Source: Polychytrium aggregatum
Taxonomy: Eukaryota > Chytridiomycota > Chytridiomycetes > Polychytriales
Reading direction: 5' to 3'
Length of the DNA stretch: 64,000 nucleotides
NCBI RefSeq assembly: GCF_025602895.1
Contig: NW_026516339.1
Span: 45,975-109,974, forward strand
Made by a program: the position numbers and the translations under genes. Positions 1 through 64,000 of the stretch are shown one piece after another. A model generated the notes under the pieces. That model ran no database searches, was not told the origin of the DNA, and was given only the letters and a program-made list of their open reading frames with translations. Within the stretch, counting starts at the first letter, position 1. Every line of letters begins with the position of its first letter.

Positions 1-1159
1 GCGTCGGCTTCGATGACGCACTGACGCTCGGGGTCGAAGTGGCGGAGGACAGGACCGGTGCTCAGGCATTCCTTAAGCTTCAGGAATGACGTTTGAGCCG
101 AGGGAGACCAGGAGAACTTGATGTCCTTCTTCAGGAGGTCCGTCAGCGGGGTGGCGATCTTGGAGTAGTCCTTGACGAACCGACGGTAGAAGTTCGCCAG
201 GCCGAGGAAGACTTGGATGTCGTGGGCAGATCGGGGGATCTCCCACTCCTGGATGGCCTTGACCTTGTCGGGATCCATGGAGATTCCATCGGGCGAGATG
301 ATGAACCCGAGGAAGGCGACGGAGGACTGGTCGAACTCACACTTTTCAAGCTTGAGTGAGAGTCCGGCGTCTTGGAGCTTGGTCAGGACTTTCTTGACAT
401 GAGCGTCGTGCTCGGTAGGATCGGAGGAGTAGATGAGGATGTCGTCCAGGTAGACGACCACGAACTGGTCAAGGTATTCACGGAGGACATCGTTGACGAA
501 GGCTTGGAACGAGGCAGGAGCGTTGGTCAAGCCGAACGGCATGACGTTGTACTCGAAGTGGCCGTAGCGGCAGCGGAAGGCCGTCTTCCACTCTTCACCT
601 TCAGCGATGCGCAAGAGGTTGTATGCGCCTCGCATGTCGAGCTTGGTGAAGATCTTGGCCTTGCCGAGGTTGTCGAACGTCTCGGCAATCAGGGGCAAGG
701 GGCAGCGGTTCGGCACGGTGATCTTGTTCAGGGCCCGGTAGTCGACGCAGAGACGGAGGGAGCCATCCTTCTTCTTGACGAACAGGACTGGGGCACCGGC
801 AGGGGACTCGGAACGGCGGATGAAACCCTTGGACAAGTTTTCTTGGATGTAGGTGTGGAGGGCGTCCATCTCCGGCTTGGAGAGGTTGTAGACGGGCCCA
901 AACGACGGAGACGCACCTTCGACCAACGGGATCGTGTGGTCGTGAGGGCGGTGCTGGGGGAGCTTGTCGGCCTCGGACTTGGAAAACACCTTGGCAAAGG
1001 ACGAGTACTTGGAGGGGACAGAGGGTTCGGCCTTGGGCTTGGCTCCAGCGTCGACGGAGCAGAGGGACAGGACTCGGGCAGCATCCAAGAGGAACACTTC
1101 CAGGCCTTCCTTCTGGACGGCGTGCTGGAAGGGGATGCTGCCGATCAGGCTGACGCTGG
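1..1159 (-). CDS. pol: C1 pol, reverse transcriptase part (partial)
   Basis: Reading the minus strand from 1159 gives the linker after protease and then a full gypsy reverse transcriptase: [38 protein letters not shown], the catalytic box YLDDILIYS and the thumb motif [19 protein letters not shown]. At the window edge it reaches the start of the RNase H domain (VIEADA). It is almost identical in translation to the C3 copy at 27618-30077. The upstream part of the same ORF is at 13486-14274. Broken only by insertion of A1 and by the window end. Confidence 0.93.
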
Positions 1160-1950
1160 TGTTAGGGATAGCTTCTGCTTGTTCTCCACTTTGACTGCAC
1201 ACTTGGCTGTTCTTTTGCCTTTCTGTTTGTTTGTGTGTAGCTTTGCAGTTCCCCTCCAATTTTCCGCCTTTTGCCTGCCATTTCCGCTCCTTCCGCACTT
1301 CCGTTTCCCCGCGCTGCTCCGCTTCCTTTGTCTTCTTCGCACGCGCCGGTTTGTTTGTGCACGCGCCTTGCTGCGATTGGTTGCAATTCGGCTGCCGGTC
1401 ATGTGTCCCACCACCGGTGACTCATGACCTGCCTGACCGCCCCGATCTCTTGTTCATCTCGCATGCATTTGCCCCAACCTTATACTTGACCAATCCGCTT
1501 CTTGGACGTTGAGTCACATTGCTTCGCCTTTGCACGTTTCTCCTGCCAGGTGCTTCGCTTTTGCTTGCGCCTCCCTCGCTTTGGTTCTCTGCCTGTCTCG
1601 GTGGTCCTTCTCGGCCCTCGTTCGTGCATCGCCCCCTTCGCCCTGCTCGATCGCCCACTTTTCCCTCCCTTGGCCGCCCTTCGCTGCCAAGTCCGGACTT
1701 GTCTATAAATAGCCTGACCCCCGCGATGTGTAGTCGAACCTCAGCGTTCAAAATAGGACTAAATAAAGTGCCTTCTACTTTATTCTCTGAGTGTTCCTCA
1801 CGTCTCATTTCGAGACTAGTCTTATCTTGAACGGATCTTTGCTTCCCTCGCTCCCTCTCCGAGTCCACTTCGGACTTTACCCTTGCCTTCCCTGAGCTCA
1901 CTTCGAGCTCACTTCTTCTTTTGCCGTTGAGTCCCCTTCGGACTCTAACA
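1160..1950 (+). repeat. A1 5' LTR (791 bp)
   Basis: Starts TGTTAGGGATAG and ends GGACTCTAACA. A TATA box (TATAAAT) begins at 1704. Exactly 39 bp downstream, at 1743-1754, is AGCGTTCAAAAT, the sequence complementary to the primer site next to the LTR. Confidence 0.95.
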
Positions 1951-1952
1951 TC

Positions 1953-1964
1953 ATTTTGAACGCT
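1953..1964 (+). other. A1 self-priming primer-binding site
   Basis: ATTTTGAACGCT is the exact 12-nt reverse complement of LTR positions 1743-1754, close to the predicted RNA 5' end. It lacks the TGG start of a tRNA-primed site. This is the Tf1/sushi self-priming arrangement; use in vivo is inferred. Confidence 0.75.
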
Positions 1965-2021
1965 CCCTCTTGGCTTCCCGGCCTTTCTTCTTCTTTCGCC
2001 TCTCTTTCCCTCGTCGATCCG

Positions 2022-2975
2022 ATGGCTGAGCCTGCTGCACCCCCGGCAGATCTCAATGCGTATCTGGCGCGCATGGAGGAGCGTATGAACGCCCTCATGA
2101 CCCAGAACGCTGCTCTCCATCGTCAGATCCAAGATCTGCAAGCTCCCGCCGCCGCTCCCCGCCAGGTCTACCAGGTGAACAAGCCCAAGGAGTTCCTAGG
2201 TTCCCGCGATGAAACGACGGCCTTCCTCGCCCAGTGCCACCTGGTTTTCCTCGCCGATCCTGCCTTCTTCGCGCCCGAGCGCCAGAAGGTCCTGTACGCC
2301 ACCTCCTTCCTCCGCGGTGAAGCCTTCAAGTGGTACGAGGCCGCCTTCTACATGGCCAACCGCTTCCCGGCTTCCTTCGCGGATTTTGAAGTTGCCCTCA
2401 AGTCGACCTTCGGTGAGGACACGGCCTCCTCGCAAGATAAGGCCTTGAACGACCTCAAGCGCTTGGTCCAGCTCAAGTCCTGCCAAGCCTTCGCCACCCG
2501 CTTCGTCCAGCTCGCCGCCCGCGTCCAGACTGATGAACCCACCAAGATGCACTTCTTCAAGGAGGGTTTGAAGTCTGAGGTCAAGTTCCACCTCATCGGT
2601 CTCCGCCCCGCTCCCGCTTCCCTGCCTGAGTTGATCAAGGCAGCGGTCGAGTACGACGATGCCCTCCATCGTCTCAAGATCTCCTCCCGTTCCCAACCTC
2701 CTCCTCCTTCTTCTCGCTCTGCTCCCCATCACCACCATTCTCCCGCGCATGTTTCTTCTTCCTCCTCTTCTGCACCCACTCCCATGGACCTTGACTCTGT
2801 CTCGGTCCGCCCTGCTAAGCTCTCCGACGTCGAGAAAAAGCGACGTCGTGAGCAGGGTCTCTGCCTGTACTGCGGGGAAAAGTCTTGTCCCGGCAGTCGC
2901 GATGTTCAGCAGTGCCCGGTTCTGGTCAAACGGAACTCGGGAAATGCCCACAGCCGAGCAGCACCTCGCAAGTAA
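2022..2975 (+). CDS. gag: A1 Gag
   Basis: Structural capsid protein of 317 residues, taken from the ATG at 2022 (MAEPAAPPADLNAYLARMEE). An N-terminal coiled-coil-like stretch (about residues 10-40) is followed by a retrotransposon capsid domain (about 60-210; FLAQCHLVFLADP, FKWYEAAF, FKEGLKSEVKFHL) and a Pro/Ser/His-rich linker. The nucleic-acid knuckle is unusual: it reads C-x2-C-x4-C-x8-C (CLYCGEKSCPGSRDVQQC), so the normal histidine is replaced. The stop codon lies in a hairpin loop and pol follows in the -1 frame. Confidence 0.92.
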   Translation: MAEPAAPPADLNAYLARMEERMNALMTQNAALHRQIQDLQAPAAAPRQVYQVNKPKEFLGSRDETTAFLAQCHLVFLADPAFFAPERQKVLYATSFLRGEAFKWYEAAFYMANRFPASFADFEVALKSTFGEDTASSQDKALNDLKRLVQLKSCQAFATRFVQLAARVQTDEPTKMHFFKEGLKSEVKFHLIGLRPAPASLPELIKAAVEYDDALHRLKISSRSQPPPPSSRSAPHHHHSPAHVSSSSSSAPTPMDLDSVSVRPAKLSDVEKKRRREQGLCLYCGEKSCPGSRDVQQCPVLVKRNSGNAHSRAAPRK

Positions 2976-2994
2976 GCGAGGTGGTCTGTTCGGC
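2939..2994 (+). promoter_or_regulatory. A1 -1 frameshift signal over the gag stop
   Basis: Slippery heptamer GGGAAAT (2939-2945; G|GGA|AAT in the gag frame), a 7-nt spacer, then a hairpin. The inner stem is CACCTCGC/GCGAGGTG (2962-2969, 2976-2983) with loop AAGTAA that contains the gag stop. Outer pairs are GCCGA (2953-2957) with TCGGC (2990-2994), plus CAG/CTG. The pol frame is open through the structure in the -1 register. Confidence 0.85.
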
Positions 2995-5900
2995 GATACG
3001 AACATCTTCCCCCTCTGACTCGTCATTATCGGACGATAAGCTTCTTCTTCCGGCCACCCTTGTCGTCATGAGTCTTTCTGGCCCGGTCTCCATCTCCCTT
3101 TCTGTCTTTATTGATGATGGATGCACCGCTCTTGCCCTCATTGATCCTGCCTTTGCGGATCTCCATAAACTCTCTCTTATCCCTCTTTCTACTCCCTACT
3201 CCGTTTCCCTTGCTGATGGTTCTTCGGCCGGTTTCATTCGTTTCCAAACCGTTCCTGTGACGTTGACCATTGGTTCCCACACCGAGTCGATTTCTTTTCT
3301 TGTGACTCGACTCTCCACCACTCCCATCACTCTTGGTCTTCCCTGGATGCGCTTGCATAATCCAGTTGTCAATTGGAAGTCCCTCTCCCTTTCGTTCTCC
3401 GATCCCTCTTGCCTTGCTGATGGACACATCCTCGCGGATGTCTCTGCTTCCTCCTTGGACACTTCGTCCCCTTCCGGCTATTCGCCTCCCCCTTCGGGCA
3501 CTTCGCCTTTGACTCCTCCCTCCGGTCCTTCCCTTACACCGGTTCCCTCCTTTGGCACTTCGCCTTCCCTTTCTTCCCGCCTTGACTCTGCTTCGCTTTC
3601 TGAAGAGCCAACGGCTTTATCTTCGCCCGACATTGAGCTCGTTAATGCGGCGAGTCTTCTCCGTCTTGCACGGGAAGACAAGCTCGACATTTTCGCTGCC
3701 CAAATGGATATCCGTCCTCCTTCGCCGGAGACGTATCCTACGGTGTCGATAAGGTCCGTGCTCACGACGAAGGTGTATGCCGAGTCTGGCACCCCTGTTG
3801 ACTCTCGAGGTGTCCCGCTCAAATACAATGAGTTTGGCGACGTTTTCAGCCTCAAGTCTGACCCTCCTTCTTCCTTGCCTCCTCACCGTCCGTATGACTT
3901 GTCTATTGAGTTTGTACGGACCGAGGATGGAAAGGAACCTCGTTTGCCAAAGCCGGGGAAAGTCTATCCTTTGTCCCCGGCCGAGGAATCTGCTCTTTCG
4001 GAGTATCTGACCAACGCCCTCGCACGTGGTTGGATCTCCAAATCCTCTTCTCCCGTTGGTGCTCCCTGCTTCTTCGTGAAGAAGCCCAATGGTGGTCTTC
4101 GCCTTTGCGTCGACTACCGGGGCCTCAATGCCATCACGAAGAAGAACCGCTACCCTCTTCCCCTCTTCCAGGATCTTCTGGATAAACTTTCTTCTGCCCG
4201 CGTCTTCTCACACCTTGACCTTCCTGATGCTTACCACTTGGTTCGTGTCAAGAAGGGCGATGAGTGGAAGACTGCTTTTGTTTGCAAATCTGGCTCTTAC
4301 GAGTACAATGTTATCCCCTTTGGTCTTTCGAATGCCCCCGCTGCTTTTCAGTTTTTTATGAACGACATCTTCTCGGACCTCCTTGGTGTCTGTGTTGTCA
4401 TTTATCTTGACGACATCCTGATCTTCTCAAAAGATCCCCTGGAGCATGAGGAGCATGTTAAGCTTGTTCTTTCTCGCCTTCGTGAACACTCTCTTAAGGT
4501 CAATCCGGCCAAGTGTTCTTTTGACCTTTCTGAAGTTGACTTTCTCGGCATGATCATTTCTGCCGATGGCATTAAAATGGACCCTGCCAAGGTCGAGGCC
4601 GTTTCCCTTTGGCCTGTTCCCTCTTCTGCTCGCGACATCCAAGTTTTTATTGGTTTCGCAAACTTTTACCGCCGCTTCGTCAAGGACTTTTCCGCACTTG
4701 CTCGTCCTTTGACTTCACTCACCACCAAATCCTCCACCTTCTCTTGGTCTCCCGAGGCCCAAGAGGCTTTTGATTCTCTTAAACGTTCATTCACTTCCGC
4801 ACCTATTCTTCGTTACTTTGATTTCTCCAAACCCGCTGTCATCGAGCCCGATGCTTCTGACTTTGCTCTGGGTGCCGTCCTTTCCCAGTTTGACCCTGAC
4901 GGCGCTCTTCACCCCGTTGCTTTTCACTCTCGGCAATTCCGTCCCGCCGAGGTGAATTATGACACCCACGACAAAGAGCTCCTTGCTATTGTCGATTCCT
5001 TTACTGCCTGGCGTCATTACTTGATGGCTGCCGACCCCGATCATCCCACTCTTGTTTTCTCTGATCACCAGAACCTCACCCGGTTCACTTCCGCTTCCCA
5101 ACTTTCTCGCCGCCAGTTCCGGTGGGCCCAATTCCTTTCTGATTTTGCTTTTCGCATTTACCACCGCCCTGGTCGCCTCAACACCAAAGCCGATGCTCTC
5201 AGTCGCCGTTCTGACTTTGAGATAAAGCCTGGTGACTCCCTCCACTCCACCAACTTCCTTCAGCTGTTCGAGTCTATTTCTCTCGACAGCATCACCGTTA
5301 TCGGCTCGAACCCCGATTTTCTTTCCGAGATTCGAGCTGCCACCCTTTCTTGTTCCCTTCTTTCTGACTTCAACGCCAAACGTCTTGATGGCGATTACTC
5401 CTTCCGTGACGGTCTCCTTTACTTTAAAGACCTGATCGTTGTCCCTTCCCCCGAGCTCCAGCTCAAAGTGTTTGAGCAACGTCACTGCTCCGCTGCCGCT
5501 GGTCACTTTGGTCTTGCCAAGACCGTTGAGCTCATCTCCCGGGACTTTCACTGGCCCCGGCTTCGTAAGTCTGTGCGTCGCTTCATTGCTAATTGTGAAG
5601 CGTGCCAGCGAGCCAAGCCGTCCCGTCACTCCCCTTATGGTTTACTTCACCCTCTCCCCGTTCCTTCCGAACGTTGGTGGGACCTGTCGATGGACTTCAT
5701 CACGGATCTCCCACCTTCGAACGGCTTTGACTCCATCTTCGTGGTTAAGGACCGCCTGTCCAAACAAGCACACTTTGTGCCCACCACGAAGACGGTTACA
5801 GGCGAGCAAACCGCCGAACTCTTCCTCTCCCACATCTTCCGCTTGCATGGTTGTCCCCGGTCTATTGTTTCGGACCGAGGAACTCAGTTTACTTCGGCCT

Positions 5901-6575
5901 TCTGGAGGCGCTTCAATGAGCTTCTGAAGACGAAGATTTCCCTTTCTTCTGCCTTCCACCCCGAGACCGACGGTTCGACCGAGGTTCTCAACCAGGTCAT
6001 CGAGCAGTATTTGCGTATCCATTGCAATTACCTGCAAGACGACTGGACCCTTCACCTTCCCCTTGCCGAGTTCACTTACAACAACTCGGAAAACACCTCC
6101 ACTGGCATGACTCCCTTCTTTGCAGTCCATGGCCATCACCCCATTTTTGATCCCTCCATCATCCGTGATCCTTCTGTTGTGCCCTCTGCCGAAGAACGTG
6201 TCGACCGACTTCAGACCGTTCTCGAGGATCTCAAGGCCAACCTCCGGGTTGCCCAAGAGTCCTACACTTTGCAGGCCAACAAATCCCGTCTCCCCACTCC
6301 CGACATCTCCGTTGGCGACCTCGTTTTTCTTGATCGTCGCCACATCCGCACCCTTCGTCCCTCCAACAAGCTTGATCAGAAAAAGCTTGGCCCCTTTAAA
6401 GTTCTTCGCCGCATCAACCCCGTTGCCTTTGAACTTAAACTCCCTTCCACACTCAAAGTCCACCCCGTCTTTCATGTATCCCTCCTTGAACCCCGAACGA
6501 AGGACATTGTTCCCGAGTTCACCCAACCCGAACCTCCACCCATTCTTGTTGACTCCCAGGAAGAGTTTGAGGTCG
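2945..6575 (+). CDS. pol: A1 Pol, N-terminal part (protease to integrase)
   Basis: Read in -1 frame from the slip site. Order: aspartic protease with the odd active site IDDGCT near 3111 (D-D-G instead of D-S/T-G), reverse transcriptase (VDYRGLNAIT, YLDDILIFS near 4405), RNase H (IEPDASDFALG), integrase with the HHCC finger (C-x2-C in NCEACQRAK) and the DDE core (SMDFITDLP, VSDRGTQFTS, HPETDGSTEVLNQ), then a GPY/F-type C-terminal region. B1 is inserted at 6576 after EEFEV, just before the chromodomain, whose code resumes at 12498. Without the insertion the frame is intact. Confidence 0.93.
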
Positions 6576-6960
6576 TGTGATGATCATGCACGTTGGGAAC
6601 ACGTGTGGACTGCTGCGCGTGATGCACCGTGAGTCATGTTTGTTTGTCTTGGCGTGTATTCCCTGATTGGCTGGCGCCGATGACTCTTACTTCGCCTCCG
6701 ACTGCGCTGTGCTTCGCCCCTCTCTCTAGCAGCTCCGCCTCCCTCGCACCCCCATCTCGTCCCTCGTTTGTCGCTCCACCCCTCTCGCCCACTTTCGCCC
6801 TTCGGTTTCCCTCTTGGCTATAAAGCCCCTCCTTTCTTGCACCCATTTTGTATCTGCAGTTCGAACAACACTTGTTGTTATCTGATAAGTCGTAATATAG
6901 CTTATCGTTGTTCGCCAAGCACCTGGTCGTCCAGTGTCGTTGCTTGTCGTGGTCCTCACA
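6576..6960 (+). repeat. B1 5' LTR (385 bp)
   Basis: TGTGATGATCATGC at the start, GGTCCTCACA at the end. TATAAAG begins at 6819; AGTTCGAACAA, complementary to the primer site, begins 39 bp later at 6858. Confidence 0.95.
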
Positions 6961-6962
6961 TA

Positions 6963-6973
6963 TTGTTCGAACT
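6963..6973 (+). other. B1 self-priming primer-binding site
   Basis: TTGTTCGAACT is the exact 11-nt reverse complement of LTR positions 6858-6868. The same primer core is used by element E. Confidence 0.75.
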
Positions 6974-7080
6974 CCCTCTCTCTGTCTGACCACCTGCTTG
7001 GCTGAGGCTTCGTTGCTGCCCTCATCCTTCTATTCTCTGTTGTCTTCCCTGCATCCTCGCTCCCCACTTTCAAAGCCCAC

Positions 7081-8064
7081 ATGGACCAACTCCAGGCCCA
7101 AATCGTTGCCCTCCAGGAGGAACTGGTTCTCCTCCGGACCACACATTCTTCCGCCGCCCCACAGCTCCCGCACATGCCGACCCCGGACAAGTTCGACGGC
7201 ACCAGGTCAAAGTTCCGCCCCTTCGTCAACCAGTGCCGCCTGCTCATGATGCTCCAGGCATCCAGGTTCCCGTCCGAGCAAGTCAAGGTGGGTTACGTCT
7301 TGAGTTTGCTCACTGGTCCGGCCCTCCAGTGGGCGACTCCCTTGATCGAGTCGAACGATCAAATCCTGCACTCGTTCGACTCGTTCATGGAACGCTTTCG
7401 CCAAGCGTTTGACGATCCCGACCGCACCCACACTGCCGAGCTGCTCCTTTCCTCCATGGCACAGGGCAACCGCTCGTGCATGGATTATGCCTCAGAGTTC
7501 CTCCGCGTTGCCGCCGACCTTCCCTGGAACGACGAAGCCAAGATCTCCGCCTTCCGCCGTGGCCTGTCGAGGGAGATCAAGCAGCGCCTCTCCTTCATCG
7601 ACCCTCTCCCTCTCCGCTTGGTCCCGTTCGTCGAGCGTTGCCTCAAGATCGATGCACGCATCATCGAGCTCAACAACGAGCTCCGAAACACTGGCCCTGT
7701 TTCCTTCGGCACCCAGGCCTTCAACTCCCGCACCCCGTCCTTCCAGCCGCCCGCCCAGGAGCCTCCGGTTCTCTACTCCGAGCCGATGCAGATCGACGCC
7801 GCCGTCGTCAGCCGCCTGACCCCCGAGGAGAAGAACCGCCGCTTCCAGGAGCGCCTCTGCTTCCGCTGTGGCAAGCCCGGCCACGTCGCCAAGTCCTGCC
7901 CCCTCAAGTCCGGCTCCCGTGCTCCCGCCTCTGGTTCCCGCTTCCCCGGCTCCCGTCCTCAGGCTCCCGGCTCCCGTCCCCGTTCGAAGGTTGTCCGAAC
8001 CATCGTCTACGATGATGGTGAGGAGGAACACTTCGAGTCGGGAAACGACCAGGCCCAGATCTAA
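7081..8064 (+). CDS. gag: B1 Gag
   Basis: 327-residue Gag. The N-terminal helix (MDQLQAQIVALQEELVLLRT) looks coiled-coil forming. The capsid domain is at about residues 35-210 (KFRPFVNQCRLLMML, LTGPALQWATPL, FRQAFDDPDRTHTAE, FRRGLSREIKQRL). A canonical CCHC knuckle (CFRCGKPGHVAKSC) is near residue 260, followed by a Gly/Ser/Arg/Pro tail. The stop codon TAA (8062-8064) lies within the 5' arm of an 11-bp hairpin. Confidence 0.95.
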   Translation: MDQLQAQIVALQEELVLLRTTHSSAAPQLPHMPTPDKFDGTRSKFRPFVNQCRLLMMLQASRFPSEQVKVGYVLSLLTGPALQWATPLIESNDQILHSFDSFMERFRQAFDDPDRTHTAELLLSSMAQGNRSCMDYASEFLRVAADLPWNDEAKISAFRRGLSREIKQRLSFIDPLPLRLVPFVERCLKIDARIIELNNELRNTGPVSFGTQAFNSRTPSFQPPAQEPPVLYSEPMQIDAAVVSRLTPEEKNRRFQERLCFRCGKPGHVAKSCPLKSGSRAPASGSRFPGSRPQAPGSRPRSKVVRTIVYDDGEEEHFESGNDQAQI

Positions 8065-8082
8065 GTGGAGGCTTAGATCTGG
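8040..8082 (+). promoter_or_regulatory. B1 -1 frameshift signal over the gag stop
   Basis: Slippery heptamer GGGAAAC (8040-8046, in frame as G|GGA|AAC), an 8-nt spacer, and a perfect 11-bp stem CCAGATCTAAG/CTTAGATCTGG (8055-8065, 8072-8082) with loop TGGAGG. The gag stop is inside the 5' arm. The pol reading frame is open from the heptamer onward in -1 register. Confidence 0.88.
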
Positions 8083-11000
8083 AGCCGTCTCCCCTTCCTC
8101 CAGAAGCAAGCGTCGATGGTAAGGAGCATGAGGTAAGTGTCGAACGCATGGCTATGTGTGGAATGATCAATGTAGTCGGTGGTGGATCGCACTCTGTCAA
8201 ACCCGCCTCTTCTAAGGGCACATCTGGCTCCCAGATGTCTTTGACAGAGCTCCCGATCTCCACACCACCTGCGAACTTGGTCATCTGCTCGAACCATGCT
8301 GCCGACACTGATCTCTGCTCCGAGCCTTCTTCGTGCGTCTCGTCGATTTCTTCGTCTTCTCCCGTTTTCTCCGCTTCTCTTGTTCTCCCTTCTGGTCGCT
8401 CCCTCTCTTGCCAACTTCTCGTCGATTCTGGTGCCTCCGGCAACTTCATCGACGAGAGCTTTGTTGACCGCTTCTCGGTCCCCCTCGTTTCCAAATCCAC
8501 TCCCCTCCCTGTCCAAGGTGTCGATGGCCAGCCACTTTCTTCCGGCCCCATCACTTTTGAGACGGAACCCCTCAAGATTGTTCTTGGGGACTACACTCAA
8601 CACCTTTCCTTTGATGTCATTAAGTCTCCCCACCAACCTGTTATCCTTGGCTATCCCTGGCTGCAGTCCATCGAACCCAGGTTCCACTGGGCTCGTGGAC
8701 TCCTTTGCCTTCCCCGTCCTGCAAACCACATCCTCAAGGTTGTGGATGCCTCTTCCCTCCCTTCCGTTTCTTCCGTTTCTCCTTCTCCCCTTCCTCTTGT
8801 TGGCGACACACCCAATGTTTTCCCTCGTGCCTCTACCGACACCACTGTGGTGCTCGCTTCTTCGCCTCGCACCGTTTGTACTCGCGAAGATGATCAGAAT
8901 AAAGTGATCGCTCAACGTTATTCTGATTGTGTTCCGAGTGAGGTGCCCTGTTCCTGTGCTGCTCGTCCTGGTCCCTCCGGTCTCGTCTCCGTCCGTCCTG
9001 GTCTCCCCGGTCCCGTTGCTCCCAGCCCCGCTCCTGTCCGTGTCCAAGCGATCAGGTACAAGTCGTTGGAGCAGTCCGTCCTCGACACACAGTCTAGCCC
9101 CGACCCCCTGACTGTGTTCCAAGTCCTCGTCCTTCCTGCCACCGATCCGGATCCGACGCCCCTCTCGACGTCGATCCCCGAGGAGTACAAGTCGTTTGGC
9201 TCAGTCTTCTCGAAGCAGGAAGCCGATTCGTTGCCCCCGCACCGGACGTACGACTGCCCGATCGACCTGGAGCCCGGCAAGACCCCCAAGTTCGGACCGC
9301 TCTACTCCCTGTCAGAGCCCGAACTCAAGGCCCTTCGTGAATACCTCGACGACAACCTCGTCAAAGGGTTCATCCGTCCTTCGTCCTCTCCCGCCGGTTC
9401 TCCGATCCTTTTCGTCAAGAAGAAGGACGGCTCTCTGCGTCTCTGCGTGGACTATCGCGCATTGAACACGATCACGGTCAAGAATCGTTACCCCTTACCG
9501 TTGATCAATGAGATGCTGGACCGAGTCCGGGACGCGAAGGTGTTCACGAAGCTGGACCTCCGCGGGGCCTACAACCTGCTGCGTATCCGCGCAGGCGACG
9601 AGTGGAAGACGGCCTTTCGCACTCGTTACGGCCAGTTCGAGTACTTGGTGATGCCCTTTGGACTCACCAATGCTCCGGCCACCTTCCAGCACTTCATCAA
9701 CGATGTCCTTCGTGATGAACTGGACAACTTTGCGATTGCCTACCTTGACGACATTTTGATTTACAGCGCTGACCCCACTCAGCATGCAAATCACGTCAAG
9801 CAGGTCCTGGCCAAGCTCCAGGCTGCAAAGTTGTACTGCAAGCTGGAGAAGTGCGAGTTCTCCAAGGACAAGGTCTCATTCCTCGGCTACGTCATCTCGC
9901 CCAAGGGTATCGAGATGGAACGAGCAAAGCTCTCCGCCATTGTCGACTGGCCCGTCCCCCGCAATGTCTCCGACCTTCGCTCCTTCATTGGGTTCTCGAA
10001 CTTTTACCGTCGCTTCATTGACGGATATGCCAAGATCGCCGGTCCGCTCACGCTCCTGTTCAAGAAGTCCCAGGTCTTCCGCTGGTCCCCCGACGCCCAC
10101 AAGGCTTTCCAGTCCCTCAAGGAAGCCTTCGTCTCCGAGCCCGTCCTTGCGCACCCCGACCCATCCAAGCCCTTTGTCGTGGAGTCTGATGCCTCAGACT
10201 TTGCGATCGGATGCGTCCTGTCCCAGCGCGGCTCCGATGGCCACCTGCACCCGTGCTCCTTCCACTCCCGCACGCTCATGGATGCTGAACGCAACTACAG
10301 CATCTATGAGAAGGAGCTCTTGGCCATCAAGGAGGCTTTCGAGGTCTGGCGACACTACCTCGAAGGTGCCCAACACCCAGTCCAAGTCCTTACCGACCAC
10401 AAGAACTTGGAATACCTGGCGTCGGCCCGCATCCTCAACCAGCGACACGCCCGGTGGTCGCAGTTCCTGTCTCGGTTCGACCTCCGGATCCAGTACCTCC
10501 CCGGTCCAAAGAACGGCAAGGCCGACGCTCTCTCCCGCCGCCCGGACTACGTCCCTCCGTCCGCACCTGTGTCCAAGGAGCCTCCCCCGTTGCTGCCACC
10601 TTCGTCGTTCGCCTGTGCCGTCCGTCGCTCCTCGGATGCAAGTTCCACTCGCCCTGTGGACTTGCTCAAGCTCATTGCCGAGGAGCAACCCAAGGACCCG
10701 TCCCTGGACCAGCTCCGCAACGATCCCAAGTATGTCCTGAAGGATGGTCTCCTCACCTTCATGGACAAGATCGTTGTGCCCGAGTCGTGTCGAGTCCCCG
10801 TCCTCAAGTCATGCCACGATCCTGTCGCTGTTGGACATCCTGGCATTCGGCGGACTCGGGCACTGATCTCGAGGCAGTTCTGGTGGCCCTCAATCCGCAA
10901 GGATGTCCAGGCTTATGTCTCGACGTGCGACACTTGTGCACGCTCGAAAGTCCCTCGACATAAGCCGTTTGGATACTTGCAGCCCCTCCCGACGGCATCG

Positions 11001-12107
11001 CGACCCTGGTCTCTGGTGACGATGGACTTTATCACCGACCTCCCCGAGTCCAACGGCAAGACTTGCATCTTTGTCGTCGTCGATAGCCTGACCAAGATGG
11101 CCCACTTCCTTCCCTGTCGGTCCCTCCCAAGTGCCGAGGAAACAGCGTCGCTGTTCCTCGACAACATCTTCCGTCTCCACGGTCTCCCGGACAACATCGT
11201 CTCGGACCGAGGAAGCCAGTTCACCTCGCGGTTCTGGCAGGCCCTGTGCTCAGAACTCGGCATCAAGACCAGTCTGTCCACGGCGTTCCACCCCCAAACC
11301 GATGGACAGACTGAGCGGGTCAACCAAGTCATCAACCAGCATCTCCGCTGCTACACCTCGTACCAGCAGGATGACTGGGCGATGCTGCTCCCGCTCGCCG
11401 AGTTCTCATACAACAACCTCGAGCACACCTCGACCAAGGCCTCCCCGTTCCTGGCGACTTACGGCTTCAACCCTCGATTCGAGTCTCCGGTCCTTCCTTC
11501 CAGCCTCGATGTCCCCTCCGCGACCGACCGAGTCGAACACCTTCAGCACAACTTGGCGTTGCTGAAGGAGAACCTCGAGAAGGCCAAGGCGGACTACAAG
11601 CGCTTTGCGGATGCCCACAAGTCCGACGCTCCCAAGTTCGCTCCTGGCGATCAAGTCTGGGTCCTAACACGCAACATCAAGACCACCCGTCCAAGCAAGA
11701 AGTTGGACTACCAGCGCATCGGACCCTACAAGATCGTCGAAGCCATCGGTTCCCTCGCCTTCCGCCTCGACCTTCCCAAGGATCTCAAGATCCATCCGGT
11801 GTTCCATGTCTCCCTCCTTGAGCCCCACAAGTCGAACACCCTCCCCGGCCGCATCCAAGACCCTCCTCCGCCAGTCCGCGTCGACGACCACTTGGAGTAT
11901 GAAGTCCAGGAGATCCTCGACTCCAAGCTGGTCCGCGGTAAGTTGAGCTATTTCGTTGATTGGAAGGGCTACTCGACTGATCATCGCAGCTGGGAGCCCG
12001 CCAACTACGTTAACGCTCCCGACAAGATAGCCGACTTCCACCGCCGGTACCCCGACAAGCCTGGACTTATTGTTCGCAGGAGTGGCCGTAGTTTGGGGAG
12101 GGGATGA
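8046..12107 (+). CDS. pol: B1 Pol (protease, RT, RNase H, integrase, chromodomain)
   Basis: Read by -1 frameshift from 8046; the first internal ATG is at 8148, giving 1319 residues, which are used for numbering. Protease DSGAS is near residue 94, reverse transcriptase near 400-580 with YLDDILIYS near 531, and RNase H from about 675 (ESDASDFAIG). The integrase HHCC zinc finger is near 890-930 (CDTCARSK). The DDE core is near 960-1060 (MDFITDLPES, VSDRGSQFTS, HPQTDGQTERVNQ). The chromodomain is near 1250-1305 (EVQEILDSKLVRG, SWEPANYVN). All key residues are present. Confidence 0.95.
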   Translation, partial: RPGPDLSGGLDLEPSPLPPEASVDGKEHEVSVERMAMCGMINVVGGGSHSVKPASSKGTSGSQMSLTELPISTPPANLVICSNHAADTDLCSEPSSCVSSISSSSPVFSASLVLPSGRSLSCQLLVDSGASGNFIDESFVDRFSVPLVSKSTPLPVQGVDGQPLSSGPITFETEPLKIVLGDYTQHLSFDVIKSPHQPVILGYPWLQSIEPRFHWARGLLCLPRPANHILKVVDASSLPSVSSVSPSPLPLVGDTPNVFPRASTDTTVVLASSPRTVCTREDDQNKVIAQRYSDCVPSEVPCSCAARPGPSGLVSVRPGLPGPVAPSPAPVRVQAIRYKSLEQSVLDTQSSPDPLTVFQVLVLPATDPDPTPLSTSIPEEYKSFGSVFSKQEADSLPPHRTYDCPIDLEPGKTPKFGPLYSLSEPELKALREYLDDNLVKGFIRPSSSPAGSPILFVKKKDGSLRLCVDYRALNTITVKNRYPLPLINEMLDRVRDAKVFTKLDLRGAYNLLRIRAGDEWKTAFRTRYGQFEYLVMPFGLTNAPATFQHFINDVLRDELDNFAIAYLDDILIYSADPTQHANHVKQVLAKLQAAKLYCKLEKCEFSKDKVSFLGYVISPKGIEMERAKLSAIVDWPVPRNVSDLRSFIGFSNFYRRFIDGYAKIAGPLTLLFKKSQVFRWSPDAHKAFQSLKEAFVSEPVLAHPDPSKPFVVESDASDFAIGCVLSQRGSDGHLHPCSFHSRTLMDAERNYSIYEKELLAIKEAFEVWRHYLEGAQHPVQVLTDHKNLEYLASARILNQRHARWSQFLSRFDLRIQYLPGPKNGKADALSRRPDYVPPSAPVSKEPPPLLPPSSFACAVRRSSDASSTRPVDLLKLIAEEQPKDPSLDQLRNDPKYVLKDGLLTFMDKIVVPESCRVPVLKSCHDPVAVGHPGIRRTRALISRQFWWPSIRKDVQAYVSTCDTCARSKVPRHKPFGYLQPLPTASRPWSLVTMDFITDLPESNGKTCIFVVVDSLTKMAHFLPCRSLPSAEETASLFLDNIFRLHGLPDNIVSDRGSQFTSRFWQALCSELGIKTSLSTAFHPQTDGQTERVNQVINQHLRCYTSYQQDDWAMLLPLAEFSYNNLEHTSTKASPFLATYGFNPRFESPVLPSSLDVPSATDRVEHLQHNLALLKENLEKAKADYKRFADAHKSDAPKFAPGDQVWVLTRNIKTTRPSKKLDYQRIGPYKIVEAIGSLAFRLDLPKDLKIHPVFHVSLLEPHKSNTLPGRIQDPPPPVRVDDHLEYEVQEILDSKLVRGKLSYFVDWKGYSTDHRSWEPANYVNAPDKIADFHRRYPDKPGLIVRRSGRSLGRG

Positions 12108-12492
12108 TGTGATGATCATGCACGTTGGGAACACGTGTGGACTGCTGCGCGTGATGCACCGTGAGTCATGTTTGTTTGTCTTGGCGTGTATTCCCTGATT
12201 GGCTGGCGCCGATGACTCTTACTTCGCCTCCGACTGCGCTGTGCTTCGCCCCTCTCTCTAGCAGCTCCGCCTCCCTCGCACCCCCATCTCGTCCCTCGTT
12301 TGTCGCTCCACCCCTCTCGCCCACTTTCGCCCTTCGGTTTCCCTCTTGGCTATAAAGCCCCTCCTTTCTTGCACCCATTTTGTATCTGCAGTTCGAACAA
12401 CACTTGTTGTTATCTGATAAGTCGTAATATAGCTTATCGTTGTTCGCCAAGCACCTGGTCGTCCAGTGTCGTTGCTTGTCGTGGTCCTCACA
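12108..12492 (+). repeat. B1 3' LTR (385 bp)
   Basis: Same ends and length as the 5' LTR, with no difference seen; followed by the second copy of GGTCG. Confidence 0.95.
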
Positions 12493-12682
12493 GGTCGAGA
12501 CTGTTCTCGATTCTCGGCTCTTCCGTGGTCGCTTACAGTACTTGGTTCAGTGGAAGGGCTATTCCGAGACTGACCGGTCTTGGGAGCCCGCTGCCAATGT
12601 TTCCCACGCCACTGATCTTGTTGCTGACTTCCACCTTCGCTATCCCTCAAAGCCGAAGGCGACGCCCGGAGTTCGTCGCTAA
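12493..12682 (+). CDS. pol: A1 Pol, C-terminal chromodomain part
   Basis: Continuation of A1 pol after B1. It reads ETVLDSRLFRGRLQYLVQ then WKGYSETDRSWEPAANVS and ends GVRR-stop at 12682. This is a chromodomain, which in chromoviruses is fused to integrase and can bias integration toward marked chromatin. It is separated from the integrase core by 5.9 kb of B1, so A1 cannot make a full Pol. Confidence 0.92.
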
Positions 12683-12694
12683 GGAAGGGGATGA

Positions 12695-13485
12695 TGTTAG
12701 GGATAGCTTCTGCTTGTTCTCCACTTTGACTGCACACTTGGCTGTTCTTTTGCCTTTCTGTTTGTTTGTGTGTAGCTTTGCAGTTCCCCTCCAATTTTCC
12801 GCCTTTTGCCTGCCATTTCCGCTCCTTCCGCACTTCCGTTTCCCCGCGCTGCTCCGCTTCCTTTGTCTTCTTCGCACGCGCCGGTTTGTTTGTGCACGCG
12901 CCTTGCTGCGATTGGTTGCAATTCGGCTGCCGGTCATGTGTCCCACCACCGGTGACTCATGACCTGCCTGACCGCCCCGATCTCTTGTTCATCTCGCATG
13001 CATTTGCCCCAACCTTATACTTGACCAATCCGCTTCTTGGACGTTGAGTCACATTGCTTCGCCTTTGCACGTTTCTCCTGCCAGGTGCTTCGCTTTTGCT
13101 TGCGCCTCCCTCGCTTTGGTTCTCTGCCTGTCTCGGTGGTCCTTCTCGGCCCTCGTTCGTGCATCGCCCCCTTCGCCCTGCTCGATCGCCCACTTTTCCC
13201 TCCCTTGGCCGCCCTTCGCTGCCAAGTCCGGACTTGTCTATAAATAGCCTGACCCCCGCGATGTGTAGTCGAACCTCAGCGTTCAAAATAGGACTAAATA
13301 AAGTGCCTTCTACTTTATTCTCTGAGTGTTCCTCACGTCTCATTTCGAGACTAGTCTTATCTTGAACGGATCTTTGCTTCCCTCGCTCCCTCTCCGAGTC
13401 CACTTCGGACTTTACCCTTGCCTTCCCTGAGCTCACTTCGAGCTCACTTCTTCTTTTGCCGTTGAGTCCCCTTCGGACTCTAACA
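12695..13485 (+). repeat. A1 3' LTR (791 bp)
   Basis: Matches the 5' LTR in length and sequence as far as compared; followed by GCTGG, the target duplication in C1 pol. Confidence 0.95.
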
Positions 13486-14274
13486 GCTGGGCAGGGACGG
13501 GGTCTTGGTCTTGGTCTTTGGGACGGCAGGAGGCAAGGCAGGACTGGGCTTGGGCACGGCAGGAGGCAAGGCAGGGAGGATCTCGGGCTCGGCTGGGGAC
13601 TCGGCTGGGGACTTCTTGGACTCGGGCAGGGACACGGCAGGCTCGGCGGGGACCTCAGCAGGGGACTCGGCAGGCGGCTCGGCAGGGCTGGACCTAGAGG
13701 ACTGTGGCTCGGGAGAGAACGGGGAGGCCAAACTGTGGATAGAGGTGCAAGGCAAGAAAATAGAGTCATGGTGCCAGTCAAAGTAGGGTTTGTGTTTCTT
13801 GATCCAATCCATACCCAAGATGATCGGGTATGAAGCCAAGGGAATCAGCGCGAACGAGATTTGTTCATAGTGGCTGATGCCTGTGATCATAGAAACACAA
13901 ACTCCAAGACTAGACTCCATCGAAGAACCATCGGCAAGAGTGATGACGAAGGAAGTTTCAAAGGTGGGGAGAGCGTGGGTTGCGGCGAATCCAGTGTCCA
14001 TAAACGAAGTAACCGCGCCGGTATCGATCATGGCGGTTGCCCGTATGGACTCTGGACCGCACAGCAGAGTCACAGCGAGGGAGGGCTGACGTTGGATGTC
14101 AGGCTCGGGAGGCGAAGACGAAGAAGCAAGAGCGGTGGAAACGGTGGCAATGGTGACGGGGGCAAGATGGCAAAAGGCAGAAGAGTGATTTACCGTGGAG
14201 ACATTTACAGGAGGAAGATTTATGACATGATTGACGCCTAGGAAAGCTCCTCCGACCTTTTCTAGGCAGAGAAG
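13486..14274 (-). CDS. pol: C1 Pol, protease part
   Basis: Upstream half of C1 pol, read on the minus strand in -1 frame from the slip site near 14274. The aspartic protease is clear: AMIDTGAVTSFMD near 14035, and the flap-side motif YPIILGMDWIKKHKPYFDW. A long Pro/Ser/Ala/Glu-rich linker (PAEPPAESPAEV) follows. The ORF then meets the A1 3' LTR; it resumes in frame at 1159. Confidence 0.9.
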
Positions 14275-14280
14275 TTTTCC
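14236..14280 (-). promoter_or_regulatory. C1 -1 frameshift signal over the gag stop
   Basis: On the minus strand: variant heptamer GGAAAAC (14280-14274), a 6-nt spacer, then an 11-bp stem with one mismatch (GCCTAGAAAAG/CTTTCCTAGGC) and a 10-nt loop. The gag stop TAG (14264-14262) is in the 5' arm. The -1 frame is open through it (LLCLEKVGGAFLG). The heptamer departs from X-XXY-YYZ, so slipping would need G-U pairing in the P site. Confidence 0.72.
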
Positions 14281-15500
14281 TGGTCGTCAAGTTTATTCAC
14301 ATCAACGACAGCCAAAGAAGCATCGATGGCAGCCAAGCGGGAGGAGGTCTTATTGGGGCAGCGAAGGGCAATGTGTCCTTCCTGCTTGCAATAAAAGCAG
14401 CGGTTGGCAGCACGGAGGGCGGCCTTGTCCTCGGCGGTCAGCCTGCGAGCGGAAGCCTGGCTGAGGTCCATGGGCTGCGGAACGTTGAAGGCTTGAGCGG
14501 GGCGAGGAGGAGGAGCAGGAGCGAACGGACGAGGAGCCGGACGGAAAGGGAGAGGAGCCGGACGAGCAGGAGCAGGAGCAGGAGCGGAGCGGTGGTTGGG
14601 ACGGCGGGAGCGTTGGTCCTCCTGGCGGTTGTCGATGGCGATCGCCGCTTGCATGAGATCTTCGAGGTTGTCGAAGGAGCGGCGGGAGAGTTCGTCTTGG
14701 ACCGAGGGCTTGAGTCCACTCTCGAAGTGGAACATGAGAGGGTCTTGGGACCAAGTGACGAGGTGGACGGCTTGGCGGCGGTACTCGGCGGCATAGGCGG
14801 CGGCGGAGGTGACTTGGTAAAGCCTGACCATCTCGCGAGCAGCGGCGATGGTGGGCTGAACCTGGCCAAAGGCAGCACGGAGCCACTCGGAGAAACCGGC
14901 AAAGTCACGGATGGCAGGGGGGGAGCACTCGGGGTCTCTCTCCAACTGATCGATGTACGGCTGCATGTAGTCTGCAGCAGTACCATCGAGATAGGATAAG
15001 GCGTAAAACACCTTATCCCTTTCAGTCTGGAAGAGGGGAGGGTTGGACACGAAGGCCAGTCTGCAATGCGAGAGGAAGGCATTGCAGCGGCTCGGGTCCT
15101 TACCAGAGAAGCGGTCGGGAGGACCTATCTGCCTGGTGGCAGAGTTGCGACCAGCAGAGTGATCCTCGGGGTCTTGGGCAGGATCATCGACGTCGTCAGG
15201 TACGCCGAAGTAGGGGCGACCTGCGCGACGGATCGGGGCGGGAGCGGGAGCAGGAGGAGGTAGCTGGGCCTGGTAGCTGCGGAGGGCCTCCTGGACACTG
15301 GCGGCGACAACTTGGCGGACATCCTCTTCACGGCGAGCCAGGACCTGGTCCATACGATCGGTGATGCGGTTGAGCGCATCATCCTGATCGTGGAGGAACT
15401 TGGAAAAGTCCTGGAGAGAACGGGCGTTCTCGGCGGACTGGATAATGACCGCACGGATGGCCTGGAGCTCGGGCTCGGAAAGGCCAGAAGGGGAAGCCAT
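14262..15500 (-). CDS. gag: C1 Gag
   Basis: 412-residue Gag, start chosen at MASPSGLSEPELQ (15500) because the ATG further upstream (15596) is inside the LTR. Coiled-coil-like N-terminus (RSLQDFSKFLHDQDDALNRI), capsid domain (FSGKDPSRCNAFLSHCRLAF, WLRAAFGQVQPT, FESGLKPSVQDEL), a strongly Pro/Ala-rich linker and a normal CCHC knuckle (CFYCKQEGHIALRC). Intact. Confidence 0.92.
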   Translation of the reverse strand: MASPSGLSEPELQAIRAVIIQSAENARSLQDFSKFLHDQDDALNRITDRMDQVLARREEDVRQVVAASVQEALRSYQAQLPPPAPAPAPIRRAGRPYFGVPDDVDDPAQDPEDHSAGRNSATRQIGPPDRFSGKDPSRCNAFLSHCRLAFVSNPPLFQTERDKVFYALSYLDGTAADYMQPYIDQLERDPECSPPAIRDFAGFSEWLRAAFGQVQPTIAAAREMVRLYQVTSAAAYAAEYRRQAVHLVTWSQDPLMFHFESGLKPSVQDELSRRSFDNLEDLMQAAIAIDNRQEDQRSRRPNHRSAPAPAPARPAPLPFRPAPRPFAPAPPPRPAQAFNVPQPMDLSQASARRLTAEDKAALRAANRCFYCKQEGHIALRCPNKTSSRLAAIDASLAVVDVNKLDDQENFSA

Positions 15501-15572
15501 TGGTAAAAGAGATAGCGAAGGGAACGGGGGCAAAGGCAGGGCAAGTGGGGGGTTGTTGAAGGTCTTGCCAAG

Positions 15573-16153
15573 TGTCAAGACTGGACAACGGGGCAAGCAG
15601 GGAAGTGCGCAAGAGTCCTAATACAAGACTCGAACGTAGGGAGAGGAGCGGGGACTGGACTGGGACACAGAGTGTCAAGTGTAAAGCCAAAGTTTTATTC
15701 TAGATCCAAGGCTTAGGATACTAAAAATACAAAGTGGCAAGACGAAGGCAAAGGACAGAGGCTGGTCGGAGGACTATTTATGCGAGCGCCAAGGATCGAC
15801 GCTGCAGAGCGAGGGGGCAGGAGCGAAGCAGCGGCGGGGAGGGCGAAGCAGCGAGCGAAGCAGGTGGCGGCCGTGACTCGGGATCCGTGAGTCAGCGGGC
15901 GTCAGTGGCGGCGGCATGGCGGCGCCAAGGCGTCAGGCGGCGTCGAGGCGGCGTCGTGGGCGTAACCCATGACCAACAGCAAGGAAGCGGGAACGGAACA
16001 CAGACAGCGCGCGTGCTGGCGGTAAGACAACAAGGCAGCACAGCGCGGGAAACGAACAAACAGAAGGAAGGGAAAGCGCTAAGGCAGGCAAACAGAAAGG
16101 AAAGGGCAATGGTAAAGGAAGGAAGAGGGCAAAGGCAGAGGGTGTTCATGACA
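15573..16153 (-). repeat. C1 5' LTR (581 bp)
   Basis: On the minus strand it starts TGTCATGAACACC and ends CCAGTCTTGACA. TATA-like CATAAATAG is near 15782; 39 bp downstream is GTCTTGCCA (15743-15735), complementary to TGGCAAGAC (15570-15562) just inside the element: a 9-nt self-priming match, the shortest in the window. Confidence 0.92.
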
Positions 16154-16899
16154 GTATCCATTGCAATTACCTGCAAGACGACTGGACCCTTCACCTTCCC
16201 CTTGCCGAGTTCACTTACAACAACTCGGAAAACACTTCCACTGGCATGACTCCCTTCTTTGCAGTCCATGGCCATCACCCCATTTTCGATCCCTCTATCA
16301 TCCGTGATCCCTCTGTTGTGCCCTCTGCCGAAGAACGTGTCGACCGACTCCAGACCATTCTCGAGGATCTCAAGGCCAACCTCCGGGTTGCCCAAGAGTC
16401 CTACACTGTGCAGGCCAACAAATCCCGTCTCCCCACTCCCGACATCTCCGTTGGCGACCTCGTTTTTCTTGATCGTCGCCACATCCGCACCCTTCGTCCC
16501 TCCAACAAGCTTGATCAGAAAAAGCTTGGCCCCTTTAAAGTTCTTCGCCGCATCAACCCCGTTGCCTTTGAACTTAAACTCCCTTCCACACTCAAAGTCC
16601 ATCCCGTTTTTCATGTATCCCTCCTTGAACCCCGAACGAAGGACATTGTTCCCGAGTTCACCCAACCTGAACCACCTCCCATTCTTGTTGACTCCCAGGA
16701 AGAGTTTGAGGTCGAGACTGTTCTCGATTCTCGGCTTTTCCGTGGTCGCTTACAGTACTTGGTTCAGTGGAAGGGCTATTCCGAGACTGACCGGTCTTGG
16801 GAGCCCGCTGCCAATGTTTCCCACGCCACTGATCTTGTTGCTGATTTCCACCTTCGCTATCCCTCAAAGCCGAAGGCGACGCCCGGAGTTCGTCGCTAA
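16154..16899 (+). CDS. pol: A2 Pol, C-terminal fragment with chromodomain
   Basis: Translates from IHCNYLQDDWTLHLPLAEF through the integrase C-terminal region ([35 protein letters not shown]) to an uninterrupted chromodomain (EVETVLDSRLFRGRLQYL) and the stop at 16899. This uninterrupted version shows what A1 looked like before B1 landed. The N-terminal part is beyond C1, outside the window. Confidence 0.92.
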
Positions 16900-16911
16900 G
16901 GAAGGGGATGA

Positions 16912-17702
16912 TGTTAGGGATAGCTCCTGCTTGTTCTCCACTTTGACTGCACACTTGGCTGTTCTTTTGCCTTTCTGTTTGTTTGTGTGTAGCTTTGCAG
17001 TTCCCCTCCAATTTTCCGCCCTTTGCCTGCCATTTCCGCCCATTCAGCACTTCCGTTTTCCCGCGCTGCTCCGCTTCCTTTGTCTTCTTCGCACGCGCCG
17101 GTTTGTTTGTGCACGCGCCTTGCTGCGATTGGTTGCAATTCGGCTGCCGGTCATGTGTCCCCCCACCGGTGACTCATGACCTGCCTGACCGCCCCGATCT
17201 CTTGTTCATCTCGCATGCATTTGCCCCAACCTTATACTTGACCAATCCGCTTCTTGGACGTTGAGTCACATTGCTTCGCCTTTGCACGTTTCTCCTGCCA
17301 GGTGCTTCGCTTTTGCTTGCGCCTCCCTCGCTTTGGTTCTCTGCCTGTCTCGGTGGTCCTTCTCGGCCCTCGTTCGTGCATCGCCCCCTTCGCCCTGCTC
17401 GATCGCCCACTTTTCCCTCCCTTGGCCGCCCTTCGCTGCCAAGTCCGGACTTGTCTATAAATAGCCTGACCCCCGCGATGTGTAGTCGAACCTCAGCGTT
17501 CAAAATAGGACTAAATAAAGTGCCTTCTACTTTATTCTCTGAGTGTTCCTCACGTCTCATTTCGAGACAAGTCTTATCTTGAACGGATCTTTGCTTCCCT
17601 CGCTCCCTCTCCGAGTCCACTTCGGACTTTACCCTTGCCTTCCCTGAGCTCACTTCGAGCTCACTTCTTCTTTTGCCGTTGAGTCCCCTTTGGACTCTAA
17701 CA
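16912..17702 (+). repeat. A2 3' LTR (791 bp)
   Basis: Same length as the A1 LTRs, with several substitutions; ends at 17702. TATAAAT and the self-priming sequence AGCGTTCAAAAT are conserved. Confidence 0.94.
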
Positions 17703-17808
17703 GTGGGCCATCTTCGTGAGCCTGTCGACGAACACGGCAATTGCGTCGAAGCCTTCGGACTTGGGAAGTTCGACCACAAAGTCCATGGATACGGCCGACC
17801 AGGGTGAC
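17703..17808 (-). CDS. pol: D Pol, integrase core fragment
   Basis: On the minus strand this reads [20 protein letters not shown] then [15 protein letters not shown], the part of the integrase core holding the first catalytic Asp. It is caught between B2 and the A2 LTR and joins in frame to LPIPES at 23726. Confidence 0.9.
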
Positions 17809-18193
17809 TGTGATGATCATGCACGTTGGGAACACGTGTGGACTGCTGCGCGTGATGCACCGTGAGTCATGTTTGTTTGTCTTGGCGTGTATTCCCTGAT
17901 TGGCTGGCGCCGATGACTCTTACTTCGCCTCCGACTGCGCTGTGCTTCGCCCCTCTCTCTAGCAGCTCCGCCTCCCTCGCACCCCCATCTCGTCCCTCGT
18001 TTGTCGCTCCACCCCTCTCGCCCACTTTCGCCCTTCGGTTTCCCTCTTGGCTATAAAGCCCCTCCTTTCTTGCACCCATTTTGTATCTGCAGTTCGAACA
18101 ACACTTGTTGTTATCTGATAAGTCGTAATATAGCTTATCGTTGTTCGCCAAGCACCTGGTCGTCCAGTGTCGTTGCTTGTCGTGGTCCTCACA
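17809..18193 (+). repeat. B2 5' LTR (385 bp)
   Basis: Same as the B1 LTR; the self-priming site is at 18196-18206 and its LTR complement at 18091-18101. Confidence 0.95.
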
Positions 18194-18313
18194 TATTGTT
18201 CGAACTCCCTCTCTCTGTCTGACCACCTGCTTGGCTGAGGCTTCGTTGCTGCCCTCATCCTTCTATTCTCTGTTGTCTTCCCTGCATCCTCGCTCCCCAC
18301 TTTCAAAGCCCAC

Positions 18314-19297
18314 ATGGACCAACTCCAGGCCCAAATCGTTGCCCTCCAGGAGGAACTGGTTCTCCTCCGGACCACACATTCTTCCGCCGCCCCACAGCTC
18401 CCGCACATGCCGACCCCGGACAAGTTCGACGGCACCAGGTCAAAGTTCCGCCCCTTCGTCAACCAGTGCCGCCTGCTCATGATGCTCCAGGCATCCAGGT
18501 TCCCGTCCGAGCAAGTCAAGGTGGGTTACGTCTTGAGTTTGCTCACTGGTCCGGCCCTCCAGTGGGCGACTCCCTTGATCGAGTCGAACGATCAAATCCT
18601 GCACTCGTTCGACTCGTTCATGGAACGCTTTCGCCAAGCGTTTGACGATCCCGACCGCACCCACACTGCCGAGCTGCTCCTTTCCTCCATGGCACAGGGC
18701 AACCGCTCGTGCATGGATTATGCCTCAGAGTTCCTCCGCGTTGCCGCCGACCTTCCCTGGAACGACGAAGCCAAGATCTCCGCCTTCCGCCGTGGCCTGT
18801 CGAGGGAGATCAAGCAGCGCCTCTCCTTCATCGACCCTCTCCCTCTCCGCTTGGTCCCGTTCGTCGAGCGTTGCCTCAAGATCGATGCACGCATCATCGA
18901 GCTCAACAACGAGCTCCGAAACACTGGCCCTGTTTCCTTCGGCACCCAGGCCTTCAACTCCCGCACCCCGTCCTTCCAGCCGCCCGCCCAGGAGCCTCCG
19001 GTTCTCTACTCCGAGCCGATGCAGATCGACGCCGCCGTCGTCAGCCGCCTGACCCCCGAGGAGAAGAACCGCCGCTTCCAGGAGCGCCTCTGCTTCCGCT
19101 GTGGCAAGCCCGGCCACGTCGCCAAGTCCTGCCCCCTCAAGTCCGGCTCCCGTGCTCCCGCCTCTGGTTCCCGCTTCCCCGGCTCCCGTCCTCAGGCTCC
19201 CGGCTCCCGTCCCCGTTCGAAGGTTGTCCGAACCATCGTCTACGATGATGGTGAGGAGGAACACTTCGAGTCGGGAAACGACCAGGCCCAGATCTAA
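18314..19297 (+). CDS. gag: B2 Gag
   Basis: 327 residues, same translation as B1 Gag: N-terminal coiled coil, capsid domain, CCHC knuckle near residue 260 and basic Gly/Ser/Pro tail. Intact; the stop codon is again within the frameshift hairpin. Confidence 0.95.
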   Translation: MDQLQAQIVALQEELVLLRTTHSSAAPQLPHMPTPDKFDGTRSKFRPFVNQCRLLMMLQASRFPSEQVKVGYVLSLLTGPALQWATPLIESNDQILHSFDSFMERFRQAFDDPDRTHTAELLLSSMAQGNRSCMDYASEFLRVAADLPWNDEAKISAFRRGLSREIKQRLSFIDPLPLRLVPFVERCLKIDARIIELNNELRNTGPVSFGTQAFNSRTPSFQPPAQEPPVLYSEPMQIDAAVVSRLTPEEKNRRFQERLCFRCGKPGHVAKSCPLKSGSRAPASGSRFPGSRPQAPGSRPRSKVVRTIVYDDGEEEHFESGNDQAQI

Positions 19298-19315
19298 GTG
19301 GAGGCTTAGATCTGG
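19273..19315 (+). promoter_or_regulatory. B2 -1 frameshift signal
   Basis: Copy of the B1 signal: GGGAAAC (19273-19279), 8-nt spacer, perfect 11-bp stem (19288-19298, 19305-19315), stop codon in the 5' arm. Confidence 0.88.
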
Positions 19316-22300
19316 AGCCGTCTCCCCTTCCTCCAGAAGCAAGCGTCGATGGTAAGGAGCATGAGGTAAGTGTCGAACGCATGGCTATGTGTGGAATGAT
19401 CAATGTAGTCGGTGGTGGATCGCACTCTGTCAAACCCGCCTCTTCTAAGGGCACATCTGGCTCCCAGATGTCTTTGACAGAGCTCCCGATCTCCACACCA
19501 CCTGCGAACTTGGTCATCTGCTCGAACCATGCTGCCGACACTGATCTCTGCTCCGAGCCTTCTTCGTGCGTCTCGTCGATTTCTTCGTCTTCTCCCGTTT
19601 TCTCCGCTTCTCTTGTTCTCCCTTCTGGTCGCTCCCTCTCTTGCCAACTTCTCGTCGATTCTGGTGCCTCCGGCAACTTCATCGACGAGAGCTTTGTTGA
19701 CCGCTTCTCGGTCCCCCTCGTTTCCAAATCCACTCCCCTCCCTGTCCAAGGTGTCGATGGCCAGCCACTTTCTTCCGGCCCCATCACTTTTGAGACGGAA
19801 CCCCTCAAGATTGTTCTTGGGGACTACACTCAACACCTTTCCTTTGATGTCATTAAGTCTCCCCACCAACCTGTTATCCTTGGCTATCCCTGGCTGCAGT
19901 CCATCGAACCCAGGTTCCACTGGGCTCGTGGACTCCTTTGCCTTCCCCGTCCTGCAAACCACATCCTCAAGGTTGTGGATGCCTCTTCCCTCCCTTCCGT
20001 TTCTTCCGTTTCTCCTTCTCCCCTTCCTCTTGTTGGCGACACACCCAATGTTTTCCCTCGTGCCTCTACCGACACCACTGTGGTGCTCGCTTCTTCGCCT
20101 CGCACCGTTTGTACTCGCGAAGATGATCAGAATAAAGTGATCGCTCAACGTTATTCTGATTGTGTTCCGAGTGAGGTGCCCTGTTCCTGTGCTGCTCGTC
20201 CTGGTCCCTCCGGTCTCGTCTCCGTCCGTCCTGGTCTCCCCGGTCCCGTTGCTCCCAGCCCCGCTCCTGTCCGTGTCCAAGCGATCAGGTACAAGTCGTT
20301 GGAGCAGTCCGTCCTCGACACACAGTCTAGCCCCGACCCCCTGACTGTGTTCCAAGTCCTCGTCCTTCCTGCCACCGATCCGGATCCGACGCCCCTCTCG
20401 ACGTCGATCCCCGAGGAGTACAAGTCGTTTGGCTCAGTCTTCTCGAAGCAGGAAGCCGATTCGTTGCCCCCGCACCGGACGTACGACTGCCCGATCGACC
20501 TGGAGCCCGGCAAGACCCCCAAGTTCGGACCGCTCTACTCCCTGTCAGAGCCCGAACTCAAGGCCCTTCGTGAATACCTCGACGACAACCTCGTCAAAGG
20601 GTTCATCCGTCCTTCGTCCTCTCCCGCCGGTTCTCCGATCCTTTTCGTCAAGAAGAAGGACGGCTCTCTGCGTCTCTGCGTGGACTATCGCGCATTGAAC
20701 ACGATCACGGTCAAGAATCGTTACCCCTTACCGTTGATCAATGAGATGCTGGACCGAGTCCGGGACGCGAAGGTGTTCACGAAGCTGGACCTCCGCGGGG
20801 CCTACAACCTGCTGCGTATCCGCGCAGGCGACGAGTGGAAGACGGCCTTTCGCACTCGTTACGGCCAGTTCGAGTACTTGGTGATGCCCTTTGGACTCAC
20901 CAATGCTCCGGCCACCTTCCAGCACTTCATCAACGATGTCCTTCGTGATGAACTGGACAACTTTGCGATTGCCTACCTTGACGACATTTTGATTTACAGC
21001 GCTGACCCCACTCAGCATGCAAATCACGTCAAGCAGGTCCTGGCCAAGCTCCAGGCTGCAAAGTTGTACTGCAAGCTGGAGAAGTGCGAGTTCTCCAAGG
21101 ACAAGGTCTCATTCCTCGGCTACGTCATCTCGCCCAAGGGTATCGAGATGGAACGAGCAAAGCTCTCCGCCATTGTCGACTGGCCCGTCCCCCGCAATGT
21201 CTCCGACCTTCGCTCCTTCATTGGGTTCTCGAACTTTTACCGTCGCTTCATTGACGGATATGCCAAGATCGCCGGTCCGCTCACGCTCCTGTTCAAGAAG
21301 TCCCAGGTCTTCCGCTGGTCCCCCGACGCCCACAAGGCTTTCCAGTCCCTCAAGGAAGCCTTCGTCTCCGAGCCCGTCCTTGCGCACCCCGACCCATCCA
21401 AGCCCTTTGTCGTGGAGTCTGATGCCTCAGACTTTGCGATCGGATGCGTCCTGTCCCAGCGCGGCTCCGATGGCCACCTGCACCCGTGCTCCTTCCACTC
21501 CCGCACGCTCATGGATGCTGAACGCAACTACAGCATCTATGAGAAGGAGCTCTTGGCCATCAAGGAGGCTTTCGAGGTCTGGCGACACTACCTCGAAGGT
21601 GCCCAACACCCAGTCCAAGTCCTTACCGACCACAAGAACTTGGAATACCTGGCGTCGGCCCGCATCCTCAACCAGCGACACGCCCGGTGGTCGCAGTTCC
21701 TGTCTCGGTTCGACCTCCGGATCCAGTACCTCCCCGGTCCAAAGAACGGCAAGGCCGACGCTCTCTCCCGCCGCCCGGACTACGTCCCTCCGTCCGCACC
21801 TGTGTCCAAGGAGCCTCCCCCGTTGCTGCCACCTTCGTCGTTCGCCTGTGCCGTCCGTCGCTCCTCGGATGCAAGTTCCACTCGCCCTGTGGACTTGCTC
21901 AAGCTCATTGCCGAGGAGCAACCCAAGGACCCGTCCCTGGACCAGCTCCGCAACGATCCCAAGTATGTCCTGAAGGATGGTCTCCTCACCTTCATGGACA
22001 AGATCGTTGTGCCCGAGTCGTGTCGAGTCCCCGTCCTCAAGTCATGCCACGATCCTGTCGCTGTTGGACATCCTGGCATTCGGCGGACTCGGGCACTGAT
22101 CTCGAGGCAGTTCTGGTGGCCCTCAATCCGCAAGGATGTCCAGGCTTATGTCTCGACGTGCGACACTTGTGCACGCTCGAAAGTCCCTCGACATAAGCCG
22201 TTTGGATACTTGCAGCCCCTCCCGACGGCATCGCGACCCTGGTCTCTGGTGACGATGGACTTTATCACCGACCTCCCCGAGTCCAACGGCAAGACTTGCA

Positions 22301-23340
22301 TCTTTGTCGTCGTCGATAGCCTGACCAAGATGGCCCACTTCCTTCCCTGTCGGTCCCTCCCAAGTGCCGAGGAAACAGCGTCGCTGTTCCTCGACAACAT
22401 CTTCCGTCTCCACGGTCTCCCGGACAACATCGTCTCGGACCGAGGAAGCCAGTTCACCTCGCGGTTCTGGCAGGCCCTGTGCTCAGAACTCGGCATCAAG
22501 ACCAGTCTGTCCACGGCGTTCCACCCCCAAACCGATGGACAGACTGAGCGGGTCAACCAAGTCATCAACCAGCATCTCCGCTGCTACACCTCGTACCAGC
22601 AGGATGACTGGGCGATGCTGCTCCCGCTCGCCGAGTTCTCATACAACAACCTCGAGCACACCTCGACCAAGGCCTCCCCGTTCCTGGCGACTTACGGCTT
22701 CAACCCTCGATTCGAGTCTCCGGTCCTTCCTTCCAGCCTCGATGTCCCCTCCGCGACCGACCGAGTCGAACACCTTCAGCACAACTTGGCGTTGCTGAAG
22801 GAGAACCTCGAGAAGGCCAAGGCGGACTACAAGCGCTTTGCGGATGCCCACAAGTCCGACGCTCCCAAGTTCGCTCCTGGCGATCAAGTCTGGGTCCTAA
22901 CACGCAACATCAAGACCACCCGTCCAAGCAAGAAGTTGGACTACCAGCGCATCGGACCCTACAAGATCGTCGAAGCCATCGGTTCCCTCGCCTTCCGCCT
23001 CGACCTTCCCAAGGATCTCAAGATCCATCCGGTGTTCCATGTCTCCCTCCTTGAGCCCCACAAGTCGAACACCCTCCCCGGCCGCATCCAAGACCCTCCT
23101 CCGCCAGTCCGCGTCGACGACCACTTGGAGTATGAAGTCCAGGAGATCCTCGACTCCAAGCTGGTCCGCGGTAAGTTGAGCTATTTCGTTGATTGGAAGG
23201 GCTACTCGACTGATCATCGCAGCTGGGAGCCCGCCAACTACGTTAACGCTCCCGACAAGATAGCCGACTTCCACCGCCGGTACCCCGACAAGCCTGGACT
23301 TATTGTTCGCAGGAGTGGCCGTAGTTTGGGGAGGGGATGA
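19279..23340 (+). CDS. pol: B2 Pol
   Basis: Same as B1 Pol: protease (DSGAS), reverse transcriptase (YLDDILIYS), RNase H, HHCC/DDE integrase and C-terminal chromodomain. First internal ATG at 19381 (1319 residues to the stop). No frame break seen, so B2 is the second candidate source element. Confidence 0.95.
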   Translation, partial: RPGPDLSGGLDLEPSPLPPEASVDGKEHEVSVERMAMCGMINVVGGGSHSVKPASSKGTSGSQMSLTELPISTPPANLVICSNHAADTDLCSEPSSCVSSISSSSPVFSASLVLPSGRSLSCQLLVDSGASGNFIDESFVDRFSVPLVSKSTPLPVQGVDGQPLSSGPITFETEPLKIVLGDYTQHLSFDVIKSPHQPVILGYPWLQSIEPRFHWARGLLCLPRPANHILKVVDASSLPSVSSVSPSPLPLVGDTPNVFPRASTDTTVVLASSPRTVCTREDDQNKVIAQRYSDCVPSEVPCSCAARPGPSGLVSVRPGLPGPVAPSPAPVRVQAIRYKSLEQSVLDTQSSPDPLTVFQVLVLPATDPDPTPLSTSIPEEYKSFGSVFSKQEADSLPPHRTYDCPIDLEPGKTPKFGPLYSLSEPELKALREYLDDNLVKGFIRPSSSPAGSPILFVKKKDGSLRLCVDYRALNTITVKNRYPLPLINEMLDRVRDAKVFTKLDLRGAYNLLRIRAGDEWKTAFRTRYGQFEYLVMPFGLTNAPATFQHFINDVLRDELDNFAIAYLDDILIYSADPTQHANHVKQVLAKLQAAKLYCKLEKCEFSKDKVSFLGYVISPKGIEMERAKLSAIVDWPVPRNVSDLRSFIGFSNFYRRFIDGYAKIAGPLTLLFKKSQVFRWSPDAHKAFQSLKEAFVSEPVLAHPDPSKPFVVESDASDFAIGCVLSQRGSDGHLHPCSFHSRTLMDAERNYSIYEKELLAIKEAFEVWRHYLEGAQHPVQVLTDHKNLEYLASARILNQRHARWSQFLSRFDLRIQYLPGPKNGKADALSRRPDYVPPSAPVSKEPPPLLPPSSFACAVRRSSDASSTRPVDLLKLIAEEQPKDPSLDQLRNDPKYVLKDGLLTFMDKIVVPESCRVPVLKSCHDPVAVGHPGIRRTRALISRQFWWPSIRKDVQAYVSTCDTCARSKVPRHKPFGYLQPLPTASRPWSLVTMDFITDLPESNGKTCIFVVVDSLTKMAHFLPCRSLPSAEETASLFLDNIFRLHGLPDNIVSDRGSQFTSRFWQALCSELGIKTSLSTAFHPQTDGQTERVNQVINQHLRCYTSYQQDDWAMLLPLAEFSYNNLEHTSTKASPFLATYGFNPRFESPVLPSSLDVPSATDRVEHLQHNLALLKENLEKAKADYKRFADAHKSDAPKFAPGDQVWVLTRNIKTTRPSKKLDYQRIGPYKIVEAIGSLAFRLDLPKDLKIHPVFHVSLLEPHKSNTLPGRIQDPPPPVRVDDHLEYEVQEILDSKLVRGKLSYFVDWKGYSTDHRSWEPANYVNAPDKIADFHRRYPDKPGLIVRRSGRSLGRG

Positions 23341-23725
23341 TGTGATGATCATGCACGTTGGGAACACGTGTGGACTGCTGCGCGTGATGCACCGTGAGTC
23401 ATGTTTGTTTGTCTTGGCGTGTATTCCCTGATTGGCTGGCGCCGATGACTCTTACTTCGCCTCCGACTGCGCTGTGCTTCGCCCCTCTCTCTAGCAGCTC
23501 CGCCTCCCTCGCACCCCCATCTCGTCCCTCGTTTGTCGCTCCACCCCTCTCGCCCACTTTCGCCCTTCGGTTTCCCTCTTGGCTATAAAGCCCCTCCTTT
23601 CTTGCACCCATTTTGTATCTGCAGTTCGAACAACACTTGTTGTTATCTGATAAGTCGTAATATAGCTTATCGTTGTTCGCCAAGCACCTGGTCGTCCAGT
23701 GTCGTTGCTTGTCGTGGTCCTCACA
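23341..23725 (+). repeat. B2 3' LTR (385 bp)
   Basis: Same as the other B LTRs; followed by the GTGAC duplication and D integrase code. Confidence 0.95.
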
Positions 23726-26285
23726 GTGACTCCGGGATCGGGAGTGGCTTCAGCAGTCCGTACGGTGCGTGGCGTGCTGGCTTGGCTCTGCAGCACGTCT
23801 CGCAGGACTGCACGTACTTGCGCACCGTGGCGGCCATCTTGGGAAACCAGTAGTTCCTGCTCAGGAGCTCCAGTGTTTTCTCCCTCCCAAAATGGCCCGC
23901 CGTCTTTGAGTCGTGGCCATCCCACAGCACTTCAAGCTGCAGCTCGGTGGTTGGGACATACAGCAACCCGTCTCGGAAGAGGAGTCCATCTCGGAGGCGG
24001 AAGGCATGGAATCGCGGGTTGGTCAGGTTTGCGATTACTTCCTGGGCATAGGGGTCAGTCTGTTGAACTGCCTTGACCTTCTCCTCGAATGCCGACAGTG
24101 CTATCACCTGAAGGGCAGCGATTCTGAGGCGACTTGCATCCAGCAGCACTTGGCGCTGCTGTGTGTAAGCCGGCTCGTCCGGCTTGATCTCCAGCTGGGG
24201 CTTCCTGGAGAGGGCGTCGGGCACGACCATCTCCCTTCCAGGCTTGTACACGATCTCGTAGTCAAACTCGGACAGGAACATCGCCCATCGCGCTTGGCGA
24301 CGGTTGAGCATGCGACTGGTGGTGAAGTACACCAGGTTCTTGTGGTCACTGTGGACCACCACCTTGTGCTTGGATCCGGAGAGGAAGTGCCTCCACTCCT
24401 TGAGTGCCGTGACAATGGCAAGCATCTCCTTGTCGTACACTTCGTAGTTGATCTCTGGTGCCGTCAGCTTGCGTGACATGTACGAGATCGGATGCATCGA
24501 CTCGTCGGGTCCAAGCTGGCAGAGCACGGCTCCCAAAGCATAGTCGCTGGCGTCTGTCTCAACAACGAATGGCTTATCCGGGTCTGGGTGTGCGAGCACA
24601 GGTGCCGTCGTGAAGGCTTGCTTCAGCAGATCGAATGCTTCCTGAGCCGTGGGAGACCACTCGAAACTCCCCGAGTTGCCCGTCAGGGCGTGCAGTGGGG
24701 TAGCTATCTTGCTGAAGTCGTGGATGAATGTCCTGTAGTAATTGGCAAGACCCAGGAACATCTGCAATTGCTTCACAGACTGGGGCGGGACCCAGTCGAG
24801 GACACCTTGCACCTTGCGGGGATCCATCTTGATGCCCTCGGTGTTGACAATGTGTCCCAGGAACTCGACTTCGTCCGTGTCGAAATGGCACTTCTCGAGC
24901 TTGCAGTACAGTCCATTGCGGCGGAGCTGTTCCAGGACAGCACGCACATGGTCTTCGTGTTGCTCGGGGTCCTCGGAGTAAATGAGAATGTCATCCAAGT
25001 ACACAGCCACACAGTGTCCCAGATCCTTCATGACATGATCCATGAACGCCTGGAATGTGGCCGGCGCACCTTGCAGCCCGAATGGCATCACCAAGTATTC
25101 GAACTGCCCCAAAGGGCAAGTGAAACTGGTGAGCCACTCGTGGCCCTCGGCGATCCTCACGAGGTTGTACGCCCCTCGGAGGTCCAGCTTGGTGAAGACT
25201 CGGGCGCTTCGGATCTTCCTGAACAGGTCTCGAATGTTTGGGAGTGGGTAGAACTGCTTCTTGCATGCTTGGTTCAAACGGCGGTAGTCGACGCACAGCC
25301 GTAGCTCGCCGGATTTCTTCTTCACGAACAGAATTGGAGCGGCAACCGGGGAGGTGCTCCGGCGAATGAATTCCTTGTCAAGGTTCTCCTTGACATAGTC
25401 TTGCAGTGCCTGCATCTCCAACTCTGTGAGGGGGTACACCGGGCCACGGACCGGGTGCTTGTCCGGGTCGACCAGCTCGACGCGGTGGTCCCACGGTCGG
25501 TGGTCGGGCAAGTGGTCAGCCTGTTGCTTGCTGAACACATCGTTGTAGTCTTCGTATTTGTCTGGGAGCGGGAGGTCTGTTTCCGGAGTTGCGGTGCTCA
25601 AGGCTCCAATCAGGACTGGCTGGCCCCGCTTGAGCATTCTCTTGAGGCCCGCGGCGCTGACGAACGACACATGAGGCAAGGTGGGCACGCTCGGAGCGTC
25701 TTGTGCGCTCTCGGTATCTGGCTCGGAGGGTGCAGAGTCCGGAGGCAACGACTGACTTGGCTCCGTTGGGAGCGATACGGTTTCGGACCGACACACCTCT
25801 TGGCAATGACTGGATGTGAATCGGATGATCTTCTTGCCCCAACGTATCCAAGGCTCGTGGGATTGCAGCCACGGGTAGCCCAGGATAACTTGGTGGTATG
25901 GGGACTTGATGATCTTGAAGGTGATGACTTCCTTGTGGCTATCGATGTCCATCACAAGGGGCAAGGTCTCGTGCGAGATGCCCCCGGATGTGAGTGGTTG
26001 GCCATCGATGGCCCGTCCATCAATGGGGCTGTCCAAGCATCGGAGTGGAACTTGGTGGCGTTGGGCAAAGTCAGCATCCATGCAGTTCAGCTGGGCCCCA
26101 GAGTCGATGAAGGCCTTGGCGGTAAACTGGGACTCTTGGGATTGGCAAGATACGGGAATCTCAAAGCACATTGGTGAAGTACCACTCGAGAGGCTGCTGA
26201 TGAGTGCACGCTCTGCATGGGTAGGGTCAGGAGGTTTGTTGTTGGAGTCCGGCGGGGCTCCTGATGCAGCCGCCGGACTCAGCGA
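23726..26285 (-). CDS. pol: D Pol (protease to integrase N-terminus)
   Basis: Minus strand, -1 frame from the slip site near 26285; first internal ATG at 26171. Order: protease (AFIDSGAQLNCMD), reverse transcriptase ([26 protein letters not shown] near 24990), RNase H (VETDASDYALGAVLCQ), linker, integrase HHCC finger (KYVQSCETCCRAKPARHAP). It ends at LPIPES where B2 is inserted; the next piece is 17808-17703. Frame intact. D family is distinct from A-C in sequence. Confidence 0.93.
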
Positions 26286-26291
26286 AAACCC
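26245..26291 (-). promoter_or_regulatory. D -1 frameshift signal over the gag stop
   Basis: Minus strand: slippery heptamer GGGTTTT (26291-26285; G|GGT|TTT in frame), a 4-nt spacer and a perfect 11-bp stem GAGTCCGGCGG/CCGCCGGACTC with a 14-nt loop. The gag stop TGA (26281-26279) overlaps the first bases of the stem. The -1 frame is open through it. Confidence 0.85.
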
Positions 26292-27259
26292 TGCTGTTGC
26301 TTCTCAGGGCAGTGCTTTGCGATATGGCCTTTGCCTCCACAATAGAGGCAGAGGCCCAAGCGACGACGTCGGTCGCGCTCGTCGATGGCCAGCTTACCCT
26401 TCGCTGCGGGCTGCGGGCCAAGAGGTGCCTTTAAGGCGTCCACTTCCATTGGAGTGGGTTCGGCCGAGGCGTAGGCGTTGGTCGGGAATCTTGAGCTTGC
26501 GCGGGGGGCGGGCTGGTAGCGGCGCTCTGCACGTTGTTCTTGACGGCGCTCGTACAGGCGGTTGTCGATCGATATTATGTGTTCGACAAGGTCGTCGAGG
26601 TTGAACGGCTCTCGGGACTTGGCGAGCTCGTCCTTGACCTCTGGGTGCAGACCACGGCGGAGGGCAAAGCGGAGGGCCGCGTCGTTCCAGTCCGTGTCGA
26701 CTGCGAGGCGACGGAACTCGGCGATGTAGCTGGCGGCCGATCGGGTTCCTTGGGTGAGCGTGTCTAGGGCTCTCTCGGCTGACTTGGTTCGATCGGGGTC
26801 ACCGAACGAGGCGTCGAGGCGGCGGACAAACTCCTCGAAGTTGTCCAGCACCATGGCGTCGTTGCGCTCCAGCACCGGAGCGAACCATGCTGCTGCAGTT
26901 TCGCGAAGGAAACTGGCAGCGAACATGACCTTGAGGCGCTCGGTGCTGTAGCGGCGAGGTTGGACCGAGTAAATCAAGCGCAGGTGGTTCAAGAACGAAC
27001 GAGTCTCCGAACGGCGACCCGAGAACATGGGTGGGTCAGCCATCCGTGGCTCGTTGGGAGCCTGGGGAAGTTGGGCGAGGAAGTTGCCCAGCGCGGCGTG
27101 CTGCTGGGCATTGGGAACTTGGGCTTGCTGGAGGGCAGCGTATGCGTGCTGCAACTGACCGAACTGCTCGTGCAGTTGCTGATAGGCAGCGAACAGTTGG
27201 TTGGCATCGGGGGGAGGAGGAGCTTCAGCCTCCATCGGCGGGACGTCGGGATTGTACAT
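26279..27259 (-). CDS. gag: D Gag
   Basis: 326-residue Gag, start at MYNPDVPPMEAEAPPPPD (27259). An upstream ATG would extend the frame through the GGCAA repeat and the LTR and is rejected. Gln-rich coiled coil (LHEQFGQLQHAYAALQQ), capsid (MFSGRRSETRSFLNHLRLIY, FVRRLDASFGDPDRTKSAE, LRRGLHPEVKDELA), normal CCHC knuckle (CLYCGGKGHIAKHC). Intact. Confidence 0.92.
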   Translation of the reverse strand: MYNPDVPPMEAEAPPPPDANQLFAAYQQLHEQFGQLQHAYAALQQAQVPNAQQHAALGNFLAQLPQAPNEPRMADPPMFSGRRSETRSFLNHLRLIYSVQPRRYSTERLKVMFAASFLRETAAAWFAPVLERNDAMVLDNFEEFVRRLDASFGDPDRTKSAERALDTLTQGTRSAASYIAEFRRLAVDTDWNDAALRFALRRGLHPEVKDELAKSREPFNLDDLVEHIISIDNRLYERRQEQRAERRYQPAPRASSRFPTNAYASAEPTPMEVDALKAPLGPQPAAKGKLAIDERDRRRRLGLCLYCGGKGHIAKHCPEKQQQGFR

Positions 27260-27290
27260 GGTTAACAGAGAGACAGGGCACAGGGCACAG

Positions 27291-27360
27291 GGCAAGGCAA
27301 GGCAAGGCAAGGCAAGGCAAGGCAAGGCAAGGCAAGGCAAGGCAAGGCAAGGCAAGGCAA
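27291..27360. repeat. (GGCAA)14 tandem repeat in the D leader
   Basis: Fourteen perfect copies of GGCAA on the plus strand (TTGCC in the D RNA), between the D primer site and gag. Not a known telomere unit. It lies in the untranslated leader and may be expansion-prone. Confidence 0.95.
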
Positions 27361-27380
27361 AAGGAGGGGAGACGACAAAC

Positions 27381-27617
27381 TGTAACAGGACTGGGGACTG
27401 GACGAGAGCGGACGGACTGGAGTGAGCGGGTAACGACTGGTTTACTAGGCGAAGGACGGTGTTGTCGTCTCGCCGGTTTATTTTCGGCGGGCGACGCCTT
27501 GCATTTACATCCCTGGGGGGTAGCGGACCGGCTTGCCTGCGCTCCTTGGCGCGGGCTAAGCCCCCTCGGGATGCCTTCCGGGTCGTCCCGGAGCTCCCTG
27601 TCCGCGTGCCCATTACA
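27381..27617 (-). repeat. D 5' LTR (237 bp)
   Basis: Minus strand TGTAATGGGCACG...CAGTCCTGTTACA. The TATA-like TGTAAAT (27509) is followed 38 bp later by GAGACGACAA (27471-27462), complementary to the site at 27378-27369 just inside the element: 10-nt self-priming match. Confidence 0.85.
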
Positions 27618-30077
27618 GCTCCTGCCTCGTTCCAAGCCTTCGTCAACGATGTCCTCCGTGAATACCTTGACCAGTTCGTGGTCGTCTACCTGGACGACAT
27701 CCTGATCTACTCCTCCGATCCTACCGAGCACGAGGCTCATGTCAAGAAAGTCCTGACCAAGCTCCAAGACGCCGGACTCTCACTCAAGCTTGAAAAGTGT
27801 GAGTTCGACCAGTCCTCCGTCGCCTTCCTCGGGTTCATCATCTCGCCCGATGGAATCTCCATGGATCCCGACAAGGTCAAGGCCATCCAGGAGTGGGAGA
27901 TCCCTCGATCTGCCCACGACATCCAAGTCTTCCTCGGCCTGGCGAACTTCTACCGTCGGTTCGTCAAGGATTATTCCAAGATCGCCACCCCGCTGACGGA
28001 CCTCCTGAAGAAGGACATCAAGTTCTCCTGGTCTCCCTCGGCCCAAACGTCATTCCTGAAGCTTAAGGAATGCCTGAGCACCGGTCCTGTCCTCCGCCAC
28101 TTCGACCCCGAGCGTCAGTGCGTCATCGAAGCCGACGCATCTGACTATGCTCTTGGTGCTGTTCTCAGTCAGCGCGACGACGAAGGCCTCCTCCACCCCG
28201 TGGCCTTTTACTCCCGGAAGCTGCTCGATGCGGAAATGAATTATCAAATCTATGATAAGGAACTTCTCGCCATCGTCGCAGCCTTCAAGCAATGGAGACA
28301 CTACCTCGAGTTCTCCTCCCAAGCCACCGAGGTCGTCACCGACCACAAGAACCTCGAATACTTCCAGACCTCCCGCAACCTCAGCCGTCGCCAAGTCCGT
28401 TGGTCCGAGATCCTTGGCGACTACAACTTCGTCATCAGGTATCGACCCGGAACCCTCAACAATGCCGCCGACGCCCTCTCCCGCAAGGACAAGTTCCCTA
28501 AGGAGGGGGGTGACTCCCGTAGCTCCCCGAACACCCAGACCCTGCTGCCACCAAAACTCTTCGTTTCCGCCCTCCGAGCTGTTCCCGTTGCCCCCGAGTC
28601 CGAGGATATCGCCGTCCTCATCAAGTCAAGCCTCAAGAAGGACTCTACCTTTGGTCCGATCCTGTCCCAAGTCCTCAAGAACCCTGCCTCCTGTCCCGGC
28701 TACTCCGTCGACAACGACCTTCTGCTCTTTGAAGGTCTCGTCTGCGTCCCCGATGTCCCCGAGCTCAAGCGCAAGATTCTCGTCGAGTGCCACGACTCGC
28801 CGACTGCCGGCCACTTCGGCGTCGCCAAGACCTTTGAGCTCGTCTCCCGGACCTTCCACTGGCCGACCATGCGTCGCTACATCAAGGAGTATGTCTCCGG
28901 ATGCGACACCTGCCAGCGGAACAAGCACTCCCGTCACAAGCCCTACGGACTCCTTGCCTCGCTCCCTGTTCCCGATCGCCCTTGGTCTTCTGTTTCGGTC
29001 GACTTCATCACCCAGCTCCCCGAATCCTCCGGACACACAGCCATCTGTGTGTTTGTCGACCGATTCACCAAGATGGCCCACTTCGTCCCGTCAAGCAACG
29101 AGGCCAACGCCGAGGACACTGCTCGGATGTTTGTCGAGCATGTCTTCACCAAGCACGGTCTTCCAGACGATATCGTCTCAGACCGAGGATCTACCTTTGC
29201 CTCCAAGTTCTTCCAAGCCGTCCTGACCCGCCTCAAGATCAAGCACAAGATGTCGACTGCCTTCCATCCGCAGACCGACGGCCAGACCGAGCGGGTCAAC
29301 GCCATCCTCGAGCAGTACCTCCGCTGCTTCATCAACTTCCAGCAAGACGACTGGGCCCAGCTCCTCCCTCACGCCGAGTTCACCTACAACAACACCTCTC
29401 AAGCAACCCTCGGCTGCTCCCCCTTCTTCGCCTACACCGGCTACCACCCTCGTTTTTCCGTCGCCCTTCCCCGCACCACCAAGAATGCCTCCGTCGCCGA
29501 CGATCAAGCCCGAGCCATTCACTCCCTCCACGATGAACTCAAGTTCAACATCGCCCTTGCCCAGGACTCCCAAGCCAAGTTCTACGACCCCGGCCACTCC
29601 CCTTCCCCTCCGTTCAAGGTTGGAGACCGAGTCTGGCTCTCCGCCAAGAACATCAAGACCCAGCGACCCACGGCCAAGCTCGACCACACCAAGCTTGGGC
29701 CGTTCAAGATCGTCGCTCAAGTCGGTTCCCGCGCTTTCAAGTTGGACTTGCCCTCGTCCATGCGCATCCATCCTGTGTTCCACGTCTCCCTGCTCGAGCC
29801 CGCCGCCGATGACAAGATCCCAGGTCGAATCATCCCGCCCCCTCCACCCATCCAAGTCGACGGCCACGACGAATGGGAAGTCGAACAGATCCTGGACTCC
29901 AGGCTGTTCCGAGGTAAGCTCCAGTATCTTGTGCACTGGCGTGGCTACACGGTGATGGATTGCACCTGGGAGCCCGCCAGCAATCTTGCACATTGTCCGG
30001 AGCCTGTCGCAGCCTACCACTCCTCTCATCCCTCGAAGCCTGGCCCTCTCGGAGCTCGGGCCTTGAGAGGGGGGTAG
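27618..30077 (+). CDS. pol: C3 Pol, RT to chromodomain
   Basis: Frame open from [19 protein letters not shown] through YLDDILIYS, RNase H (IEADASDYALGAVLSQ), integrase HHCC finger (CDTCQRNKHSRHKP), DDE core (SVDFITQLPES, VSDRGSTFAS, HPQTDGQTERVN) and a chromodomain (EVEQILDSRLFRGKLQYLVH, WRGYTVMDCTWEPAS) to the stop at 30077. The N-terminal part of the protein is missing because of D; the 160 bases upstream that extend the open frame belong to the D LTR. Confidence 0.93.
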   Translation, partial: APASFQAFVNDVLREYLDQFVVVYLDDILIYSSDPTEHEAHVKKVLTKLQDAGLSLKLEKCEFDQSSVAFLGFIISPDGISMDPDKVKAIQEWEIPRSAHDIQVFLGLANFYRRFVKDYSKIATPLTDLLKKDIKFSWSPSAQTSFLKLKECLSTGPVLRHFDPERQCVIEADASDYALGAVLSQRDDEGLLHPVAFYSRKLLDAEMNYQIYDKELLAIVAAFKQWRHYLEFSSQATEVVTDHKNLEYFQTSRNLSRRQVRWSEILGDYNFVIRYRPGTLNNAADALSRKDKFPKEGGDSRSSPNTQTLLPPKLFVSALRAVPVAPESEDIAVLIKSSLKKDSTFGPILSQVLKNPASCPGYSVDNDLLLFEGLVCVPDVPELKRKILVECHDSPTAGHFGVAKTFELVSRTFHWPTMRRYIKEYVSGCDTCQRNKHSRHKPYGLLASLPVPDRPWSSVSVDFITQLPESSGHTAICVFVDRFTKMAHFVPSSNEANAEDTARMFVEHVFTKHGLPDDIVSDRGSTFASKFFQAVLTRLKIKHKMSTAFHPQTDGQTERVNAILEQYLRCFINFQQDDWAQLLPHAEFTYNNTSQATLGCSPFFAYTGYHPRFSVALPRTTKNASVADDQARAIHSLHDELKFNIALAQDSQAKFYDPGHSPSPPFKVGDRVWLSAKNIKTQRPTAKLDHTKLGPFKIVAQVGSRAFKLDLPSSMRIHPVFHVSLLEPAADDKIPGRIIPPPPPIQVDGHDEWEVEQILDSRLFRGKLQYLVHWRGYTVMDCTWEPASNLAHCPEPVAAYHSSHPSKPGPLGARALRGG

Positions 30078-30632
30078 TGTCATGAACACCCTCTGCCTTT
30101 GCCCTCTTCCTTCCTTTGCCTTTGCCCTTTCCTTTCTGTTTGCCCGTCTTAGTGCTTTCCCTTCCTTCTGTTTGTTGTCTTCCCGCCAGCACGCGCGCTG
30201 CCTGTGTTCCGTTCCCGCTCCCTTACTGTTGGTCATGGGTTACGCCCACGACGCCGCCTCGACGCCGCCTGACGCCTTGGCGCCGCCATGCCGCCGCCAC
30301 TGACGCCCGCTGACTCACGGATCCCGAGTCACGGCCGCCACCTGCTTCGCTCGCTGCTTCGCCCTCCCCGCCGCTGCTTCGCTCCTGCCCCCTCGCTCTG
30401 CAGCGTCGATCCTTGGCGCTCGCATAAATAGCCCTCCGACCAGCCTCTGTCTTTTGCCTTCGTCTTGCCACTTTGTATTTTTAGTATCCTCAGCCTTGGA
30501 TCTAGAATAAAACTTTGGCTTCACACTTGACACTCTGTGTCCCAGTCCAGTCCCCGCTCCTCTCCCTACGTTCGAGTCTTGCATTAGGACTCTTGCGCAC
30601 TTCCCTGCTTGCCCCGTTGTCCAGTCTTGACA
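30078..30632 (+). repeat. C3 3' LTR (555 bp)
   Basis: Same ends as the C1 LTR but 26 bp shorter, mainly through a deletion after the TTCTGTTTGTT stretch near 30175, where C1 has an extra segment. The TATA-like sequence (30423) and GTCTTGCCA (30462) keep the 39-bp spacing. Confidence 0.92.
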
Positions 30633-30698
30633 GACAGGACTAGGAAAGGGGCGGGGCTAGGAGCGGAAGATACCAAGCAGGTGGTATCAGTAGAAGAG

Positions 30699-30710
30699 AG
30701 TTCGAACAAA
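30699..30710 (-). other. E self-priming primer-binding site
   Basis: Minus-strand TTTGTTCGAACT pairs over 12 nt with AGTTCGAACAAA in the LTR (30810-30799), which starts exactly 39 bp downstream of TATAAAT (30849). Confidence 0.75.
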
Positions 30711-30711
30711 G

Positions 30712-31130
30712 TGTAAGGAGTGAACAAGCGCAAGGACGAAGACCAAGTGCTTGGTATGAGCTTTATTAGCTTTTAGCCCCGAACACCAAAGAACAAGTTT
30801 TGTTCGAACTGGTGTTCAACATAGGCTCAGACATGCAGGGCTATTTATAGACCGGGAGAAGGTCGAGGGGCAAAAGTGGGCGAGAAGGGTGGAGCATCAC
30901 AGAGAAGCGAGAAGGGGGTGCGAGAGTGGCTGGTGTGCAAGCGAGAGAGGCTTGGCACAGCCCGGGGACATGTGCCGAGCGGTGGGGGAGGCAGGAAACC
31001 AGTAGACGCGGGTGGCAACGGCGCGTGCTCATGCATGGGGGCAAACAAACACGTGGGGACTCATGATTGGTGCGGAGGGCGAGAGCATGCGGGACAATCT
31101 CATTGGTCCGTTGTGATGCTGGTCATCACA
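30712..31130 (-). repeat. E 5' LTR (419 bp)
   Basis: Minus strand starts TGTGATGACCAGC and ends CTCCTTACA; TATAAATAG at 30849-30841. Confidence 0.85.
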
Positions 31131-33205
31131 ATGGCGAGCAACTCCTTGTCATGCACATCGTAGCGACTCTCGTTGGGCAGCAGCTTTCGGGAGTGGAAGG
31201 CTACGGGGCGTAGCACATCCTCCCCGTCCGGCTGCGAGAGTACTGCTCCGATGGCAAAGTCGGACGCATCAGTCTCGACCACAAATGGGGCATCCATCCT
31301 GGGATGTGCAAGGACGGGTGCGGACGTAAAGGCTTGTTTGAGTGAGTCGAATGCATGCTGTGCCTTGGGTGTCCACGCAAAGGGGATGTCCTTGCGAGTA
31401 AGTTCGTTGAGCGGGATTGCCACGGAGGAGTATGCGTTGATGAATTGTCGGTAGAAATTTGCAAATCCCAGGAACCGTTGCACTCCCTTGACCGAGTGGG
31501 GAGGCTTCCATTCGATAACAGACTGGACTTTGGCCGGGTCCATGCTGATACAGCCTGTAGATACGACATAACCAAGGAATTCGACCTCTTGGCAATCGAA
31601 GTGACACTTTTCGAGCTTGCCGAAGAGCCCGTGGCTTCTGAGGCGAGAGAGGACTTCCCGGACGTGTTGATCGTGTGTCTTCTGTGATGGCGAGAACACC
31701 AAAATGTCATCCAAATAGACGACCACATAGGTGTCTAGGAGGTCACGGAACACATCGTTAAGGAAATGCTGAAACACGGCGGGTGCATTCGTGAGCCCAA
31801 AGGGCATCACTAAGTACTCGAAGAGGCCGAACGGGGTGCGGAAGGCTGTTTTCCATTCGTCGCCTGCACGGATGCGTACAAGGTTGTACGCACCGCGCAG
31901 GTCGATTTTCGAAAACACCTTTGCCCCGCTCAGGCGCTCGAGCAGTGCGGGAATCAGTGGAAGCGGATACCGGTTCCGAACTGTGATCTTGTTCAGGCTT
32001 CTGTAGTCAACACACAAGCGCAGTGTGCCGTCTTTCTTCCGAACGAATAGGACAGGGGAAGCCGCGGGAGACTTGGACGGGCGAATGAATCCCTTCGCAA
32101 GATTCTCGTCCAAGTACTCCCGTAGTGCTTTCGTTTCTTCCACCGACAGATTGTAAATGGGACCGAAAGGGGGGGACTTGTCGGGGACGAGGTCGATGCT
32201 GCAATCGTATGGGCGGTGATCGGGCAGTCGGTCTGCCTTTCCCTTACTGAACACATCGGCAAAGTCACCGTACTTCTCCGGCAATGTAGCTGGAGGATTG
32301 CTTCCTCCAGTTGGGTGAGAGGCGGCAACAACGATGGGAGCCGTCGGGATATCGACGGTCCCGGCCGCCCAGTCGACTGTGGGATTGTGCTGGTGAAGCC
32401 AAGGCAAGCCAAGCACAACTGGCGCGTGCGGGCTGGGCATGAGGTCGAGCACGAGGGGCTGCTCGTGGCCGCCGACCGCAATCGTCAGCGGCTCGGTCTC
32501 TTCGGTGATCGTGGGAAGGGCGTGTCCGTCGATGCCTTCCGCAGCCAGTGGCTTGTCTTTGGTGTGGATGGCAAGTCCCACTTCCTTGGCAAACGTGGGA
32601 TCGATCAAGCATGCGGAGCATCCGCTGTCGACCATGGCGAGCGTTGGGGCCACGAGGTCACCTTGTTGGAGCTGGATGGGGATAAGGAACAGCTTGGAGT
32701 CTTGGCGGCGTGCAATCATTGACAAAGCGGCAACCATATGCACGCAGTCGGGGTCGGGCGTGTCGCCACCACCATGCGGGGGGCATGTGGTGGGGGCGGT
32801 GTTGGCTGTGAGGGGCGTGCTGCCAGGTGGGGGAGCATGTGGGGGGACTGGGGCATGGGAAGTCTGCTTTGGGAAGTGGATGGGCAGGTTGCTGGACTCG
32901 AGGATGGGTGGGTGCATGAGGTAACGGAGGTCCACCTTGGCCCGAGGGCAAGTGGTAGCGGCGGTGGTCGAGGTGTTTGAGAGCGGCGCATGCTCTTGGA
33001 CGGGTCGAATGGTCTGGGGCTGGGGGGCGGCCTGGAAGAACGAGGCGGGGCTGGGTTGCGGGATGGGTACGGGTCGGGGAGTTAGGGCAGGTTGGGCCTT
33101 GGGATGGGCGGTAGCAATTGGTCTTTGAGGTTTGGAAAAGACTTTATTGCTGACATTGTCGGTCAGCGCCAGAGCAGCGGCCCTTAGAGGCTCTGGCGCA
33201 TGTCG
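31131..33205 (-). CDS. pol: F Pol (protease, RT, RNase H part)
   Basis: Minus strand, -1 frame from 33205; first internal ATG at 32935. A Pro/Thr-rich start precedes the protease (AMVDSGCSACLID), then reverse transcriptase (VDYRSLNKITVRNRYPLPLI, YLDDILVFS near 31715) and RNase H (VETDASDFAIGAVLSQ), ending at DKELLAI where the E LTR begins. Integrase and beyond are outside the window. Confidence 0.92.
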
Positions 33206-33211
33206 TTTCCC
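33166..33211 (-). promoter_or_regulatory. F -1 frameshift signal over the gag stop
   Basis: Minus strand: GGGAAAC (33211-33205), a 5-nt spacer, perfect 10-bp stem GCGCCAGAGC/GCTCTGGCGC (33199-33190, 33175-33166) with a 14-nt loop that contains the gag stop TAA. The -1 frame is open through the structure. Confidence 0.87.
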
Positions 33212-33734
33212 GACTCGGTGTTGGTTCGGCGGTTGGGGCAGGCCTTGACAAAGTGTCCGGCCTCCCCGCAGTACAGGCAGAGATTATTGGCTCTGCGATG
33301 TCTGCGTTCGGCTTCGCGGGAGGCCGAACCGGAGCCGGGGACTTGAGCCACCAAGGGGTCGTCTTGGGCTTCCTTGAATCCTGCGGGTGGAGGCAGCTCG
33401 AGGTTGGGACGGCGAGGGCGGCGGTCCTCCTCGAGACGGCGCTGGTAGATGCGGGCGTCGAGGCGAGTCGCCACTTCGATGAGCTCTTCAAGCGTGGCAG
33501 GCAGCTCGCCTCGAATCGCGAGCATGTCTTTGACGTCGGTGTTGAGCCCGCGGTAAAACTGGGCGATCAGAGCCTGTTCGTCCCAGTGGATCTCCGCTTG
33601 GAGGAGCTGGAACTCAGAGGCGAAGATCGCAACAGACCGCTTGCCTTGGGTGAGGCGCATGATAGCGCCTTCAGACCGGACGACGGAGTGCGGGTCGCCA
33701 AAACGAGCTTCGAGCTGGCGAACGAAGGTGGCAA
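33184..33734 (-). CDS. gag: F Gag, C-terminal part
   Basis: After the G1 insertion Gag continues TFVRQLEARFGDPHSVVRSE, then FYRGLNTDVKDMLAI, and a normal CCHC knuckle (CLYCGEAGHFVKAC), ending SGNDMRQSL-stop. Joins in frame to the N-terminal part at 44674-44895 (255 residues in total). The apparent start further upstream (33846) is inside the G1 LTR and is not real. Confidence 0.9.
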
Positions 33735-34043
33735 TGTAGGAGATGGTATCTCCGACGCTGTGCTGCGCGTACTGCGCGTACTGCGCGGCGCAGTGGGTCG
33801 TGACCTGTGCTGCGCTTTGCGTTTTCACGCACCGCAGGCAGGCCACCGCAGGGTATACCTGCGGGTTGCCCCCGTTCCCCCCGTTTGTCTGGAGTTCGGT
33901 TTTATCGTGAATAAACGTAAGTGCTCCCCGAGCTCACCCGTCCGCTAGAGTAGCCTAGCACCGCCCTGTTCTGCCCCGTCCTGTCTTGTCTTGTACCCCC
34001 TCCCTCCCCGTCTTGCCCCAACGTCCCAGTAGTGGACGTTACA
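33735..34043 (+). repeat. G1 5' LTR (309 bp)
   Basis: Starts TGTAGGAGATGG and ends AGTGGACGTTACA. Contains three close copies of a GTACTGCGC-type motif near 33768-33795. No clear TATA box. Confidence 0.94.
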
Positions 34044-34061
34044 TGGTAGCATCGGAAATCC
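34044..34061 (+). other. G1 tRNA-type primer-binding site
   Basis: TGGTAGCATCGGAAATCC lies directly after the LTR and begins TGG, the complement of a tRNA 3' CCA. The tRNA species is not assigned. I found no matching complement in the LTR, so G does not appear to self-prime. The G2 copy is at 41409-41426. Confidence 0.7.
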
Positions 34062-34165
34062 TCGTCTTGTTTTCGTCCTGTTTGTCCTCTTTCTAGATCC
34101 TCAAGCTGGATCCCGCCTCTCTTGCCGACCGACTCTCCTCTCTGTCCCTGGAGCCTGCCCCTGCC

Positions 34166-34987
34166 ATGAGCAACCCCCGCCCACTTCCGGAAGCCTTCCT
34201 CAAGACCTTCCGTGCCCCAGTGTTTACTGGGAAGAGCCGCTCCTCCTCGGTGGAGGACTGGCTGCAGCAACTCGAGGACTACCTCGATGCTGCCCAAGTC
34301 GCCCCCACCCACCACATCGTCGCCGCCAAGCTCTGCTTAAAGGACCAGGCGTACCGTTGGTACCGCCGCCAAGGGTTCGACGAGCAGAGCGAAGGTGTGT
34401 TTGACGACTTCAAGGACCGCCTCCGTCGCCGCTTCGGCAGCCCCAATGCTGAACTCATTGCCCGTGACAAGCTATACTCTCTCGTGCAGCGTGGTTCTGT
34501 GACCCGCTACATCGAGGAGTTTGAAGACCTCTCCTCCCAGATTGAGGAGCTGGGCTCTGCTGATGCGATGTACCTCTTCCAGAAGGGCCTCAAGCCCAAG
34601 ATCAGAGAGTACATCGCCAGCAACCCTGATGCCCGCAAGTCCCTGGACGTGATGATGGACGTTGCCGAGAACCTCGACAACGTCCAGTACCATGGCCGCC
34701 AGTTCTACCCGCAGCTGGCAGGCGGCCATCGGTCTCATCACGTCCCAGCCCGTCCGCCTCGCCCGGCCCCGCCCGCAAGACCCATGCCTGAGCCCATGGA
34801 CGTTGACGTCAACGCCATGGAGGCTCGTGGCCCTCCCCGCTCCCGGTTCCAGCAAGCTGCCACTGTCTCCCCCAAGGACAGACAGAAGCAGGAGGACCTC
34901 CGCCATGGTTCCTGCTTCTTCTGTCACCGACCGGGACACCAGGCCAAGGAGTGCCCCATGAAGTCGGGAAACGGCCGACCCTACTAG
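34166..34987 (+). CDS. gag: G1 Gag
   Basis: 273 residues: capsid domain ([53 protein letters not shown]), then a Pro/Arg-rich linker with a PMDVDVN motif and a CCHC knuckle ([14 protein letters not shown]). Ends ...SGNGRPY-stop. The stop is in the frameshift hairpin. Intact and same translation as in G2. Confidence 0.94.
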
Positions 34988-35009
34988 GTGGCTCTGGAGC
35001 CCTAGTAGG
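34966..35009 (+). promoter_or_regulatory. G1 -1 frameshift signal over the gag stop
   Basis: GGGAAAC (34966-34972, in frame), 7-nt spacer, 9-bp stem CCTACTAGG/CCTAGTAGG (34980-34988, 35001-35009) enclosing a small inner stem GCTC/GAGC. The gag stop TAG (34985-34987) is in the 5' arm. Pol is open in -1 frame. Confidence 0.87.
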
Positions 35010-36268
35010 AGACCAACGCCGTGGATTGCTCAATGCAGTCCACGCGTCTCCAGAGGAAGTTCACCTCGCCCCCTCCCCCGAAGGAGAAACAAACCAAGTG
35101 TTGTGCGTCGTGCGAGAGGTGCATGGTGGCGCAAGCCGCCTGCCTCTCCACGAACGTGAAGAGAAAACCAAAATTGAAAACCAAAACAAAAAAGAAAATC
35201 AAGAACCCTTGAGGGACAGGACCGCCTGTGCCCTCACCCCTGTCAAGTCGTGTGTGTCGGATGCTTCCGACATGTGTCCGCAAGCCGTGGACGTCGTGTG
35301 CAATGGCGTGCTGACGCCGCAGGCCCCCGCAATGGCCGAACCCTATCCAAAATGTCCGAGTGGCCGTGATGAAGCCAACCAAGACCAAGTGTCGCCCGTT
35401 CCCCCAAGTCAAGTCATGGTGCAGGAGGCTGTGCAGGAGGACCATGAAGAGTCCCTGCTGTACCTCCCTGCCACCGTCCAAGGTCACACCGTCCGAATGA
35501 TGGTGGACTCTGGAGCAAGCTGCAACTTTGTCAGCAGACGCTTGCTCCAGGAGCTCAACATACATGCAACCAAGAAGAAGTCGCCGATGAGTGTGGCGCT
35601 TGCAGACGATCGTGTGCAGCAGTGCACACACCAAGTGGTCCTGCGAGTGGCCCTCCATCCCAAGTACCATCCTGTCCTGTTGTTCCAAGTGATCGACACC
35701 AAGTTCGATGCCATCCTCGGCATGAGCTGGCTTGCTCGTGCCGAGCCGACTCCAGTCGTCGACTGGAAAGGCCGCACTGTCCGTGTTGGCCCTGACATTG
35801 TCCTGCAGGGCATGGCCTCACCCAACATGCCACCTCTCCTCTCAGCCATGCAATTCAAGAGGCTGATCAAGAAGGACACGTCGTTCCTCTGTGTCGTGCG
35901 TGAGGTCGACGACACCGACCAAGCCGGTCCCGGTCCCCCGCCTGTGGTGACCAAGCTGCTCGACGAGTACAAGGACGTATTCCCCGACCAGTTGCCACAA
36001 TGCCTGCCACCCCAACGCACCGTCGATCATCGCATCGACATCGAACCAGGCTCGTCGCCTCCGTCAAGACCGACGTACCAACTGTCGCTGACGGAGATGG
36101 ACGAACTCAAGCGCCAGTTGGATGACCTCCTCGCCCATGGGTTCATCCGCCCGAGCCAGTCACCGTATGGTGCACCAGTGCTCTTTGTCAAGAAGAAAGA
36201 AGGTGATCTCAGGATGTGCGTCGACTATCGCGCACTAAACAAACAGACCATCAAGAACACCTACCCGT
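34972..36268 (+). CDS. pol: G1 Pol, N-terminal part
   Basis: -1 frame from the slip site: a long linker, aspartic protease ([13 protein letters not shown]), then the start of reverse transcriptase ([37 protein letters not shown]). Stops at the G2 LTR; the code resumes at 41741. The two parts sum to 3912 nt, the same as G2 pol. Confidence 0.93.
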
Positions 36269-36577
36269 TGTAACGTCCACTACTGGGACGTTGGGGCAAG
36301 ACGGGGAGGGAGGGGGTACAAGACAAGACAGGACGGGGCAGAACAGGGCGGTGCTAGGCTACTCTAGCGGACGGGTGAGCTCGGGGAGCACTTACGTTTA
36401 TTCACGATAAAACCGAACTCCAGACAAACGGGGGGAACGGGGGCAACCCGCAGGTATACCCTGCGGTGGCCTGCCTGCGGTGCGTGAAAACGCAAAGCGC
36501 AGCACAGGTCACGACCCACTGCGCCGCGCAGTACGCGCAGTACGCGCAGCACAGCGTCGGAGATACCATCTCCTACA
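36269..36577 (-). repeat. G2 3' LTR (309 bp)
   Basis: Reverse complement of the G1 LTR; borders CCCGT in G1 pol. Confidence 0.94.
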
Positions 36578-36586
36578 CTCCCACAC

Positions 36587-39500
36587 TTAAGAAGGCTTCC
36601 TGCGAGGAGCCCTGCGTGTGCTCTTTATTTGGGGCTCCTCGAGGTGTTTACCGTATTTACTCAGCTCCTCGGGTGCATGGGACAAGTCCTCCAGTGTTTG
36701 CCATGTGTTGCCCGAGTGTGGGTAACCAACCCACTTGACATAAAACCGAAGTGACCCATCAGCCACTTTCTTGTGCCTCACGATCCTTTCGACTTCATAT
36801 TCTTGAGTATAGTATTGTCCGAGGTCGTCTTCCAGTGGTGCGTCGTCCGGGACACCTTCGTCGGCGTCGGGGAACTGTGCTGGACTGCGGGTCGTGTGGC
36901 GACGCAGCTTGGACACATGGAAGACAGGATGGAGCTTGCTTCCAGGTGGCAAGTCCAACAGGTAGTTGAGGGGACTGGGTCGGGCCGCTATCTTGAACGG
37001 TCCTCGGTACTTGGGCAACAACTTCTTTGACTGGGCTTCGGGGACCTTGATGTTGTCGGCGTCCAGGTAGACAAGGTCTCCAACTTCAAAGGAGACATCC
37101 TGGTGTCGGCGGTCGTAGTACTTCGCCATCACTTGTTGCGCATCCGTGAGCGCGTCGGCGATCATCTTGTGTCGGACTTGATGATCTTTGACAAAGGCAC
37201 TTGGTTTGGGAGGCAATCCAGCCGTGGACTCGGTCAGTGTCAAGGAGGTGGGAACATCAGGCTGGAATCCGTAGAGCGCCTCAAAGGGGCTCAAGCCAGT
37301 TGTGCTCGACTTGGCGGTGTTGTATGCAAACTCTGCATGACTCAGCTGTATGTCCCAGTCGTCTTGGCTGGTCGAGGCGTATGTCCTCAGGTATTGCTCG
37401 AGGGTGCGGATCGTCCGCTCGGACTGTCCATCCGTTTGTTGGTGGTGCGAGGTTGACATGTTCAGCTTGGTGCCGAGATGGTCGAACAGACTTGTCCAAA
37501 ACAAGGAGGTGAATCGGGGGTCTCGATCACTGACGATGGACTTTGGGAGGCCGTGGTGCTTGAACACATGCTTGAAGAACAGCAGTGCAAGGTCAGGCGC
37601 GGAGCATGTCGTCTGGCACGGCACAAAGTGTGCCATCTTGCTGAACCTGTCGACAAAGACAGCGATTGCATCGTGGTCCAACTTGGTCGTCGGTAGATGC
37701 GTGATGAGATCCATGGACATGCTGGTCCAGGGGCGGTCGGGAACAGGCAGGGGTTGCAGCAATCCTTGCTCTCGGGTCGTGCGTGACTTGACCATCTTGC
37801 AGGTATGGCAGGACTCGATGTACTTCTCGACGGTGCGCTTCATTCCAGGCCAGTATGCGACTTTGGCCAGTCGGTCGTATGTCTTCTCGACTCCAAAGTG
37901 TCCAGCGAGGGGCGAGTCGTGGACCTCTTGGAGCAACTTGGTCTTCAACGACGGAATGTCCGGCACACAGACACGGCTGTCCTTCTTCAGGAGGAGCAGG
38001 CCATCACGCACTGTGTACTCGGATGATTCGTCGTCCTTGGGGAGCTTAGACACCTTTCGGAACAGTTCTCCGAACTGTTTGTCGTTGGCGATGTTGTCTC
38101 GGACAACATCCAGCATCGTGTTGTCGACACTGACAGTCGACTCGTACAGTGACGCCAATTGGTAGTCGGGGCGTCGGGACAGTGCGTCAGGCACCACATT
38201 GAGTTTGCCTTTCTGGTATACAACCTCGTAGTTGTACTCGGCGAGGAACTCCATCCATCGCGCTTGGCGTCGGCTCAGGTTCTTCTTGGTGTCGAGGTAA
38301 CGCAGTGACTGGTGGTCCGTCACAATCTTGAAGGGCTTGGCGGTACCGTGGAGGTACACTCGGAACTTCTGCAGCGCGTAGATGATCGCAAGCTGCTCCT
38401 TCTCGTGCACGGGATAGTTGATCTCGTGTTGGGACAGTTTGCGCGACTCGAAGGCAACGGGCCTTCCCTCCTGCATCAAAACAGCTCCCACCGCAAAGTC
38501 GGAGGCGTCGGTGTGCACGGAGACATCCGTGTTCGGGTCGAACACAGCGAGGACAGGAGCGTTCGTCAAGGCGTGCTTGAGGGTCTCGAACGCTTGGCGT
38601 TGTGGGTGGTCCCACACGAAGGGGCACTCTTTGCGGAGTAGGTCTGTGAGTGGACCGGCAGTGCGCGCCAGATCGGGGATGAATCGGCGGTAGTAGTTGA
38701 CGAGACCGAGAAACGACTGCACGTCAGAGACGCATGCGAGCGGCGGCCACTCGACCACAGACTTGACCTTGGCGGGGTCGACTTCGATTCCTCTTCCTGA
38801 GACAACGTGTCCCAGGAACGGGACTTGATTCTTGAAGAACTCACACTTGGACAGTTTGGCATACAACTTGTGCTCGCGTAGCTTGGCCAGCACGCGGGCG
38901 ACATGACCTTCATGGGTCGCTTCATCCTTGCTGTACACAAGGATATCATCCAGGTACACGATGACAGAGTTGTCGAGCTCTTGGCGGAACACATCGTTCA
39001 TCAGCTGCATGAACGTGGCAGGTGCGTTCGTCAATCCGAACGGCAGCACTAGGAACTCGTACAGTCCGTAGCGAGTCCTGAAGGCGGTCTTGTGGACATC
39101 ATCCTCGTGGATGCGGATCTGATGGTAGCCTGAGCGGAGGTCTATCTTGCTAAAGACCTTTGCTCCACTCAGACGATCCATCAACTCGTCGATCCTGGGC
39201 AACGGGTAGGTGTTCTTGATGGTCTGTTTGTTTAGTGCGCGATAGTCGACGCACATCCTGAGATCACCTTCTTTCTTCTTGACAAAGAGCACTGGTGCAC
39301 CATACGGTGACTGGCTCGGGCGGATGAACCCATGGGCGAGGAGGTCATCCAACTGGCGCTTGAGTTCGTCCATCTCCGTCAGCGACAGTTGGTACGTCGG
39401 TCTTGACGGAGGCGACGAGCCTGGTTCGATGTCGATGCGATGATCGACGGTGCGTTGGGGTGGCAGGCATTGTGGCAACTGGTCGGGGAATACGTCCTTG

Positions 39501-40498
39501 TACTCGTCGAGCAGCTTGGTCACCACAGGCGGGGGACCGGGACCGGCTTGGTCGGTGTCGTCGACCTCACGCACGACACAGAGGAACGACGTGTCCTTCT
39601 TGATCAGCCTCTTGAATTGCATGGCTGAGAGGAGAGGTGGCATGTTGGGTGAGGCCATGCCCTGCAGGACAATGTCAGGGCCAACACGGACAGTGCGGCC
39701 TTTCCAGTCGACGACTGGAGTCGGCTCGGCACGAGCAAGCCAGCTCATGCCGAGGATGGCATCGAACTTGGTGTCGATCACTTGGAACAACAGGACAGGA
39801 TGGTACTTGGGATGGAGGGCCACTCGCAGGACCACTTGGTGTGTGCACTGCTGCACACGATCGTCTGCAAGCGCCACACTCATCGGCGACTTCTTCTTGG
39901 TTGCATGTATGTTGAGCTCCTGGAGCAAGCGTCTGCTGACAAAGTTGCAGCTTGCTCCAGAGTCCACCATCATTCGGACGGTGTGACCTTGGACGGTGGC
40001 AGGGAGGTACAGCAGGGACTCTTCATGGTCCTCCTGCACAGCCTCCTGCACCATGACTTGACTTGGGGGAACGGGCGACACTTGGTCTTGGTTGGCTTCA
40101 TCACGGCCACTCGGACATTTTGGATAGGGTTCGGCCATTGCGGGGGCCTGCGGCGTCAGCACGCCATTGCACACGACGTCCACGGCTTGCGGACACATGT
40201 CGGAAGCATCCGACACACACGACTTGACAGGGGTGAGGGCACAGGCGGTCCTGTCCCTCAAGGGTTCTTGATTTTCTTTTTTGTTTTGGTTTTCAATTTT
40301 GGTTTTCTCTTCACGTTCGTGGAGAGGCAGGCGGCTTGCGCCACCATGCACCTCTCGCACGACGCACAACACTTGGTTTGTTTCTCCTTCGGGGGAGGGG
40401 GCGAGGTGAACTTCCTCTGGAGACGCGTGGACTGCATTGAGCAATCCACGGCGTTGGTCTCCTACTAGGGCTCCAGAGCCACCTAGTAGGGTCGGCCG
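36587..40498 (-). CDS. pol: G2 Pol (complete)
   Basis: Minus strand; about 1303 residues from the slip site, or 1310 from the ATG at 40519, which overlaps gag. Protease (VDSGASCNF), reverse transcriptase ([22 protein letters not shown]), RNase H ([15 protein letters not shown]), HHCC integrase ([12 protein letters not shown]), DDE core ([34 protein letters not shown]) and a chromodomain ([29 protein letters not shown]). No frame break. With B1 and B2, one of three apparently competent elements here. Confidence 0.95.
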
Positions 40499-40504
40499 TT
40501 TCCC
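40461..40504 (-). promoter_or_regulatory. G2 -1 frameshift signal
   Basis: Mirror copy of the G1 signal: GGGAAAC at 40504-40498, 7-nt spacer, stem at 40490-40482 and 40469-40461, gag stop in the first arm. Confidence 0.87.
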
Positions 40505-41304
40505 GACTTCATGGGGCACTCCTTGGCCTGGTGTCCCGGTCGGTGACAGAAGAAGCAGGAACCATGGCGGAGGTCCTCCTGCTTCTGTCTGTCCTTGGGG
40601 GAGACAGTGGCAGCTTGCTGGAACCGGGAGCGGGGAGGGCCACGAGCCTCCATGGCGTTGACGTCAACGTCCATGGGCTCAGGCATGGGTCTTGCGGGCG
40701 GGGCCGGGCGAGGCGGACGGGCTGGGACGTGATGAGACCGATGGCCGCCTGCCAGCTGCGGGTAGAACTGGCGGCCATGGTACTGGACGTTGTCGAGGTT
40801 CTCGGCAACGTCCATCATCACGTCCAGGGACTTGCGGGCATCAGGGTTGCTGGCGATGTACTCTCTGATCTTGGGCTTGAGGCCCTTCTGGAAGAGGTAC
40901 ATCGCATCAGCAGAGCCCAGCTCCTCAATCTGGGAGGAGAGGTCTTCAAACTCCTCGATGTAGCGGGTCACAGAACCACGCTGCACGAGAGAGTATAGCT
41001 TGTCACGGGCAATGAGTTCAGCATTGGGGCTGCCGAAGCGGCGACGGAGGCGGTCCTTGAAGTCGTCAAACACACCTTCGCTCTGCTCGTCGAACCCTTG
41101 GCGGCGGTACCAACGGTACGCCTGGTCCTTTAAGCAGAGCTTGGCGGCGACGATGTGGTGGGTGGGGGCGACTTGGGCAGCATCGAGGTAGTCCTCGAGT
41201 TGCTGCAGCCAGTCCTCCACCGAGGAGGAGCGGCTCTTCCCAGTAAACACTGGGGCACGGAAGGTCTTGAGGAAGGCTTCCGGAAGTGGGCGGGGGTTGC
41301 TCAT
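40483..41304 (-). CDS. gag: G2 Gag
   Basis: 273 residues with the same translation as G1 Gag: capsid domain, PMDVDVN linker and CCHC knuckle. Intact; start at [15 protein letters not shown], followed by the frameshift signal. Confidence 0.94.
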
Positions 41305-41426
41305 GGCAGGGGCAGGCTCCAGGGACAGAGAGGAGAGTCGGTCGGCAAGAGAGGCGGGATCCAGCTTGAGGATCTAGAAAGAGGACAAACAGGACGAAAA
41401 CAAGACGAGGATTTCCGATGCTACCA

Positions 41427-41735
41427 TGTAACGTCCACTACTGGGACGTTGGGGCAAGACGGGGAGGGAGGGGGTACAAGACAAGACAGGACGGGGCAGA
41501 ACAGGGCGGTGCTAGGCTACTCTAGCGGACGGGTGAGCTCGGGGAGCACTTACGTTTATTCACGATAAAACCGAACTCCAGACAAACGGGGGGAACGGGG
41601 GCAACCCGCAGGTATACCCTGCGGTGGCCTGCCTGCGGTGCGTGAAAACGCAAAGCGCAGCACAGGTCACGACCCACTGCGCCGCGCAGTACGCGCAGTA
41701 CGCGCAGCACAGCGTCGGAGATACCATCTCCTACA
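41427..41735 (-). repeat. G2 5' LTR (309 bp)
   Basis: Reverse complement of the G1 LTR, followed inward by the tRNA-type primer site (41426-41409). Confidence 0.94.
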
Positions 41736-41740
41736 CCCGT

Positions 41741-44355
41741 TGCCCAGGATCGACGAGTTGATGGATCGTCTGAGTGGAGCAAAGGTCTTTAGCAAGATAG
41801 ACCTCCGCTCAGGCTACCATCAGATCCGCATCCACGAGGATGATGTCCACAAGACCGCCTTCAGGACTCGCTACGGACTGTACGAGTTCCTAGTGCTGCC
41901 GTTCGGATTGACGAACGCACCTGCCACGTTCATGCAGCTGATGAACGATGTGTTCCGCCAAGAGCTCGACAACTCTGTCATCGTGTACCTGGATGATATC
42001 CTTGTGTACAGCAAGGATGAAGCGACCCATGAAGGTCATGTCGCCCGCGTGCTGGCCAAGCTACGCGAGCACAAGTTGTATGCCAAACTGTCCAAGTGTG
42101 AGTTCTTCAAGAATCAAGTCCCGTTCCTGGGACACGTTGTCTCAGGAAGAGGAATCGAAGTCGACCCCGCCAAGGTCAAGTCTGTGGTCGAGTGGCCGCC
42201 GCTCGCATGCGTCTCTGACGTGCAGTCGTTTCTCGGTCTCGTCAACTACTACCGCCGATTCATCCCCGATCTGGCGCGCACTGCCGGTCCACTCACAGAC
42301 CTACTCCGCAAAGAGTGCCCCTTCGTGTGGGACCACCCACAACGCCAAGCGTTCGAGACCCTCAAGCACGCCTTGACGAACGCTCCTGTCCTCGCTGTGT
42401 TCGACCCGAACACGGATGTCTCCGTGCACACCGACGCCTCCGACTTTGCGGTGGGAGCTGTTTTGATGCAGGAGGGAAGGCCCGTTGCCTTCGAGTCGCG
42501 CAAACTGTCCCAACACGAGATCAACTATCCCGTGCACGAGAAGGAGCAGCTTGCGATCATCTACGCGCTGCAGAAGTTCCGAGTGTACCTCCACGGTACC
42601 GCCAAGCCCTTCAAGATTGTGACGGACCACCAGTCACTGCGTTACCTCGACACCAAGAAGAACCTGAGCCGACGCCAAGCGCGATGGATGGAGTTCCTCG
42701 CCGAGTACAACTACGAGGTTGTATACCAGAAAGGCAAACTCAATGTGGTGCCTGACGCACTGTCCCGACGCCCCGACTACCAATTGGCGTCACTGTACGA
42801 GTCGACTGTCAGTGTCGACAACACGATGCTGGATGTTGTCCGAGACAACATCGCCAACGACAAACAGTTCGGAGAACTGTTCCGAAAGGTGTCTAAGCTC
42901 CCCAAGGACGACGAATCATCCGAGTACACAGTGCGTGATGGCCTGCTCCTCCTGAAGAAGGACAGCCGTGTCTGTGTGCCGGACATTCCGTCGTTGAAGA
43001 CCAAGTTGCTCCAAGAGGTCCACGACTCGCCCCTCGCTGGACACTTTGGAGTCGAGAAGACATACGACCGACTGGCCAAAGTCGCATACTGGCCTGGAAT
43101 GAAGCGCACCGTCGAGAAGTACATCGAGTCCTGCCATACCTGCAAGATGGTCAAGTCACGCACGACCCGAGAGCAAGGATTGCTGCAACCCCTGCCTGTT
43201 CCCGACCGCCCCTGGACCAGCATGTCCATGGATCTCATCACGCATCTACCGACGACCAAGTTGGACCACGATGCAATCGCTGTCTTTGTCGACAGGTTCA
43301 GCAAGATGGCACACTTTGTGCCGTGCCAGACGACATGCTCCGCGCCTGACCTTGCACTGCTGTTCTTCAAGCATGTGTTCAAGCACCACGGCCTCCCAAA
43401 GTCCATCGTCAGTGATCGAGACCCCCGATTCACCTCCTTGTTTTGGACAAGTCTGTTCGACCATCTCGGCACCAAGCTGAACATGTCAACCTCGCACCAC
43501 CAACAAACGGATGGACAGTCCGAGCGGACGATCCGCACCCTCGAGCAATACCTGAGGACATACGCCTCGACCAGCCAAGACGACTGGGACATACAGCTGA
43601 GTCATGCAGAGTTTGCATACAACACCGCCAAGTCGAGCACAACTGGCTTGAGCCCCTTTGAGGCGCTCTACGGATTCCAGCCTGATGTTCCCACCTCCTT
43701 GACACTGACCGAGTCCACGGCTGGATTGCCTCCCAAACCAAGTGCCTTTGTCAAAGATCATCAAGTCCGACACAAGATGATCGCCGACGCGCTCACGGAT
43801 GCGCAACAAGTGATGGCGAAGTACTACGACCGCCGACACCAGGATGTCTCCTTTGAAGTTGGAGACCTTGTCTACCTGGACGCCGACAACATCAAGGTCC
43901 CCGAAGCCCAGTCAAAGAAGTTGTTGCCCAAGTACCGAGGACCGTTCAAGATAGCGGCCCGACCCAGTCCCCTCAACTACCTGTTGGACTTGCCACCTGG
44001 AAGCAAGCTCCATCCTGTCTTCCATGTGTCCAAGCTGCGTCGCCACACGACCCGCAGTCCAGCACAGTTCCCCGACGCCGACGAAGGTGTCCCGGACGAC
44101 GCACCACTGGAAGACGACCTCGGACAATACTATACTCAAGAATATGAAGTCGAAAGGATCGTGAGGCACAAGAAAGTGGCTGATGGGTCACTTCGGTTTT
44201 ATGTCAAGTGGGTTGGTTACCCACACTCGGGCAACACATGGCAAACACTGGAGGACTTGTCCCATGCACCCGAGGAGCTGAGTAAATACGGTAAACACCT
44301 CGAGGAGCCCCAAATAAAGAGCACACGCAGGGCTCCTCGCAGGAAGCCTTCTTAA
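41741..44355 (+). CDS. pol: G1 Pol, C-terminal part
   Basis: Continues reverse transcriptase from [20 protein letters not shown] through YLDDILVYS, RNase H, HHCC and DDE integrase and chromodomain to the stop at 44355. Same translation as in G2. Separated from the protease half by G2. Confidence 0.94.
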
Positions 44356-44364
44356 GTGTGGGAG

Positions 44365-44673
44365 TGTAGGAGATGGTATCTCCGACGCTGTGCTGCGCGT
44401 ACTGCGCGTACTGCGCGGCGCAGTGGGTCGTGACCTGTGCTGCGCTTTGCGTTTTCACGCACCGCAGGCAGGCCACCGCAGGGTATACCTGCGGGTTGCC
44501 CCCGTTCCCCCCGTTTGTCTGGAGTTCGGTTTTATCGTGAATAAACGTAAGTGCTCCCCGAGCTCACCCGTCCGCTAGAGTAGCCTAGCACCGCCCTGTT
44601 CTGCCCCGTCCTGTCTTGTCTTGTACCCCCTCCCTCCCCGTCTTGCCCCAACGTCCCAGTAGTGGACGTTACA
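44365..44673 (+). repeat. G1 3' LTR (309 bp)
   Basis: Same as the G1 5' LTR; followed by the GGCAA target duplication and F gag. Confidence 0.94.
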
Positions 44674-44895
44674 GGCAAAATCTTGGATGGCGGGGCTCTC
44701 CGTTGCAACGAGGCTGGCGAACCAGTCTGCGGGTGGTCCGGCGAGCAATGTGCCCACAAGGCCCACCCGGTGACGGTCCGTGGGGTAGCGGGCCTCGTGG
44801 ATGGACAGGATGATCTTGACTTGGGTCAGGAAGGAACGGAAGCGACGACGGTTGCCGTCAAATGGGTCAGGGAGGCGGAGAGGAGCGTCGGCCAT
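44674..44895 (-). CDS. gag: F Gag, N-terminal part
   Basis: Minus strand from MADAPLRLPDPFDGNRRRFR (44895): start of the capsid domain (FLTQVKIILSIHEARYPTD, GPPADWFASLVATESPAIQD), then the G1 LTR. The 74 codons here plus 182 at 33184-33729 give one uninterrupted 255-residue Gag. Confidence 0.9.
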
Positions 44896-44911
44896 GGCAG
44901 GCAGGGTAAGG

Positions 44912-44921
44912 AGAGGAATCA
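44912..44921 (-). other. F self-priming primer-binding site
   Basis: Minus-strand TGATTCCTCT pairs over 10 nt with AGAGGAATCA in the F LTR (45102-45093), which starts 38 bp downstream of TATAAAG (45140). Confidence 0.7.
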
Positions 44922-44923
44922 AA

Positions 44924-45248
44924 TGTCACGGACGGGCAGGGCTGGAGAGGACGGAACGGCGGGCGAGGCTCGAGCGAAGGCAGGACGGAAGCGAGGCGAC
45001 GGCAGGGCGGAAGCAGGACGGGATCGGGGGGACGGGGACTGGAGACGGTCGTTTATTTGGCGAACGACGCAGGGCAAGGCGGAGAATACAGGTGATTCCT
45101 CTTGCTGGGCCTCTCGGGCGACGGGGATGGCGCCTTTATATAGTTTGGGCCCAGCAAGAGTCGGTGCGGGGAACCGGGTCGAGGTTCTCACGCTGCGTCG
45201 CTCAGTCTGCGTGCACGCGCTATGTGACGAACACGCCGGTTCGTCACA
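44924..45248 (-). repeat. F 5' LTR (325 bp)
   Basis: Minus strand TGTGACGAACCGG...CCGTGACA, with a TATATAAAG box at 45142-45134. Its outer end (45248) is the right border of the retrotransposon island; the expected target duplication AGATG (45249-45253) has its partner outside the window. Confidence 0.85.
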
Positions 45249-46063
45249 AGATGGCTCCCAAGCGAAAGACACCACCCAGGCGACCAAGTGGATCCAGAGC
45301 ACCCACAAGATCCTTGGTCTGCAGGAATGGATGAGCACCACACCGAGCCCCAAGATCCCCGGGGTGTCTTCCTTCCTGCGATACATTCGCCATGTGTTCG
45401 ATGGAGACATGCTGGACAAACAGCTGTACTTCAGCCTGACTCGGCGACGGCGATTCAAGCGACTCGATCTCTACGGCAAGCGACAGCGCACTGTCCACGA
45501 GATGTGCAAGCAAGTCATCGACCAGGCACCAAAGGAGACCGAAGTGGTGATTGCCTTTGGGAATGCCTCCTGGAAGCAAGGGAAGGGATATGCCTCCAGT
45601 CCCAGGAGACTCAGGTTCGCCAAGTACTTTGAGCAGTTCCACCACCACCAGAGACGACCACCAGACCGATCCGTCTCCAAGATCCATGTGTGCTCGGTGA
45701 ACGAGTTCAACACATCCCAGGTATGCTCACACTGCCGGGAATTCAAGCGACTCGAGAAGGTCGAGCATCTTGATATCGAGAAACCACATTATGTACGGAG
45801 CTGTGCAAGCTGTCATACGCTGTGGGATCGAGACATCGATGCAGCCAGGAACATGATCTCGGTATGCCAGTCGATAATCGTCACAGGAGATCGACCGGGT
45901 GTATTCAAGACTGTGCTTCCCAAACCAACCAAAACCACTCGATTGCCAACGAAGACAGGAGTGCAATGCCATGGCCTACCCGCTGGGCCTACAGTCAGTC
46001 AGCGGGCTTCAGACATCTGAAGCCAGGAAGGAACTGTCCCGTTTCTTTCTGGATAGACTGTAA
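45249..46063 (+). pseudogene. Fanzor (TnpB-like RNA-guided nuclease) relic, copy 1
   Basis: An open frame of about 257 codons to 46020 gives the C-terminal half of a Fanzor/TnpB-type protein. It shows a basic helical stretch (LTRRRRFKRLDLYGK), the core strand EVVIAFGNASW (about 45540-45573), the VNEFNTSQVCSHC motif (about 45693-45734), a second CxxC in RSCASCHTLW, and the RuvC-III box DRDIDAARNM (about 45829-45858). The two CxxC pairs form the target-nucleic-acid zinc finger of this family. The Glu in NEF would be the rearranged RuvC glutamate described for Fanzors (recalled, not checked). The RuvC-I half with the first catalytic Asp is absent; the F LTR abuts the left end, so it is lost or displaced by F. 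A short frame at 45251 (MAPKRKTPPRRPSGSR) could be a nuclear-localisation start. Nonfunctional as it stands. Confidence 0.82.
46005..46063 (+). ncRNA. Candidate guide-RNA scaffold hairpin at the Fanzor copy 1 3' end
   Basis: GGCTTCAGA-CA-TCTGAAGCC (46005-46024) is a perfect 9-bp stem overlapping the stop codon. It is followed by the shared terminal sequence TTTCTTTCTGGAT-ACTGTAA, ending at 46063, where homology to copy 2 stops. In TnpB/Fanzor loci the guide RNA overlaps the ORF 3' end and runs to the element end. That this is such an RNA is inference. Confidence 0.4.
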
Positions 46064-46368
46064 GTATCTTGTTCCTTGAGTATGTCGACAGTGGATGCCG
46101 GGTCGCCCATATTCTGGGCAGTCCACTTCGGGGTTGCCATCCCTCTTGGGATGGTCGATGGGAGGTGTTTGACTCCCTTGCAAAGTGTGTGTGTGTGTGT
46201 GTGTGTGACGGCGAGAGGCTTCTCGCCTTCCCTCGGGGTCTCTCGCCAGAGACTGCTCTTCTCGCCGACCGAGGTGGCTCCGAGAGCGCGTTTTTTCGTT
46301 CTCGCTCATTCACTCACCCTCGCATCACTGCATGGACAGGACGACGGAGCATGCGCCGAGATGGTGTA
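46064..46368. other. Spacer between the two Fanzor relics, with (GT)n
   Basis: No gene seen. Holds a GT dinucleotide run (46185-46207) followed by two small inverted repeats, GGCGAGA/TCTCGCC (46209-46226) and GTCTC/GAGAC (46231-46246). Confidence 0.6.
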
Positions 46369-46645
46369 TTACAGTTAATCCAGAAAGAAATGGGTCAGAC
46401 ACTTTCTGACTTCCGTAGGCCCAGCGGGCAGGCCATGGCATTGCACTCCTGTCTTGGTTGGCAATCTCTTTGTTTTGGTTGGTTTGGGAAGCACAGTCTT
46501 GAATACACCCGGTCGATCTCTTGAGGCGATGTGGGAGTGTGATCAACTCGTTCACCGAGCACACATGAATGAATTGCTCGAAATACCGAGCGAACCTGAG
46601 TCTCCTGGGGAGATCGAGTCGCTTGATTCGCCGTCGCCGGGTCAG
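46369..46645 (-). pseudogene. Fanzor relic, copy 2 (inverted, internally deleted)
   Basis: Minus strand, homologous to copy 1 from CTGACNCGGCGACGGCGA to ACTGTAA. It lacks about 140 bp holding the GNASW strand and about 150 bp holding the zinc finger and DRD box. What remains is RRLRFARYFEQF, HVCSVNE and the GRPGVFK-type tail, with frame breaks. The 3' hairpin (GTCAGA/TCTGAC, 46410-46394) is kept with a different sequence. It resembles a deletion derivative rather than random decay. Confidence 0.75.
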
Positions 46646-46870
46646 GTTCTGCCCTTGGGCAGGAGCGATGCCTACAATGGCGTCCTTGATCCAAATCACT
46701 GAATGGTCATGGCCAGTGCGCGATGTATTGAGGCGACAAAATATTTGTTCAACGATCAAAATGCGAGGTGTCCCGTTATTTATTGGAATGATGTGTATTA
46801 GTTCGAAGGCAGGCGGCAAACTCGGAGCAGACCGAGTCTGCGCACAGACATGGCGCCGTCAGCGCGGGCA
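46646..46870. other. Short intergenic stretch
   Basis: Between Fanzor copy 2 and the stop codon of the Gde1-like gene; presumably holds the 3' UTR of that gene. No other feature seen. Confidence 0.5.
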
Positions 46871-49800
46871 CTATGCCGTAACGTTGTATCGGAAGACATT
46901 GTCGACGATGATGGCATCGACCTTGTTCTTTTCCTGTTGCCGGACATTGTCCAGGCTCTTGTTGCAGCTGCCGAAGGTCGCCAGAATCAGGCCGCTTTCC
47001 TTGATGGTGTTGATCAGGATGGGAATCTGGACCTGGGTCGCGCAACAACGTCAAAATTTGGCGTCAGCATCAACGCATCCGACACAGCAGGTCTGCGGCG
47101 AGCAGAATTCAAGCGCGAACACAGAGATACATACCAATGGACGAGCCTCGCAGATCACGCCCAGGAAGTTGCTGCTTTTGGCAAACTTGACGGCCTGCTT
47201 GATGCTCAGGCAGCGAATGTCCATCTCGTCTTCCTCCTCTTCGTCAACGTTGCTGGCCAACTGCTGCTGGTCGGTGACGCCCCCGACGGCCGAGACACTC
47301 GAGTCGTCGCGGTAGCCGCAACGGGTCGCGAAAAAGACACCGTAGTTTGGCTGCTTCCAGTTGAGCGATGTGCAGACAGCCGGGTTGAACGACGAGAAGA
47401 TGATCGAGCGCTGGTTGGCGTGGTCGTATACCTTTTGAAGGACGTTGTCGACGAAGGTGTTGACATCCAGCAGCTCCGTCACGTGGTACCTTTGAATCTC
47501 GCTGATGGTTGGGTATTTGACATTGATGGACACGCCGATAGATGGTGGCAGTTTCTGGAAGCAAGGTGGTCAAGGTCAGTCTCGATCCAGCGACAGCAGC
47601 AACTGCTGCCGGAGCGCACATCCGCCACTCACGGCCGTCGGGCAGCCCATTCGTAGACACACCACCGTCAACAACAAGATGCAACATCCTCACGGCGCCG
47701 CACCTGCAGAACATGCTCCAGAGTTAGCACATCGCTATGCACCAACTTGGCCAGGTTCGTGCTCGACAGCTTCTCCAGTCCGGGTGTGTCGAGCGGGGAC
47801 GCAGGTTTGGACGAGCCCTCCCCGGCGGTGGCAGCAGCGGCGGCAGACGTGCCCGAAAACTGGCGGAAGATCCGCTGGGCCTTGGCGTAAGTGACATTCG
47901 AAATGGCAAGGAGATAGTCTTCCGAAGGCGAGGGAAGGAACCACGTCGGATAGACGACCGGGATCAGGTCCTTGGTGATCTGCACCGTGAGCTGAACGTA
48001 CTCCTCTGCCAGCGACGAGGCCGTAATGAACGACTGGATGCCTGACTCGGATTTTGTGTTGTTGACGACCTGGTGAGACAGGCCAAGGAAAGACAAGGCA
48101 AGGCGAGGCAATCAAGGCAAAGTCAGTGCGGGCTCAAGCGGCTCGTAGAGGTAACGGCCTCGGCTCGGATCAGCAGCATATGTGTGTCCCGGAACGAGAG
48201 AGCGCCAGGCATCCGCTTTATCAATGGATCCCCAGCGCGATTTCTGCAAGGCCATCAATAAGCCCACAAAGAAACTCATTTACCGAACCGGGATGCTGCA
48301 GCTACAACCAAAATTGTTCGTGCAGCAGATCCCCTGTACCCCCCCCTTGCAATACGTACCTTGGTACTCTTCCAGTAGGTTTCAACTTTGCCGCCGATCT
48401 GCAGACTCGGATGGCTGAATGCGCCGACGACAGCAAACTCAAAGGCAAGCTCGCCCACGACACGCAGATGCGTATCAAACAGCGGGCAAATGCACTTCTG
48501 GTACTCGCTGCCGTTGTGCACGCTCTGTCGCATGGCGAGCTCAAGCTGGCTTGGGAGCGCCACAGCTCGTCCCACAACTTTGGTGCCAAAGGTTGGGAAG
48601 ATATCGAACTGGAGCGAGAAGGAGGACAGGTCATCGACCATGAACGAATAGTTCTCGGTCTCGTCCTTGAGCGGGAGAATCACGCTGTACGGGATCGAGC
48701 ACTCAGGCTTGCTTGTGATCATCATTCTCAGCGAGCTGAGCTGTCGGGAGCCAAAGAGATTGATCGGCGAGCCACCGCTGCCCTTGGACAAGAAGCTCTT
48801 AAAATGAATGCGCAGGTGGTACTTTTTGTCCAGGTAATTATGTCCGCTGTAGAGCCCAGGTGCGGCCATGTGAGAGGAACGAGCTGTCAGTCCGCAGCAA
48901 GTTGGCCGAGCGAAGCCGGCAGCCACAGCCAAGATGCCGTTGCCACAAAAATGTCCCTTGTGAAACACGAGAGACAAACTGGCGCGCAGACACCCGCCCC
49001 CCGCCATGAAAGTGTGCAGTGCAGATGGGTACGTACTAGATCCTGAACGGGATGATCGGCGGAGGCAGAGATAGCGCAGGGATGTCTTCCATCTCAATGT
49101 CCATCGTCAGTTCCTTGTTGATGAAGCCGCTTCCGGGAGTCTTGCTGCCGATGCCTACCATCTTGGTGCTACCGGGTGGAAGCATCTTCTTGCTCTGGGT
49201 GGCGCTGACGGGCTCTGCAGCTTCGGTTTGCGAGGCTTGCACCTCGAGCAGCTGGGCAACCTTAATGTGGCCCCGATGCAGCGCAAACGTCCACGGAAGC
49301 CAGTCGTTCTCGTCCTTAACGTTGACCTTGGCGCCAGCCTCGAGTAGCACACGGACGCAATCGAGGTGGCCCTCGCTCGCCGAGAAAAAGACAGGTGTCC
49401 AGCCGTTGAAGACATCCCGAGCCTCGACATCGGCGCCGTGGGCGATGAGCAGAGCCGAGATCTCGTGGAAGCCCTCGCGCGAGGTCAGGTGCAGAGGCGA
49501 GAGGCCATTGGCGTTAGGCAACAGCGTCGCTCCCCTGGCAAGCAGCAGTGCCACAATGTCCTTATGGCCATACTCGCACGCCAGTGATAGCGGGATCGGC
49601 GATGTCGCCGACTTGGCCTCGATAGTGGCATCGTGGTCGATCAGAATCTGAGCAGACTTGGTGTGGCCACCGGCAATGGCGTGGATGAGCGGCGTCCATC
49701 CGTCGTGGTCGAGCGAATCGACATTGGTGCCTGATTCGAGCAGAAACAGGGCGCATGCTTCGTGGCCATGCATGGCAGCATAGTGCAGGGGCTTGCGGCC

Positions 49801-51491
49801 ATAGACGTCCTTGGCGTTGATGTTGCCTTCATATTTTGTGGTGACGAGCTTGAGCAAGTCCAGGCGGCCACTCGAGGCAGACTCATGGAGGGAGGTCTGG
49901 TCGCTGATATCGTCGGTGAGGTTGCAGTCGACCTCCGTCGTCGCCAGCAAGAGATCGGAGCACTCCATCGAGGCGTCGGCGCACACGGCAAGGAAGACAC
50001 GCGAGAGGAACTGGGTGTCTTCCAGCAACACAGGGTTGCTCTTGCGCTTCTCGAGGAACTCTTGTACCTCGGCGGTGCGCCCGTTCAGAACAAGCTTGGA
50101 AAACTCGGTCTCGAGGTCCTCATGCACGACTGTCTCGCCAGGATACTTCTTCAGGGGATTCTGCGTCGCAATTTCGGACTCGGAGGCACTGGCCGTGATG
50201 GCATCCAGGTCCGCAATGTTGGCCGTGGCAATATCCGAGAGTTCTGTCAGGACCTCGTTGTTGAAGCATGGCTGGATCTCGACCTGCCGCGAGAGATACA
50301 GTTCCTTGGTTGTTGACTTTGCTCGCTTGTCAAACTTCTTCAGGATCTTCCGGAAGCCCGTGGCATTGATCTCGACGAATTTCTAGTATGTCCAGAGCTG
50401 GATTAGAGCGCAGCGAGGCAGCAGGGCAGCTCAAAGGGCTTCAAACCAACAACGACAAAGTACCGCCGAGCATAATGCAGGCCATGATTCGACGGAGGAG
50501 GCCAGGCAGCCAAACATCACACGGCAAGACCCCACTGCGAGACACCACGGCAGGAAGCGCACCGGCGGCGCTTTGCGCCGATAGCACGGACGCTGCCCAA
50601 CGAGGCGCCATGGCGCCCTGCGACGTCTGGCTATTCCGCAGTCACACATGCCTTTCGGCTTCCTCACCTGCAGCTTGGTCAGGTCGTGCTGGAACTGAAA
50701 GAAGGCCTCGCGCAGACCGTCGACGAGGCCCTGGCTCGGCTGGCCCTTGCGTTCGACCAAGATCCGCTTCTTCTCGACGAGGGTTCTCAGCCGCACCTTG
50801 AACTCACGTTCCTTTTGCAGGTAAAAGGTGTTGACCTGTCCAACAGTGATGTCCATCGGCAGATGTCAGTCGGCCTGACGCTGGTTTCTGGGGGAACAAC
50901 AACTGAACTCTGTCCAGTGACGACCCGCGCATATGCTGCCTTCTCCTGCCTCGCTTGCACTATCGCAGCACTATCGCAGCGGCTACGACTACCAGCCGGG
51001 CATCCGTGCGGGCCGCACACCGAGCACCCCATGCAAGGACACACGCTCGCCGACCTTCTCGAGCTCTCGCTCGAGCTTGAAGAAAAAGTGTGTCTTCAGG
51101 GCCTGCAGCTCATTGTCGGGATGGGCAAGTGCCGTGCCCGGCGGATTCGATGCCGCCAAGGTTGTGAAGTGGGGCTCGGTCGACTCATCGACATCGGGAA
51201 TGATCTTCTTGAGGGCCTTGTAGTTCAGGTAGTGTGGGCCGCCCCACTCTGACTGTTGTGACTGGATGTACTTTCCGAACTGCACGGCAGCGGGTTGGAG
51301 CGGGCCGATCGAGCGCCCCACAGCGAACGTTAGCACACCAAACGGGGCAAGCTTGCAACGGGCACCGCCTCGATCTCCAGGCCAGGCAAAAGTCCGGCTG
51401 TCGGCCACGCCGATGGAGCAAGTAGACGGCTGGTCGACCCAGCCAGCAGCCAAGTCCTGCAGTCACTGCACAAGCCAAGGCGAACCTTCAT
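46871..51491 (-). CDS. GDE1: Gde1-like SPX-ankyrin-GDPD protein with degenerate active site
   Basis: Eight exons by hand: 51486-51491, 51055-51279, 50668-50835, 49037-50382, 48360-48846, 47704-48069, 47135-47554, 46871-47032 (3180 nt, 1059 residues, all in phase). SPX domain at about 1-190 (MK|FGKYIQSQQSEW, LNYKALKKI, FYLQKEREF, KFVEINATGFRKILKKFDKR), about seven ankyrin repeats (270-560), a C2-like region opening PIIPFRIYGHNYLDKK, then a GDPD barrel. Yeast Gde1 cleaves glycerophosphocholine in the cytosol in phosphate and lipid turnover. Here the GHRG segment is absent (TK|VVNNTKSESGIQSF), EFDVQ has become QLTVQ, the IYHD His is Pro (VVYPTW), and IEVKYP is INVKYP. The binding architecture remains but the metal and acid/base residues are lost. 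The donor sites GTTCGC and GTCGGC of introns 1 and 2 are weak but restore the conserved SPX sequence. Confidence 0.88.
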
Positions 51492-51946
51492 TGACGGCCT
51501 GGATATGCAGCAGCGAGAGAGGTGCCAGAGACGGGGAGGATCGACACGATCGGTGCAGAGCGAGAGGTGCGGTTTGGATTGCGCCGGCGGTGCGGACGAG
51601 CCCCGTGCCCGTGGGTGATGGTGAGCTGGCTGTGGCTGAGGAGACAGGCAAAGGCGAGCAAACCGATGGCCGAAAATCTCGATCGAAAAAATAAGTGCGA
51701 GGAGCGAGAGCGCGGGAGTGTGGCTCTCGGCGCGCTCTCGGTGCGCTCTCGGTGCGTTCTCGGTCGGCTTGGTGGCTGGCTTGTCATGCCTTGACTGGCT
51801 CGCGACTCGTTCCCCCCTGTCCTTTCCCTTGGTCTCGGTCCCAACTGCCCGTCGACCACTTGCCCCTGAGCCCTCAGATCTCTGTCTGCCTCCCAAATCC
51901 TCTCCCCACAGCAGTCGCTCCTCCCCCCCCTCACAGCCCAGTCCCG
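51492..51946. promoter_or_regulatory. Divergent promoter region, GDE1-like / NTA1-like
   Basis: 455 bp between two divergent starts. Contains three to four copies of an 11-bp unit like CTCGGTGCGCT (51726-51764) and a run AAAAAATAAG. No confident TATA box. Confidence 0.5.
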
Positions 51947-53676
51947 ATGAAGGTCTCCTGTCTCCAGTTCGACCCCAAGCACGGTCAGCCCAAGCAAAAC
52001 ATGGCCAAGGCCACGCAGATGCTGGCCCACCTCAGCGAAGATGATAAACTCGATGTGCTCGTGCTGCCCGAGTTGGGGTTCACCGGATACACCTTCAAAG
52101 ACCGTGAACAAATCCGCCCGTTTGCAGAAGACGGAGAAACCGGTGAGACCGTCCAGTGGGCCAAGGCTCAGGGTAAGTTTGACTGCTGGCAGCTCGCTCG
52201 GTCCTGCCCTGCCCTGTTTCCCTGCCTGCCTGCCCCGACCAGCTCGGCCGGCACAGGGGGGGGGAGCTAGCTTGCTGTCCAATAGTCACCAGACGTCCTC
52301 GAGCTCGAGTGTCTTCGCCGTCTGTCAAGTGCTTGTGCCATCACATGGTTCTTGGTGTGCTTTTCTTTATATCGATGCCGCGCAGGTTGCTGATGTCTCC
52401 CTTGTTGCCCACTTACCCCTTGCTAACAGCTATCAGACTCAAGACTTTTGTCCTGGTTGGCTACCCACGAATTGTCGGTGCGTATCCAGAGGCGCCAGGC
52501 GGTTTCGAGCAGCCTAATAAAACCCATCGCTGCAGCCGGCTCAGACGGCAGTGTTGCTGCCAAAAGCAGAGTGCAGGCAGGAGGGGGGGAAATGTCTTGC
52601 ACGGGACCCCCTTTCGTTCATACCCCTCGCGTGCTAACGCCCTTCGCGTGCTAACACCCCTCGCGTGCATACACCGCTTTGCTTACCGACGCTCTTTTGC
52701 TTACCGACGCTCTTTGCTTGCCACCCCCTATCTCTCGTTTCCCTATCCCCCCTCGACAACTTGGCAGTGGAGGATGGCAAGGAAAAGTTCTACAACGCCG
52801 CCTGCTTTGTCGGCCCGACCGGCGAGCTCTTGTTTACCTACCACAGGCACCTTCTCTCCAAGAATGACGAGGGCTGGGCCGACCAAGGCGATGGCTTCAA
52901 GTACCTCGATGTCCCGTCGCTTGGCAGGGTGAGTATCGGCAGCGCCCTGGTGTGCGTTCGGTGGCGGACTATAAGAACGAATGCAAATGGCGAAATGCGC
53001 CCCGACATTCATGGCAACACATGAAGCGAACCTAACCCCGCGCTCCAGCGTTCTAACAAATATCTCGATTCGAACACGGGACATCCCCTCGTCCTTGAAT
53101 TTCCCTCAGGTTGGCTTTGGAATCTCCCTGGACCTGAGCACGCACCAGCTCGAGGCCAACCGGTGGATGTGCGATTTTACACGCTTCCAGGCGGATTCCG
53201 GCTCGCAGCTGATTCTCTGCCCGATGGCGTGGACCCGTACAGAGCTGGACGAAGGTCTCGAAGAAGAAGATCCGTCCTTCGGAACCGTCAAGGCTTGGGG
53301 ACAACGACTCCGACCCGTGATCGACAGCACCAGAGAGGTTCCTGACAAAACCGTGATCGTGGTCTTTGCCAACCGCACGGGCGGAAAGCAGGGTATGTTG
53401 CGAGCGCGCAGGGCTCAACCAGTTTCGCATGAGAGTTTCTGTTTTTGGATGCTGGAGCCGCTCGGCCGCTGCAGCTGCTCCACTCGACAGGCCCGATCCC
53501 ACAGTCCTGGCGCAACTACTAACATCACTCTGCTCCACCTGCTCTCCGAAATCCTGTCGACAGAGAACCTGTCATTCTCCGGAACCAGCACTGTCTTGTC
53601 GATCACTGGCGGCATGGGATCCATTATGGATGCCGTGAGCCTGGGACGCGAACAGGTGCTCTACTGCGAGCTCTAA
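51947..53676 (+). CDS. NTA1: Nta1-like nitrilase-fold protein, catalytic Cys and Lys replaced
   Basis: Five exons: 51947-52172, 52430-52477, 52768-52928, 53110-53392, 53564-53676 (831 nt, 276 residues). Carbon-nitrogen hydrolase fold related to Nta1, the amidase that deamidates N-terminal Asn/Gln in the Arg/N-degron pathway. Seen: MKVSCLQFDPKHG, catalytic Glu in VLVLPELGFTGYTF (about residue 43), VLVGYPRIVVEDGKEKFYNA, LILCPMAWTRTE and a C-terminal FSGTSTVLSI strand. The Lys of the family YRK motif is replaced (FTYHRHLLSKNDEGW). The nucleophile Cys of GICMDLNP is Ser (VGFGISLDLSTHQLEA; codon TCC). So the Glu is kept while Cys and Lys are not. Either a pseudoenzyme or altered chemistry; a sequencing error would have to hit both sites. 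AATAAA at 53831 may be its poly(A) signal. Confidence 0.85.
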
Positions 53677-54665
53677 TTGTCGCATCCCGAGCTGTCCGCT
53701 TGTCTCGCCCCCTGACCCCGACCCCCGACCCCGACCCCTGAAGTCTCCAGTCCCGGTGATTCCTCCGTATGCTGCAACATGGCCTAGAAGCACTGTTGTG
53801 CATGTAAGCGTATTGATACAAGCTGTATTCAAATAAAATTGATATACGAGCGAATATGCGGAAATCGCTCGCTCGTCCAATACTCGGGCATTCGGCCGGG
53901 ACACCTTGCCGAATAATAAACGGGCAACAGGTGTAGCCTCGTTCGAGCTGTGGGGAACAGCTCGGGGACATCCTCATGGACACACCCGCGACAACCTTCT
54001 CTGGAGGGCAGCAGTTCCATTTATCCCAACCGAGCCCACAGTCGTCGCAGCATTTGAATTGTGCGGTTGCTCGCTCGCACAGCTCCAGGTCTCAGTGCGT
54101 CTCCACCGTGGCTTCGAGGACAACTTGCAAACAGCACCGGTGCTGCCAACATGCGAGATATCGAGGGGAGGGGAGGGGTCAGCCAGGAGTGGAGGGTGGG
54201 TTGGCTGAGTGGACGGACGGAAGGACGGAGAGATGGAAGGAAGGATGAACGGATGGGTGGATGAATGGGCAGTGGATGGTGTTGTGGTTGTCCTCAGATT
54301 CACGGCGACGCATCAGAGAGCGCCATGGCTGTAGGATATATTAGTGGGCGAGGAGCGGGGTTGGGCAGAACGTGGCCAGGAAGCGGAGGGCCGGTGCATG
54401 GGGCGATCAGTGGGTGGTCAAGGAACCCGAGTGCGAGAATCGACATGGGCTGCGGCAAGGAGCGGTGCATTTCACGCGAAGCTCGGGCATGGGCATGGGA
54501 CATGGGCAAAGGAGACGGCTTGGTTTTGTCCATAGGCAAGCCATGGACCAAGACGGAGCAACGAGGAGCGGGGTTGGGAGGATGGGATCAGGGCAGCAGA
54601 TTGGGAAGCCTTGCGAGACGGGGGCCATCGCAAAGGTAACGACATAGGCGAGATCAACCGAGCGA
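53677..54665. other. Convergent intergenic region
   Basis: About 1 kb between two stop codons. Holds an AATAAA near 53831 and a purine-rich GGA/GGAAG/GGATG microsatellite-like block (about 54160-54265). Open frames here are low-complexity and not believable genes. Confidence 0.55.
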
Positions 54666-56059
54666 TTATACCGAATTGGCCGATTCGGACTCGGCGCTGT
54701 AACCAGACATGCTGGAGTGCGTCGAGCCATTCGTGTATGACGAGGACGTGGTGATGTGTGATAAATTAGAGTGGGTCGACTTGCGCGAGTTGCCCGAGCC
54801 GCCGATGGTGCTGGTGGGAACACTGGGATTCACCGATGTGGCGTTTCGGGAGGGCGAGAAGGCAGGGTCGGGAGTGGTCGAGTGTGGCTCCCGCGAGTCC
54901 TGACTCGAGACAGAGGACGAGAGCTGTTCAGCCGGAGACATGTCGTAAGTGACCGTGGCCAGCGTGAAGTTGGGGTTTGTCCGCACAAGGTTGATGTAGT
55001 ATTGCTGCAGCAGTTCGACCGAGCACGAGAGGCGCCAGTTGATCATCTGGCAAAACTGGACCAGTCGAAGCCGCAAGTCCGCGCAGGGATGGTTGAAACC
55101 GAGCAGTAGAGTTGCCCACACCGAAAGGATGCGGCAGCGAGCCAGATTAGCCAACGAGGACAACTCGAAGAGGCACAGGATCACATTTGGACAGCGCAAG
55201 GCTTGGGCGAGCGAGCACCACGCACCTCGAGCTCCAGCAGATTGAGTTCTTGAACAGAAACTCCGCCGACCCTGGCAAAGTGCGTGTTGGTGCAGTATAT
55301 GTCCGATAGCGCCTTGCTGCCGGCGGTGATGGCCGAGATGAGAAACCTGCGAGACCAAGGATGCATGGACGGTGAGCAGCAGGACCTTGCCACGCCTCGG
55401 CCTGAAGGAGGATGTCGACAACCCAGAGAGCTCGGTAACCATCACGATTGTGAAAGACAGCCCAAAGTCGATCCAGCCAACATGGCGCTCCTCGTCGGCG
55501 ACAGGCACACGGGCGCCGTACCGATGTGATGTCAGACTCGAGATGGTGAAAGATGGATGGATCTCGCAGATGCGGTCGATATAGATCAGTAGCAGCAGCA
55601 GCACGGATTTTTCGATCGAGGCGTATCGGACAATTCGTTGCAAGTAGTCGAGCACGGATATGCTGTCAGAATCCGAGGCAAAGAAAGGACGAAAGGCAAT
55701 GAGTGACAGGAGACCCAACAGAGTTGTGGTTCCGGAGACGGAGCTTGGCTGGCCAAGACGACCAGAGATTCAGCTGCAGTGGTCGCAAAGAAATGCAAGA
55801 CTTTGGATAGATGTGCCTTGACAGCAACGTTGTGCTCGAAGAGGAAGGAGGGGGGGGCAAGCACTCACCTGGGAGCAGCCCGCGAGTGGAATCGGGTGAG
55901 GTTGTCGTGTGTTAGCGGTATTCCGTCGTTGTGGGCTATGAGCCGATTCATCATTCCGACGACAAGTGACAGGACGTCGCTGGTGTCGCACTGGTGGAAG
56001 AATGGCGGCACGGAGATGGGCGGACTCATCTCGCCGCTGTTGCCGGTAGGAACGCTCAT
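54666..56059 (-). CDS. PHO80: PHO80-type cyclin
   Basis: Four exons: 55869-56059, 55522-55662, 55226-55346, 54666-55046 (834 nt, 277 residues). Cyclin of the Pho80/Pcl family, which activates a Pho85-type kinase in phosphate and nutrient signalling. Conserved landmarks appear in order across the exon joins: LSLVVGMMNRLIAHND, FHSRAAPSISVLDYLQRIVR, LLLIYIDRICE, ISSLTSHRFLISAITAGSKA, DIYCTNTHFARVGGVSVQEL, LNLLELEMINWRLSCSVELL. The tail is Ser/Thr-rich (from about residue 190) and likely disordered and phosphorylated. Which of the Pho80/Pcl paralogues it is cannot be told from this sequence. Confidence 0.9.
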
Positions 56060-57124
56060 AGTATGGCGGCTGGAGAAACGGTTGGAGACGAACAGGGATC
56101 GAGGGCAAAGTTGCTGCAGAGCGGTTGGAAGGAAGGACGAAGTGCAAGAGAGGTGCAAATAGGTGCAAGAGAGGTGCAAGAGAGAAACACAGGTAAGGAA
56201 CACAGGTGAGGAGGCCGCCGAGATCGATACTACGGGTGTCCGGCGCAACGTGGAGCCGCGAAAGCGAGATTCGTGCGAGGGAGAGATCGCCCATTCGAGA
56301 AGCAGCCCAGCCAGCCAGCCAGACAGCCAGCCAAGCCCCGGACTGCCCGAGGGCCAACGAGCCGGGGGCCGGGAGCGGCGAGCGCATACAGAAGACAGCG
56401 GGGTGTCGGTGGGTGGATACGAACTTGGACGAGCTGTGGTCAAAGCCCAGCGATTATATCTGCGTTTCCCCGTCGGTCAGGCTGGCCGGGAAGTGTTGCC
56501 GCATCAAGAGTCGTGGCGGCTGGTGCGGATGGCAGAGAGAGAGACAAGCGGGGGGGGGAGCAGCGCGGAAGTGGGAGAGCGGATTCGGGCCGACCGGGGA
56601 AGGGGCTCTGCAACGGCGATCACAGCGCAGACAGACGGCAGAGGACAGGGCTTTGGGCTGGGGCCAGGGTCAGACCAGAGGCAGGTCAGAAGCAGACCAG
56701 AGTCAGATGGCGATGATGACTTGACTGAAAAAGACAAAAGAACACCGACGGCAGACAAACAAACCCGATGACACAAAGAGGAGCGAGGGCGGCGAGACAG
56801 CGCCGAGACGGTGCCGAGACAGCGCCGAGACGGCACCGAGATGCTCCGGGCGAGAGCGCACAAGCAGAGGCCGCCACATGACCGCAAGCACTTCCAGAGT
56901 GGTTTGGTGCTCCAGCAGGACTGGTCCTCGATGTGCGCCACCGAGCATCGCTTGGCTCGCCGGAGCGATGCACATGCATGGGGGTGGGTGGCTGCGGGAC
57001 TACAAATACCCCACCCGCCTCGCATCTGCCTCGCATCTGCCTCGCATCTGCCTCGCATCTGCCTCGTCGCCCCGTCTCCTCATCGCATCCGCCTCGTCGC
57101 ATCTGCCATCCGCCAGCCGCCGAG
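56060..57124. promoter_or_regulatory. Divergent upstream region, PHO80 / secreted protein 1
   Basis: About 1.1 kb. About four copies of AGGTGCAAGA (56141-56181) lie just upstream of the cyclin start, and CGAGACNG-type repeats near 56790-56840. Four perfect copies of the 11-bp CCTCGCATCTG (57018-57061) are in the likely 5' leader of the secreted gene. CTACAAATACC at 57000 may be its TATA element. No further gene seen. Confidence 0.5.
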
Positions 57125-57440
57125 ATGAACGCAATCAAGTACCTCGCCCTTGCCGCTCTCCTTGGTTCGTTGTCGCTGCCGCCCGCGCTCGTTGGCACCT
57201 CTGTGATGCTGCTCGCACACATCGTTGCGCTGTCGCTGCCGGCTCGCATGGCAGGCGCACGCTTGCTGCTGGCCTGCTAACATCTCTTCGTCGCTTGACG
57301 CAGCTGCCTCAAGCGCCCTTGCTGCCGGTGTCGGCGAGCACTGCGGCGGCCACATCAGCAATGCTGCCCAGTGCGACTCTGGTCTCCGATGCGCCCTGGG
57401 CCGTATCCCCGATGCTGGCGGCGTCTGTCGCCCCATCTAA
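57125..57440 (+). CDS. Small secreted four-cysteine protein (paralogue 1)
   Basis: Two exons, 57125-57164 and 57304-57440 (58 residues). Exon 1 (40 nt) gives a signal peptide start MNAIKYLALAALL, completed by ASSALAAGV. The mature part reads GEHCGGHISNAAQCDSGLRC then ALGRIPDAGGVCRPI, spacing C-x9-C-x5-C-x10-C. The CGG start and spacing recall a CBM1 cellulose-binding fold, but the aromatic binding residues are missing, so no ligand is claimed. Reading without splicing gives an unrelated 51-residue frame that lacks the cysteines. Paralogue of the gene at 58317. Confidence 0.8.
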
Positions 57441-58316
57441 CTTCACAGCCGGCGAGCGAGCGAGCGAGCGAGCCTGCCTGCGCGAAGCTGGAGCAAGCCT
57501 CTTCTCGCTCCGTCGGCTGGGCGAATCGCTGGCTCCAGCATCGGATACCCCCTCCACCAAACCACCGCAAAATCCCCTCGGTCGTGCCATGGACCACACA
57601 AGTGAAGCGAGGTCTCGGAATCGAATCAGTGTCATGGAAACAAGCTTGGAGCTGCAATCGCAGCCGCAATCAGTCGAAATTACAATCGCAGTCGGGTCGA
57701 AGTGAATTCGCAGTCGGGTCGAACGTGCAGTTGGAGTTGGAGTCGAAAGTGCATGCTGCGAATATAGGTCTTGAGCCGATTTGATTTGATCCCTCATTCA
57801 TTTGCGCTTTCAGTCATCTGACGGTGCTGGAACCCAGTCCTTGTCGAGGGGCTCATGTGCCCCCAACCGCGTCGGTCGAGACGCTCTCGCCAGATGCTCT
57901 CGCCAAACACCGTCCCGCTCGCGCCCGCCGTCTGCAGCCATCCCGTCTGCATCCGTACCTCGGTTGTCGGCCTGCATCTGAGCCCGTATCACTCTCTCCA
58001 CTCTCCACATCACCCCCCCCCAGCCGCCTCCCGCCCGCCCAGCGACAGCGTCATTCTTCCAGGTCCGCATCGATGGTGCTTCCCCACACGCCTCGTCTCG
58101 CTCAGCTCTCGCGGGCTGCGCCACAGGTGCCTCCTGCCACAAGGCGCGAGGCGGCACCGCGCTCTTGCCTCGCCTCCGGCCTTTCGCAGGCGGCTCTGTT
58201 CCTTCCTTTGGTCCTTCCTTCCGTCCTTCGTTCGTTCGTTCCTTCCCCACTCGCTCTGCCCATCTCCTCGCCGTCCTCGCCGTCCTCGCCCGCTCCGTTG
58301 TCTCCGTCTGTCCATC
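57441..58316. other. Intergenic region between the secreted paralogues
   Basis: Contains a GCGA run (about 57449-57474), degenerate repeats of CAGTCGGGTCGAA (about 57670-57725), and a pyrimidine-rich promoter stretch before 58317. No believable gene. Confidence 0.5.
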
Positions 58317-58907
58317 ATGGTGCTCATCAAGTCTATTCTTGCCGCTGGCTTCCTCGGTACGCTCGCTCTGTTCGTGCTGTCCGCCAGCAGCCAGTGCCAC
58401 AGCACATAATCTCTTTCGCTGACATCTGCACGCCATTGCCGTTTCTGCCAGCTTCGGGTGTCCTTGCCGTCGGTGTGGGCCAGCACTGCGGCGGATTCAT
58501 CGCCAACCCTCCGCAGTGCGATAGCGGGCTCAAGTGTGTTCTGGGCCGGATTGTCGACGCCGGAGGCATCTGCTATCCAGCGTAAGTATCTTGGCGATCA
58601 GCTCATTGTCAGTCGTCCGGCTTCTCTAATGATTGCGTCCGAGGAGCGTCCCTGTCCTGCTTTACGACTCTAATTGTGCATTCTACATGCCTCTAGCAAC
58701 TCCACCGTTACGTTCCTAGTCCCCACTGGAAGTGATGCTCCATCCTCTGGAACTGCCCTGAGCACAAGCGCCGCCCTGACCTCCAGCGCCGCTGTGTCGA
58801 GCTCGCCCACCTCTTCATCCACCAGCGATGCTGGAGCCGCCGTTCCCATGGGTGCCGTGGCTATGGCTGCACTCTCAGGCTTGGCCCTTATCGCCAATCT
58901 GTATTGA
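58317..58907 (+). CDS. Secreted four-cysteine protein with GPI-type tail (paralogue 2)
   Basis: Three exons, 58317-58356, 58452-58581, 58697-58907 (126 residues). Signal peptide MVLIKSILAAGFL-ASGVLA; cysteine module GQHCGGFIANPPQCDSGLKC then VLGRIVDAGGICYPA, closely matching paralogue 1. The first exon is 40 nt in both genes with the same phase, so they arose by duplication. Exon 3 adds a Ser/Thr/Ala-rich stalk and a C-terminal hydrophobic end (AVPMGAVAMAALSGLALIAN) preceded by small residues (SDAGA). This is the pattern of a GPI-anchor signal, so the module would be held on the cell surface. Function unknown. Confidence 0.82.
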
Positions 58908-60060
58908 TTCATCCACAAGGAACCCGTCTCTCTTTGCCCACCATACGGGCCAACACACTCGATACTCATCCATCTCCAAATGCCCCGCTCGTTACCTCTT
59001 CTCTTCCTCCGCCGTGCAGCGTCCTTGTGAATGATGCGCTGGTCTCGCTGATGCTCTGGCAACCCCGGGGCCGGCGCAGCATCGCGGATTGAAAAAAAAA
59101 AAGTTACAATATAGCATGCTATGATCCGGCACTGGCGAGTCATGGTGACTTGGCTGACGGGTCGTGTTGATCCCTTGCATGCTGGGCACAATCCCTATGA
59201 GTATACACCCCAGCAGGCGACCCCCGCCTGCCACAGCACCGATCCTTCCGACCACGCAGGGTGCTGCCCCAGCCGCACCCTCGTTGTCGGTCTCGTGTCG
59301 GCCGATCGATCGATCGAGACTCGATGCCTCGCCTGCCGTGCATTCGGCACTCACGCATCGGCACCGATCTCCGTGGTGACGCTGTTGCTGCCCTGTGTCT
59401 CGGTCGACCCCTGCCTCGTCCAGATGCCGACAAGCGACACAGCAACATCTGCATCAGGACGCTTGGCGCAACGGCTCCCTCCACGGACCAAGAGATCCGT
59501 CAGGCCCTTGCAGCCACGCAGCCGTGACAACCAGGCCCAGCGTCGATTTCAAAGCCAATCTCCGCGCCGGCCGCGCTGGGACCAGAGGGTTCAGTCTTCC
59601 GGGCGCTGGCCGCCGGGTTATTCCGCCAGCTGGAGCTTTTGCTTGGTGACATCCGCGATACAGAGTTGCTGCAGAGTGGCGGAAATACTCTTGGATCCTT
59701 GCTTATTCTGGCAGCCAATTACGGTGGAGCAGGCAGCGTCACGACCAGGCAACAACAGGCGCCAGCAAGAGCAACGTGGATGCAACGGCAGCAAGAGCAG
59801 CAAGAGCAGCACAGACGCTTTTGTGCTGATGGCTCATGCTTGCTCAACATGCGGCTGCATCTCCGCCGCCGATTGGCCCGCTGCCTGGCGACGCGTCCTC
59901 TGTGTCCACTTCGAGCCAAGCCGGGGGTGTCCGTGGGATCAGCAGGACCGAGCGAACGATAAAATCCCCCAAGACCGCCGCAGGATCGTCCTCGGCTCTT
60001 GCCATCCACCAACTGCATCCTCAAGTTCGCATTGCATTCCCTCTCACCCATCCAGTCCCA
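58908..60060. promoter_or_regulatory. Region upstream of the MFS gene
   Basis: About 1.15 kb. An A-run (about 59092-59102) and a CGATCGATCGATCG palindrome (about 59302-59316). A long open frame through here lacks any recognisable domain and overlaps MFS introns; not accepted as a gene. Confidence 0.45.
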
Positions 60061-62519
60061 ATGACCACGGCCAACCCCGAGTCATCCGAAACGTCGGTCG
60101 TGACCCTTGGCGAGCCCAAGCCCGAGGAGCCCCAGGCCGGCTCCAGCGAGGAAAACGAAATCGAGGCGCACCCAGTTATCGAGCTGAAGGGCGCCCGCTT
60201 CGCCCTGGTCTTTGTTGGGTAAGTACCGGCCAGTCGAGCGGGTCGACGGCCCATATCATGCAATCGCCAGCATCCATCTGGATGCACGGTGCAGTGCAGC
60301 GCACTGCAACAGACACCATGGACTGACATTAGCTCCGCCTGTACGCCCGGCCCCTCCTCCTCCAGCCTTGCCCTGGCCATCTTCCTCGCCGCCCTGGACC
60401 AAACCATCGTCTCCACAGCCATTCCCAAGATTGCCGCCGAGTTCTCGGACTTCCAGCGCATTCCATGGATCGGAACGGCCTTCCTCCTCACCACGGCCGC
60501 CTTCTCGCCCACATACGGAAAGCTCTCTGATATCTTCGGCCGTCGCTCCACCTTCTTGTTTGCTGTCATCACATTCGAGGTTGGAAGCGCCATCTGCGGT
60601 GCCGCAGCGGTAAGCTCGATCTATCCCCGACCCGGCGCTGGCAGTCGCAAGCACTTTGCACATCCCGGTGCGGCCAGCGCTCCTTGTCGCCGCCATACTC
60701 ACTCCACATCTCCCTGGCTTCCGCTGTCAACAGACCTTGGACATGCTGATTGTCGGTCGCGCCATCGCCGGTGTTGGTGGTGGCGGTATCTTCAATCTGG
60801 TCCTGATCATCATCTCGGATCTCGTCGAGTTCCGTGACCGTGGAAAGTACCAAGGCATGATCGGCGCTGTCTTTGGCCTCGCTTCTGTCATCGGTCCTCT
60901 GCTTGGCGGTCTCTGTAAGTAGCATGTACATGTGTAAGGATGGGCCAGTGGGTCCAGTCGAATGCTCGGAACGGAGCAATGCCACTCGATGCAGCCCAGC
61001 CTAGCCCAGTCTGCACGCCTGATGCCGCTTTATAGCACATACTGACAATTGCTGCCTCTCATCTCTGACCTCTCGGTCCTGCCGCCAATGATGTCGCTCG
61101 TCTCACTCCCGCATCCCAGTCACCGACCACCTCACCTGGCGCTGGTGTTTCTACATCAACCTGCCCGTCGGCCTGATCACCGTCATCGCTGCTCTTCTCT
61201 TCCTCAACTTCCCACACACCAAGGGTTCCATCACCGAGAAGCTCAAGCGAATCGACTACCTCGGCTCCATCGTGCTCATGGGTGCCATCGTCTGCATCCT
61301 GTTGCCGCTTCAGTCCGGCGGCAATGTCTGGAACTGGAACGACCCCCAGACCATTGCCCTATTCATCGTCGGCGGTGTCCTGGCCATCGCCTTTGTCGTC
61401 ATCGAAGTCAAGTTTGCCGTCGAGCCCGTCGTCCCTCCCAAGGTCTTTGTGAACAGAAGCATCATCCTGATCTATGGCCTTGCTGCCTTCTTTGGTGCCT
61501 CTTTCATCTCGCTCGTCTTCTACCTGCCAACCTTTTTCCAGGTGGCTCTTGGAAAGAGCGCCACCGATTCGGGCATTGCCATGTTCCCGCTCGTCATTGG
61601 TGTCGTTGTCTGTAGTATTGGAAGTGGTAAGGACAAGTTGATTGGCTGATACTGCCGTGCGGCATATGCCCCCTGATGTCTGATAATGCTCCTTCACGCT
61701 TATCCATGATCCGCAAAGCTGCAAGTCATGCCGCTGACCATGCAAACCATATATCTCCGTGCTTCCTACAGGTCTCCTCGTCTCCAAGACCGGCTACTAC
61801 ACCTACTTTTTCTACATTGGCTTCATCCTCATGGGCGTTGGCACGTATTTGTGCTCGCTCTTGGACATAAACTCCTCGAACGGCGCCCTTATCGGCTTCC
61901 TGCTCATCACCGGCATGGGCGTCGGCTCGGTTGTCCAGATCCGTGTCCTCGCAGCCCAGGCCAGCGTCAACAAGTCTCTGATTGCGATTGCAACCTCGCT
62001 GGTCAACTTTTGCCAGACCCTTGGAGGGTGAGTGTGCCTGGGCTATCGTCATAGGCGAAGCAATGCCGCCCATGCAGACTTTTGGGAGGGCGGGTGTCTC
62101 AATCGGGGGAACCACAGACTGACCCTTGTCGCTTCGCTTTGCTCCACACCCGTCCCGCTTCATCGCTGGCCCTCTTCAATAGCTGCTTTGGTCTTGCCAT
62201 CACTGGTGCCATTTTCAACAACCAGATTACTTCGCAGCTCCAGGGTACCAATCTCCCGCCCCAGCTGGTCACCGCGATCGAAGCCTCTCCTCAGGCGATC
62301 GTTGCTCTCCAGTCCAGCCCTGCCCTGCACACCATCGCCGTTAATGCCTTTGTGGGCGCATTCTCTCTCACGCTCAAGTACGTCATTCCCTTCATCGGCG
62401 TTGCGCTGCTGCTCTCCCTGGGCGTCAAGCAGTACCACCACCCCAAGAAAGATGCCACCAAAGAACCAGAGGCCGTGGTCACGACCAACGAGCCTGCCAA
62501 GCCGTCTCTTGCCGTCTAA
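60061..62519 (+). CDS. MFS drug/proton antiporter, DHA2-type
   Basis: Six exons: 60061-60218, 60366-60609, 60734-60914, 61120-61626, 61772-62027, 62183-62519 (1683 nt, 560 residues). Membrane exporter of the 14-helix DHA2 group (drug or toxin out, H+ in). An acidic N-terminal tail is followed by LDQTIVSTAIPKIAAEF (helix 1), the loop 2-3 motif GKLSDIFGRRS, motif B IVGRAIAGVGGGG, motif C GLASVIGPLLGGL and WRWCFYINLPVGL. The second half has FVNRSIILIYGLAAFFGAS, TDSGIAMFPLVIGVV and TGMGVGSVVQIR. The tail is charged and cytosolic. The substrate cannot be inferred. Introns begin GTAAGT, GTAAGC, GTAAGG or GTGAGT. Confidence 0.9.
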
Positions 62520-63176
62520 GACCAAAGCATATCCGCCAAGTCTGCTGCTTTTGCGTTTTGCGTTTTGTGCTTTGCGTTTTGTGCTTTGCGTCTTCCTTCC
62601 TTTTCCCCATCTCTTTCTCTCACCACTCTCACGACTTGTTCCTGGCCAAAATGATACCCCGCTCTGCGGGCAGCTGAATACACGCACATCTCCACCTCAT
62701 TCCAGTCGTGTTGGCCCATTCGCCGCTGATACTCCGAGACCAGTGTGCAGGTCGATTGTGGAGACCGGGAGAGCGACCGGTGGTCTTCACTCGGAGGCTG
62801 CCAAAGTGATCTGTTCTATTTCCTATGGCATAGTTAGACGCAAGCACATCACATACTACACCGACAAATGGGTTGTGGGCAGGTGTCCCATTTCCCCTGA
62901 ATCCAGTGTACTCCCACAGCTTGGGTGTCTCGTCTCGTTTGAGCTGTGCAACAATGGTGCCTGTAGAGGATTCGCTCTCGGCTCGCTCTCGGCTCGCTCT
63001 CCACCCTTCTCGCTCTCGCTCTCTCGGCTCGATCCGGCGCTTGCCCTGGCTTCGATCCGGCCCTGGCCAGAGGAGATTCCAAGATTTCGCCATCTTTGCC
63101 GCTTTGGCTCGTTGCTGCTCTTCACACCAGCATACACATCGCACTGCTCTGTCCCCCCCCGGTGCAATCGTTCGCC
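62520..63176. other. Intergenic region MFS / beta-COP
   Basis: Holds a short repeat block of TTTGCGTTTTG/TGC units (62549-62590) after the MFS stop, and CTCGGCTCGCT repeats (about 62975-63002) in the probable beta-COP promoter. No gene seen. Confidence 0.5.
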
Positions 63177-64000
63177 ATGGCCGACAACAATATCTCCTAC
63201 ACGGTCGTACAGCAAGACGGTAATCTATCTTCTAGCTCTGGTCTCCCGTTTACCCATGCACTTGCAGACCCACAAGCATGCGTCTATCCTATCCCACAGC
63301 CGCACCTGCCAAACCTTGGAGCTAACGAGGCTGGGCGATAACTCGAGAGCCCGGCCGGCGTGTCCGTATCGTGTGATCTAGTGTGGCAAGCCCAATAGCC
63401 TCGCTGAACTCTTCCCTTCCCCCCGCCCGGATGCAGACGACAGAGATCAGCCCTCGGTCCAGGATCTGAAAAGCGCTCTGGAGAATGGAAAGGACGAGGC
63501 CAAGATCGAGACGATGAAGAAGATTCTGATGATCATGCTCAACGGCGACCCTCTGCAGTCGCTGTTGATGCACGTCATCCGATTCATCATGCCCTCGCGC
63601 AACAAGGCGCTGAAGAAGCTGCTGCTGATCTACTGGGAGATTTGTCCCAAGCACAACCCAGATGGCAAGCTGAAGCAGGAGATGATCCTGGTCTGGTGAG
63701 CGACGACAATGCCCCCGGAAAGCAGCACCACCATTCTCGACTGCCTCACGCACACTCTGTCACATGTCTGATGCTGGAATGGTTTTGATGATGCCGAGCA
63801 CCAGCATACTCAATTCGGCTGAGCGGGGACGCCTGGGCCTCCCGTTCTGACCTGCTAACAAGCCAGCACCCCTCCCCACCTTCAGCAACGCCCTCCGAAA
63901 CGACCTCCAGCACCCCAACGAGTTCATTCGTGGTGCCACCCTGCGCTTCTTGTGCAAGCTGCGCGAGCCCGAGCTGCTTGAGCCGACCATTCCCTCCGTC
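63177..64000 (+). CDS. SEC26: Coatomer subunit beta (beta-COP), 5' part
   Basis: Exons 63177-63219, 63437-63695 and 63886-64000, continuing past the window. The protein begins [20 protein letters not shown] and shows the N-terminal adaptin-like alpha-solenoid of beta-[100 protein letters not shown]. Beta-COP is a core subunit of the COPI coat on Golgi-to-ER vesicles. The conserved VCNA...[13 protein letters not shown] block spans the second splice junction, which supports it. Confidence 0.93.

Follow-up and report, generated by a model that had tools for sequence, protein, structure and literature searches.

Analysis of a 64,000-nucleotide stretch of DNA from the chytrid Polychytrium aggregatum (the window; contig NW_026516339.1) supported a frameshift architecture at the gag/pol junctions of six families of Ty3/Gypsy elements (A, B, C, D, F, and G), in which the gag stop codon sits within a structured region, and this support is strengthened by covariation and by homologues from other sources. 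Each site is very probably a signal for -1 programmed ribosomal frameshifting, by which the Gag frame would give rise to Gag-Pol, slipping itself being predicted from the sequence. The coordinates of the features are collected in Table 1.

Where tested with Pfam, the sites have a Ty3-type gag upstream and reverse transcriptase (RT)/RNase H, mostly with integrase, downstream (for C elements the domain scan covered gag only). A Gag capsid, the RT-RNase H-integrase order, and a chromodomain are all present in B, in G, and with the pol at 27426-30074; no Chromo match was found in the A ORFs scanned, the D ORF scanned ends at the integrase zinc-binding domain, and the F ORF ends at RNase H. Gag identity between the six families is 20-36% in 13 of the 15 family pairs, the other two being B-G, which aligned over 36 residues only, and A-G, which gave no match. 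A Gag match at 100% identity agrees with the assignment to P. aggregatum. G1 and G2 are two copies of a single family, with G2 splitting G1, and form a 100% inverted repeat.

At all eight sites (A, B1/B2, C, D, F, and G1/G2) the positions, heptamers, stops, and -1 pol frames given in the preliminary description were confirmed. A canonical in-frame X_XXY_YYZ heptamer lies in the overlap in A, B, D, F, and G, and the non-canonical GGAAAAC or GGATTTT is found in C, D3, and loci L160-L163. Every gag/pol overlap has a frame-compatible heptamer. The chance of an in-frame canonical heptamer within the overlap is 0.0055-0.041 per family, with a product of about 1.4e-9 for the five canonical families. 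The GGAAAAC of C recurs in related elements and is not a one-copy oddity; the same sequence has been put forward as the slip site of Fusarium dsRNA viruses (PMC4881467). The heptamer precedes the end of Gag by 1 to 9 codons, varying between families, and the -1 frame is open for 1213 codons in A, 1355 in B, 266 in C, 856 in D, 703 in F, 435 in G1, and 1305 in G2, and for 343 to 508 codons at L160-L166, mostly up to the end of the locus.

Table 1. Features of the gag/pol junctions (window positions; a slash separates paired arms)
Feature	Position	Strand	Details
A gag ORF (stop to stop)	1896..2975	+	ends in SGNAHSRAAPRK, then stop; Retrotrans_gag, Ty3_capsid
A heptamer GGGAAAT	2939..2945	+	
A hairpin	2953..2994	+	outer stem 2953-2961/2986-2994; inner 8-bp stem 2962-2969/2976-2983
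A gag stop TAA	2973-2975	+	in hairpin loop
A pol ORF, -1 frame	2852..6580	+	
B1 gag ORF	7006..8064	+	
B1 heptamer GGGAAAC	8040..8046	+	
B1 stem 1	8055..8082	+	8055-8065/8072-8082; covariation support
B1 gag stop TAA	8062-8064	+	in stem 1 5' arm
B1 stem 2 (pseudoknot)	8066..8102	+	8066-8071 TGGAGG/8097-8102 CCTCCA
B1 pol ORF, -1 frame	8022..12107	+	
B2 site	19273..19335	+	heptamer GGGAAAC 19273-19279; stem 1 19288-19298/19305-19315
B2 stop and stem 2		+	stop 19295-19297; stem 2 19299-19304/19330-19335; identical to B1 over bases compared
C gag ORF	14262..15617	-	ends in QENFSA, then stop
C heptamer GGAAAAC	14274..14280	-	0-frame GAA AAC
C stem 1	14236..14267	-	14267-14262/14241-14236, plus inner 4 bp past one mismatch
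C gag stop TAG	14264-14262	-	in stem 1 5' arm
C probable stem 2	14210..14253	-	14253-14247 GGAGGAG/14216-14210 TTCCTCC
D gag ORF	26279..27685	-	
D heptamer GGGTTTT	26285..26291	-	
D stem 1	26245..26281	-	26280-26270/26255-26245; stop TGA 26281-26279 at stem foot
D stem 2	26227..26264	-	26264-26258 TCAGGAG/26233-26227 CTCCTGA
D pol ORF, -1 frame	23721..26303	-	
F gag ORF	33184..33933	-	only about the last 187 codons match closest F relatives
F heptamer GGGAAAC	33205..33211	-	
F hairpin	33166..33199	-	33199-33190/33175-33166; stop TAA 33186-33184 in loop
F pol ORF, -1 frame	31100..33283	-	
G1 gag ORF	34097..34987	+	
G1 site	34966..35055	+	heptamer GGGAAAC 34966-34972; stem 1 34980-34988/35001-35009; stop TAG 34985-34987
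G1 stem 2, third hairpin		+	stem 2 34992-34999/35048-35055; third hairpin 35020-35029/35035-35044
G2 gag ORF	40483..41373	-	
G2 site	40415..40504	-	heptamer GGGAAAC 40504-40498; stem 1 40490-40482/40469-40461; stop 40485-40483; identical to G1 over 80 bases compared
G2 stem 2, third hairpin		-	stem 2 40478-40471/40422-40415; third hairpin 40450-40441/40435-40426
G2 pol ORF, -1 frame	36587..40663	-	

Strong stems downstream of the heptamers are rare by chance; A and C stand out only by weaker measures. Of 17,260 background positions, 47 have a perfect stem of at least 9 bp that begins 4-9 nt downstream, and the 82 other XXXYYYZ heptamers in the window have none (best, 6 bp). Counted in this way, the perfect stems are 11 bp in B and D, 10 bp in F, 9 bp in G, 6 bp in C, and 4 bp in A, the last two being too short for distinction by this measure; fold-energy z-scores are -5.7 for A, -4.2 for B, -3.8 for D, -3.3 for G, -2.7 for C, and -2.4 for F. 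The stem of C is interrupted by an internal mismatch. The spacer of 4-8 nt was found in all 13 sites compared except A, where the perfect inner stem starts 16 nt downstream and such a spacer fits only the imperfect outer stem.

The compensatory changes sought by alignment of further copies were found in the B-type group. Nine homologous B-type sites share stem 1 in one register, with 10 of 14 pairs altered on both sides, and 78.6% of cells are paired, compared with 64.6% when shuffled. The covariation score was 0.512 (0.232 shuffled), a value reached by none of 500 shuffles, and slid registers gave at most 0.199. Two of the five nine-site measures were weak, at least 10 doubly altered pairs occurring in 11 of 500 shuffles and the observed number of pair types being reached in 308 of 500. 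One compensated change falls within the stop codon itself, where TAA of B pairs with U and TGA of B'' pairs with C. In D and in F a single pair is compensated, and neither family rose above shuffles (score reached by 88 and 112 of 500, respectively), and A, C, and G showed no informative stem variation among the copies compared.

The term hairpin, applied to all of these structures in the preliminary description, seems right for A and F and is incomplete for the others, because B, D, G, and probably C form H-type pseudoknots. The loop is predicted to pair with a more distal downstream sequence in B, D, and G and, with less certainty, in C; G has a third hairpin. With stem and loop borders placed by hand, pairing of each loop with its own downstream sequence exceeded swapped pairing, a result reached by none of 20,000 permutations across 15 families and by 4 of 20,000 with the 10 B-type families only. 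This pairing was best in B, B', B'', D, G, L160, and L161; no convincing stem 2 was seen in A, F and its relatives, L163, or L166. Family by family, stem 2 was often weak (P from 0.008 to 0.99 in one set and from 0.026 to 0.93 in another). That of C alone gave P 0.24, with a different helix scoring higher in the permutation analysis, and B1 has a competing 7-bp hairpin (TCTGGAG/CTCCAGA). Stem 2 shows in-register changes between B, B', and B'' and no covariation within D.

The gag stop lies in a stem, a loop, or a stem foot in six of six window families, placed as previously described, with B, C, and G having it in the 5' arm, A and F in the loop, and D at the stem foot; it is also within the structure at L160-L166. 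The site is kept in related families of the same genome and in seven contigs from other sources, and the proposed check on more copies bore it out among the copies listed, with few exceptions (some losses). Counted as distinct places among the copies listed, stop identity varies and position is mostly kept, at 11 of 11 in D, 11 of 11 in F, and 61 of 64 in the B-type group. Five codons separate heptamer from stop in B, and 49 of 64 homologues of the B Gag protein end exactly six residues past G-N, E-N, or K-N, pairs that fit the heptamer codons. Two B copies have no stop at this place, the next being four codons on, and one B copy has its stop shifted by an insertion.

On this model, most ribosomes would pass the heptamer, unwind the downstream RNA, and terminate 1 to 9 codons on to give Gag. 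Pausing at the folded RNA while the slippery codons occupy the P and A sites, a minority would shift back by one nucleotide and go on into pol. In B, D, and G, and probably in C, slipping would be stimulated by an H-type pseudoknot, to which G adds the extra hairpin; in A and F a long hairpin would do so. Since the gag stop lies inside the same structure, a non-slipping ribosome would terminate on melted RNA; by analogy with SARS-CoV-2 only, the structure would then refold before the next ribosome, keeping the Gag-Pol fraction steady.

We consider it an evenly balanced question whether frameshifting is real while the location of the stop within the structure is itself functionless, the gag end and the stimulator both having to adjoin the slip site. 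With structures about 30-40 nt long, a stop close to the slip site will often land inside; the stop distance differs between families; and the B copies with a lost or displaced stop indicate that its place is not absolute. However, the chance that all six first stops fall within structures is about 9e-5 at the window's stop frequency, under a null that leaves selection for an early stop out of account, and the kept distance in the 49 of 64 distant homologues and the mostly constant position of changing stops in D, F, and the B-type group also argue against mere adjacency, although shared ancestry could account for part of this. Tentatively, the stop may instead be a working part of the frameshift signal whose place is selected, with terminating ribosomes resetting the pseudoknot and Gag-Pol held constant under traffic; this would apply to a large group of fungal Ty3/Gypsy elements, most B-type relatives having the stop exactly six codons past the slip codons.

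It is improbable that splicing or an internal start gives access to pol, with the stems as by-products of two overlapping coding frames. A GGTAAGT resembling a strong 5' splice site does lie past the junction in B and B', but the pairing of stems 1 and 2 persists despite base changes, which overlapping frames alone do not predict, and every overlap has its frame-compatible heptamer. Moreover, pol has no ATG of its own near its start, as first described, the earliest in the -1 frame lying 108 to 306 nt past the heptamer. A structure serving stop-codon readthrough or termination-reinitiation at the gag stop would have a parallel in the readthrough pseudoknot of retroviruses such as Mo-MuLV (PMC3835772), yet this is the least credible explanation: pol is in the -1 frame and not the gag frame, the gag frame closes again within 3-7 codons in four of the six families (B, C, F, and G; 31 in A and 63 in D), and the structure sits over the stop, not after it.

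The preliminary description regarded a stop within the stimulator as a new principle, but this has already been published and tested for SARS-CoV-2 by Bhatt et al. in 2021 (PMC8168617), where the 0-frame stop forms part of Stem 1, nearby stops are reported as common in coronaviruses, and shifting or removing the stop lowers frameshifting. What is new here is a retrotransposon form of the arrangement, conserved and with the stop at an almost constant distance. The coronavirus ORF1a-1b site shares with the chytrid sites a 0-frame stop few codons downstream and in Stem 1, and with G the three-stem layout; it differs in that genes and hosts are unrelated, and here the stop is also found in a loop, stem 2, or stem foot and the arrangement is known from sequence alone. 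GGGAAAC is shared with the gag-pro/gag-pol H-type pseudoknots of SRV-1, MPMV, JSRV, SMRV, FIV, visna, and CAEV, which have spacers of 4-7 nt, a stem 1 of 6-10 bp, and a stem 2 of 6-7 bp (PMC3835772), whereas the elements here are fungal Ty3/Gypsy, have a stem 1 of up to 11 bp in the window, and also use GGAAAAC and GGATTTT.

Frameshifting by -1 is known as a class in fungal LTR elements (PMC5009743), and a 2003 survey cited there assigned the pol of 28 out of 51 animal LTR elements to the -1 frame, the balance between +1 and -1 being less uneven in fungi. PEG10 and PNMA-type (Ma) genes are likewise of Ty3/Gypsy descent and have a classical heptamer, a pseudoknot, and -1 frameshifting, but are animal, domesticated gag genes; the accessible text of the same source yielded no stop-in-structure rule for them and described neither a chytrid element nor a structure or stop placement like those seen here. 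Fusagravirus-like fungal dsRNA viruses share GGAAAAC, proposed there just before the ORF1 stop, but they are dsRNA viruses, and the downstream structure of FpV2 and FpV3 is given as 'data not shown' (PMC4881467). B, G, and the pol at 27426-30074 resemble Tcn1-like and other fungal Gypsy elements in being of the chromodomain Ty3/Gypsy type, and the Tcn1 clade occurs also in a chytrid (PMC2864245). Neither of the fungal LTR surveys PMC2864245 and PMC3248453 uses the word 'frameshift' in its main text, and literature searches, at the level of listings, returned no described chytrid case.

Collectively, these data provide a mapped and covariation-supported set of structures, heptamers, and natural variants, the last including TAA to TGA with compensation, the two stop-loss copies, and GGAAAAC versus GGGAAAC, with which the role of a stop in the stimulator becomes testable outside coronaviruses, in yeast reporters. 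If the stop does prove to be a selected, working part of the signal, these elements would represent an equivalent of the coronavirus arrangement, either convergent or ancient.

An independent scan of the window for heptamers of the form X_XXY_YYZ with a long 0-frame behind them, a 0-frame stop close by, and a −1 frame open over a long stretch returned seven sites, all of them ones named in the preliminary description, and the eighth, in element C, was recovered by a search for GGAAAAC. The sites tested lie downstream of Retrotrans_gag and Ty3_capsid domains and upstream of reverse transcriptase and RNase H (Pfam; C was scanned for gag only); A, B, D, and G also have an integrase, and B and G a chromodomain. 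Gag identity is 20–36% in 13 of 15 family pairs (BLAST), the B-G alignment spans only 36 residues, and the A-G pair gives no BLAST match; Pol identity is 37–61% across ten pairs among A, B, D, F, and G. A, B, C, D, F, and G are thus six divergent Ty3/Gypsy families. An Rfam search of the window returned nothing at the gathering threshold.

Perfect stems starting 4–9 nt downstream are rare in the window, those of at least 9, 10, and 11 bp occurring at 47, 25, and 11 of 17,260 background positions, respectively, and none of the 82 other heptamers is followed by one longer than 6 bp. The longest perfect stem is 11 bp in B and D, 10 bp in F, 9 bp in G, 6 bp in C, and 4 bp in A, making A and C unremarkable by that measure. 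Folding energy, by which A does stand out, gives z values of −5.7 for A (0 of 200 shuffles as good), −2.7 for C (2 of 200), and −2.4 for F (5 of 200). The joint chance of a canonical in-frame heptamer in all five overlaps is ∼1.4 × 10⁻⁹.

Covariation of the hairpin (stem 1) was computed for B-type, D, and F sites. Nine of the ten B-type sites, from B, the related families B′ and B″, and loci L160–L164 and L166 from other sources, align gap-free in a single stem register; L165, whose register is shifted by 3 nt, was excluded. Ten of 14 pairs are changed on both sides in some sequence, a number reached in 11 of 500 shuffles, and 78.6% of cells are paired versus 64.6% after shuffling, whereas the observed number of pair types is reached in 308 of 500 shuffles. 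Covariation is 0.512 versus 0.232 for shuffled sequences and at most 0.199 in slid registers, the latter control carrying more weight because related sequences can exceed shuffles without any structure. In B″ the TAA stop is replaced by TGA, with its pairing partner changed to match. Compensatory changes in further copies, put forward earlier as a check of the stems, are therefore found as covariation in the B-type sites, whereas D and F show a single compensated pair apiece, and neither beats its own shuffles.

The genome searched comprises 64.7 Mb in 418 contigs. TCGGGAAAY occurs at 1369 places, versus 737 for the reversed pattern; 68 places from the first 100 listed were read, many of them unrelated. 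The places at gag ends come from A, B, F, and G and from two additional B-type families, B′ and B″. Gag searches added relatives of F (55–68% identical), D (62%; 52–62% for the relative D3), and C (76–97%); reading of their junctions showed GGATTTT in the D3 relatives and GGGAAAA in one F relative. In a census whose counts are not independent, as the copies are mostly near identical, all 17 pairs are present in 15 of 15 A sites, every pair counted is present in C (9 of 9), D (11 of 11), and G (16 of 16), and F retains all ten pairs in 8 of 11 sites and nine in the other three. At 64 B-type places (L005 and L011 are the same place, counted once), ten pairs are found in 41, eight in 20, all of the bulged B′ form, nine in 2, and six in 1; the stop is at its usual place in 61, lost in 2, and moved by an insertion in 1. 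In L009 and L010, both B copies, the TAA gag stop reads CAA, and the 3′ arm of stem 1 then contains the next 0-frame stop. The census is anchored on heptamer motifs, so heptamer losses are not countable by it; by eye, a B copy (L132) has a heptamer one base short and L103, L150, and L152 are without the site. The expectation that other genomic copies would keep heptamer and stem accordingly holds for most copies read but not for these four. Among the matches listed, all 113 for A Gag are 99–100% identical, all 132 for G Gag are 100% identical, and 40 of 115 for B Gag tie for the top score at 100%; from these identities, many element copies genome-wide look young.

Candidates for a pseudoknot stem 2, in which the stem 1 loop pairs with downstream sequence, were taken from a listing of all helices. 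The G loop forms 8 perfect pairs with a segment 38 nt beyond stem 1, a 10-bp hairpin lying between stem 1 and this partner. The D and B loops pair over 7 and 6 bp with partners 11–14 nt past stem 1, a 7-bp hairpin competing with stem 2 in B, and C has a 7-bp candidate including one G-U. No stem 2 was found in A or F by helix listing or by shuffle and permutation tests. Against shuffled downstream sequence, single-family P values are 0.008 (G), 0.011 (B), 0.013 (D), 0.041 (B″), 0.052 (D3), 0.089 (B′), 0.13 (D2, a further D relative), 0.24 (C), and 0.39 to 0.99 (A, F, and F relatives), and a second scoring gives 0.026 to 0.93 across ten B-type sites; taken one family at a time, these tests are weak. 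A permutation test, with stem and loop borders placed by hand, is stronger: each loop's fit to its own downstream region was compared with its fit to those of other families, and permutations as good numbered 0 of 20,000 with all 15 families and 4 of 20,000 with the ten B-type families alone. An 11-family subset (0 of 20,000) was set aside, its families having been picked after the presence of stem 2 was known. The loops of all six F-type sites (L099, L100, L101, L145, L146, and the window site) hold GGGCC, with GGCCC 55–67 nt past the stem; neither element varies, and stem 2 is not claimed from them. All six also keep CAATAAA 13–16 nt past the stem, and this motif and GGCCC are retained despite Gag identity of only 55–68% between several of the sites.

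B Gag as a protein query retrieved 64 homologues. At this level, where codon choice is not visible, a G-N, E-N, or K-N pair stands exactly six residues before the Gag end in 49, at another distance in 5, and is absent from the last 14 residues in 10; P0051, P0059, and P0065, the sole organism-labelled matches among the 64, are without this tail. When B Gag is aligned with 11 chosen homologues, an Asn and a Gln close to the Gag end do not vary. Of 23 tails of A Gag homologues inspected by eye, some end similarly and others do not. L160–L166 lie on seven contigs of two cyanobacteria-titled assemblies (AVDCRST_MAG81 and Trichormus MAG ERR2144891) that carry Ty3/Gypsy elements, and these contigs are probably eukaryotic, likely fungal, contaminants. 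Each of the seven carries a heptamer (GGAAAAC in four, GGGAAAC in three) with a stop 18 nt downstream and an open −1 frame of 343 to 508 codons, which reaches the locus end in six. L166 has just 29 open gag-frame codons ahead of the site, and its gag is therefore broken. The G Gag search gave a single homologue, a 100% match over its full length from P. aggregatum itself, on which basis the host is judged to be this chytrid, and in IMG/VR neither the 10 pattern matches to a G pol query nor the 12 to a Gag alignment query included a relative.

G1 is split by the later inverted insertion of G2, which would account for an open −1 frame of only 435 codons in G1. Across its first ∼72 residues, the F gag ORF matches short ORFs genome-wide (93%), many of which adjoin G copies, and F therefore seems to have had its 5′ end cut by the G1 insertion. 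In C the −1 frame ends after 266 codons, and the copy has therefore probably been interrupted; a protease-like DTGA motif, noted by eye, is kept in that frame. After the junction, GGTAAGT is present in B and in the corresponding region of B′ (L142); it resembles a strong 5′ splice site and may be coding or the mark of a spliced RNA.

Coordinates of features in the window
Feature	Position	Strand
G1 split by inverted G2 insertion	33735-44673	
G1/G2 inverted-repeat arms, first pair	33735-36270/39200-41735	
G1/G2 inverted-repeat arms, second pair	36269-39207/41735-44673	
F gag ORF	33187-33933	-
F-type site	33211	-
GGTAAGT in B	~8132	+
DTGA motif in C	downstream of 14280	-

For the gag stop to enter the ribosomal A site, stem 1 must be opened along its 5′ arm, at a minimum, in B, C, D, and G, and on this ribosome geometry the proposal that terminating ribosomes melt the hairpin is sound for these four. 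Slippage on GGAAAAC would, by our reasoning, allow re-pairing of tRNA-Glu with a G-U at the central position; this heptamer is proposed, in a passage of PMC4881467, as the shifty heptamer of fungal dsRNA viruses. The dimensions of the sites (spacer mostly 4–8 nt, stem 1 of 6–11 bp, and stem 2 of 6–8 bp) are close to those of retroviral −1 sites with GGGAAAC, as given in part of PMC3835772. A stop within the structure is not the new principle it was taken for in the preliminary description: in SARS-CoV-2, according to sections of PMC8168617, the stop lies five codons downstream, in Stem 1, frameshifting is 98% of wild type with the stop moved 6 nt, 80% with it moved 15 nt, and 50% with it removed, and weaker initiation partly rescues such changes. 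By analogy, the gag stop in these elements may play the same role. No description of such a frameshift device in chytrids was found in the literature searched. Collectively, the sequences point to a real, conserved frameshift architecture, a device of an already known kind. Its most interesting feature is a stop distance that is nearly constant among many related elements, and the stop loss in L009 and L010 provides a natural test of stop position.
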